Virus record (IMG/VR): IMGVR_UViG_3300027777_001370 | Location: 1 to 28,310 of that record | Source of the DNA: a virus | Length of the DNA: 28,310 bases | Strand: one strand, 5' to 3' | Part shown: positions 1 through 28,310 of the stretch, piece after piece | Numbering within the stretch: the first letter of the stretch is position 1 | Layout: every line of letters starts with the position of its first letter | The notes under the pieces: generated by a model | Told to the model about the DNA's origin: nothing | The model's input: the letters and a program-made list of their open reading frames with translations, nothing else | The model's database searches: none | Made by a program: the position numbers and the translations under genes

Positions 1-793
1 CGAGTTTTTGATTATATATTTCATCAGCATTTTCATTAATGTAAATTAATTGTTCTTTAACTTCATTTACGTTATTAATGTCATTTATTAATATATAACC
101 ATCTTCGGGATAAACTTCTTTTATATTTTTACACCCAAAATAGATTGGTACAGTTTCAGTTAAAATTGAGTCGTAAAATTTCTCAGTAATCCAATTTTCA
201 ATGTGTTCATTTTCAATTGAAATATTAAATCTGTAATCAATTACTGCATCTTGTTTTTTAGGGCTACTATTTGTCCATCCACCATATTCATCAACAACCC
301 CTAATTCATTTATCATTTCTCCAACCATAAATCTTTGAGGGTATGTACAAGATTCTCCGTGATAATCGGAATTCAATTTAGTAATTGACGATGAGATGTT
401 TTTAGATTTTGGAAATGATTTATCAATTAAATTATCATAAGACCAAAAATCTAAAGTATCGACCCAAGGACCTCTCCCACCATAAAACGTATGTGCTAAT
501 AATTCTACACAATTACGATTATATATTTCACTTTTAAAACCAAAAATAATTGTATTTTCGGGTATATGTCTTTGATGACTACTCCAAGTAGGTTCATGTG
601 GAAATATAAATGATTTTGTATTTTCTTTAATTTCCGAACTTACTGAATTAAAAAAAACTATCACATCATATGTATCGTCGTTAACAAACTCAATACCTGA
701 TAAATCAATATCGGGTGTTTTGAATTGAGCAATTAATCTTTTAACTATATTTTCACTAGAATCCCAAGGACAACTAACTTTTAGTTTTGTCAT
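1..793 (-). CDS. GT10 fucosyltransferase-like protein (partial, C-terminus cut off)
   Basis: The reading frame starts at an ATG at 793 and runs without a stop off the left edge, giving about 264 residues. The distal part contains YRFNISIEN, then WITEKFYDSIL, then TVPIYFG and a Gly-Tyr-Ile-Leu-Ile strand. This order matches the nucleotide-sugar-binding C-terminal domain of family GT10 (alpha-1,3-fucosyltransferases). The enzyme probably transfers fucose or a similar deoxysugar from a GDP donor to a glycan in the cytoplasm. It is the last visible gene of a minus-strand glycan operon and starts 1 base after the stop of the preceding glycosyltransferase. Family assignment is good; donor and acceptor are unknown. 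Confidence 0.8.
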   Translation of the reverse strand, partial: MTKLKVSCPWDSSENIVKRLIAQFKTPDIDLSGIEFVNDDTYDVIVFFNSVSSEIKENTKSFIFPHEPTWSSHQRHIPENTIIFGFKSEIYNRNCVELLAHTFYGGRGPWVDTLDFWSYDNLIDKSFPKSKNISSSITKLNSDYHGESCTYPQRFMVGEMINELGVVDEYGGWTNSSPKKQDAVIDYRFNISIENEHIENWITEKFYDSILTETVPIYFGCKNIKEVYPEDGYILINDINNVNEVKEQLIYINENADEIYNQKL

Positions 794-794
794 T

Positions 795-1625
795 TTAATA
801 TTTTTTCTTCTCCCAATTATTGTGGTTACATTGTACCTTTAAAACGACATATAATCCATAATTTCCAAAATCACCCATATTATAACCAGCCAATTTTGCT
901 GAAACTCCAATTTCAAAAGCCTCCATATCAACTGTGGTTGGAAAATCTTTATCTTGTGTTTCAAATTTATAACAAAAATCTTCAAATATGTCCGCCATTT
1001 TTTGTAACTTATCGTTGTTTTTAATTAACAATACATGTTCACTTGGCATCATCGCATCTAACCATTCAAATGGTCCGTTTTGAGTACTTACATTATAAAA
1101 GATAAATTTATCACTAAATAAAGTTCTCGGATTATAGTGAGTTAAATTACCATTTGCAATTTCGTTTTGATGTGTAATATCTAACTCTTCGTGTTTTTTT
1201 AATTCTTGACCTACAATTGCATTTGTTCTTGTACCCATCATATCATAACCTAACGATTCCCAATTAGTAATGGTTGATGTTATTTCGTCATTATCCCAAT
1301 CTCCGGTAAGTCCAGCGTCACAATCAAGATATAAAACCCAATCATATTTTGAGTCAATATTCTTTATCGTATAGAACTTCAATAATTGATTAAAAACTCC
1401 TAAAAACAAAATATGATTTTCTAATTTTTCTTCCCTTATTATAATTCTTTCACCATATTGTGAAATTTCATCGTTGAAATGTACAATTTCATTTGTTGTT
1501 ATCATAATATCATGAACTGTTTTTGTCATAATATCATTGATTAATCTTTTTGCAAATGTTACATAGATTTCCGCACCTGGTCTGTTTCTATTTACAAAAC
1601 AAATACTAGAAACTAATATTCTCAT
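795..1625 (-). CDS. GT-A-fold glycosyltransferase-like protein
   Basis: This 276-residue protein has an N-terminal beta strand (ILVSSICFV) and, near residue 97, the sequence WVLYLDCDAG. The latter looks like the metal- and nucleotide-binding DxD motif of GT-A glycosyltransferases, preceded by a Leu-Leu-Lys-Phe-Tyr helix. I infer transfer of a sugar from a nucleotide-sugar donor. Its ATG overlaps the upstream gene's stop by 4 bases, so the two are probably translationally coupled. I cannot assign a CAZy family. It could also act on a protein or nucleic acid rather than a glycan. Confidence 0.65.
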   Translation of the reverse strand: MRILVSSICFVNRNRPGAEIYVTFAKRLINDIMTKTVHDIMITTNEIVHFNDEISQYGERIIIREEKLENHILFLGVFNQLLKFYTIKNIDSKYDWVLYLDCDAGLTGDWDNDEITSTITNWESLGYDMMGTRTNAIVGQELKKHEELDITHQNEIANGNLTHYNPRTLFSDKFIFYNVSTQNGPFEWLDAMMPSEHVLLIKNNDKLQKMADIFEDFCYKFETQDKDFPTTVDMEAFEIGVSAKLAGYNMGDFGNYGLYVVLKVQCNHNNWEKKKY

Positions 1626-2557
1626 AAACCTAATAAATTTAATGTGTGTTTAACGTTATTGTATCTTGTTAAATAAGTATCATAATACTCTTTAGCGTTC
1701 TTTGTTATAAAATTTAAAAAATCTTTATCGTCTTTAACTTCTAAAAATCTTTTCTCAATCATTTTAGAATGACTCTCATCTCCTAATCTATCTATAGTTA
1801 ATTCATCTGGCCTTTCAACTGAAATATAATGAAAATTTGGAATTAAATTAGGATTTAATTTTGTAATATATTCAAATCTAATAAATGGTACTCCTAATGC
1901 CATATATTCAATATCTCTATAACATAATTCACCTCTACCTGCAACAGACAAACCAATTTTATATTTTATTAAATCTTCAAAATATGTAGATGGACCACCT
2001 ATCGGTGTTATACCCTCAAGATAAACACTATTAATATTTGATAAAATAACTCTATCTTGGATTGAGGTTCCTCTAAAATACATCTTATCAATATAATCAG
2101 GTATTTCTTTTCTTTTTTGATTATAAATTGTTAAATCATCAATTGTACAAGGGAAATAAATCCATGGTAAATATTTTTCTTTGTTTTTATCATTTAAATA
2201 TGAATCAAGTTTATCTTGTCTAAATTGTGATATTAAAACTTTCTTTAAATGTGGATTGTTTATTTCATTTAAAATCGCATGTGTTAAATCGTCTGAAACC
2301 GATAATATATAAAAATCACCATTGTCCATAAATTCAATTACATATTCACATTCTAATAATAAAAAATCTCCCTTAGATGATAATTGATTTTCAAGATTAA
2401 CTTCAAATCTACCAGAATTTGCAAATTCGTAGTATCTATTTTCAATTACCTCGTATCTATTTTTTAATTCGTCGGTTAAATCGTCCCAAAAAAGATTATA
2501 ATCTCTAAAATATCTTGTATGTTCATTACAAGGATTATGTACTTTAATTTTTCTCAT
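1622..2557 (-). CDS. Glycosyltransferase-like protein, GT-B or exostosin/CAP10-like
   Basis: The protein is 311 residues long. Its C-terminal half has GLSVAGRGELCYRDIEYMALGVPFIRFEY, quoted here by its elements: GLSVAGRGEL, CYRDIEYMALG and VPFIRFEY. A Glu followed by a Gly-Val-Pro turn is typical of the donor-binding domain of GT-B-type transferases, including exostosin and CAP10-like families. The N-terminal half (residues 1-150) has no motif I recognise. It overlaps the methyltransferase gene by 1 base and the next glycosyltransferase by 4 bases, consistent with one transcript. The fold call is moderate and the substrate unknown. Confidence 0.55.
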   Translation of the reverse strand: MRKIKVHNPCNEHTRYFRDYNLFWDDLTDELKNRYEVIENRYYEFANSGRFEVNLENQLSSKGDFLLLECEYVIEFMDNGDFYILSVSDDLTHAILNEINNPHLKKVLISQFRQDKLDSYLNDKNKEKYLPWIYFPCTIDDLTIYNQKRKEIPDYIDKMYFRGTSIQDRVILSNINSVYLEGITPIGGPSTYFEDLIKYKIGLSVAGRGELCYRDIEYMALGVPFIRFEYITKLNPNLIPNFHYISVERPDELTIDRLGDESHSKMIEKRFLEVKDDKDFLNFITKNAKEYYDTYLTRYNNVKHTLNLLGL

Positions 2558-3117
2558 TATATTTCCGTTTTTTTATAAATCCAACAACTATCCCTAAATG
2601 TTATATTATTTACACCTAATAATTCGTTTACCGCATTAAATACCGGATTATGATAATAATCGTGCCCCGCAATTATACTGCCTATTTTAAGTTTAGGTAA
2701 CCAAGAAGTTATATCTTTTTTAACACTTTCATAGTCGTGACTTGCATCGATAAAAATAAAGTCAAGAGATTGATTTGCATAATCCGAAGCGGCTTCCCAA
2801 GATATTTTTTTAACAACGTTAATATAATCTTTAACAGGATTGATATTTTTTAAAAAAATTTCATATATGTCTTCATAACTTCCTTTATTAATATCGGTAA
2901 ACCAATCAAAAAATTCCCAAGTATCAACACAATCAAACTTAATATTTTTATTTGAGTTGATTATTTCAACCGCCATGTAAGATGCACTCATACCTTTCCA
3001 AACACCGACTTCAACGAAATGAGAATTATCTGGTGATGTTTCAACCATTTCTTTATATAAATTTTGAAAATCAAACCAATTTTCACCACTTACTGTTTTA
3101 TTGTAAAAATGTTCCAT
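2557..3117 (-). CDS. Class I SAM-dependent methyltransferase
   Basis: The 186-residue protein shows the Rossmann-type methyltransferase pattern: motif I FVEVGVWKG at residues 34-42, an acidic residue at the end of strand 2 (CVDTW, 63-67), and DFIFIDASHDY at 119-129 followed by a GHDYY segment near 151. This arrangement is typical of the methyltransferase type 24 group found in glycan and natural-product clusters. Its position between glycosyltransferase genes suggests methylation of a sugar or glycan end. The start lies 10 bases after the stop of the GT60-like gene. The acceptor is not predictable from sequence. Confidence 0.75.
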   Translation of the reverse strand: MEHFYNKTVSGENWFDFQNLYKEMVETSPDNSHFVEVGVWKGMSASYMAVEIINSNKNIKFDCVDTWEFFDWFTDINKGSYEDIYEIFLKNINPVKDYINVVKKISWEAASDYANQSLDFIFIDASHDYESVKKDITSWLPKLKIGSIIAGHDYYHNPVFNAVNELLGVNNITFRDSCWIYKKTEI

Positions 3118-3127
3118 ATTGTAAATA

Positions 3128-4378
3128 TTATAAATCTCCAGTTATTCTCTCACACCATCCGTTATTTGAACTATATGGCCACACAACCCAATACTTTGGT
3201 TTTTTATCTGTTTGAAATTCTCTCCATATTTTACCATATCCCTCACTATCATTTTTAATATTTTTAACTTCATTAACATCCGCATCTTTTCTAAAAATTG
3301 TTTCGTCATTTTCATCGTGAAATGCAACAACAAAAAATTCGTAATCAGTTAATGGTATTTTATCAAATCCAATATCAATACAATGTTTAAATATTGTTAA
3401 GAATGATTTTTCAAAATCTTCACCAAATAAAGGTGGGTTTGGTGCGTAGTTATTATCTATCGTGTATTGTTGTATGGCTCTCTTTTTAAACGAAAGACCC
3501 GAATACCTTTCGTAATCTTCCAATGACCTTTCTTTACCAAAATCATAAATACCAAAATCAATGTCTTTAACCTCACCATCCATTTCAAATAACTTACGAT
3601 TACGTTTATGTGAATTAACATTTTTGGTCACCCATTTATTATCGTCATCCCATTGTTTTTTTCTACCCTTTCTAGTGTATTCGTGCCAAGCAATGATTTT
3701 ATGTGGGTGAAACAAATCATAACCCCACGTATAAGCCCTAACAGCAATTGAAATCTCTTCCCCATGAAAATAATATTCAGGATCATGTGGAACTTCTTTA
3801 ACAAACGAACCTAAAGTGAAGCAAAAATGTGCCGAATAAAATCTAGCAGGTAATGGTTCAGTTCTTTCCTTGTAGTCATCAATGGTTGCGGGTAAAAAGA
3901 ACACCGCACCTTCGGGTATAAACCTATCAAAATTCATTTTCCACGGTTGTTGTATTCTACCACCTGGGTCATTATCTGGATCAAAAGATGATATATATCC
4001 CGTTAACAAAGGTTTCTTATGTCCTTTCTCTTGGAGTTGTTTTACCATTAAAATGCACTCCTCATCCCAATTTTCAACAAATCTGTGATGTGAATCCAAC
4101 TGTAACGTATATTCTTCATCCTTATAATTCTGTTGCAATTGATTTCTAGCCCAACAAGCACCTTTTGACACCGTATAATCAATATCTACAATTTTAAACC
4201 TCTTGTCATCTTTAAATTCATTTAAATTATCCCATAAATCTTCAGTTGAATGTTGCCAAGCAATGGAAAAAACCAATTTTTTGGGGTTTTTAGCCTTTTC
4301 AATACAATCTTTGATTGTTGGTACCAATTGGGGGTCTCTGTATGATGCAATTTGAATAAAAATCTTTCCATTTCCCAT
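3128..4378 (-). CDS. GT60-like GlcNAc-transferase family protein
   Basis: This 416-residue protein begins with IFIQIASYRDPQLVPTI, the N-terminal signature of the GlcNAc family (PF11397, GT60) known from Skp1 hydroxyproline N-acetylglucosaminyltransferase. Other matching elements are SKGACWARNQ (residues 71-80), a DSH metal-site-like motif at 95-97, and YYFHGEEISIAVRAYTWG followed by FHPHK and AWHEY. It is the first gene of the minus-strand glycan operon. No TATTTATA box lies upstream, unlike the leader-bearing genes. Virus and bacterial homologues of this family exist, but the natural acceptor here is unknown. Confidence 0.8.
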   Translation of the reverse strand: MGNGKIFIQIASYRDPQLVPTIKDCIEKAKNPKKLVFSIAWQHSTEDLWDNLNEFKDDKRFKIVDIDYTVSKGACWARNQLQQNYKDEEYTLQLDSHHRFVENWDEECILMVKQLQEKGHKKPLLTGYISSFDPDNDPGGRIQQPWKMNFDRFIPEGAVFFLPATIDDYKERTEPLPARFYSAHFCFTLGSFVKEVPHDPEYYFHGEEISIAVRAYTWGYDLFHPHKIIAWHEYTRKGRKKQWDDDNKWVTKNVNSHKRNRKLFEMDGEVKDIDFGIYDFGKERSLEDYERYSGLSFKKRAIQQYTIDNNYAPNPPLFGEDFEKSFLTIFKHCIDIGFDKIPLTDYEFFVVAFHDENDETIFRKDADVNEVKNIKNDSEGYGKIWREFQTDKKPKYWVVWPYSSNNGWCERITGDL

Positions 4379-4459
4379 ATATTATAAATTATAATCTAAT
4401 ATAATGGAAATAATACACATTTAGAACCGTTATTTTGTTTTTTGGAAAAAAAATCGTAT

Positions 4460-4467
4460 TATTTATA
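4460..4467 (+). promoter_or_regulatory. TATTTATA box, 20 bases before ATG 4488
   Basis: An exact TATTTATA precedes the start codon by 20 bases. The spacing is longer than at the leader-bearing genes, so this could be a chance match in AT-rich DNA. Confidence 0.3.
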
Positions 4468-4487
4468 ATAATAAATCTAAATGATAA

Positions 4488-4847
4488 ATGAGTACAATTT
4501 ACCAACCCATAGTAATTGAAAAAAGTAACGAAATTATTGAATCTTTAACTGACTTATTCAGTGATTATGAGATAATGTCATTGGAATTTGCCAGAAAGTA
4601 TCTGTGTGATAAATTAACTGATAAGTTCATCGATGGAAGTTTAGATAATGACGACGAAGGGTCAATTTTAATCTTTAATGATGAGGAATTTGAGATAGTG
4701 TTAAGGGAAATTGTTGCCGGTAGTGTTTTGTACGAATTAAAAGAGAAGGGTTTAGTTGATTCTTACCAAGATGACACAACTGAGGAGATGTTTTTTCTCA
4801 CAAAAAAAGGAAAAAAGGAAATGAAGAAAAATAATGAGTTAATTTAA
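4488..4847 (+). CDS. Small protein with a winged-helix-like C-terminus
   Basis: This 119-residue acidic protein is not one I recognise. Residues 80-115 (LYELKEKGLVDSYQDD, then a FFLTKKGKKEM strand) resemble the recognition helix and wing of a winged helix-turn-helix domain, where a short loop is followed by a Thr-Lys-Lys-Gly-Lys-Glu hairpin. The middle section is very acidic (DGSLDNDDEG, residues 49-58), which is unusual for a DNA-binding protein and may point to protein-protein contact instead. It is a single plus-strand gene converging on the next minus-strand operon. Confidence 0.6.
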   Translation: MSTIYQPIVIEKSNEIIESLTDLFSDYEIMSLEFARKYLCDKLTDKFIDGSLDNDDEGSILIFNDEEFEIVLREIVAGSVLYELKEKGLVDSYQDDTTEEMFFLTKKGKKEMKKNNELI

Positions 4848-5177
4848 CTATTTTTTCTTTTCTTCGATACTTTGAGCATATAAACTACGCTTATACTGTC
4901 TAACCTTATCTTTTAATATTGATAATACCTTTTGTGAATTGGATAAGTTTGACGAAATCATTGAAACTCTTGATTTTGTGATCATTTGTAACCCTCCAGG
5001 TATTGAGTCCTCTAATTTTCTTAATTCTTTAACAGTTTCATTAAGTGAATTTTGTAGTTCTTCTATCTTGAACTGTACTCTACTAAACTCGTTGCGAGAA
5101 ACCTTAGAAGTTTGTTCCATTAGAACTTTATCTAATATATCTTTTACCTGATTTTCGGTAATAATTTGTTTTTCCAT
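4848..5177 (-). CDS. Class A leader protein with coiled-coil body
   Basis: The 109-residue protein starts MEKQIITENQVKDILDKVLM and reaches a candidate prohead-protease site L19-M20-E21. The remaining body has heptad-like helices (residues 30-65), a short Pro-Gly-Gly turn and a second long basic helix ending in EEKKK. I recognise no enzyme motif. It begins 1 base after the stop of the ribbon-helix-helix gene, so it is the second gene of an operon whose upstream box lies at 5440-5447. Role as a packaged or head-associated protein is inference from the leader. Confidence 0.7.
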   Translation of the reverse strand: MEKQIITENQVKDILDKVLMEQTSKVSRNEFSRVQFKIEELQNSLNETVKELRKLEDSIPGGLQMITKSRVSMISSNLSNSQKVLSILKDKVRQYKRSLYAQSIEEKKK

Positions 5178-5178
5178 A

Positions 5179-5424
5179 TTAAACTGTAAAATCTTTATCT
5201 TCTTTGTTACTTAACTCACCATCTCTTCTCATTCCCTCTTTGATATACGTTCTAATCAATTTAGATACGGTTTTATCTTGATGATTGGCAACCTTTTCAA
5301 TTTCTTTGTAATATGCGGGTACAACTCTGAATGTCAACATCTTAATAAGTTGTTTATGTTTAGGTTGTTGTGTTTTTGCGGTTTCACCTGATGCCTGCAT
5401 TTCTTGATATTTCTTAGATGCCAT
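5179..5424 (-). CDS. Ribbon-helix-helix DNA-binding protein
   Basis: This 81-residue protein contains LTFRVVPAYYKEIEKVANHQ (residues 30-49), then DKTVSKLIRTYIKEGMRR. A beta strand followed by two helices, with the pattern T-V-S-x-L-I-R-x-Y-I, is the ribbon-helix-helix (MetJ/Arc-type) fold that binds operators as a dimer. The first 25 residues are polar and probably flexible. It is the first gene of a two-gene minus-strand operon with the class A leader protein, and may regulate its own or other phage genes. I considered an antitoxin role, but the partner does not look like a known toxin. Confidence 0.75.
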   Translation of the reverse strand: MASKKYQEMQASGETAKTQQPKHKQLIKMLTFRVVPAYYKEIEKVANHQDKTVSKLIRTYIKEGMRRDGELSNKEDKDFTV

Positions 5425-5439
5425 TTGGATATATTTTTA

Positions 5440-5447
5440 TATAAATA
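5440..5447 (-). promoter_or_regulatory. TATTTATA box upstream of the RHH operon
   Basis: The gene strand reads TATTTATA 15 bases before the ATG at 5424. The operon it heads includes a class A leader gene. Confidence 0.45.
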
Positions 5448-5495
5448 TTTGGTTTTACCCTTATTTTTCATTATATTATAATAAATAGATAAAAT

Positions 5496-5855
5496 ATGTC
5501 AGAAGATAAACCACAAGTAAATTCGGTCATCAAAGAAATTGAGGAGAAATACCCTGAAATGACCAAAGAATTCAAAAGAATAATGAGGGAACAATATGAA
5601 ACGTTCTGTAGGAAACAATCCAATTACGGTCCTGATAATATCGCATTAGGTAAGGATTTAAGTAAGGAGGAAGACCGTAAATTGTCTCAAATGGGTCTTT
5701 GGTTCAGAATGAACGATAAGATACAAAGAATCAAACAACTCGTCGTTTTGGGTCGTCAGGATAACGTAGGAGAGGTCGTGGACGACACCTACCAAGACCT
5801 ATCGGTATATTCCATCATTGCTCAATTAGTCAAAAATGAAAAATGGGGAAAATAA
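5496..5855 (+). CDS. Nmad1/DUF1599-like protein
   Basis: The protein is 119 residues, all helical by appearance. It contains YETFCRKQSNYGPDNIALG (residues 30-48), GLWFRMNDKIQRIKQLVV (67-84), and GEVVDDTYQDLSVYSIIA (93-110). These match my memory of the Nmad1 family (formerly DUF1599), a small domain common in phages and linked to nucleotide modification. The paired acidic residues in the third helix resemble the metal-binding helix of all-alpha NTP pyrophosphatases such as MazG. It probably acts on nucleotides in the cytoplasm. It is a single gene followed by its own terminator. Confidence 0.7.
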   Translation: MSEDKPQVNSVIKEIEEKYPEMTKEFKRIMREQYETFCRKQSNYGPDNIALGKDLSKEEDRKLSQMGLWFRMNDKIQRIKQLVVLGRQDNVGEVVDDTYQDLSVYSIIAQLVKNEKWGK

Positions 5856-5878
5856 CCCAAAACAAAAAACAATCAAAT

Positions 5879-5918
5879 AAGGGGTTAAGAAATAAAAAAC
5901 TTACCCCCTTTTCTATTT
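5879..5918 (+). terminator. Intrinsic terminator after the Nmad1-like gene
   Basis: AAGGGGTTAAG pairs with CTTACCCCCTT across a 10-base A-rich loop, with one T-C mismatch in the stem. A T-rich tail (TTCTATTTTA) follows. It lies 23 bases after the stop codon. Confidence 0.75.
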
Positions 5919-5935
5919 TATAACACCTGTAAGAG

Positions 5936-5943
5936 TATTTATT
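5936..5943 (+). promoter_or_regulatory. TATTTATT box before ATG 5962
   Basis: This one-base variant of the TATTTATA box lies 18 bases before the start codon, between a terminator and the gene. Confidence 0.35.
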
Positions 5944-5961
5944 TAAAACGACAAAGAAGCC

Positions 5962-6330
5962 ATGAAAGTAAACATTAATCATCCATCCTTTATTTCATTT
6001 TTAGATAACGTTAGTTCCAACATTTTGTCCAATGTGACAGTTAGTAATTATTTCACACTACCCCAAGAAAAGAAAATGGGGGTATTATATATGGTGTTTA
6101 AACTAATGAAAAAATCCCTATTAGTTAGAGCAAAGTTAACCGACGTGGAAATGAGAAGTTTTGTTACTGTTTTATGGAAAAAGAACGAAGAGGTTGAAAA
6201 TTATGAATTTGCTGCAATTTTGAATGACATCGCTCAAAATTTTGACGCTGTTAATGAGTTCACCAAAACAACCAAAAAAACAACAAGGACAATAAAAGTA
6301 GACAAAACTGACAAAACTAACAATGGCTAG
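5962..6330 (+). CDS. Uncharacterised helical protein
   Basis: I do not recognise this 122-residue protein. It appears mostly alpha-helical, with an amphipathic block (residues 38-62, MGVLYMVFKLMKKSLLVRAK) and a basic, Thr- and Lys-rich tail (TKKTTRTIKVDKTDKTNNG) that is probably disordered and could contact nucleic acid. Its last codons overlap the start of the metalloprotease-like gene by 8 bases, so the two are likely co-translated. Confidence 0.6.
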   Translation: MKVNINHPSFISFLDNVSSNILSNVTVSNYFTLPQEKKMGVLYMVFKLMKKSLLVRAKLTDVEMRSFVTVLWKKNEEVENYEFAAILNDIAQNFDAVNEFTKTTKKTTRTIKVDKTDKTNNG

Positions 6331-6715
6331 AACTATTGACATAGGATCTAAAACATACTACGCAAAACAAACATTGAAGTGGTGTGAGAAGTATTTAGGT
6401 CTATGCGATAGAAAAAAAAGAAAGTTAATCTTTAAAGTTAGTGAAAGAAAAAGAAAATTTGGTAATTTTGAAATTTACGGAAATTATTGTTTTTGGAGAA
6501 ATACAATAACATTGTACCTACCTAACAATAACACTATACATGATATTGTGGCAACTATGATACACGAATACACACATTATTTACAATCTCGCACAAAATA
6601 TAGAAATTACGAAAAAACTCATTATTACTCGCAAAATCCATTGGAGAAAGAGGCTAAACGTAATGAGGAAAAATATACTAATATGTGTTTAAAACATATT
6701 AAGAAAAATATGTAA
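6323..6715 (+). CDS. HEYTH zinc-metalloprotease-like protein
   Basis: This 130-residue basic protein has IVATMIHEYTHYLQSRT at residues 75-91. The HExxH motif (H81, E82, H85) is a zinc-site signature, and the later NPLEKEAKRNEEKY segment provides a Glu that could be the third ligand. The arrangement resembles small phage SprT-like or minigluzincin domains. The preceding beta strand (TITLYLP) is usual next to such a helix. The gene overlaps its upstream neighbour by 8 bases and converges on a minus-strand operon. The protease function is predicted from the motif only. Confidence 0.7.
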   Translation: MARTIDIGSKTYYAKQTLKWCEKYLGLCDRKKRKLIFKVSERKRKFGNFEIYGNYCFWRNTITLYLPNNNTIHDIVATMIHEYTHYLQSRTKYRNYEKTHYYSQNPLEKEAKRNEEKYTNMCLKHIKKNM

Positions 6716-6925
6716 TTAAATTATATCTTTCACAATCTCCGCTTCAGGAATTTCAATTAAAAATAAGAAAGTATCGTCGTTGTTATGTTTATTTCTAACG
6801 ACAACATCACATCTAAAGTGTTCTTTTATATCGTTAATGTACCCATCTTTAATTTGATGAGGTTTCATTTTTTTATACACGTAATATAGTTTATCTTGAT
6901 ATGTAACCAACTCCTTTGGGACCAT
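6716..6925 (-). CDS. Small uncharacterised protein
   Basis: This 69-residue protein has alternating strands (KLYYVYKKM, CDVVVRN, TFLFLIEIPEAEIV) suggesting a small beta-sheet domain. I do not recognise a family. It is the last gene of a three-gene minus-strand operon and overlaps the nuclease start by 1 base, so an accessory role beside the secreted nuclease is possible but unproven. Confidence 0.6.
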   Translation of the reverse strand: MVPKELVTYQDKLYYVYKKMKPHQIKDGYINDIKEHFRCDVVVRNKHNNDDTFLFLIEIPEAEIVKDII

Positions 6926-7557
6926 TATTTGAATTTAAAATGTGTTAATTTTGTTATATCTGAAACTGTAACTTTATGTGATTCTAAACCAGACGGTTTA
7001 TCAGGAGTATTATCAAATTCATAAGCAAGATATTCTTTTGTTTTTACAATATAAACCACCTTCCAACATTTGGTAGGAACAGATACTGTACCTATTTTCT
7101 TTGCGACACCTACACTACCACACCAAATATGAACGGAATCTTTATCCATTGCAATTTGTCTTTCTAACGTTTCTAATGTTTTCCAATCTCCAGCATTTAA
7201 AGAATGATATTGTGGTGTCATATTTGAAAAATAAAAACATTCATCTTGAACATCTTGTGTTTGACATTGATTCTCGGCCGCAGGCATATTATGACCCCTA
7301 TCAGTCCCTGAACCCTTGTAATCCTCAATTAAATCAGTTTCATTTGGTAATGATGGGTCAGGTTTAAAATTATCTTTTCTGGCCAATGGTGTGGGACAAC
7401 CAACTTTTACCTTAGTAATCCACCACTCCACCATTACAGGATATTTTTTTGATTTTGAATAATGTGACGTGTAATTTGTATGTTTTAAAACCACCACATC
7501 TTGTGCCTGTAATGTTAATGTAAATAATAACCCAATAACCACTAAAAATTTTTTCAT
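6925..7557 (-). CDS. Secreted DNA/RNA non-specific endonuclease
   Basis: The 210-residue protein starts with a Sec signal peptide (MKKFLVVIGLLFTLTLQAQ), with the Bacteroidetes-style QAQ end. The catalytic DRGH is at residues 86-89, followed by NMPAAEN, then SNMTPQYHSLNAGDW, which supplies the metal-binding Asn and matches the NUC1/Serratia-nuclease beta-beta-alpha-metal family. Four or more Cys residues suggest disulfides after export. It should degrade DNA and RNA in the periplasm or outside the cell. It overlaps the upstream kinase-like gene by 4 bases. A secreted nuclease in a phage could salvage nucleotides or damage competing phage DNA, which is inference. Confidence 0.85.
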   Translation of the reverse strand: MKKFLVVIGLLFTLTLQAQDVVVLKHTNYTSHYSKSKKYPVMVEWWITKVKVGCPTPLARKDNFKPDPSLPNETDLIEDYKGSGTDRGHNMPAAENQCQTQDVQDECFYFSNMTPQYHSLNAGDWKTLETLERQIAMDKDSVHIWCGSVGVAKKIGTVSVPTKCWKVVYIVKTKEYLAYEFDNTPDKPSGLESHKVTVSDITKLTHFKFK

Positions 7558-8105
7558 AAATTGTTTTCTATTAAATAGTTGTAAATCTCCAATGCAGTAT
7601 TATTATTAACAATAAATTCGCTATAAGGTATGTTGTTAACATCCAATGTTTCCTTAATGTCGTTATCAATTTCGATAGCTTCCTGTAAGTCCTGTAATCT
7701 ACCATTTGTATCATATGTTTCATCGTTTCTTTTTAATAAAATGTTTATGTTGTCATATTGTTTGAATAAATTCCAAAGAAATTTACCTAAACCCGACATT
7801 GAGTAGTGTGATGCCGGATAACCCTCACCATATCGTTGTTCGTAAAAACAACCCAATACTATAGGTGAATCAACAATGATATAGTCAACCTTACCATAAA
7901 GACGACTGATGTTTCTATGTTGATTTGCGGTTATAAAAAACTGATCCTTCAATTGAGATACATTTCCTTCCCAAGCCACTTCTTTTGGGAACTCATATGT
8001 ATATTCAACACTCATGTGATGTTTTTTCATCTCGGTAAATAAACCTGACGCTTGTGTGGATTTACCTATACCAGGACCACCAAAAAAGTTAATTATCTTA
8101 CTCAT
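7554..8105 (-). CDS. P-loop nucleotide kinase-like ATPase
   Basis: The 183-residue protein has a Walker A motif GGPGIGKST at residues 9-17 and a hydrophobic strand with Asp (YIIVDSPIVLG, near 75-85) like Walker B. The length and layout resemble deoxynucleoside monophosphate kinases and related phage AAA/P-loop proteins. A YEQRYGEGYP segment may form part of a lid. It is the first gene of a three-gene operon with the secreted nuclease, which would fit nucleotide recycling. An alternative is a generic ATP-binding phage protein with another substrate. Confidence 0.7.
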   Translation of the reverse strand: MSKIINFFGGPGIGKSTQASGLFTEMKKHHMSVEYTYEFPKEVAWEGNVSQLKDQFFITANQHRNISRLYGKVDYIIVDSPIVLGCFYEQRYGEGYPASHYSMSGLGKFLWNLFKQYDNINILLKRNDETYDTNGRLQDLQEAIEIDNDIKETLDVNNIPYSEFIVNNNTALEIYNYLIENNL

Positions 8106-8142
8106 ACTTTATATAATATACAAAAAATAAATGGAATAAAAA

Positions 8143-8164
8143 ACCCTCACATTTCTGTGAGGGT
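8143..8164 (-). terminator. Intrinsic terminator after the outer-membrane protein gene
   Basis: On the minus strand ACCCTCACA pairs perfectly with TGTGAGGGT across a GAAA tetraloop, followed by a T-rich tract. It lies just downstream of the stop at 8192. Confidence 0.85.
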
Positions 8165-8191
8165 CCCTTTGAGTATATAATTGACTGAGAA

Positions 8192-8725
8192 TTATAATTT
8201 AAATAAAATCCCAAATTGAGCGGCATTTAATGGATTATTAACACCATTAAAACCTACCGAAAATGTAGATTTAGAATGAACATCACTATAATCAACTAAA
8301 CTAGCCAATGTTGTAGTAAGTGCAATTTTTTTAGTTACAAAATAATTTGCACCAATACCTAAACTTGTATTAGTTGTTGTTGTTTTAGTTTTACCAACTT
8401 CTAACTTGTTACTTGAAACACCTAATTGAGAAAAAATACTTAATTTATCAGAGTTTTTTAAGTAGCATCTACCAAAGACACCAATTCCTGTTGTTTTTTG
8501 TGTAGCATTCTCACCAATACCTGCGTTAACCCCTAACGCAAATCTATTAGTTAAAAAATAACCAACTGTTGGATTAATACTATACTGTCTTTCAGTACCT
8601 GTTGTTTTTGAATAAGAAACTGTTCCTTCTAAGAATTTTTCAGTTTTTTTAAATTGTGCGTTTGATGTAAGCGAAATAAACATTAATGTTAATGATGCTA
8701 AAACGAATTTAAATTGTTTTTTCAT
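8192..8725 (-). CDS. Outer-membrane beta-barrel protein
   Basis: This 177-residue protein has a signal peptide (KFVLASLTLMFISLTSNAQ) followed by about eight alternating amphipathic strands separated by polar turns, such as TVGYFLTNRFALGVNAGIG and SLGIGANYFVTKKIALTT. It ends in QFGILFKL, an aromatic-hydrophobic C-terminal strand typical of OmpA/OmpW-like barrels recognised by the BAM machinery. It is a single gene with its own terminator. If carried by a phage it could alter the infected cell surface, for example by masking receptors, but this is inference. It could also be host-derived cargo. Confidence 0.75.
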   Translation of the reverse strand: MKKQFKFVLASLTLMFISLTSNAQFKKTEKFLEGTVSYSKTTGTERQYSINPTVGYFLTNRFALGVNAGIGENATQKTTGIGVFGRCYLKNSDKLSIFSQLGVSSNKLEVGKTKTTTTNTSLGIGANYFVTKKIALTTTLASLVDYSDVHSKSTFSVGFNGVNNPLNAAQFGILFKL

Positions 8726-8909
8726 GTTTTTTTTTGTTTTAAAAATTTATTGTATGTAAAATATATGAAATAATACCCACACACCTTAATAAATAAGATA
8801 TATATAGGTGAAAGGGTAGGTTTTGGGGGTGTCGATTTGTCAGGTAAAAATTAATTTGGGTTTTAGGATTGATGGCCTTAAAAAAGTTCAATTTTATTTT
8901 ATATTATAC

Positions 8910-8917
8910 TATTTATA
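8910..8917 (+). promoter_or_regulatory. TATTTATA box before ATG 8929
   Basis: An exact TATTTATA lies 11 bases before the ATG at 8929. It overlaps the coding sequence that would result from the upstream start at 8872, favouring 8929 as the real start. Confidence 0.5.
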
Positions 8918-8928
8918 GAATTATTACT

Positions 8929-9555
8929 ATGGAACAACACACAATGGAATTAATTGGTATGATTTTAGTTGCTGTCATTACAGCATTAGTCGGTCCAGCA
9001 GGACTTGAATATGTAAAAGTTAAACTATCTAAACCAACATCAAAAGACATCGTTAGAGATGATATTGAAAGAAACTTGGTTATTTTTGACGAAATATCAG
9101 AAATTAGAGATATGTTAGATGCGGATAGGATTTGGATAACCCAATTCCACAACGGTGGTCATTTTCTTCACACCAACAAATCTATTCAAAAATTCTCAAT
9201 TACATATGAAGATACTAAACCTGGAATTGGTAGTGTTATTCATTTATTCACAGATATTCCACTATCATTATATTCAAGGGCGATGAACCACATTATGGAA
9301 AATAAATATTTGTGGGTTTCAGATTTTAAAGATGAAACCATTGCAACTTATGGACTAAAGTCGGCTGCCGAAGCAACCGGAACCAACGCAACATATGCAG
9401 TTGGGTTGTTTGATATTGCAACAGACAGATGTATTGGAACTATGGGTGTTGATTATAGAGATAAAAAGAAATTAACACAAACACAAAAAGATTTTTTAAT
9501 AGAGAGAGGTAGTCGTTTGGCTGGATATTTATCAATATACCTTAAATCAAAGTAA
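8929..9555 (+). CDS. Membrane-anchored GAF-like protein
   Basis: From the chosen ATG the protein has 208 residues. Residues 5-25 (MELIGMILVAVITALVGPAG) look like one N-terminal transmembrane segment. The remainder resembles a GAF-type domain: WITQFHNGGHFL, SITYEDTKPG, LWVSDFKD, a Gly-Thr-Asn-Ala-Thr-Tyr-Ala-Val strand and IGTMGVDYRD. It probably sits in the inner membrane with a cytoplasmic sensor domain, ligand unknown. An upstream ATG at 8872 would add a hydrophobic aromatic stretch, but the TATTTATA box at 8910 argues against it. It heads an operon with a class A leader protein 6 bases downstream. Confidence 0.65.
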   Translation: MEQHTMELIGMILVAVITALVGPAGLEYVKVKLSKPTSKDIVRDDIERNLVIFDEISEIRDMLDADRIWITQFHNGGHFLHTNKSIQKFSITYEDTKPGIGSVIHLFTDIPLSLYSRAMNHIMENKYLWVSDFKDETIATYGLKSAAEATGTNATYAVGLFDIATDRCIGTMGVDYRDKKKLTQTQKDFLIERGSRLAGYLSIYLKSK

Positions 9556-9561
9556 CACATT

Positions 9562-9903
9562 ATGAAAAAATATATATTCACAGAAAGCCAAATTAAGAAG
9601 ATTATTGACAATCAAATTGTAGAAAATAAAGATTTACAGGAACAAACAATGGTTAACGATGAAACTGCGGCAATCAATGCGGGAACTAAAGCCTTTTTAG
9701 ACATTAAAAAGGTACAGGGAGTTAATTTAACCGATAGAATTAAGAAATACCAACAATCAATAGGTTGTGAACCAACGGGTCATATGATGGACTGTAAAGA
9801 CAAATTACCACAGAAAGATAAAGAAATGTGGCAAAATTACATATACAAGAATCAATCAATTTTTGATAAAGCTATTAGATGGTTTAACCATTTCTTTGGT
9901 TAA
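9562..9903 (+). CDS. Class A leader protein with a peptidoglycan-binding-like body
   Basis: This 113-residue protein starts MKKYIFTESQIKKIIDNQIV, with candidate cleavage at I19-V20-E21 or L25-Q26-E27. The body includes LTDRIKKYQQSIGCEPTGHM, whose helix-then-xGxxPTG pattern resembles half of a PG_binding_1 repeat, and ends with an aromatic helix (AIRWFNHFFG). Two Cys could form a disulfide. It is the second gene of an operon led by the GAF-like gene, with a strong terminator after it. I infer a packaged protein that may touch the cell wall during DNA entry; the domain match is weak. Confidence 0.65.
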   Translation: MKKYIFTESQIKKIIDNQIVENKDLQEQTMVNDETAAINAGTKAFLDIKKVQGVNLTDRIKKYQQSIGCEPTGHMMDCKDKLPQKDKEMWQNYIYKNQSIFDKAIRWFNHFFG

Positions 9904-9931
9904 TATTAAAATATAATATAATATAAGTTAT

Positions 9932-9968
9932 ACCCAAATATTTTTTATGATATTTGGGTTTTTCTTTT
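9932..9968 (+). terminator. Intrinsic terminator after 9562-9903
   Basis: ACCCAAATAT pairs perfectly with ATATTTGGGT across an 8-base T-rich loop and is followed by TTTTCTTTT. Confidence 0.85.
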
Positions 9969-9976
9969 AATATACT

Positions 9977-9984
9977 TACTTTTG
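9977..9984 (+). promoter_or_regulatory. Bacteroidetes-type promoter (TAnnTTTG) before ATG 10008
   Basis: TACTTTTG matches the Bacteroidetes -7 element TAnnTTTG. A TTTG lies 20 bases upstream at 9953-9956, the expected place for the -33 element, though it sits inside the preceding terminator stem. This suggests host-polymerase expression. Confidence 0.5.
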
Positions 9985-10007
9985 TGTCTTAATCAAAAAA
10001 TAGATTT

Positions 10008-10361
10008 ATGTCAGAAGAGAAAAATGAGAAGAGATGTTCAGGTTGTAAAACACCCAAACCACTTGACAATTTTTACAAAAACAAATTGGTGTTAGACGGT
10101 CATAGTAACTACTGTATTGACTGTACCCGTGAAAACTCTAAAAAGTATTTTCAAAGAAAGAAATTGAAAATCTCTAAAATTGAAAATGACACCCTATTAA
10201 AAATGGCATTTTTGAATAGTGATACAATTGGTAATGTATCGGTAAATGCGGAAAATTTAATGAAAATCATGATGATTGAAAAGATGATTGGTTCAATTAC
10301 AACTGAATTGAGTAATCTAAAGAATAACGTAATAAAATCGGAAAATATCATATCTCAATAA
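10008..10361 (+). CDS. Zinc-finger protein related to the HNH-nuclease N-terminal module
   Basis: The 117-residue protein has CSGCKTPKPLDNFYKNK (residues 10-26) and HSNYCIDCTRENSKKYF, giving a CxxC-x(~20)-CxxC zinc site. This is the module that often precedes an HNH domain in phage endonucleases, but no HNH residues follow. Instead residues 60-117 form helices with regular hydrophobic spacing, perhaps an oligomerisation domain. It may bind DNA or RNA. It could be a nuclease that lost its catalytic part, or a separate regulator. It is a single gene with a host-like promoter. Confidence 0.65.
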   Translation: MSEEKNEKRCSGCKTPKPLDNFYKNKLVLDGHSNYCIDCTRENSKKYFQRKKLKISKIENDTLLKMAFLNSDTIGNVSVNAENLMKIMMIEKMIGSITTELSNLKNNVIKSENIISQ

Positions 10362-10377
10362 TTTTGGTTTTTTTATA

Positions 10378-10385
10378 TATTTATG
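10378..10385 (+). promoter_or_regulatory. TATTTATG box, 4 bases before ATG 10390
   Basis: A one-base variant of the TATTTATA box lies 4 bases before the start of a class B leader gene, the same spacing as at many minus-strand leader genes. Confidence 0.5.
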
Positions 10386-10389
10386 TAGT

Positions 10390-12090
10390 ATGAATATTAC
10401 CGATTTAGTGTACGACGTACTAGTTGAGGAAGTAAAAAATAAGAAACAATTTGCTTTCCTATTGAAAAAATGGTATGGTGAATCCCCAAATTTAGATCAA
10501 ATAAAAGAAGCTGAGAAAAATTTAGAGTTCTTTTTTGAGAAACAAAAAGGATTAACAATGAATAATCCAGGTGTTCTTTCATTCTTACATCGTTGGAATG
10601 GTGTTCATGGTTTAGGTGTTAAAGTACAGAGTTTGGATGATAATGGACAACCCATAACTAAATTAGTACCATTTAAATTTGAAGACATTAATGACCCTGG
10701 TCGTTATACTTTAGAACAATTTGAGGATTTACTTGATGAATTTAGAGACAGAACATTAAATGGTAATCAAGAAGATGAAGATGAATTTAAAGGTAAATTA
10801 AATGCCACCCCTGGAAAAATTGCAGCATCAAAGAAATATTGGTTAGGTGATAGAGATATGGTAATTGGTGAGGAAGGTTTTAAAGTACATTATGTCCCCG
10901 ATGCTAGAGAAGCCATTAAATACGGATTTTACCAAGAATTAGTTACTGAAAAATTAGGTGGTCAACAATGGTGTGTAACGGGTAGAAACACACCAGAATC
11001 ACGTGGTAACATGTGGGGAACTTATAGACCTAAAAGAACATTTTGGTTTGTAATTGATGAGTCTAAAAATCCTGAGGAGAACAAAGACCCAAATGTTTAC
11101 AAATATTATTTATGTGCGTTACAATATTGTGAAAATGATAGAAACCCATATAAAAATAATGAACTATACACTGGTTTTAAAATGACCAGTATGTTGAATG
11201 ATGGAGATAATCCAAAAACATGGGAAGAAGTTGTTAGGATATATCCTCAATTAGCAGAACATAGAGATTCATTTACATATCAAACTTATGACGAATCTGA
11301 GTTGTTTGATAGAGATATAATTGGTCGTATCAATGAAATACCTGGAAATAGATTGGAATTTGCATTACTTAGAAGAGATTTAAAGAAAGCTTATATTGAT
11401 AGAGCAGGTGTCATTTCAAGTGCAAAATCTTGGAGACATATGACAACAGATTTGAGAAATTTATATATAATCTCAACAACACCAAGTAACGTTATTGATA
11501 AATTTCAGTCATATGAATTAATGAGTGAAATTAGAAAAGTTGGTAATGAATTTAAATTATTAGATAATACTTTAAGGTCAATAGGTTCAAGAGTTGACGA
11601 ACATACGGGTAGAATTATTAATCAAAAATTGTCAGATGTTGGAGTTGGATTTATCTACGAACATTTAATGTCAAATGAGTTTATAGTTGCTAGAGTAAGT
11701 ATAGATAATAAAAATTTAGTTTTATATGAAAGTAAAAAAACAAAGAAATTTGGTTTATATTATAATGATAAAGCATCGTGGGTTAAACAAGACGGTATAG
11801 TTTTTGAACCTAATTATGTTCAAATGGGTACCGACTTATATAAAGATAATGAAGGTAAAACTTACATTGTTGAGACATATACAACTGGAGGTGATCCAGA
11901 TAATTCAAGTTTATATTGTGTCTTTCCAATTGAGGAAAGTGATGATGCGAGTGGTCATTTTGTCACAGCACAAAAATTTGAGTTATTAAAAACTAAAATA
12001 CAACCTAATGATGAAAATGATGATGATGGTAGTGTAAAAATTAGTGATTTTGATCCTGAAACGGATGTGGATATTAAAGAAATGAATTAA
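10390..12090 (+). CDS. Class B leader protein with Trp-Cys motif domain
   Basis: This 566-residue protein starts MNITDLVYDVLVEE, with candidate cleavage at L11-V12-E13. Around residues 160-245 it has a region with Trp194-Cys195-Val-Thr-Gly, a WGTYRPKRTFWFVIDE strand pair, and an aligned LCALQYC strand. The same layout (TEWCTT, then GPLFIMINK) occurs in the class B protein at 13330-15180, so the two appear to be distant paralogues. I have seen this Trp-Cys pattern in phage hypothetical proteins but cannot name its function. The C-terminal part is acidic, with many Asp. It has its own box 4 bases before the ATG and a bidirectional terminator after it. Confidence 0.7.
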   Translation: MNITDLVYDVLVEEVKNKKQFAFLLKKWYGESPNLDQIKEAEKNLEFFFEKQKGLTMNNPGVLSFLHRWNGVHGLGVKVQSLDDNGQPITKLVPFKFEDINDPGRYTLEQFEDLLDEFRDRTLNGNQEDEDEFKGKLNATPGKIAASKKYWLGDRDMVIGEEGFKVHYVPDAREAIKYGFYQELVTEKLGGQQWCVTGRNTPESRGNMWGTYRPKRTFWFVIDESKNPEENKDPNVYKYYLCALQYCENDRNPYKNNELYTGFKMTSMLNDGDNPKTWEEVVRIYPQLAEHRDSFTYQTYDESELFDRDIIGRINEIPGNRLEFALLRRDLKKAYIDRAGVISSAKSWRHMTTDLRNLYIISTTPSNVIDKFQSYELMSEIRKVGNEFKLLDNTLRSIGSRVDEHTGRIINQKLSDVGVGFIYEHLMSNEFIVARVSIDNKNLVLYESKKTKKFGLYYNDKASWVKQDGIVFEPNYVQMGTDLYKDNEGKTYIVETYTTGGDPDNSSLYCVFPIEESDDASGHFVTAQKFELLKTKIQPNDENDDDGSVKISDFDPETDVDIKEMN

Positions 12091-12092
12091 AT

Positions 12093-12120
12093 AAAAAAGG
12101 GACATTAAGTCCCTTTTTTT
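12093..12120. terminator. Bidirectional terminator between convergent genes
   Basis: AAAAAAGGGAC pairs with GTCCCTTTTTT around a five-base ATTAA loop, with a T run on both strands. It serves the plus-strand gene ending at 12090 and overlaps the stop of the minus-strand endolysin gene. Confidence 0.85.
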
Positions 12121-12970
12121 ATGATAATAATTTATAATATTCATTAAAATGTTTTATTCTATCATCAATTCCTATGTACCCGCCATTTACTCGTTTTGTT
12201 ATAGCTTTAACAGTATCAACACCAGCCCCACCATCCGCCATTTTATGTAATCCGTTCTTATTAAAGAACCAAGCGGCAGATAATAGAGCATAAGACGAAG
12301 CAACCTTTTCAGGGTTTACAGACATATCTTCATTAATAGATTTACCAAATGCTGTGTAGTTGTCTTTACCCGTTAATTGAATGTAACCACGACCACAGAA
12401 TTTAGAACCGTCTCCTGAGGCCTCAGGACCATTACCCATTCTACCACCATAAACTCTATTTGCAATTTTTTGAGGTTGTCTTTCATATGGTTTAGCATCT
12501 GCCTCCGTTTTAAAATATTTGTTAAATGTTCCTACTAATCCTTTAGCGGAATAGTTTAAGTTTTCTTTTGTCAATCTAAATCCACCACTTTCATGTCCAC
12601 ATTGAGCTAAGAAATGAGCTAAACGTAATGGAGTGTTAATTTCAAATTTAGCGGCGGTATCAGGAATTTGAGCAATAACCGCATCAGGTATATGTCCTCT
12701 TAATCCTTCTAATTTTAACCCACCAACACTCTTAACGGGTGCAGGTTCGGTAATAACCGTAGGAACACTAACTGGTGCGGATTCCGATAATCCCATAATT
12801 ACACTCCAAGTTTTATCTCCAACAATACCATCAGCACCTAAACCATGTTCAGATTGCCACGCTTTTACTGCAGCCTCAGTTTTAGGTCCAAATTTACCTA
12901 TAGGGTCTACTCCTAATTTAATTTGTAATTTTTTCACATCTTCTCCTTCTGATCCTAATTTTAATAACAT
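12119..12970 (-). CDS. Endolysin: peptidoglycan-binding domain plus GH19 chitinase-like lysozyme
   Basis: The 283-residue protein opens with a PG_binding_1 repeat (residues 1-60: LKLGSEGEDVKKLQIKLGVD and DGIVGDKTW). A Pro- and Val-rich linker follows. The C-terminal domain (about 90-283) has AHFLAQCGHESGGF with the catalytic Glu, ENLNYSAKGL, IANRVYGGRMGNG, and GRGYIQLTGKDNYTAFG, all typical of GH19 endolysins. It should cleave peptidoglycan glycan strands during lysis. There is no signal peptide and no leader, so release would need a holin, not seen here. A TATTTATT box lies 14 bases upstream of the ATG, which fits late expression. Confidence 0.92.
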   Translation of the reverse strand: MLLKLGSEGEDVKKLQIKLGVDPIGKFGPKTEAAVKAWQSEHGLGADGIVGDKTWSVIMGLSESAPVSVPTVITEPAPVKSVGGLKLEGLRGHIPDAVIAQIPDTAAKFEINTPLRLAHFLAQCGHESGGFRLTKENLNYSAKGLVGTFNKYFKTEADAKPYERQPQKIANRVYGGRMGNGPEASGDGSKFCGRGYIQLTGKDNYTAFGKSINEDMSVNPEKVASSYALLSAAWFFNKNGLHKMADGGAGVDTVKAITKRVNGGYIGIDDRIKHFNEYYKLLS

Positions 12971-12984
12971 AATTTCTCTTTTAT

Positions 12985-12992
12985 AATAAATA
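12985..12992 (-). promoter_or_regulatory. TATTTATT box before the endolysin gene
   Basis: The gene strand reads TATTTATT 14 bases before the ATG at 12970. A lysis gene sharing this box supports a late-promoter reading. Confidence 0.45.
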
Positions 12993-12994
12993 CT

Positions 12995-13333
12995 TTATTT
13001 GTTGTGTGTTCCACACCAAGGACAAATTGGTAATGATTTCTTACCCTTGTGTGTTGTTTGAGTAAACTTCTTTCTACAATTTTTACAAGTTAAAAATTTA
13101 GCGTCTTTATTTAAATCCTCAATACTTTTAACTTGTTTATCTGTTAAAGGTTTTTCTTCCTCAATCCTATCGGCGAATTTATATCTCAAAGGATTAGACA
13201 TTCTTTCTGATTTGCTAAATAATCTTTTCTTTCTTGTAAATGCAAAACTTCTACTTCTCTCGTCGATGTCTTCACCTTTATTAACCAACTTCTTTAAATT
13301 CTCTAATTGACCTTCTGATATTAATATTCTCAT
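12995..13333 (-). CDS. Class A leader protein with C-terminal zinc ribbon
   Basis: The protein is 112 residues and starts MRILISEGQLENLKKLVNKG, a divergent class A leader with a candidate site I23-D24-E25. A basic middle (residues 30-52, with FTRKKRLFSKSERM) leads to a zinc ribbon at the C-terminus: CKNCRKKF, then about 14 residues, then CPWCGTHNK. It could bind nucleic acid. It overlaps the upstream large class B gene by 4 bases and is likely expressed from that gene's box at 15186-15193. Confidence 0.7.
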   Translation of the reverse strand: MRILISEGQLENLKKLVNKGEDIDERSRSFAFTRKKRLFSKSERMSNPLRYKFADRIEEEKPLTDKQVKSIEDLNKDAKFLTCKNCRKKFTQTTHKGKKSLPICPWCGTHNK

Positions 13334-15180
13334 TTTATAAAAGACATTAACTTTAATTTATTTTCATTCAAATTCAATTGATAATTAGTTAAGTATGAAA
13401 CTAAATTATCTATTTTAACTGATTTGTTATAAAAATTTTGTTTATTGTCTTTGTTCTCATAATCAATTTTAATTGATTCATTATCACAATCAATCGACAT
13501 TGATTTAATTCTCACAGTAACATGTTCATTGTCAAACCTATCCGTACCATATCCACCATTAAAAAATTTATCAACAATGTTATTTAATTTTTTTCTAAGT
13601 TCAATACAATGACGACTTGTATTTGGGTCAGATATTATTTTATCAAAATACTTTTTAGTTTCTCTTGTTATATAATTATTGTCACCGTATTTTGGATATT
13701 TTATTTCAAAATTATAAACAGGTTCGTCTATTTCTGTGGTTATATTATATTGACTTATATAGCTGTCCAAAACATCTTGTAATGGCCATTCATCTCCCCC
13801 AATATATTTAATTTCTTTTTTGATTAAAAAACGAACTAAATGGACTACAGAAAAATTAAATTCATCATCATTACCGAAGGATAAATATTTTTCAATATCA
13901 TCCGCCTCCCTATCGTTTTCCTCTTCATAACTTCTATAACTTAAATCAGTTACATCATCAACAAAATAATCTTTCAACTCTTCGTTAGCTACGTAATTTG
14001 GAAAATAATCTTTAGTAAATTCCTCAATACTTTTAACACCTAATTCATTTGATAATTCATATTTGTTTTCATTATAATAATTTGTAAAAATTCCTTCAAT
14101 ATCTGAAGAATACTCTTCTTGTTCGTAATATTTGTTTTCCAAATCATTATGTACCCAATCCCATCCGTTACTAGCTTCACCTCTATATTGATTAATACTG
14201 TCACTAACACCTGTAGCCTCACCAATATTAATATCATCAACTTGTATTACTAGTCTTCCATTATATACGTCCACAGAACCATTTCTAGTGTCATCATTAA
14301 TTAAATCTTCTAACGCATCATTATCCAAATTTAAAATTGCTACCACTAATGGATTGTCAATAGTGCCTATTGATTTTTTAATTACCTCCATTCCATCTTC
14401 ATCTGGTAATATACTTATTCTCGCAATTTCACTTTTCACTTCTTGTTCCGATGTTTCTCTAACTAACGATGGAAAGAAATAATATTTAATCTCATCTTTA
14501 CCAAACCAAAATTCAGTTGTGTTAATTCTTTTATCATTCTTATCCATATATTGATTTGTCTCAAAATGGAATTGGTATTTATCCAAAGGATTAGTTTTAT
14601 TAATCATTATGAATAATGGACCTTTAACGTGATGTGATGGGAAATAATTCGTTCTATCTCTATATTTTTTATTCAAACAATATTCACCCCAAGTTGTACA
14701 CCACTCTGTGTTAACTCCTAAATAAGATGACCCCTTTTCGGTCAATGGTTGGTAAAATGTCCAATCTTCACCAGTGTGTAATAATTTATAATCGGTACCT
14801 AAAATCAACGAATCTAATATCAATTTAAAATCTAACGTATCCTCAATAATATATTGTTTAACAATATTGTATAAGTCACCAAGTTGTCTTATTTTACCAA
14901 TTTCCACGGGTATATTATGTTGATAAACATATCCCAAATATTCTTTTGCTTTAACCAAATCTTCAATTTGTAACGTACCCTTTTGGTATAACGATAATAA
15001 TAATTTTGAGTATTTTCCTAAATTTAATAAATTACCAACCCCATCTACATTTGATCTTGGGTCAGATATTACAATATTAATAAAGGTCTCATATGGTATT
15101 TTAGAATAATACTTTTGGTGTATTTCCTGACCACTTAACTCAAGTAGTAATTCCTCCATTAAAACATCTAAAATCTTCAT
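13330..15180 (-). CDS. Large class B leader protein with Trp-Cys motif domain
   Basis: The protein is 616 residues. Its start MKILDVLMEELLLELSGQEI fits the class B consensus with a candidate site at L7-M8-E9 and a second at L12-L13-E14. Residues 125-225 contain GEDWTFYQPLTEKG, Trp160-Cys161-Thr-Thr, GPLFIMINK and KYQFHFETNQYMDKND. This is the same layout as in the 10390-12090 protein and probably one folded domain. The rest is acidic and unrecognised, with long helical stretches. It is first of a two-gene operon with a zinc-ribbon class A protein, and has an exact box 5 bases before the ATG. Confidence 0.72.
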   Translation of the reverse strand: MKILDVLMEELLLELSGQEIHQKYYSKIPYETFINIVISDPRSNVDGVGNLLNLGKYSKLLLSLYQKGTLQIEDLVKAKEYLGYVYQHNIPVEIGKIRQLGDLYNIVKQYIIEDTLDFKLILDSLILGTDYKLLHTGEDWTFYQPLTEKGSSYLGVNTEWCTTWGEYCLNKKYRDRTNYFPSHHVKGPLFIMINKTNPLDKYQFHFETNQYMDKNDKRINTTEFWFGKDEIKYYFFPSLVRETSEQEVKSEIARISILPDEDGMEVIKKSIGTIDNPLVVAILNLDNDALEDLINDDTRNGSVDVYNGRLVIQVDDINIGEATGVSDSINQYRGEASNGWDWVHNDLENKYYEQEEYSSDIEGIFTNYYNENKYELSNELGVKSIEEFTKDYFPNYVANEELKDYFVDDVTDLSYRSYEEENDREADDIEKYLSFGNDDEFNFSVVHLVRFLIKKEIKYIGGDEWPLQDVLDSYISQYNITTEIDEPVYNFEIKYPKYGDNNYITRETKKYFDKIISDPNTSRHCIELRKKLNNIVDKFFNGGYGTDRFDNEHVTVRIKSMSIDCDNESIKIDYENKDNKQNFYNKSVKIDNLVSYLTNYQLNLNENKLKLMSFIK

Positions 15181-15185
15181 ATCTA

Positions 15186-15193
15186 TATAAATA
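15186..15193 (-). promoter_or_regulatory. TATTTATA box, 5 bases before ATG 15180
   Basis: An exact TATTTATA on the gene strand, in the extended form GATATTTATAT, lies 5 bases before the start of a class B leader gene. Confidence 0.55.
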
Positions 15194-15204
15194 TCTCTTT
15201 ATGT

Positions 15205-15236
15205 ATAATAAAAAACCCCTCATTTCTGAAGGGTTT
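15205..15236 (-). terminator. Intrinsic terminator after the 54-residue leader gene
   Basis: On the minus strand AAACCC, one mismatch, and TCA pair with TGA and GGGTTT across a GAAA loop, followed by TTTTTATT. It lies 25 bases after the stop at 15261. Confidence 0.8.
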
Positions 15237-15260
15237 ATCTACGACTTTATAATAATATTG

Positions 15261-15425
15261 TTACAAGTATCTCTTGAACTCACTCTTTATCTTCTCCACT
15301 GCTTCGTTTACTTGAGGTAATTCCTCTTTTTTAGGTTCTACCACATTTTCCACTTGAACTGTCTTTTTGTTGTTTTCAACCAACATTTTAAGTTGTGATT
15401 CTGTGATTTTAAGTTTCTTAGTCAT
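15261..15425 (-). CDS. 54-residue class A leader micro-protein
   Basis: The frame from the ATG at 15425 encodes MTKKLKITESQLKMLVENNK, then a Val-, Glu- and Lys-rich tail ending KSEFKRYL. The leader is a textbook class A, with a candidate site L15-V16-E17, which would leave only 37 residues after cleavage. Such a small product resembles a peptide cargo or internal-protein-like filler rather than an enzyme. Support comes from an exact TATTTATA box 13 bases upstream, a terminator 25 bases downstream and the conserved leader itself. Confidence 0.8.
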   Translation of the reverse strand: MTKKLKITESQLKMLVENNKKTVQVENVVEPKKEELPQVNEAVEKIKSEFKRYL

Positions 15426-15438
15426 CGTTTTGTTTTTA

Positions 15439-15446
15439 TATAAATA
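15439..15446 (-). promoter_or_regulatory. TATTTATA box before the 54-residue gene
   Basis: An exact TATTTATA on the gene strand lies 13 bases before the ATG at 15425. Confidence 0.5.
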
Positions 15447-15482
15447 CTTGAGTTTCCAAAATAGTTTGATTATATTACAAAT

Positions 15483-15869
15483 ATGGAAAAACCAAAAGTA
15501 ATTAACGCTCTTGAAACTGAGAGTTGTTGTGTTCCCAAGGGATGGGGTGATGAGATTATTATTGAGAATAATGATATGTATTGTGGTAAACTTTTAAGAT
15601 TTAAACAAGGTGCAAAGTTTTCAATGCACTATCACATGATTAAAGATGAAACTTGGTACGTAGATAAAGGTGAATTTATCTACAGATGGATTAATACTGA
15701 GACCGCAGAAACAATTGAACAACAATTAAAAGTTGGTGATACTGTTAGACAAAGGCCCGGTCAACCACATCAATTAGAGGCTTTAACTGACGGCGTAGTA
15801 TTTGAGGTATCTACAGAACATAAAGACACAGATTCATACAGAGTATGGAAAGGTGATAGTCAAAAGTAA
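15483..15869 (+). CDS. Cupin, sugar-phosphate isomerase or epimerase-like
   Basis: The 128-residue protein is a single cupin domain: GKLLRFKQGAKFSMHYHMIKDETWYV supplies the first motif (His-x-His then Glu), and GDTVRQRPGQPHQLEA supplies the second (PGxPH). It begins WGDEIIIEN, like the cupin half of mannose-6-phosphate isomerase or mannose-1-phosphate guanylyltransferase enzymes. It lies 3 bases ahead of the heptose-kinase-like gene, so a role in activated-sugar synthesis is likely. No leader and no clear TATTTATA box are present. The exact reaction is not decidable. Confidence 0.75.
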   Translation: MEKPKVINALETESCCVPKGWGDEIIIENNDMYCGKLLRFKQGAKFSMHYHMIKDETWYVDKGEFIYRWINTETAETIEQQLKVGDTVRQRPGQPHQLEALTDGVVFEVSTEHKDTDSYRVWKGDSQK

Positions 15870-15872
15870 AAT

Positions 15873-16664
15873 ATGAAAATAACTGTAATAGGTGAATTAT
15901 GTACCGATATATTCGTTTATGGTGAAACTAGGAGAATGAGTCCAGAGGCACCTGTTCCTGTTTTTAATCCATTATTTACAGATGAAAATCCAGGTATGGC
16001 TGGAAATGCGGTTGAGAATCTGAAACCTTTTGACAATCAAAATGAAATTAACTTTATTCACCAAAAACAACCAATTACCAAAACAAGGTACGTGGATTAC
16101 AAAACCAATCACATGTTTATTAGAATTGATGAGGGTGAGAACAATGTAGATGAATTGGTATTAACCGATGATATTATTGACCAAATTAAAGAATCCGACG
16201 CTGTTATTATTAGTGATTACAATAAAGGTTTTTTATCTTATAATATCTTAAAGGAAATTGCATATCATTCTAAATTTATCATAATGGATACCAAGAAGAA
16301 AATTGGTCCGGATGTCTTAGCTTGTTTTAATTTTATTAAATTAAATGAATCTGAGTTTCATAAACAAGAGTTAAATGAAAAATCAGAACAGAAGTTATTA
16401 ATTACATTGGGTTCTAAAGGTGCTCAATATATGGGTGAAGTGTTCCCTTCTCCTGACCCTAAAGAAACTATTGATGTTAGTGGAGCCGGTGATACATTCA
16501 CAGCATCGTTTACGTTAAAATATTTGGAAACTAAAGATGTGAAACAATCAATTATTTACGCTAATAAAATGGCGTCAATTGTTGTTTCTAAAAGAGGGGT
16601 ATCTACACCATGGAAGAAACAGGCGTCATTAGATGACCATGATTTATTACCAAAAATTTATTAA
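15873..16664 (+). CDS. Short PfkB-family sugar kinase, HldE/RfaE kinase-like
   Basis: This 263-residue protein begins ITVIGELCTDIFVYGETRRMSPEAPVPVF, quoted in parts: ITVIGELCTDIFVYG and RRMSPEAPVPVF. This is the hallmark of the heptose-7-phosphate kinase domain of HldE/RfaE. GMAGNAVENL (residues 41-50) stands where GGAANVAxNL is usual, and DVSGAGDTF at 201-209 carries the catalytic Asp207. It is shorter than the usual kinase domain of roughly 300 or more, with the shortage mainly after residue 50. It probably phosphorylates a heptose or related sugar for nucleotide-sugar synthesis. Activity may be reduced if the missing lid matters. Confidence 0.8.
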   Translation: MKITVIGELCTDIFVYGETRRMSPEAPVPVFNPLFTDENPGMAGNAVENLKPFDNQNEINFIHQKQPITKTRYVDYKTNHMFIRIDEGENNVDELVLTDDIIDQIKESDAVIISDYNKGFLSYNILKEIAYHSKFIIMDTKKKIGPDVLACFNFIKLNESEFHKQELNEKSEQKLLITLGSKGAQYMGEVFPSPDPKETIDVSGAGDTFTASFTLKYLETKDVKQSIIYANKMASIVVSKRGVSTPWKKQASLDDHDLLPKIY

Positions 16665-16665
16665 T

Positions 16666-17640
16666 TTATAGGTAGGTATTTATTTTGGATTTAAGGTCTT
16701 CTAACATTAATTCGTGTGATTCAAGATGAAGATCCTCTTTAACTAACATGCTGTTTAATATAGACCCATCAGAATCCTCATAAATTGATTTATAGTCCCA
16801 AATTTTGATGTTATTTGTTTTACCTAACTCAGATATCAAATCCTTAAAATGATTCCATAAATCAACCCTAACCTTTGTTGTTGACATAATCCTATTATCT
16901 TTATCCCAACCATCTTTAATTGTTCTATTAGGTAGGAGTATTATAATTTCATTTTTATAGATATTTTTAAATTCTTCTATAAAATTGGAAAATCTAACGA
17001 TTAAATCTTTAAGTAGTTCATCAACAGGTGTGTTCTTTTCTTTTGATTTTTTTAATAAAGCAATTCTCAAATCCACATCTCCCATTTCAAAAGATATTAC
17101 ATCCATTTCCCAAATTGGGACGGTAGTGAAAAATCTTTTCCAATCACTATTCAAGAACCTACTTAAAGATAAACCTTGTATTGAAACAGGAACAATGTCA
17201 TATTTTTCTGTTGTTAAATATTCTATTGGTGCCTTAGTGTTATAATTTACATGTGAATCGCCAACCATCCAAAATTTTGGTTTATGTATTATTGAATTGA
17301 AGTTAATTCCTTTTCTAAGATAATCATTTGTTAATGTCCATGGTAATGGAATTGTGTATTCACATTTACCATCTACCTTTATTTCTAAATCTACACCACA
17401 GTACATTCCCCAATATAAACCAGCGTTTGGGTCAGGCATTAACTCCCTTAATGTTGTTGTAATCCAATAACTACCATTAGGTCCAAGTTTTAACGGAAAT
17501 AAACGAGTGTATGTTCTAAATGGTAATTGAATAAAATTGAGTACTGTGTCCACTTCTTTATTGGTGTTATTTCTAATCCAATATTTTATTTTGTGAACAT
17601 TATCTTCAATGTAAATTTCGTAATTTTCTAATTCAAACAT
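16666..17640 (-). CDS. SGNH/GDSL-hydrolase-like protein
   Basis: The protein is 324 residues. Residues 1-110 look like a beta-sandwich, and residues 120-324 like an SGNH hydrolase domain: FWMVGDSHVNYN (GDS Ser129), a central Gly-Asp region (ISFEMGDVDLRI), and DLHLESHELM with Asp303 and His305 as candidate catalytic partners. Such enzymes often remove or add acetyl groups on glycans. It follows the FkbM methyltransferase by 3 bases on the same strand, so glycan decoration is the likely role. The SGNH call is moderate because the Gly and Asn blocks are weak. Confidence 0.65.
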   Translation of the reverse strand: MFELENYEIYIEDNVHKIKYWIRNNTNKEVDTVLNFIQLPFRTYTRLFPLKLGPNGSYWITTTLRELMPDPNAGLYWGMYCGVDLEIKVDGKCEYTIPLPWTLTNDYLRKGINFNSIIHKPKFWMVGDSHVNYNTKAPIEYLTTEKYDIVPVSIQGLSLSRFLNSDWKRFFTTVPIWEMDVISFEMGDVDLRIALLKKSKEKNTPVDELLKDLIVRFSNFIEEFKNIYKNEIIILLPNRTIKDGWDKDNRIMSTTKVRVDLWNHFKDLISELGKTNNIKIWDYKSIYEDSDGSILNSMLVKEDLHLESHELMLEDLKSKINTYL

Positions 17641-17643
17641 TTA

Positions 17644-18318
17644 TTATCTATTATCAATATAAATTATAATACCGGTATAATAATCAAGAAATTCTTCATT
17701 ATATAAATTCCATTTAATATTTACCCCGTCTATTGAATATACCTCAAAATTGTTAAAATTATTTAATAGATAATCTCTAAAATATCTAAATTTACTTTTT
17801 AATACCATTGAAGATTTTATATCATTTTCCATCCCAATGTGAAATTCAGTTACTATTTTTGGTACTGTTTTTAGAAAATCAAAATTTTCAATTGAAAATA
17901 CATCATACTCTCCTCCCTCACAATCAATTTTTAAAAAATCAATTTTACTTAATCCATTTTCGGTAATAAACTCAGTAAACGTTAATGTTCTTGGATATGC
18001 AACATTTCCATCCCATTCAATTTTTACATTTTTAACGTCGGTAATGGCCGCTTTAACAAATGAAACAGGACTACCCATTAGATTTTGTTTCAACACTTCA
18101 AATTGATTATCTAAAGGTTCAACAACCCAACAATGTTTTGGTTTATTTTTCAATATTGAATATGTAAATGGACCAATTGACGCTCCAATATCCACAACAA
18201 CATCACCTTCCTCAACCGTAAAAAATTTTTCATAAATGTTATGTAGATTAAATTCTTCCGTATTTAATTTTTTAAAAACTTCAGAAACATCTCCCCATAT
18301 AAAATTATTGTCTAACAT
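17644..18318 (-). CDS. FkbM-family methyltransferase
   Basis: The 224-residue protein has VVDIGASIGPFTYSIL at residues 41-56 (SAM-binding motif I), WVVEPLDNQFEVLKQNL (motif II with Glu), and IDFLKIDCEGGEYDVF (126-141), the FkbM signature. Members of this family O-methylate sugars in polysaccharide and natural-product pathways. Its context (cyclophilin 9 bases upstream, SGNH-like protein downstream, heptose-kinase-like gene convergent) suggests glycan methylation. Confidence 0.85.
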   Translation of the reverse strand: MLDNNFIWGDVSEVFKKLNTEEFNLHNIYEKFFTVEEGDVVVDIGASIGPFTYSILKNKPKHCWVVEPLDNQFEVLKQNLMGSPVSFVKAAITDVKNVKIEWDGNVAYPRTLTFTEFITENGLSKIDFLKIDCEGGEYDVFSIENFDFLKTVPKIVTEFHIGMENDIKSSMVLKSKFRYFRDYLLNNFNNFEVYSIDGVNIKWNLYNEEFLDYYTGIIIYIDNR

Positions 18319-18327
18319 TAAATTAAA

Positions 18328-18759
18328 TTAAATTATTTCAATTGAGTTTATTTTATCTCCTTGTTGGATTAAATCAATAACATCTAACCCATCAGTAACT
18401 TTACCGAAACATGTATGATTTCTATCAAGATGTGAAGTGTTATTACGACTATGACAAATAAAGAACTGGGAACCTCCTGTGTTTCTACCAGCATGTGCCA
18501 TACTTAACACACCTCTGTCGTGGTATTGTTTTTCCGCATTTACTTCACAAGGAATGTTATATCCTGGTCCACCTGCACCTGTCCCGTTTGGACATCCTCC
18601 TTGAATAACAAAATCAGGTAATACTCTATGGAAATTTAATCCATTGTAGAATCCTTCATTAATTAATTTTTTAAAGTTGTCAGTTGTTATTGGTGTTTCA
18701 TTGTCATATAATTCTGCAATTATATCACCTTTTACTGTTGAAATTTTTACTTTGCTCAT
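18328..18759 (-). CDS. Cyclophilin-type peptidyl-prolyl cis-trans isomerase
   Basis: This 143-residue protein is a compact cyclophilin. Key residues are present: FHRV (43-46, catalytic Arg45), VIQGG (Gln53), SQFFICHS (97-104) and HLDRNHTCFGKV (110-121). It has no signal peptide, so it acts in the cytoplasm. It catalyses proline isomerisation and might help fold virion proteins. It is unusual beside glycan genes and may be the first gene of their operon. An unusual CTAG-rich stretch lies directly upstream. Confidence 0.92.
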   Translation of the reverse strand: MSKVKISTVKGDIIAELYDNETPITTDNFKKLINEGFYNGLNFHRVLPDFVIQGGCPNGTGAGGPGYNIPCEVNAEKQYHDRGVLSMAHAGRNTGGSQFFICHSRNNTSHLDRNHTCFGKVTDGLDVIDLIQQGDKINSIEII

Positions 18760-18793
18760 TTTTTTGTTTTTTATGTTTTTTCCAGTATTTATT

Positions 18794-18850
18794 CTAGTAT
18801 ACTAGCACTAGAAGCAAAACTAGATATAAAGAATACTAGTTTAATACTAG
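18794..18850. repeat. Cluster of six CTAG sites with palindromes
   Basis: CTAG occurs at 18794, 18802, 18808, 18820, 18836 and 18847. CTAGTATACTAG is a perfect 12-base palindrome, TTCTAGT pairs with ACTAGAA, and AATACTAGTT is repeated directly. It lies between the stop of the 18861-19433 gene and the cyclophilin start, so it could be an operator. Confidence 0.5.
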
Positions 18851-18860
18851 TTGATTTTAT

Positions 18861-19433
18861 TTAAATTGCTTCATATTCAATTTCACCATAGTCGTAATAA
18901 TTGAAATCGTCGTTATTAGTAACACCATCCTCTTCACCCTCTTCTATTTTCTTAACTGCTTCACACGCACTTCTTGCCATAACCGTATAAGTCCAAGATT
19001 GAACTAATGGTTGTTCGGCTTTTATTTCCCATTCTGTTTCTTCAGTGTCTTCAGGTAAATCCTCATCACAATCTGAATCAATTATATTTTTTTCTTTTTC
19101 TAATGGTCTCTTAAATGTGTCAATTGATTTCATTAATTCGTCTCTAAATTCAATTAATTTTTTTACTTCGGTAAATGTAAAATTAAAAGATCCATTAGGT
19201 GTTGATAACTGAATATCAACATGTGGGGTCTCATCGTTTCCAAAGTCATAAACCATAAAACCATTTTCTTGACCTAATTCAATGTTGGAAGTATCAGGAT
19301 AAACTGAAATGTATGCGTCGGGATTATCGTCGACCATAGTTTTAAATTCTTTTTCAAGAGATTCCAATTCTTTCAAACAATTGGAATATTTCTTGGTAAA
19401 TTCCTTGTCCCATTTTTTGGTGTACTTTGCCAT
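18861..19433 (-). CDS. Acidic uncharacterised protein
   Basis: The 190-residue protein is acidic. Residues 10-35 form a helix (coiled-coil-like, LKELESLEKEFKTM), followed by strand pairs (PDAYISVYPDTSNIELGQ, FMVYDFGNDE, VDIQLSTPNGSFNFTF) that resemble a small beta domain. The C-terminal segment (SWTYTVMARSACEAVKKIEEG) recalls the DpnD/PcfM-like module, a weak resemblance. There is no leader and no box. Confidence 0.6.
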   Translation of the reverse strand: MAKYTKKWDKEFTKKYSNCLKELESLEKEFKTMVDDNPDAYISVYPDTSNIELGQENGFMVYDFGNDETPHVDIQLSTPNGSFNFTFTEVKKLIEFRDELMKSIDTFKRPLEKEKNIIDSDCDEDLPEDTEETEWEIKAEQPLVQSWTYTVMARSACEAVKKIEEGEEDGVTNNDDFNYYDYGEIEYEAI

Positions 19434-19484
19434 AATAATTTATTTTATAATACCAATATATGAAAAATAATTGATATAAAAAAA

Positions 19485-20369
19485 TTATATGGATATTGTT
19501 TTTGGTTCTTTCTCTTTGTGGAATTTTTTAACGTATTTCTTAAAGTCAGTCAATCCTCCTCTTTGTTCAACCCATTCTATTGGATCGATATCTCTAAATC
19601 CAAATTTACCTTCATTATCTGCAAGATAAACTGTGCCACTTGAAATTGAATTTAGTTTCATACCAACTTCCTCAAGTACTTTTATTATACTTGGTTCCTT
19701 AGTTTCCCATTTTTCAATAAATTCAATGATTGATTCTTTCCATAAAATATCAACAACTCGAATGTTATTTACCACAGTTTCATTCCAAAAACTATCTCTA
19801 CCATTTCTAAGTGTTTTAATATCTGTAAAATGTTCACGTATTTCCTTTGCATGTTGTTTAACTAATCCATCAACCCATCTATAGTAGTTAATTAAATCTT
19901 TTGGTTCGTTAATATTATTAAAATCATTGTGTTCTGAAAATTCTTTTACAATTTTATCAATAATGTTCTTTGGTAAAATATGAAGTGTAATCCATCTTCT
20001 TCCTGATTCGTCAGGTCCACTCATTACATCTGCCGGAGCGTCAAATTGTAAATCCCCTTCTATTTGATATAGTATTCCACCTTCAGTTTGTATGCCTTTA
20101 ATATCCTTTAACATATTTTTTTCCATATATCTAAAAGTGGATAATGCCTTTCTTGTACCGACCATCTCACCCATCTTATCAATACCATTAACGTCTCCAA
20201 TATGAAATGTTGTGACTCTTTGTTTACCCCATATATAATTTACAATTGATGGAGTTAAAGGTATATCTAACTTATCAATATGGGATTGCACATTAGACAA
20301 CCACTTCAGTTCATTTAACTGTTGTTGTTCAATAAGTTTTAATTGTGATTCTGTAACCTGAAGCTTCAT
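19485..20369 (-). CDS. Class A leader protein with GTRKALSTFR domain of unknown function
   Basis: The 294-residue protein starts MKLQVTESQLKLIEQQQLNE, with a candidate site L18-N19-E20. The body has IVNYIWGKQRVTTFHIGD, then GTRKALSTFRYMEKNM (near residues 71-86), then GGILYQIEGDLQF, DAPADVMSGPDESGRRWITLH, and helices to the end. The GTRKALSTFR and SGPDESGRRW blocks look conserved-motif-like, but I cannot name the family; an ADP-ribosyltransferase-like or nuclease activity is possible. It has an exact TATTTATA box 4 bases before its ATG, which overlaps the end of the next gene upstream. Confidence 0.75.
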   Translation of the reverse strand: MKLQVTESQLKLIEQQQLNELKWLSNVQSHIDKLDIPLTPSIVNYIWGKQRVTTFHIGDVNGIDKMGEMVGTRKALSTFRYMEKNMLKDIKGIQTEGGILYQIEGDLQFDAPADVMSGPDESGRRWITLHILPKNIIDKIVKEFSEHNDFNNINEPKDLINYYRWVDGLVKQHAKEIREHFTDIKTLRNGRDSFWNETVVNNIRVVDILWKESIIEFIEKWETKEPSIIKVLEEVGMKLNSISSGTVYLADNEGKFGFRDIDPIEWVEQRGGLTDFKKYVKKFHKEKEPKTISI

Positions 20370-20384
20370 TAGATATAAATATTA
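20365..20384. repeat. 20-base repeat copy 1 over a start codon and box
   Basis: TTCATTAGATATAAATATTA is identical to the sequence at 20902-20921. Each copy spans the ATG region and the TATTTATA box of a class A leader gene. Confidence 0.8.
20374..20381 (-). promoter_or_regulatory. TATTTATA box, 4 bases before ATG 20369
   Basis: An exact TATTTATA on the gene strand lies 4 bases before a class A leader start. Confidence 0.6.
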
Positions 20385-20906
20385 AAAATTAATATAAACC
20401 CAAGCATTCTGTTTATATCTACCATATTTCTTAAGTGATGCTGTCGTTCTATGCCACCCTTCAACCAAATCGTATTTACCATCTTTTGTTAAATAAACAA
20501 TAATAGGTTCAGAAGAGATTCCATTTGTATCAAGTTTGGATTGTTGTGTATTATGTCTTTCAGAATCGTTAGGTACTTGTTGATTAATACTGCCACCGAT
20601 TTTACTTTTTAAACCTTGTTGATCCCCATCAATAAAAATGTCTATTGATACATCCAATACTCTAAATTCCCAATATCCTTTACCAAATCTTTGAATCCAA
20701 TTATCAAAATATGTCTGACCAAGTTTTTTATATACGTTATTATCAACACTCATTTCCTTTGTGTTTTTATACATCCAATCCCTAATGACATACTCGGGCC
20801 AATTTACTCCAGTATATTCCTTACCCTTCCTAACCAAATAGTTCAATAACCCATGACGAGTTTCGGTGATAAGTTTATATTGTGATTCTGTAATTAGGAT
20901 ATTCAT
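20382..20906 (-). CDS. Class A leader protein with ParB-like EGWHR motif
   Basis: The 174-residue protein begins MNILITESQYKLITETRHGL with a candidate site I13-T14-E15. Later features are WPEYVIRDWMYKN, DSERHN, EPIIVYLTKDGKYDLVEGWH and RTTASLKKYG. The final part resembles the ParB/Srx nuclease-like fold, in which a DG(x)HR-type loop ends a strand pair. The class B protein at 25237-25731 has the same body order, so they appear to be homologues with different leaders. It has an exact box 4 bases upstream. Function could be nuclease or CTPase-like binding. Confidence 0.72.
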   Translation of the reverse strand: MNILITESQYKLITETRHGLLNYLVRKGKEYTGVNWPEYVIRDWMYKNTKEMSVDNNVYKKLGQTYFDNWIQRFGKGYWEFRVLDVSIDIFIDGDQQGLKSKIGGSINQQVPNDSERHNTQQSKLDTNGISSEPIIVYLTKDGKYDLVEGWHRTTASLKKYGRYKQNAWVYINF

Positions 20907-20921
20907 TAGATATAAATATTA
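20902..20921. repeat. 20-base repeat copy 2 over a start codon and box
   Basis: This is identical to 20365-20384 and holds the same box and start-codon arrangement, for the ParB-like leader gene. Confidence 0.8.
20911..20918 (-). promoter_or_regulatory. TATTTATA box, 4 bases before ATG 20906
   Basis: An exact TATTTATA on the gene strand, with the same 4-base spacing as the preceding gene, lies in the second copy of the 20-base repeat. Confidence 0.6.
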
Positions 20922-21590
20922 TGCTAAATCAAACAAAATGATTTCGGTTTCTTCGTTAGGTGTGATATTGATTTTACTTTCTTCCTCAAAACTTAAACCG
21001 TCCCCCTCAATTAAAGGTATGTCGTTTAATGTGGAAGTTCCTGATACTACGTATAGGTAGTACCTACGAGACGAATTAAGGTCAAAACTAAAGTTTTCTG
21101 TGAATATACCCGATAACAATCTTGCGTCCTGTTTTATGGGTAATTTATCCGTTATGTCACAAAACCTATTTAATTTATCTTCTCTTGTGAATTGATACCA
21201 CTCGTGTATTGGTTCTGTGTCTTTTACATTTGGTCTTATCCATAACTGTAAATAACGATTTGGTGTGTTGGTTGTATTTCCTTCTGTATGTCTAATACCT
21301 GAACCACAGGACATTCTTTGAACTGAACCTGCTGGTATGTCTAATATCTTTCCGTGACTATCTGTATGTCTACAAACCCCCTCAACAACATAACCGAATA
21401 TTTCCATATTCTTATGTTCGTGCATTGCCACTTGACCTCTTGGTTGAACTCTATCGTCATTGATTGTTTGTAAATAACTGAAGTTAATATATTTCGGGTC
21501 AAAGTATGGTGGGAAACTAAACGTTCTATACGAATTGATCCAACTTTTCTTTGGGTTTGCTCTTGTATGTGCCGGTCTATGGATTATCAT
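20919..21590 (-). CDS. Pirin-like cupin protein
   Basis: The 223-residue protein has a bicupin layout. The N-terminal cupin holds MHEHKNMEIFGYVVEG (His57, His59), HTDSHGKILDIPAGSVQRMS and GIRHTEGN (His101, Glu103). These four metal-binding residues line up with those of human pirin (His56, His58, His101, Glu103). The C-terminal cupin (residues 130-223) lacks clear metal ligands. Some pirins have quercetinase activity and others bind metal or regulators. It starts 5 bases after the ADP-ribosyltransferase-like gene's stop and is likely co-transcribed with it. Its role in a phage is unknown. Confidence 0.88.
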   Translation of the reverse strand: MIIHRPAHTRANPKKSWINSYRTFSFPPYFDPKYINFSYLQTINDDRVQPRGQVAMHEHKNMEIFGYVVEGVCRHTDSHGKILDIPAGSVQRMSCGSGIRHTEGNTTNTPNRYLQLWIRPNVKDTEPIHEWYQFTREDKLNRFCDITDKLPIKQDARLLSGIFTENFSFDLNSSRRYYLYVVSGTSTLNDIPLIEGDGLSFEEESKINITPNEETEIILFDLA

Positions 21591-21595
21591 ATAAT

Positions 21596-22117
21596 TTATT
21601 TAATTCCTGAAAGATATTCATCTATTTTTTTTTGAATTTCAGGATTATTTCCTGTATAAATGATATTTGTAAGATATTGTCTCAATGGATATATTCTATC
21701 CGTTAATACTCTTTCCTCTACTTCAGGGTTTTTACGACTACGTGGTATTTCGTCCATCCAAGCTTTATTTGCAATTGTTCCATAATCAAAAGGAACCACC
21801 CTATAACGTGATTTAAGACGACTTCTATCTGCAACAAAGATTACGTTCAACATATCGGGTTTAATACGAGGACCGTCACCAGAATTACCAATAGACCCAT
21901 CAGGTATAAAGTTCTTATCACGAGTAAATGAAACCATCGTTTTATGTTTGGATTGTTTTAATGTTCTATCTAAATTTAAAACCTCCTCGTATTGTTTTGA
22001 CCCTACCAACATATTACCATTCATGATGTCTAAAGCACGTTCTTCAGTTGTATGGTGATAGATTGGAATTGACACCATATCTCTTAACTTCTCCAATATA
22101 ACGTCCTGTAGTTTCAT
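21596..22117 (-). CDS. Class B leader protein, ADP-ribosyltransferase-like
   Basis: The 173-residue protein starts MKLQDVILEKL, with the class B site I7-L8-E9. The body has IYHHTTEERALDIMNG (His21, His22), MVSFTRDKNF (61-70), NVIFVADRSRLKSRYRVVPF, and EVEERVLTD (132-140). An N-terminal His, a Ser-Phe-Thr strand and an ExE-type segment follow the order of ADP-ribosyltransferase folds, including DarT-like and Alt-like proteins. I infer NAD-dependent modification of a host target, possibly after injection. It has an exact TATTTATA box 4 bases upstream and pirin follows on the transcript. The fold call is moderate. Confidence 0.62.
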   Translation of the reverse strand: MKLQDVILEKLRDMVSIPIYHHTTEERALDIMNGNMLVGSKQYEEVLNLDRTLKQSKHKTMVSFTRDKNFIPDGSIGNSGDGPRIKPDMLNVIFVADRSRLKSRYRVVPFDYGTIANKAWMDEIPRSRKNPEVEERVLTDRIYPLRQYLTNIIYTGNNPEIQKKIDEYLSGIK

Positions 22118-22121
22118 ATTT

Positions 22122-22129
22122 TATAAATA
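22122..22129 (-). promoter_or_regulatory. TATTTATA box, 4 bases before ATG 22117
   Basis: An exact TATTTATA on the gene strand lies 4 bases before the start of the ADP-ribosyltransferase-like class B gene. Confidence 0.6.
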
Positions 22130-22133
22130 TCAT

Positions 22134-22215
22134 AAAAAAGGGATATGAGTAGCGAATTCATATCCCAACGGAACGTTAACCATTCCGGTCCTAAGTTGGG
22201 TCTTCAAACCCAAGG
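22134..22215 (-). ncRNA. Three-hairpin structured RNA ending in a terminator
   Basis: Reading the minus strand, three stem-loops follow one another: TTGGGT with ACCCAA (hairpin at 22196-22213), CGGAA with TTCCG (22169-22187), and GGGATATGA with TCATATCCC (22140-22166), followed by TTTTTT. All stems are perfect. The last is an intrinsic terminator for the pterin dehydratase transcript. The two extra hairpins are more than termination needs and could be a small RNA or a 3'-end stabiliser. I see no tRNA acceptor, D-arm or T-arm arrangement. Confidence 0.45.
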
Positions 22216-22220
22216 TATCT

Positions 22221-22499
22221 TTATTTAATTTTATCTACCGAAGTTGTGAACTTGTGACACTTATCTGTTACTTTACCCGCATCGTGGTCTGTAATAACCA
22301 ATTTGACATTATCATAATGAACCGTCATATCAGGGTGGTGATTTTGTTTATCCGCAATCTTCATAACTTCATTTACAAAAGGTATAACACTTTTATAGTT
22401 TTTGAAGTAGAATGTTTTAATAAGTTTATTATTAATTTCCTCCCAATTACTTTTATTCATAAGCCTATTATGTTGTCTTTCAGTTATTAAAATCGTCAT
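22221..22499 (-). CDS. Class A leader fused to pterin-4a-carbinolamine dehydratase
   Basis: The 92-residue protein starts MTILITERQHNRLM, with class A features but no clear [L/I]xE site downstream of the leader motif (only I5-T6-E7 inside it). The rest is a full pterin-4a-carbinolamine dehydratase: NWEEINNKLIKTFYFKNY, FVNEVMKIADKQNHHPDM (His54, His55), and VKLVITDHDAGKVTDKC (His72). It dehydrates 4a-hydroxytetrahydropterin in pterin recycling, and homologues have a second role in dimerisation. The box lies 2 bases before the ATG and a terminator follows. Catalytic residues look intact. Confidence 0.85.
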   Translation of the reverse strand: MTILITERQHNRLMNKSNWEEINNKLIKTFYFKNYKSVIPFVNEVMKIADKQNHHPDMTVHYDNVKLVITDHDAGKVTDKCHKFTTSVDKIK

Positions 22500-22501
22500 A
22501 A

Positions 22502-22509
22502 TATAAATA
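22502..22509 (-). promoter_or_regulatory. TATTTATA box, 2 bases before ATG 22499
   Basis: An exact TATTTATA on the gene strand lies only 2 bases before the ATG of the pterin dehydratase. There is no room for a usual 5' untranslated region. Confidence 0.6.
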
Positions 22510-22514
22510 CCTAA

Positions 22515-22628
22515 TTAGTTACCCTTAATTTTCTTAAGAATGTCCAAGTTAGTTTTTACTAATTCAAATTTTTTAATTCCAGAGCGTCTGCTTCTCATTG
22601 CTCGTTTTTTTGGTGATGCTGTTCCCAT
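22515..22628 (-). CDS. 37-residue basic micro-protein
   Basis: The frame from the ATG at 22628 encodes MGTASPKKRAMRSRRSGIKK, then a 17-residue helix (FELVKTNLDILKKIKGN). It is rich in Arg and Lys, so it may bind nucleic acid. No leader is present. Support is an exact TATTTATA box 14 bases upstream, just after the preceding gene's terminator. It is too short to judge further. Confidence 0.55.
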   Translation of the reverse strand: MGTASPKKRAMRSRRSGIKKFELVKTNLDILKKIKGN

Positions 22629-22642
22629 ATTAAATTGTTTAT

Positions 22643-22650
22643 TATAAATA
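22643..22650 (-). promoter_or_regulatory. TATTTATA box before the 37-residue gene
   Basis: An exact TATTTATA on the gene strand lies 14 bases before the ATG at 22628, between the gene and the next upstream terminator. Confidence 0.45.
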
Positions 22651-22658
22651 TAATAAAA

Positions 22659-22681
22659 AACCCTTCTTTTAGGGAAGGGTT
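22659..22681 (-). terminator. Intrinsic terminator after 22692-23345
   Basis: AACCCTTC pairs with GAAGGGTT across a 7-base loop, and TTTTATTA follows on the minus strand. Confidence 0.8.
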
Positions 22682-22691
22682 ATTATGTTAA

Positions 22692-23345
22692 TTACGAATT
22701 GAATTGGTTTTTACCCAATATTTTATTACTTAGTGTCGTATCAGGATTGTTCATATTTTGCATATCCTTCATACTAATTGTTGATTCAGGAGTTCTACTC
22801 GCTGTGATTCCCATTATCTTATCAAATATTTGTTGAGTAACCCCTGTTTGTCTAACGTACTCAGGTGCCACTTTCTTAACCGCAGCATCTGTTAAAGTAT
22901 AAAATTGTCCTGTTGGTTTAACTCCAAGAGATGCTTGAATCATTTTAATATTATTACCTGATTGACCAAATTTAAGTGGTACTACTTCATTAGGTACAAA
23001 TTTCATTTTTTGAGTAACGACTTGAGGTGTCATGTTAAAATATTTAACAGCCTTAGGATTTGAATCAAACATTAAGTTTACAATGCTAGCCTGTGCTCCA
23101 CATTCATAACTTCCTTTATTTCCTTTAACGTCAGCAAATCTACCATTATTATAGAACACAAATGTTTCACCATTTTTTCCGGTGATTTGTTTCTTTTGTT
23201 CCATGGATTTCAACACACATCCTATGTTCAAACTTTTTTGTGGTGTAATTTGATTAGGGTTACCCATTGGTGCCGATTGTTCTTTAATGACTTTAGAAAC
23301 AATATTTCTTAATTGTTCTTCTGTTAATTTGATTATTCTTTTCAT
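22692..23345 (-). CDS. Class A leader protein with peptidoglycan-binding-like domain
   Basis: The 217-residue protein starts MKRIIKLTEEQLRNIVSKVI and has a candidate site I20-K21-E22. The middle (residues 40-105) contains GCVLKSMEQKKQITGKNGET and strands around FVFYNNGRFADVKGNKGSY, with two Cys. Residues 124-175 have VPLKFGQSGNNIKMIQASLG and VKPTGQFYTLTDAAVKK, which resemble a PG_binding_1 repeat. The tail is Asn- and Ser-rich. The box lies 6 bases upstream and a terminator follows. A packaged wall-contacting role is inference; the domain resemblance is moderate. Confidence 0.75.
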   Translation of the reverse strand: MKRIIKLTEEQLRNIVSKVIKEQSAPMGNPNQITPQKSLNIGCVLKSMEQKKQITGKNGETFVFYNNGRFADVKGNKGSYECGAQASIVNLMFDSNPKAVKYFNMTPQVVTQKMKFVPNEVVPLKFGQSGNNIKMIQASLGVKPTGQFYTLTDAAVKKVAPEYVRQTGVTQQIFDKIMGITASRTPESTISMKDMQNMNNPDTTLSNKILGKNQFNS

Positions 23346-23351
23346 ATGATA

Positions 23352-23359
23352 TATAAATA
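23352..23359 (-). promoter_or_regulatory. TATTTATA box, 6 bases before ATG 23345
   Basis: An exact TATTTATA in the extended form GATATTTATAT lies 6 bases before a class A leader start. Confidence 0.6.
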
Positions 23360-23378
23360 TCTGTGTTTATTATAAATA

Positions 23379-25118
23379 TTAAATATCATTTAATGTATTC
23401 ATTAATGATAATTTGGGTCCAGTTCTATTTGGTTTTTGAATTCTTTGACTTAAATCAACTCGATCTTTATGTACCGCTTCTTTAGGTAATTGTCTTTCTG
23501 GATAATCACCCAAACGTTTTATTTCCCTTGCTTCAACACTTTTTAATGCATCTAATAATAATTTATCATATGTACCCTTTTTCAAAGTATACGGTACACG
23601 AATCAATCCCAAACCAAGATTATTAGTTTCAATAAATTGGTTTTTTAAATTATCACTTTCATATAGTATATTATAATTTAATTGTCTGGTGTATTCTGAT
23701 TTAGCAAACCTAGGTTCAAAATGTTGTTCACCATCATATTCAATAAGGATATTAACATACCCTGGTTCAGGTATATAAAAATCAAACTTTTGATTACCTA
23801 ATTCTTTGAATTGTTTTTCTGTTTCAAATTCGTAATCTTCTTCAGATAATAAATTTTTAATGTGAATTTGATTTTTTGATTCTTGACATATTGGGCAACC
23901 TTGTCCTGCAGAATGGTTAGAGGGAGTTTGTAGAAATATTCCATGCTCTCTACCGTTAGAACCTATTTTGTGACATTCAATGTGAATATCATCGGTCATT
24001 CTTTTAAATTCACTATCAAGATTTGGATAAGAATATGGTTTTTCATTTTCATCTTTAAATCTTTCTTTATTTAAATTATAAGTTGTATTTTTAAATTTAT
24101 TTAGTTGGTTAACTCTTTTACATTCTTTACATTCAATTGATCCATATTTGTTTGTAGATCCCCAAATTGTTGAGGGTTGTTTATATACTACCGGAAAAGG
24201 TGTTTTTCCGTGTAACGTACAACCAAGGGTAACGGGTGAATTTCCTCCAATATAATCCGATAATAAAACAAATCTATCATTGTAGAGTTTACGGACTTTA
24301 TCCATAAATTCTTTTTCTTTAACCGCTATTCTATTACATTCGGGACACAAAGGTGTACCAGTATAAAAAGTTTGAGCTTTTTCCCTTGAAATTTCTTGAT
24401 TATGTTTTACACATTTTATTTTACCATTTTTTAATGGGGTTTCATATTCCATATTTTTCCAATCATACCAACTTATTGGGATATGGTATAATTTCATCTT
24501 TTCTTTGACTTTTTTAATGAATTCACTACGAGAAAGATTACTCAATGATTGTCTAACTATTCCTTGTTCTTCTCTACATTTTTCACAACCAACATATGGG
24601 TAGTTATCATATCTATAGTCTCGATATATATGACTTGCTGGATTTGTAATAGTTTGTTTACCGTGAGGTTTTTTATTTGAACCAAGTTTAGGACAATAAA
24701 AATCAAATCCATTATTAATACCTGTATATCTTCTTAAACCCGATTTATTGTAGATATATAAAGGATTTCCATTTTCATCTTTCCATATTTCCTCAGCCTT
24801 ATTATAAAAATTATTTACTTCTGAATTTCTTTTATTTAAAATCCTATCTTTTTTACATCCAACACATCCTTCTGAACCAATACCACCTTTAGTAAGGTAT
24901 TCAACTTTTACAGGAAAATCAATATTATGTTTATTACAATGAGCATTTACTGTTGCTCTTTTTCTAAAATCTTCCAAATTAGGAAAGTCATAAAGACAAC
25001 CTCCTTTATAAGGAAAAAGTCCTTTCATACTGTTTAAAAAACCTTCCTTTGTTACCACATTATAACCCTCACCCAATGATGAGTTCTCGTCTTCCAATAT
25101 AATATCTAATAATTTCAT
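23379..25118 (-). CDS. Class B leader protein: zinc-ribbon repeats plus Vsr/PD-(D/E)xK-like nuclease
   Basis: I chose the ATG at 25118 because the protein then begins MKLLDIILEDENSSLG (class B, site I7-L8-E9) and a TATTTATA box lies 7 bases upstream; an ATG at 25178 would run through that box. The 579-residue protein has about five Cys/His zinc-ribbon repeats (for example CNKHNIDF to CVGCK, CVKHNQEI to CPEC, CTLHGKTPF to CKEC, and GQGCPICQ). The C-terminus has FDFYIPEPGYVNILIEYDGE followed by QHFEPRF, the layout of Vsr-like and phage homing-type nucleases. It probably cuts DNA. A packaged nuclease is an inference from the leader. Confidence 0.78.
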   Translation of the reverse strand: MKLLDIILEDENSSLGEGYNVVTKEGFLNSMKGLFPYKGGCLYDFPNLEDFRKRATVNAHCNKHNIDFPVKVEYLTKGGIGSEGCVGCKKDRILNKRNSEVNNFYNKAEEIWKDENGNPLYIYNKSGLRRYTGINNGFDFYCPKLGSNKKPHGKQTITNPASHIYRDYRYDNYPYVGCEKCREEQGIVRQSLSNLSRSEFIKKVKEKMKLYHIPISWYDWKNMEYETPLKNGKIKCVKHNQEISREKAQTFYTGTPLCPECNRIAVKEKEFMDKVRKLYNDRFVLLSDYIGGNSPVTLGCTLHGKTPFPVVYKQPSTIWGSTNKYGSIECKECKRVNQLNKFKNTTYNLNKERFKDENEKPYSYPNLDSEFKRMTDDIHIECHKIGSNGREHGIFLQTPSNHSAGQGCPICQESKNQIHIKNLLSEEDYEFETEKQFKELGNQKFDFYIPEPGYVNILIEYDGEQHFEPRFAKSEYTRQLNYNILYESDNLKNQFIETNNLGLGLIRVPYTLKKGTYDKLLLDALKSVEAREIKRLGDYPERQLPKEAVHKDRVDLSQRIQKPNRTGPKLSLMNTLNDI

Positions 25119-25125
25119 ATACACA

Positions 25126-25133
25126 TATAAATA
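25126..25133 (-). promoter_or_regulatory. TATTTATA box, 7 bases before ATG 25118
   Basis: An exact TATTTATA (GATATTTATAT) lies 7 bases before the chosen start of the zinc-ribbon nuclease and decides that start. Confidence 0.6.
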
Positions 25134-25236
25134 TCTCCCATTTATTAACGGACACAAAAAGAGAGAGACAAATTTCAACGGGGGTTCCGGCGTGTGAAAA
25201 CAAAAAACCGTGAACGGGGTTATCGGAGGTTAGAAA

Positions 25237-25731
25237 TTAACGAATACCCACATAGACAGGATAATCAAATCCATCAGGGTTCATAATAAATAACTGAATC
25301 AATCGGTGCCAACCCTCCCACATTTCCAATTTACCCTTTTCAGAACGGTTCATAGCCATAATCAATGGTTTCTTGCTACCAGACTTAAGGAGTTCCAATT
25401 GTTTCTCATGACGTTCCTTATCACCATCAAATAGGGTTGCACCCTTAATACGAGGTCCAATGTTGTGTCGTGACTCAGAATCCAACTTATCCATGGTAAT
25501 ATGAAGGTTAGGGAAGAATTTCCATTTCATCTTCTTAAGGTCTTGAAAGTATTGGTAATTAGGGTGGGTGGGGTTCATCATCTCAGGATTAAATCTGGCG
25601 GTGGTATAATAAAGGTCATTAAAGACCCATTCTGGCACATCTGGAAGTTCCTTTCTCAATTCCCTATATAATCCACCACGTAGTTCGTGGAGGTCTAAAA
25701 CGGTCTCATATAGGGTATCGGTCAGGTTCAT
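25237..25731 (-). CDS. Class B leader protein with ParB-like EGWHR motif
   Basis: The ATG at 25731 gives 164 residues starting MNLTDTLYETVLDLHELRGG, class B with a candidate site L7-Y8-E9; an ATG at 25755 would run through the box. The body has VPEWVFNDLYYTTARFNPEM, DSESRHNIGPR, KKPLIMAMNRSEKGKLEM and WEGWHRLIQLF. This is the same order as the class A protein at 20382-20906 (WPEYVIRD, DSERHN, then the strand and EGWHR). The EGWHR loop resembles ParB/Srx-fold proteins. The TATTTATT box lies 3 bases upstream. Confidence 0.72.
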   Translation of the reverse strand: MNLTDTLYETVLDLHELRGGLYRELRKELPDVPEWVFNDLYYTTARFNPEMMNPTHPNYQYFQDLKKMKWKFFPNLHITMDKLDSESRHNIGPRIKGATLFDGDKERHEKQLELLKSGSKKPLIMAMNRSEKGKLEMWEGWHRLIQLFIMNPDGFDYPVYVGIR

Positions 25732-25734
25732 ATT

Positions 25735-25742
25735 AATAAATA
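25735..25742 (-). promoter_or_regulatory. TATTTATT box, 3 bases before ATG 25731
   Basis: This one-base variant of the box (GATATTTATT) lies 3 bases before the chosen start of the class B ParB-like gene. Confidence 0.5.
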
Positions 25743-25827
25743 TCTTGTATACCAAGAGTTCCTCGGGTGGTATCTTAATAATTTATATAAGAACGATTAG
25801 TTTTCCGTTGTATAATCTTGGATTTCC

Positions 25828-26031
25828 TTATAGTTTCTGTAGATTATGGATGATGTTATTGATTAACTTTAGTTTGTGTCCTGATCCTTGTCCCAAATAG
25901 ATGAACTCTTTTTGCATAATCAACCAATCAATTTGTTCGGGAATACCGTACTCGTCACCGTCAAAGTAACGAACAGGTTTCTCTTCGTTGATAACTGTCT
26001 TTAGTTGAGATTCTGTAAGGATGATTTTCAT
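25828..26031 (-). CDS. Class A leader small protein
   Basis: The 67-residue protein starts MKIILTESQLKTVINEEKPV, a near-ideal class A leader with the site I14-N15-E16. The remaining 51 residues include RYFDGDEYGIPEQIDWLIMQ and a helix ending in IIHNLQKL. I recognise no domain. An exact TATTTATA box lies 4 bases upstream. The short body may be a cargo peptide or an accessory subunit. Confidence 0.72.
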   Translation of the reverse strand: MKIILTESQLKTVINEEKPVRYFDGDEYGIPEQIDWLIMQKEFIYLGQGSGHKLKLINNIIHNLQKL

Positions 26032-26035
26032 ATGA

Positions 26036-26043
26036 TATAAATA
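26036..26043 (-). promoter_or_regulatory. TATTTATA box, 4 bases before ATG 26031
   Basis: An exact TATTTATA on the gene strand lies 4 bases before a class A leader start. Confidence 0.6.
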
Positions 26044-26136
26044 CCTATAATTGGAAATATGTTTCTAATATAGAGTTATTGTCCTCCAAAACCCCCCAAA
26101 TGCATAGGGATATTGTAGGAATTGGAAATATAGTTC

Positions 26137-26679
26137 TCATTTTAGTTTATTATAATAACTTAATATTATAGGAATGTATTTCTTCTTTTTTGTATTTTTA
26201 GCAACTTCTTTAAAAAAGAACCCATCCCCATTGTAGTTATTAATATCCCATCTTACGGAACCGATTATATTTCTATGTACGATGAGATTACCTGTGTCAA
26301 CTACTCCAGGTTCAATGAACCCACCAAATAGTCTAAGGGTTTCATTTTTAAAACATTGATTGAATATGATGATGTCACTAGTAAATGAATTAACTCTGTC
26401 CCATAGTTCAGGATGCATAATAGTATCATCATCCAAAAAATAAACATAATCATCCGTGATTATCTCCAATGCAATATTTCGTTGAGAATTTCCCGCTTTA
26501 CTTCTATCGTCCCTATGAGAGATGTATGTAATATTAGGATGTACGGGTAGTTCTTTAGGGATGTAGTCCAAATCAAAAACAACATACCAATGATAATTCT
26601 CCAATGGAATACATATGGAGTCAAAGATGGTTTGAAAGTTTTTGGGTCTTGAACAAGGGGTTACTATATTGATGAACAT
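26137..26679 (-). CDS. Short GT2-like glycosyltransferase
   Basis: The 180-residue protein begins INIVTPCSRPKNF, a GT-A-type N-terminal strand and loop, and has NSQRNIALEIITDDYVYFLDDDTIMHPELW, quoted in parts: NSQRNIALEII and YVYFLDDDTIMHP. The DDD is the metal- and nucleotide-binding motif of family 2 and related transferases. It is shorter than most GT2 enzymes, ending soon after a GDGFFFKEV motif, which may be an acceptor-side element. A TATTTATA box lies 9 bases upstream, unlike the other glycan genes here, so it may be expressed late with the packaged set. Confidence 0.72.
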   Translation of the reverse strand: MFINIVTPCSRPKNFQTIFDSICIPLENYHWYVVFDLDYIPKELPVHPNITYISHRDDRSKAGNSQRNIALEIITDDYVYFLDDDTIMHPELWDRVNSFTSDIIIFNQCFKNETLRLFGGFIEPGVVDTGNLIVHRNIIGSVRWDINNYNGDGFFFKEVAKNTKKKKYIPIILSYYNKLK

Positions 26680-26688
26680 AGTTTAAAA

Positions 26689-26696
26689 TATAAATA
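26689..26696 (-). promoter_or_regulatory. TATTTATA box before ATG 26679
   Basis: An exact TATTTATA on the gene strand lies 9 bases before the start of the GT2-like gene. Confidence 0.5.
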
Positions 26697-26709
26697 AAAT
26701 TACCCAAAT

Positions 26710-26733
26710 AAAAAACCCTCTGTGTTGGAGGGT
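26710..26733 (-). terminator. Intrinsic terminator after the class A gene at 26740
   Basis: ACCCTC pairs with GAGGGT across a 7-base loop, followed by TTTTTATTTGGG on the minus strand. Confidence 0.8.
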
Positions 26734-26739
26734 CATATG

Positions 26740-27153
26740 TTAGTGTTTAATGGACGCATTTAATTTTGCAACGTCGTCATCGGACATGAATTTGGTCTCG
26801 GGGTTTGAAGTATTTGGATTGGATGTCATACCTGATATATATTCATGAGTTCTTGATTTAAAATCTGTAACCATTTGTTGTAATGGTACCGTTTTAGAAC
26901 CTTTATCAATTGGGTCAAAAACGATTGCGTCCTTACTATTGTTCATGATTTTAACCGTATATCCTTTATTACCGTCATTACCTGAATAAAACTTACCAAT
27001 TACATTACCTGTACCATCTTTTAATACTTGTGATGGGTTTAAACCCAATTTTGATATTGGAACACCCATAATAGTGTCATCTGTAGGTTGTTGTTCATAT
27101 AACCCACGTATTTGATTTCTTTCTGATTCTGTGATTGTAAATTTCTTTCCCAT
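26740..27153 (-). CDS. Class A leader protein
   Basis: The ATG at 27153 gives 137 residues starting MGKKFTITESERNQIRGLYE, with a candidate site L18-Y19-E20; an ATG at 27166-27168 would run through the box. The body has strands (GNVIGKFYSGNDGNKGYTVK, then DAIVFDPIDKGSKTVPLQQM) and a helical, Asn-rich tail. I recognise no family. The leader itself is the strongest evidence that the gene is real, with an exact TATTTATA box 4 bases upstream and a terminator downstream. Confidence 0.75.
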   Translation of the reverse strand: MGKKFTITESERNQIRGLYEQQPTDDTIMGVPISKLGLNPSQVLKDGTGNVIGKFYSGNDGNKGYTVKIMNNSKDAIVFDPIDKGSKTVPLQQMVTDFKSRTHEYISGMTSNPNTSNPETKFMSDDDVAKLNASIKH

Positions 27154-27157
27154 GTTA

Positions 27158-27165
27158 TATAAATA
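27158..27165 (-). promoter_or_regulatory. TATTTATA box, 4 bases before ATG 27153
   Basis: An exact TATTTATA on the gene strand lies 4 bases before the chosen start and overlaps codons of the longer alternative frame. Confidence 0.6.
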
Positions 27166-27168
27166 CAA

Positions 27169-27489
27169 AAAAATCTGGAAAATTTTTAAATCACTTTTAG
27201 GTGTAAGACCTGATTTCCCCGATTTTTTCCGGAAAAATTTCAGTTACGTTATTGACCCCCCTATTGGACATAGAAAATACCCCCTATATAAGGGGGGATA
27301 CGGGAGGGGGGACCCCCCATACCACTACCCCCACTACTGATAGGGGGGTTGCCACACAATATTGTTCCCGAAGGTTCACCTATGGTTATCAACAACTTAC
27401 TAACAATAGAATGTGGATAACTTTATTGGTATATTCTAACTTTGTATTGATATATACCTTACTTTTGTTTATACAAAAACACACTGACT
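27169..27489. other. Gene-free control region: candidate replication origin
   Basis: This 321-base region lacks a convincing gene. It holds a palindrome TTTTTCCGGAAAAA (27224-27237), seven G or C runs of five or six bases within 27256-27348 (for example GGGGGGACCCCCC at 27306-27318), a sequence TTATCAACA at 27386-27394, and TGTGGATAA at 27412-27420. The last is the reverse complement of the DnaA-box consensus TTATCCACA, and the former differs by one base. An AT-rich stretch follows, then a TAnnTTTG promoter. An origin or regulatory role is inference. Confidence 0.45.
27460..27467 (+). promoter_or_regulatory. Bacteroidetes-type promoter (TAnnTTTG) before ATG 27490
   Basis: TACTTTTG matches the -7 element. 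A TTTG at 27441-27444 lies 15 bases upstream, closer than the usual spacing of about 19-20, so the -33 match is weak. Confidence 0.4.
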
Positions 27490-28014
27490 ATGATTATTCA
27501 AACACTCCGAATCACTCGTACCGATATGGTATCAGTATTCAACAATGTAGAGAAACCTACATTTGTAAATTTAGTTACTAACACTATTGTTCGTATGAAC
27601 AAAAAGGGTAACCCTTTCCACGACCAAGTTATTAAACACCTATCTTCTAATTTTTACATTGGTAGTAACTACGAGGATAGAGTAAACAATAACTTAATTA
27701 AAGAGGACAAAGAGAATACCTTTGTATCTTCAACCCCAAGTGGTAAAAGACACATTAGTAAATGTATCTTAACTGACACCAAGACTGAAACTAAATTCTA
27801 TCTTATGTGTGAGTGGTTTAAAAGAAGTTATCCTAAGGTATCTTACAAGTTCCAAGAGAATAGTATTGATAAAGTATTATTTGAGGACTACCTTGTAAAG
27901 AGAACTGAAAGTGTTAAACAAGATTTGGATAATAAAGTGAATATCGTTACTTACGGAATTGAGAGTATCAAAGAAGTAAGAATGAATAAGACACTTTATA
28001 TCCTTATTGATTAA
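27490..28014 (+). CDS. Phage-type conserved hypothetical protein
   Basis: The 174-residue protein has RMNKKGNPFHDQVIKHLSSN (residues 35-54), then FYIGSNYEDRVNNNLIKE, then VSSTPSGKRHISKCILTD. The arrangement NKxxNP-then-GxxYExxVNN is one I have seen in phage and plasmid hypothetical proteins, but no function is known to me. The rest is strand-rich. There is no leader and no TATTTATA box; the TAnnTTTG promoter and a strong downstream terminator suggest an independent host-promoter unit. Confidence 0.7.
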   Translation: MIIQTLRITRTDMVSVFNNVEKPTFVNLVTNTIVRMNKKGNPFHDQVIKHLSSNFYIGSNYEDRVNNNLIKEDKENTFVSSTPSGKRHISKCILTDTKTETKFYLMCEWFKRSYPKVSYKFQENSIDKVLFEDYLVKRTESVKQDLDNKVNIVTYGIESIKEVRMNKTLYILID

Positions 28015-28063
28015 GGTTAGTTCCCCCACTAACCGACCACTCCGAAAGGGGTGGTTTTTTTTT
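28015..28063 (+). terminator. Tandem hairpins and terminator after 27490-28014
   Basis: GGTTAG pairs with CTAACC, directly followed by ACCACTCC and GGGGTGGT closing a GAAA tetraloop, with a T run of nine. The second hairpin is the terminator. Confidence 0.85.
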
Positions 28064-28092
28064 GACCATACTCATCTCCGTAATCCATAATG

Positions 28093-28310
28093 TTGTTTGG
28101 CAAGTTTAGTGAAACTTTTTCTACCCCCCGTGAATTTAAAATTTGTTGTTTGGCAATTGTCATACAAGACCACTTGAGTCGTCCGACGGGAAATTTATTG
28201 TTCGGCAAATTCGGATATGGTATAGGATATCTACGGATATAATCGGATATGCCAAACCATTTTCAGTAACCTCAGGAACCAAGTGGTTTTGTCATACATG
28301 CCAAACAATA
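28093..28310. repeat. Iteron-like repeat region
   Basis: TTGTTTGGCAA occurs at 28093-28103 and 28146-28156, and TTGTTCGGCAA at 28198-28208. Inverted copies occur as TGCCAAAC at 28250-28257 and TGCCAAACAATA at 28299-28310. GGATAT occurs four times (28213, 28225, 28235, 28245), spaced 12, 10 and 10 bases. GTCATAC occurs at 28159 and 28291, and CCACTTG (28170) with CAAGTGG (28280) forms an inverted pair. I see no gene in this stretch. Confidence 0.7.

Follow-up and report, generated by a model that had tools for sequence, protein, structure and literature searches.

Background

Capsid-targeting propeptides that load injected proteins are known from phage T4, where a short N-terminal propeptide with a gp21-type L/I-x-E end is described as common to the otherwise unrelated proteins IPI, IPII, IPIII and Alt (PMC9026906, PMC12373910). 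T4 IPIII with Asp at residue 10 is reported to be targeted although it is not cut (PMC9026906). In the T4 record, ipII and ipIII begin MKTYQEFIAEA and alt begins MELITELFDE. In the phiKZ-like giant phages (phiKZ, 201phi2-1 and SPN3US), a gp21-related protease cuts many head proteins after Glu (PMC9026906). A third parallel is provided by Flavobacterium phage immuto, a cultured phage of Flavobacterium sp. LMO8 that is T4-like and has an annotated prohead protease, and by IMG/VR relatives, where diverse proteins begin with a common tag (M..LSEEFxRMQKLAGIIxE) to which [LI]xE is joined.

The locus described here is a 28-kb viral fragment without head genes (28,310 nucleotides in full; hereafter the window), in which leaders of class A (TESQL) or class B (MKLxDII) precede varied cargo. 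Class B MKLLDIILED is similar in shape to T4 MKTYQEFIAE when compared by eye only, and T4 gp22 contains LTESQKEKVSALVEG, a tempting apparent parallel to class A. The window leaders nevertheless differ in sequence from those of T4, their cargo is more numerous and partly large and enzyme-like, most of their genes are preceded by TATTTAT, and their role in packaging is predicted. The relatives of the window phage differ from phiKZ-like phages in having a T4-order head module and short common leaders ending in L/I-x-E. The order of tag and [LI]xE is shared with the immuto group, although the immuto tag copies the C-terminal tail of its own scaffold, an origin not detected for either window class.

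Leader sequences in the window

All 15 N-termini to which the initial annotation had assigned a leader were found, every one starting at ATG, and, as the initial annotation had stated, 14 of 15 had an [LI]xE ending at residues 9–27; the same test was passed by 115 of 546 non-leader ORFs (21%) from the window, G002 and G021. A motif-free test compared the first 24 residues by ungapped BLOSUM62, with internal 24-mers from the same proteins as control. In the window, 14 N-terminal pairs scored at least 30 (2.0 in the control), and one cluster of seven proteins was observed. The five class B proteins produced no cluster in this test on the window alone; an MKLLDIIxE cluster of five bodies was found in G002, and clusters of six and three bodies in G021, with three unrelated N-termini drawn in. 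Two features of a T4-type capsid-targeting sequence were observed: a short N-terminal segment common to proteins with unrelated mature parts, and an L/I-x-E at its end. Among TExxL-like starts, only 50 of 95 distinct bodies had [LI]xE at most 16 residues from the core (shuffled expectation 25.6), which counts against a general cut site, this loose pattern letting in false members too. An HMM built from the long TESDL leader matched the window leaders weakly among all N-termini (best E 0.47); shuffled sets gave 0 to 6 matches, and the HMM was not taken as proof. Short-query tblastn of leaders against named phages returned 1 and 2 records (E 5 to 7), and none for another query. MKPFKFF, a candidate for a third leader type, was rejected: this N-terminus has no Glu site, and TATTTAT accompanied it in 0/14 cases in G021.

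On the minus strand, class A leaders (a slash marks the leader end) belonged to 4848–5177 (leader 5115–5177, MEKQIITENQVKDILDKVLME/Q, no TATTTAT within 60 bp), 15261–15425 (15375–15425, MTKKLKITESQLKMLVE/N), 19485–20369 (20310–20369, MKLQVTESQLKLIEQQQLNE/L), 20382–20906 (20862–20906, MNILITESQYKLITE/T, the body having a weak ParB-like match), 22692–23345 (23280–23345, MKRIIKLTEEQLRNIVSKVIKE/Q) and 25828–26031 (25984–26031, MKIILTESQLKTVINE/E), while a class A-like leader preceded 26740–27153 (27094–27153, MGKKFTITESERNQIRGLYE/Q; relatives have TEEEKNRILNLHE). One class A leader was on the plus strand, that of 9562–9903 (9562–9624, MKKYIFTESQIKKIIDNQIVE/N, TATTTAT 29 bp ahead of the ATG). Class B leaders belonged to 10390–12090 on the plus strand (566 aa; leader 10390–10428, MNITDLVYDVLVE/E, TATTTAT 5 bp ahead of the ATG) and, on the minus strand, to 13330–15180 (616 aa; 15154–15180, MKILDVLME/E, the body showing a distant likeness to a PA5oct protein annotated from MS), 21596–22117 (22091–22117, MKLQDVILE/K), 23379–25118 (25092–25118, MKLLDIILE/D, with an HNH/homing-endonuclease-like body) and 25237–25731 (25705–25731, MNLTDTLYE/T). 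A structure model of 21599–22117 was set aside (pLDDT 38).

Two members required correction. The pterin dehydratase (22221–22499, minus strand) was a false member: PF01329 spans residues 6–89 of 92 (E 7.8e-19), so its TERQ start lies inside the domain and is native to the fold, and the gene was excluded from the leader count. The gene at 12995–13333 (minus strand, MRILISEGQLENLKK) is a weak class A member, with the core ISEGQL and a helix end without a site; its C-terminus is zinc-ribbon-like, with Zn ribbon below its cut-off. The cargo had been called otherwise unrelated, and most pairs were indeed unlike; however, past residue 28 the bodies of 20382 and 25237 resembled each other (28% over 87 aa at E 7e-6), with a weak likeness also between those of 9562 and 22692 (33% over 46 aa at E 4.6e-4). 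In this comparison, confined to the 15 bodies, no remaining pair fell under E 0.3. After correction there were 13 leader genes with 11 distinct bodies. The related 20382 and 25237 carry a class A and a class B leader respectively, so leaders have been exchanged on one cargo family and are swappable. Both classes proposed in the initial annotation were seen, but two modules proved too simple, as relatives have further types (MNLQExIxRIKxMM, TEEEKNRILNLHE and RMQKLAGI).

These similarities might instead reflect native N-terminal helices, a start-codon or translation bias, or gene conversion of 5' ends. This holds for one member, the pterin dehydratase; two body pairs are related, and TATTTAT stands very close to the ATG, so that promoter and start could be exchanged jointly. 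Against this, the similarity exceeded the internal-segment control, and the leaders differ in synonymous codons (e.g., Ser AGC vs TCA), showing that conservation acts on the protein level; there are also 11 distinct bodies, and the boundary between leader and body falls at the Glu. The explanation is highly implausible.

A promoter-like element upstream of leader genes

TATTTAT was found within 40 bp of 13 of the 15 window leader genes and of 5 of 25 other genes. The corresponding figures for G021 were 13/20 and 64/389; the association was not significant in G004, G005 and G007. In four large relatives, the element occurred no more than 60 bp before 26 of 41 late orthologues, compared with 2 of 29 early ones. 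Judged by its sequence and placement, TATTTAT resembles a late promoter. Positions were derived from element-to-ATG gaps; on the minus strand one element (20375–20381) is 5 bp ahead of the 19485–20369 ATG, and others are at 20912–20918, 22123–22129, 22503–22509, 23353–23359, 25127–25133, 25736–25742, 26037–26043, 27159–27165, 15187–15193 and 15440–15446, while those at 9526–9532 and 10378–10384 are on the plus strand. No TATAAATA was present in the 45 bp upstream of T4 ipI, ipII and ipIII, which leaves the likeness to the promoters of T4 internal proteins incomplete.

An alternative reading makes the leaders tags for recruitment or regulation inside the cell, directed for instance to a replication or host-takeover complex, and not packaging signals. 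Such a role would suit the identifiable cargo, which is enzyme- or nuclease-like and not evidently structural, and packaging in the window phage is itself something that we infer. Yet the promoter association is late rather than early, and head-module proteins have the same kind of start; we regard an intracellular role as distinctly improbable.

Putative cleavage-site pattern

The putative site was compared across 43 tagged proteins that form the YMFFSNL family, where the P1 Glu was the sole invariant residue before Tyr27. At this first site P3 was L, I, V or M in 43/43, and P2 was free (entropy 2.45 bits). A second site, ahead of an invariant Gly and falling between the two domains, had M, I, L or V at P3 in 43/43 and a P2 entropy of 2.95 bits. 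In a structure model of the family, the leader helix (8–21) stopped at the first Glu, and the second Glu lay in the 89–103 stretch (pLDDT <50); Foldseek found no match to the model at E 0.001. Major capsid proteins (MCPs) of six large phages read ...QASxLINE/[AS] after a conserved pro-region in 6/6 cases, which is the [LI]xE form. For one head-module protein, the leaders differed among six phages, each ending in Glu directly before the conserved mature start. When a short class A leader profile was scanned against internal segments, the MCP junction ranked 13 of 88,669 in G021, with ranks for the five remaining phages running from 6 of 27,193 to 43 of 75,904; 12 column-permuted profiles ranked it from 52 to 49,127 in G021, and an earlier profile with more of the relatives' leaders gave ranks 3 and 12. 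This apparent resemblance is a hint only.

PA5oct provided soft evidence for packaging. Two of its proteins annotated from ESI-MS/MS have class B starts, MKINDIITE/G (82921–83142), whose gene directly follows the portal gene, and MKIKDILVE/S (157529–157843). Strict class B starts occurred in 2/93 MS-annotated proteins and 1/377 other ORFs as called in this analysis (p = 0.10); a looser pattern, picked after the list was seen, gave 5/93 and 2/377 (p = 0.004). Bare [LI]xE was not enriched (15/93 vs 78/377) and is therefore weak as a sole criterion. Carry-over is possible, since FtsH, ribonucleotide reductase and other enzymes are on the MS list.

The leaders could also be virion-assembly tags for tail, baseplate or neck, or tags that are never cut and are retained. 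Late-promoter-like elements and the PA5oct annotation suit any virion location, and large relatives have many short MKYIITESQ proteins without [LI]xE. This is rather unlikely, however, given the invariant P1 Glu, free P2 and two sites of the YMFFSNL family, the match between the site form and the MCP LINE/[AS] junction in six large relatives, and the scaffold-tail copying seen elsewhere, which indicates the head.

Head genes and scaffold tails in relatives

The gp21-like protease that the initial annotation had proposed to look for gave no match in the 28-kb fragment, which is too short to decide, while near relatives have an S77 (gp21-family) protease: G021 (335,630 bp) at E 5e-21 and G022 (105 kb) at E 6e-23. 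The shorter G023 and G024 gave none, and neither did G001–G004. Of the records carrying the long TESDL leader, the 16 largest included 11 with the protease, among them 4/4 above 250 kb. The G021 head module matched that of immuto for TerL (E 1e-60), portal (6e-82), S77 protease (3e-36), acidic scaffold (4e-10) and gp23-like MCP (9e-61), and on these matches near relatives of the window phage have a T4-type head module.

In other T4-like phages (immuto and IMG/VR relatives), the leader repeated the C-tail of the scaffold, with [LI]xE appended, in 14/14 cases, and in immuto the match between leader and scaffold ranked first of 216 C-tails. The immuto genes 25061–25456 and 111675–112139 have such a leader, with LAGIITE as its predicted end. 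The scaffold tail of the window relative G021 ranked 367/409; ranks were 76/127 in G022, 40/303 in G005, 282/369 in G006, 260/378 in G007, 366/405 in G008 and 182/402 in PA5oct, none being above chance, and no scaffold source was found for the window's own class A and B leaders. As a DNA pattern, a giant-phage scaffold tail matched two stretches. In literature searches that lacked most subscription papers, neither scaffold-tail copying nor TESQL leaders turned up as the subject of a paper.

Conclusions

The window leaders are probably capsid-targeting propeptides. The initial annotation had suggested packaging in the head; TATTTAT, the P3/P2/P1 pattern, the PA5oct annotation and scaffold-tail copying elsewhere do point to head targeting, whereas docking, presence in the virion, cleavage and injection are steps that we infer for the window phage. 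The tagged genes would be transcribed late in infection, most from their own TATTTAT late promoter. The N-terminal helix would dock on the core or the inner shell of the prohead during head assembly, carrying the cargo inside. There the phage S77 protease would cut at the helix end, on the C-terminal side of the [LI]xE Glu, and free the cargo within the head. DNA packaging and then injection would follow, as with T4 internal proteins.

A broader proposal is offered tentatively: that the head-loading leaders of T4-like phages may join a protease site to contacts taken from the phage's own head assembly. A scaffold C-tail copy (RMQKLAGII) with [LI]xE would serve in one large group and the TESQL and MKLxDII helices would have the same role in giant phages, with tags swapped between cargo and the same sites splitting multidomain cargo in the head. 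The scaffold-tail copy would suggest how a capsid-targeting sequence physically works. Phage T4 loads its head via removable tags on a smaller scale. If the capsid-targeting reading is true, a tag readable from sequence predicts which giant-phage proteins of unknown role are head-packed and probably injected, and the predicted set is where anti-defence and takeover proteins would be expected.

Leader sequences in the window

The initial annotation had listed 15 N-termini bearing one of two leaders, class A (TESQL-like) or class B (MKLxDxIxE-like), and all 15 were present in the window, a virus record of 28,310 bases, as described, each starting from an ATG. The leaders are real. When N-termini were compared without reference to the annotated motif, 14 pairs in the window scored 30 or more, against 2.0 for internal segments of the same proteins, and seven proteins formed one cluster. 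The same test gave 116 versus 10.0 pairs in the 97-kb relative G002, where the pairs come from both leaders but also from signal peptides of the ordinary kind and from a distinct group with MKPFKFF starts. At a score of 35 it gave 115 versus 22.8 in the 335-kb relative G021, likewise including other N-terminal groups. Synonymous codons varied among leader residues. An [LI]xE triplet, the gp21-type site, ended within residues 9-27 in 14 of the 15 proteins, as had been claimed; the background was 115 of 546 non-leader ORFs from the window, G002 and G021.

The pterin dehydratase, already noted as the exception, proved to be no true member: its TERQ stretch was ruled out as a leader because Pfam PF01329 covers residues 6-89 of 92, making the stretch part of the fold. 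The protein at 12995-13333 had the leader core and no site where the helix ends. The bodies had been called otherwise unrelated, which held except for two pairs detected when the 15 were searched against one another only: 20382 and 25237 (E = 7e-6) and, more weakly, 9562 and 22692 (E = 4.6e-4). These pairs, with two corrections to the set, therefore leave 13 leader genes on 11 bodies. One member of the 20382/25237 pair carried a class A leader and the other class B, so the two leaders serve one cargo family inside the window. Across the window and its near relatives (G001-G004, G021 and G022), there were 46 distinct class B-type starts with the pattern M[KN][hydrophobic]x[DEN]; Glu was at position 9 in 31, 27 of which had L, I or V at position 7, and was absent there in 15.

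Putative cut-site pattern

The site was compared across the YMFFSNL family, a tagged two-domain protein family in which N-termini were readable at 69 of 80 loci (58 distinct, one truncated). Its leaders varied, and TESDL was missing in some, while an [IT][IV]xKVLxE-like end was kept. In an alignment of 43 sequences (44 of the 80 loci, minus one with a stop in translation), Glu21 was the sole invariant residue before Tyr27; P3 of this first site was L in 34, I in four, V in three and M in two, and nine different residues occurred at P2. Between the two conserved domains lay another site, [MILV]-x-E followed by G, which was equally strict. In an AlphaFold2 model of a family member (mean pLDDT 77), the leader helix ended at residue 21, and pLDDT fell below 50 in one stretch only, 89-103.

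A protein encoded next to the large terminase (TerL) gene in six large phages showed differing leaders with a Glu end (RINE, KIKE, KLSE, TMKE and, twice, NLNE), followed directly by a conserved mature start. The major capsid protein had LINE followed by A or S in 6/6 large phages. A loose TExxL pattern selected 95 distinct bodies, of which 50 had [LI]xE after the core, where 25.6 would be expected; the offsets peaked at 3 and 8.

Relatives and head module

Relatives of the window were traced via cargo proteins. G021 (335,630 bp) had eight blocks in common with it, 74-92% identical at the DNA level; seven of the eight lay within 42-70 kb. Its genes for TerL, portal, S77 (the gp21-family prohead protease), acidic scaffold and gp23-like major capsid protein were consecutive, in the T4 order, and matched those of immuto, a cultured T4-like Flavobacterium phage (E = 1e-60, 6e-82, 3e-36, 4e-10 and 9e-61, respectively). 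G022 had the same module, its scaffold being assigned from where it lies and from its resemblance to the G021 scaffold. A DNA pattern for the long leader variant KLTESDLxRIVKKVLxEQ hit 107 stretches in IMG/VR, where about three chance matches were expected by hand estimate. The 80 loci read held 82 matches: 75 opened a frame of at least 44 residues from the pattern's ATG, six stopped after 15 residues and one was out of frame. S77 was present in 11 of the 16 largest records with this variant, including 4/4 above 250 kb.

Upstream TATTTAT element

TATTTAT occurred within 40 bp upstream of 13/15 window leader genes, the pterin dehydratase counted, versus 5/25 other genes; its reversed form preceded 0/15. 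For 11 of the 15 genes, the gap between the end of the nearest copy and the ATG was 3-8 bp; for two it was 14 and 29 bp, and two had none. Leader genes were likewise favoured over others in G001 (10/11 vs 4/10), G002 (11/19 vs 17/126), G003 (8/10 vs 7/21), G021 (13/20 vs 64/389) and the large relatives G006 (13/23 vs 76/327) and G008 (8/19 vs 67/365). The association was not significant in G004 (5/7 vs 4/15), G005 (4/14 vs 49/268) or G007 (5/15 vs 64/319), and was absent in immuto (0/4 leader genes).

With late and early genes chosen through homologues in immuto and PA5oct, a comparison phage, the element lay within 60 bp of 26/41 late and 2/29 early orthologues in G005-G008 (within 40 bp, 19/41 and 2/29). 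The T4 late promoter, TATAAATA, has a core whose reverse complement is TATTTAT; the T4 sequence was present before T4 alt and gene 22, and was not found within 45 bp of ipI, ipII, ipIII or gene 23. Given the late/early contrast and the match to this core, TATTTAT is read as a putative late promoter.

Scaffold tails in the immuto group

The immuto scaffold ends in SEVSEQVSRWQKLAGIIK. When 216 C-tails were ranked by their likeness to the phage's own N-termini, this one came first, matching MKKQILSEQFRRMQKLAGIITE and MKKQILSEQFKRMQFLAGIITE. A RMQKLAGI DNA pattern hit at least 120 stretches in IMG/VR, and 80 loci were read. Among the 81 matches listed, 66 ended no more than 14 residues from a stop, 14 stood at protein starts and one was unclear. 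The ORF after these 66 listed tails had a gp23-precursor-like start, by the analyst's own reading, in 57 cases; seven had no next ORF, one had another and one was doubtful. Asp plus Glu made up about 0.20 or more of 54 of the 66 listed proteins, and all 14 listed protein starts had [LI]xE within 14 residues after LAG. By sequence comparison, then, the leader in this group is a scaffold-tail copy with an added protease site. In the giant relatives of the window, the C-tail ranking gave no scaffold-tail match to N-termini above chance.

RMQKLAGI[IV]K was also C-terminal on proteins that are possibly not scaffolds (L329, L331, L386 and L397), so it may also be a C-terminal tag; no MCP-like next ORF was seen at these loci, two of which are near contig ends.

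Virion annotation, cargo and other shared starts

The 616-aa class B protein of the window resembled PA5oct EST35_0205 over about 150 residues (26% identity), which is annotated as a structural protein by ESI-MS/MS and begins MKLFEVFTLYED. Strict class B starts occurred in 2/93 ESI-MS/MS-noted PA5oct CDS versus 1/377 other ORFs, the latter from our own ORF calls (p = 0.10); one such CDS directly followed the portal gene, the position of T4 genes 67 and 68. A looser pattern, picked after the list was seen, gave 5/93 versus 2/377 (p = 0.004), and plain [LI]xE showed no enrichment (15/93 vs 78/377). The ESI-MS/MS list also holds enzymes, and for that reason the annotation is taken as soft evidence that class B starts belong to virion proteins.

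Class B leaders were seen on nuclease-like proteins (HNH/homing-type, DUF723 and weak GIY-YIG) at 23379-25118 in the window and at 4070-5377 and 6935-8149 in locus L296; the packed cargo may therefore include nucleases. The protein at 21596-22117 has an ADP-ribosyltransferase-type look (YHHT...SFTR...EERVL), as in T4 Alt, and as a guess only is a candidate of that type; neither family nor structure searches matched it. At 12119-12970, a peptidoglycan-binding domain was joined to a GH19 chitinase-like lysin, with TATTTAT upstream.

A MKPFKFF-like start was shared by small proteins with unrelated bodies, 24 in a G002 cluster (76-95 kb; L011, L012) and 14 in G021 (at 3-16 kb and at two other locations), the genes often overlapping in tandem. 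The Glu site was absent from these starts, which make up a third N-terminal motif, and TATTTAT preceded 0/14 in G021. In immuto (L191-L194), four unrelated proteins began MENFDLKKFLVENKLTxNSKLLxE, and two of these are encoded immediately ahead of TerL; another four began MKKSQLRxIIKEAL, one between portal and protease.

Comparison with T4

A known case of this kind is T4 Ip1-3, which have only an N-terminal leader in common that directs packaging, and further ip genes were discovered through this signal (PMC12373910). The window leaders differ from T4 capsid-targeting leaders in belonging to other sequence families and in their greater number of cargo proteins. As far as the literature was searched, the leader families and their late-promoter-like elements are new; the same applies to the second site of the two-domain cargo and to the copied scaffold tail of the sister group. 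The best explanation for the window leaders is that they are T4-type capsid-targeting propeptides, with new sequence families and more cargo.

What the first reader, a model, noticed from the sequence alone, without database searches (positions are those of the whole stretch)
21596..22117. ADP-ribosyltransferase-like protein with a head-targeting-like leader
After a class B leader, the body has an N-terminal HHTT, an SFTRD strand and an EVEERV segment, in the order of ADP-ribosyltransferase active sites. T4 packages and injects Alt, an ADP-ribosyltransferase, so this may be an independent equivalent in a Bacteroidetes phage.
Basis: partly seen in the sequence, partly recalled or inferred. Interest (0 to 1): 0.65.

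Follow-up and report, generated by a model that had tools for sequence, protein, structure and literature searches.

The report
Phage ADP-ribosyltransferase with cleavable head-targeting leader
This large-phage gene most likely makes an NAD-using enzyme (an ADP-ribosyltransferase) tagged with a short cuttable leader that sends it into the virus head for delivery into the next host cell, and the same tag-plus-enzyme design recurs, sometimes strung together in long chains, across many distantly related large phages.

Summary
Window 22117-21596 (minus strand) encodes a 173-aa protein under purifying selection. It belongs to a broad family of large-phage proteins, annotated only as hypothetical; P0001 has no Pfam match.

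Across 50 relatives S63, E132 and E134 are invariant; H21, R66 and R136 occur in 49 of 50. His22 is not conserved.

AlphaFold models (pLDDT 80 and 88) match almost only ADP-ribosyltransferases (ARTs) at the top of the PDB list: DarT, KptA/Tpt1, pierisin/Scabin types.

The leader idea is also supported. In 45 of 57 non-redundant family domains an (L/I)-x-E-type motif, T4 gp21's cleavage motif, ends exactly 7 residues before the YH motif (background 1.6% per position). This holds where the ART is internal to a long chain; one phage has three ARTs in a 1,659-aa protein punctuated by six such delimiters. LxE leaders co-occur with a T4-type S77 prohead protease (Fisher p = 7e-5). Carriers' major capsid proteins show L-x-E|A/S at the gp23 processing position.

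It works like T4 Alt but is not an Alt-family member (His, not Arg, on strand 1; no profile match). NAD turnover, cleavage, packaging and target are untested.

The parts
21596..22117 (-). CDS, 173 aa: leader plus ADP-ribosyltransferase-like domain
   Evidence: 11 near-copies, mostly synonymous change
22091..22117 (-). Class B leader MKLQDVILE (residues 1-9) ending in an I-L-E candidate prohead-protease site
   Evidence: T4 gp21 motif is L/I-X-E (PMC9026906); family-wide LxE at a fixed place before the domain; 10 such leaders in G001 against 0.1 expected
21650..22066 (-). ART-like domain, about residues 18-156
   Evidence: model m45536bca4e5f, pLDDT 79.9; Foldseek top hits ARTs
22055..22057 (-). 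His21, predicted NAD-binding His on strand 1 (YHxT)
   Evidence: 49 of 50
21917..21931 (-). SFTRD, residues 63-67, strand-2 motif S-x-[TAS]-R
   Evidence: S63 50/50, R66 49/50
21710..21724 (-). EVEER, residues 132-136, ExE strand; E134 is the predicted catalytic Glu
   Evidence: E132 50/50, E134 50/50, R136 49/50
19485..20369 (-). neighbour with class A leader MKLQVTESQLKLIEQQQ
20382..20906 (-). neighbour with class A leader MNILITESQYKLITETR
22221..22499 (-). pterin-4a-carbinolamine dehydratase with class A-type leader MTILITERQHNRL
   Evidence: PF01329, E 7.8e-19
22692..23345 (-). neighbour with class A leader MKRIIKLTEEQLRNIVSKVIKEQ
23379..25118 (-). neighbour with class B leader MKLLDIILED
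13330..15180 (-). protein with class B leader MKILDVLMEELLLE

Best explanation
The gene encodes a head-packaged ADP-ribosyltransferase that works like T4 Alt. Step 1 (inferred): the 9-residue leader MKLQDVILE, like the T4 capsid-targeting sequence, recruits the protein into the prohead core. Step 2 (inferred): the phage's gp21-like S77 protease cuts after the (L/I)-x-E motif, freeing the ART domain, which stays in the head. Step 3 (inferred): the domain is ejected with the DNA and uses NAD+ to ADP-ribosylate a host macromolecule at the start of infection. The active site is H21, S63/R66 and E132-x-E134, with E134 catalytic. Shown here: a conserved gene; an ART-like predicted fold with conserved residues; a conserved LxE site before the domain across the family; protease and capsid genes of the matching type in the carrier phages. 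The target is unknown; the nearest folds (DarT, KptA/Tpt1, pierisin, Scabin/ScARP) make a nucleic-acid target slightly more likely than a protein, as a guess only.
For: Fold: the top 21 PDB hits for the window model are DarT (prob 0.99-1.00), KptA/Tpt1, CC0527 and one Rhs-toxin complex; the top 32 hits for relative L051 are all ARTs or the ART-like CC0527. Profile: hhalign against an alignment of nine DarTs gives P = 3e-4, score 32.8, against at most 16.9 in 20 column shuffles. Residues. Leader: L or I at -9 in 46 of 57 domains, E at -7 in 46, full motif at -7 in 45; background 1.6% per position. Internal ARTs are preceded by the same peptide: L101/G016 three times, L087 twice, L064/65/71/74/86/89/94/96. 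Protease: S77 present in 16 of 19 leader carriers and 0 of 8 others among records of at least 100 kb, p = 7e-5; thinned set p = 3e-4. Major capsid proteins read SYLINE|AAV, QQLLKE|AS, KQLISE|AN, SYMLNE|ST, KQLLKE|ST, RSLME|SA at the gp23 processing position. Several leaderless members start directly at M..LYH, about where cleavage would leave the mature N-terminus. T4 facts: PMC9026906.
Against: Foldseek E-values are only about 1e-3 and TM-scores 0.4-0.5, so the ART match is remote. The best match of any member to a Pfam ART family is E 0.002 (Tox-ART-HYD1, 6 of 50 members), and a 50-sequence profile finds no PDB sequence. In the window protein the LxE site lies a few residues further upstream than the family norm. 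Three leader carriers have no detected S77 (G004, G010, G019; two are fragments of about 110 kb), W01's S77 is below cut-off, G007 with a different leader (MKYIKQFE) was coded as leaderless, and phages sharing ancestry inflate the p-value. No proteomics, cleavage or enzyme data exist here.
Confidence: 0.7

Rival explanations
1. It is an ART, but made and used inside the infected cell (like ModA/ModB or a toxin); the leader is a helix of the folded protein or a regulatory tail and is not cut.
For: Leaderless members exist in phages without S77 and two sit next to a DNA ligase gene, so the domain can work without packaging. The model shows the leader as a helix.
Against: The same LxE peptide separates non-ART modules in the G016 polyprotein, is shared with unrelated neighbours in G001, and tracks S77 presence. 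Leader confidence falls to about 61 in the better model.
Confidence: 0.15
2. It is packaged, but the chemistry is not macromolecule ADP-ribosylation: it is an NADase/NAD phosphorylase, or a KptA-like enzyme acting on RNA ends or small molecules.
For: KptA/Tpt1 is among the two nearest folds; Iyer et al. (PMC9503650) note that ART clades include NADases and RNA-repair enzymes.
Against: The invariant E-x-E with a strand-1 His is a transferase-type pattern; KptA belongs to the H-H-h clade, whose profile lacks the catalytic Glu (PMC9503650).
Confidence: 0.2
3. It is not an ART: a small phage protein whose motifs resemble ARTs by chance or convergence.
For: No Pfam ART match better than E 0.002; low TM-scores.
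Against: Two models with almost exclusively ART hits, profile similarity to DarT, and conservation falling on the ART active-site strands.
Confidence: 0.05

Closest known systems
T4 Alt (head-packaged ADP-ribosyltransferase, Alt/VIP2 family)
   Same: ART fold class; short N-terminal propeptide with an L/I-x-E gp21-type site; carrier phages have S77 protease and gp23-type capsid
   Different: No profile match (PF03496 finds nothing in G001); strand-1 His instead of the Arg of the R-S-E clade; nearest folds are DarT/KptA; leader 9 aa against 7 for Alt
DarT (DNA ADP-ribosyltransferase of DarTG)
   Same: Best fold match; YH-x-T strand 1; strand-2 motif and Q/E-x-E strand line up; weak profile similarity
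   Different: DarT is a host toxin paired with an antitoxin; no leader; lacks the S-x-[TAS]-R and E-x-E-[ED]-R signature of this family
KptA/Tpt1 RNA 2'-phosphotransferase
   Same: Second-best fold match
   Different: H-H-h clade without the catalytic Glu; this family has invariant E-x-E
Phage polyvalent proteins and MuF-fused ARTs (Iyer et al. 2017, 2022)
   Same: ARTs delivered with other effector domains in one chain, thought to be injected
   Different: Delivery in PMC9503650 is inferred from MuF/portal fusions and gene order; here from LxE leaders and delimiters matched to an S77 protease
T4 internal proteins IPI-IPIII (capsid-targeting sequence)
   Same: About 10-residue N-terminal targeting peptide ending in a gp21 site, placed on unrelated bodies
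   Different: Leader sequence differs (MKLxDIIxE type), and here the body is an enzyme domain

Membership tests
ADP-ribosyltransferase superfamily | ART fold: split beta-sheet with NAD cleft | tested here: met
   Predicted models match almost only ARTs at the top; TM 0.4-0.5, so remote; the cleft itself was not inspected
ADP-ribosyltransferase superfamily | His or Arg on strand 1, catalytic Glu (often ExE) on strand 5 | tested here: met
   H21 49/50; E132 and E134 50/50
ADP-ribosyltransferase superfamily | NAD+ binding and ADP-ribose transfer | not testable with these tools
   no coordinates, docking or biochemistry
T4 Alt/VIP2 family (R-S-E clade) | Arg on strand 1 | tested here: not met
   His21 at that place
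T4 Alt/VIP2 family (R-S-E clade) | Sequence match to ADPrib_exo_Tox or a related profile | tested here: not met
   no Pfam hit for P0001; PF03496 absent from G001
H-Y-[EDQ] clade | His strand 1, Tyr strand 2, acidic/Gln strand 5 | tested here: inconclusive
   His and Glu present; strand 2 carries conserved Ser and Arg, not Tyr
DarT family | DarT profile match in Pfam | tested here: not met
   no DarT hit in 50 members; remote hhalign similarity only
T4-type head-targeted protein | Short N-terminal peptide ending in L/I-x-E | tested here: met
   MKLQDVILE; family-wide LxE
T4-type head-targeted protein | Phage has gp21-type protease that cuts after L/I-x-E | tested here: inconclusive
   S77 and gp23-type capsid with LINE|A present in relative G001; the window is a fragment without these genes, and cleavage is not shown
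T4-type head-targeted protein | Found processed inside virions and injected | not testable with these tools
   needs virion proteomics

The most novel reading that the evidence does not exclude
A widespread, previously unrecognised class of head-packaged ADP-ribosyltransferases, with an H / SxxR / ExE active site, exists across distantly related large phages. They are delivered through modular (L/I)-x-E leaders and delimiters, so that the prohead protease acts as a polyprotein protease, cutting strings of several ARTs and other effectors (cytidylyltransferase-like, Cu/Zn superoxide dismutase, acetyltransferase-like) into separate injected enzymes inside the head.
Probability: 0.55. Interest if true: 0.78.

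Novelty: new variant of a known kind. Interest (0 to 1): 0.6.

Why it matters
T4 Alt has been the standard case of an injected phage ADP-ribosyltransferase. If this reading holds, head-packaged ARTs arose from a second, DarT/KptA-like branch and are common in large environmental phages. Their cargo could then be listed from sequence alone, by finding LxE leaders and delimiters in genomes with an S77 protease. That would turn 'which proteins does a large phage inject first?' into a testable list of enzymes.

Tried and rejected
Pfam and PHROGs on P0001 gave nothing useful (the phrog_10057 methyltransferase hit at 0.35 looks like chance). phmmer against the PDB gave unrelated weak hits. Plasmid tblastn with P0001 found nothing. 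A 50-sequence profile found no PDB sequence, although a 14-sequence profile put DarT1 first at E 0.64. I considered that the LxE peptide might be part of the ART fold and rejected it, because leaderless members lack it and it also separates non-ART modules. Membership in the Alt family was considered and rejected on the strand-1 residue. Literature searches found no description of this leader-plus-ART family; the supplements of PMC9503650 may list some members, but I could not read them.

Full report
Observation. The ORF at 22117-21596 on the minus strand encodes 173 aa with the stated motifs. Eleven IMG/VR loci carry 92-95% identical proteins with 28-40 synonymous and 13-23 nonsynonymous changes. 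The gene is real and constrained.

Family. tblastn found weak relatives in Dickeya phage JA11 and a 636-kb uncultured phage. These opened a wide family: Salmonella, Salicola, Alishewanella, Pseudomonas, Vibrio, Rhizobium and Microcystis phages and 59 IMG/VR loci. The annotated members are all 'hypothetical protein'. P0001 has no Pfam hit, and the best match of any member to a Pfam ART family is E 0.002. In 50 aligned members S63, E132 and E134 are invariant; H21, R66 and R136 are in 49 of 50; Y112 in 47, Y105 and T23 in 45.

Fold. The window model has pLDDT 79.9 and pTM 0.76. Its best PDB matches are six DarT chains (E 1e-3 to 8e-3, prob 0.99-1.00), then KptA/Tpt1 and CC0527, with cholera and pertussis toxin and EcPltA lower down. 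A relative with an almost identical leader (L051, MKLHDILLE) gave pLDDT 88.2, and its top 32 hits are all ARTs or ART-like: KptA, DarT, pertussis, pierisin, the guanine-specific ART, Scabin, CC0527. TM-scores of 0.4-0.5 mark a remote variant. Nine plasmid DarTs were fetched as an independent check; hhalign gives P = 3e-4 and score 32.8 against at most 16.9 for 20 column-shuffled controls, aligned mainly over the N-terminal YH-x-T region. The conserved strands line up by eye with DarT's HFT, LSVSFPN and QAEV segments, which points to E134 as catalytic. This is inference.

Leader. Counting back from the YH motif in 57 non-redundant domains, L or I is at -9 in 46, E at -7 in 46, the full motif at -7 in 45, and G/S/A/R follows in most; the per-position background is 1.6%. 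T4 gp21 cuts after L/I-X-E, and T4's capsid-targeting sequence is about 10 residues long (7 for the Alt propeptide) (PMC9026906). The window leader MKLQDVILE has its ILE a few residues further upstream than the family norm. The motif is not simply an N-terminal feature: it also precedes ARTs inside longer chains. In G016 a 1,659-aa protein carries six peptides of the type N-x-E-S-K-S-L-L-K-E that separate seven modules, three of them ARTs. Other chains hold cytidylyltransferase-like and Cu/Zn superoxide dismutase domains.

Protease and capsid. A T4-type S77 prohead protease was found in 16 of 19 leader-bearing records of at least 100 kb and in 0 of 8 others (Fisher p = 7e-5; thinned for relatives, 3e-4). 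Phages are not independent samples, so the p-values are generous. Several leaderless proteins (Dickeya, Sen-NF, L026) start at M..LYH, where cleavage would leave the mature end. In S77-positive carriers the gp23-type major capsid proteins read L-x-E|A or S at the expected processing place, e.g. ENQASYLINE|AAVADASG in G001; the comparison with T4 gp23, whose 65-residue propeptide is removed by gp21, rests on PMC9026906 and general knowledge.

Setting. The window is a 28-kb virus fragment. Relative G001 (335,630 b) is syntenic. Its ART gene sits in a run of leader-bearing genes at about 40.6-50.1 kb, and ten ORFs match a strict class B pattern against 0.1 expected. In the window the neighbours at 19.5-27.2 kb mostly carry class A or B leaders.

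Mechanism and membership. The best explanation is an Alt-like, head-packaged, protease-matured ART. Conserved gene, ART-like predicted fold, conserved site residues, leader statistics and protease co-occurrence are shown. Cleavage, packaging, injection, NAD use and target are inferred. It is not an Alt-family member (His at strand 1; no profile match) and does not pass as DarT. Iyer et al. 2022 (PMC9503650) report that ARTs are common in jumbo phages and that about 44% have head-type gene contexts, so the general idea is known. The leader/delimiter evidence and this H / SxxR / ExE family were not found in the papers I could search.

Noticed in passing
G016:C1:161237-166213 (L150): 1,659-aa protein with six N-x-E-S-K-S-L-L-K-E-type delimiters and three ART modules; looks like a prohead-protease polyprotein.
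   Followed up: partly
L094:233-3676: Chain with cytidylyltransferase-like, DUF5661 and Cu/Zn superoxide dismutase domains plus the ART, with LxE-type boundaries.
   Followed up: partly
L030:3001-4614: Two different ART-like domains in one protein; the second resembles PARP (PF00644, E 0.0016, below cut-off).
   Followed up: partly
window 22221-22499: Pterin-4a-carbinolamine dehydratase (PF01329) starting with a class A-type leader, so possibly also head cargo.
   Followed up: partly
window 20382-20906 and 25237-25731: Two leader-bearing proteins share a GWHR motif near the C-terminus (EGWHRT / EGWHRL), ParB-like by eye.
   Followed up: no
window 10390-12090 and 13330-15180: Two large leader-bearing proteins share a WC(V/T)T-type segment by eye; no Pfam match.
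   Followed up: no
L116 (G001:C1:9000-17500): Run of small genes sharing a third N-terminal peptide, M-x-x-FKF(F/L), without an LxE motif.
   Followed up: no
window 6925-7557: Protein with a signal-peptide-like start and a DRGH motif, resembling a secreted non-specific nuclease by eye.
   Followed up: no
W06:C1:23170-23550 (Microcystis phage Mel-JY01): PF03496 ART (E 2.4e-7) lying between the S77 protease and the major capsid gene; this phage also has three ARTs of the new family, one of them truncated.
   Followed up: no
window 20919-21590: Pirin next to the ART gene, without a leader.
   Followed up: no
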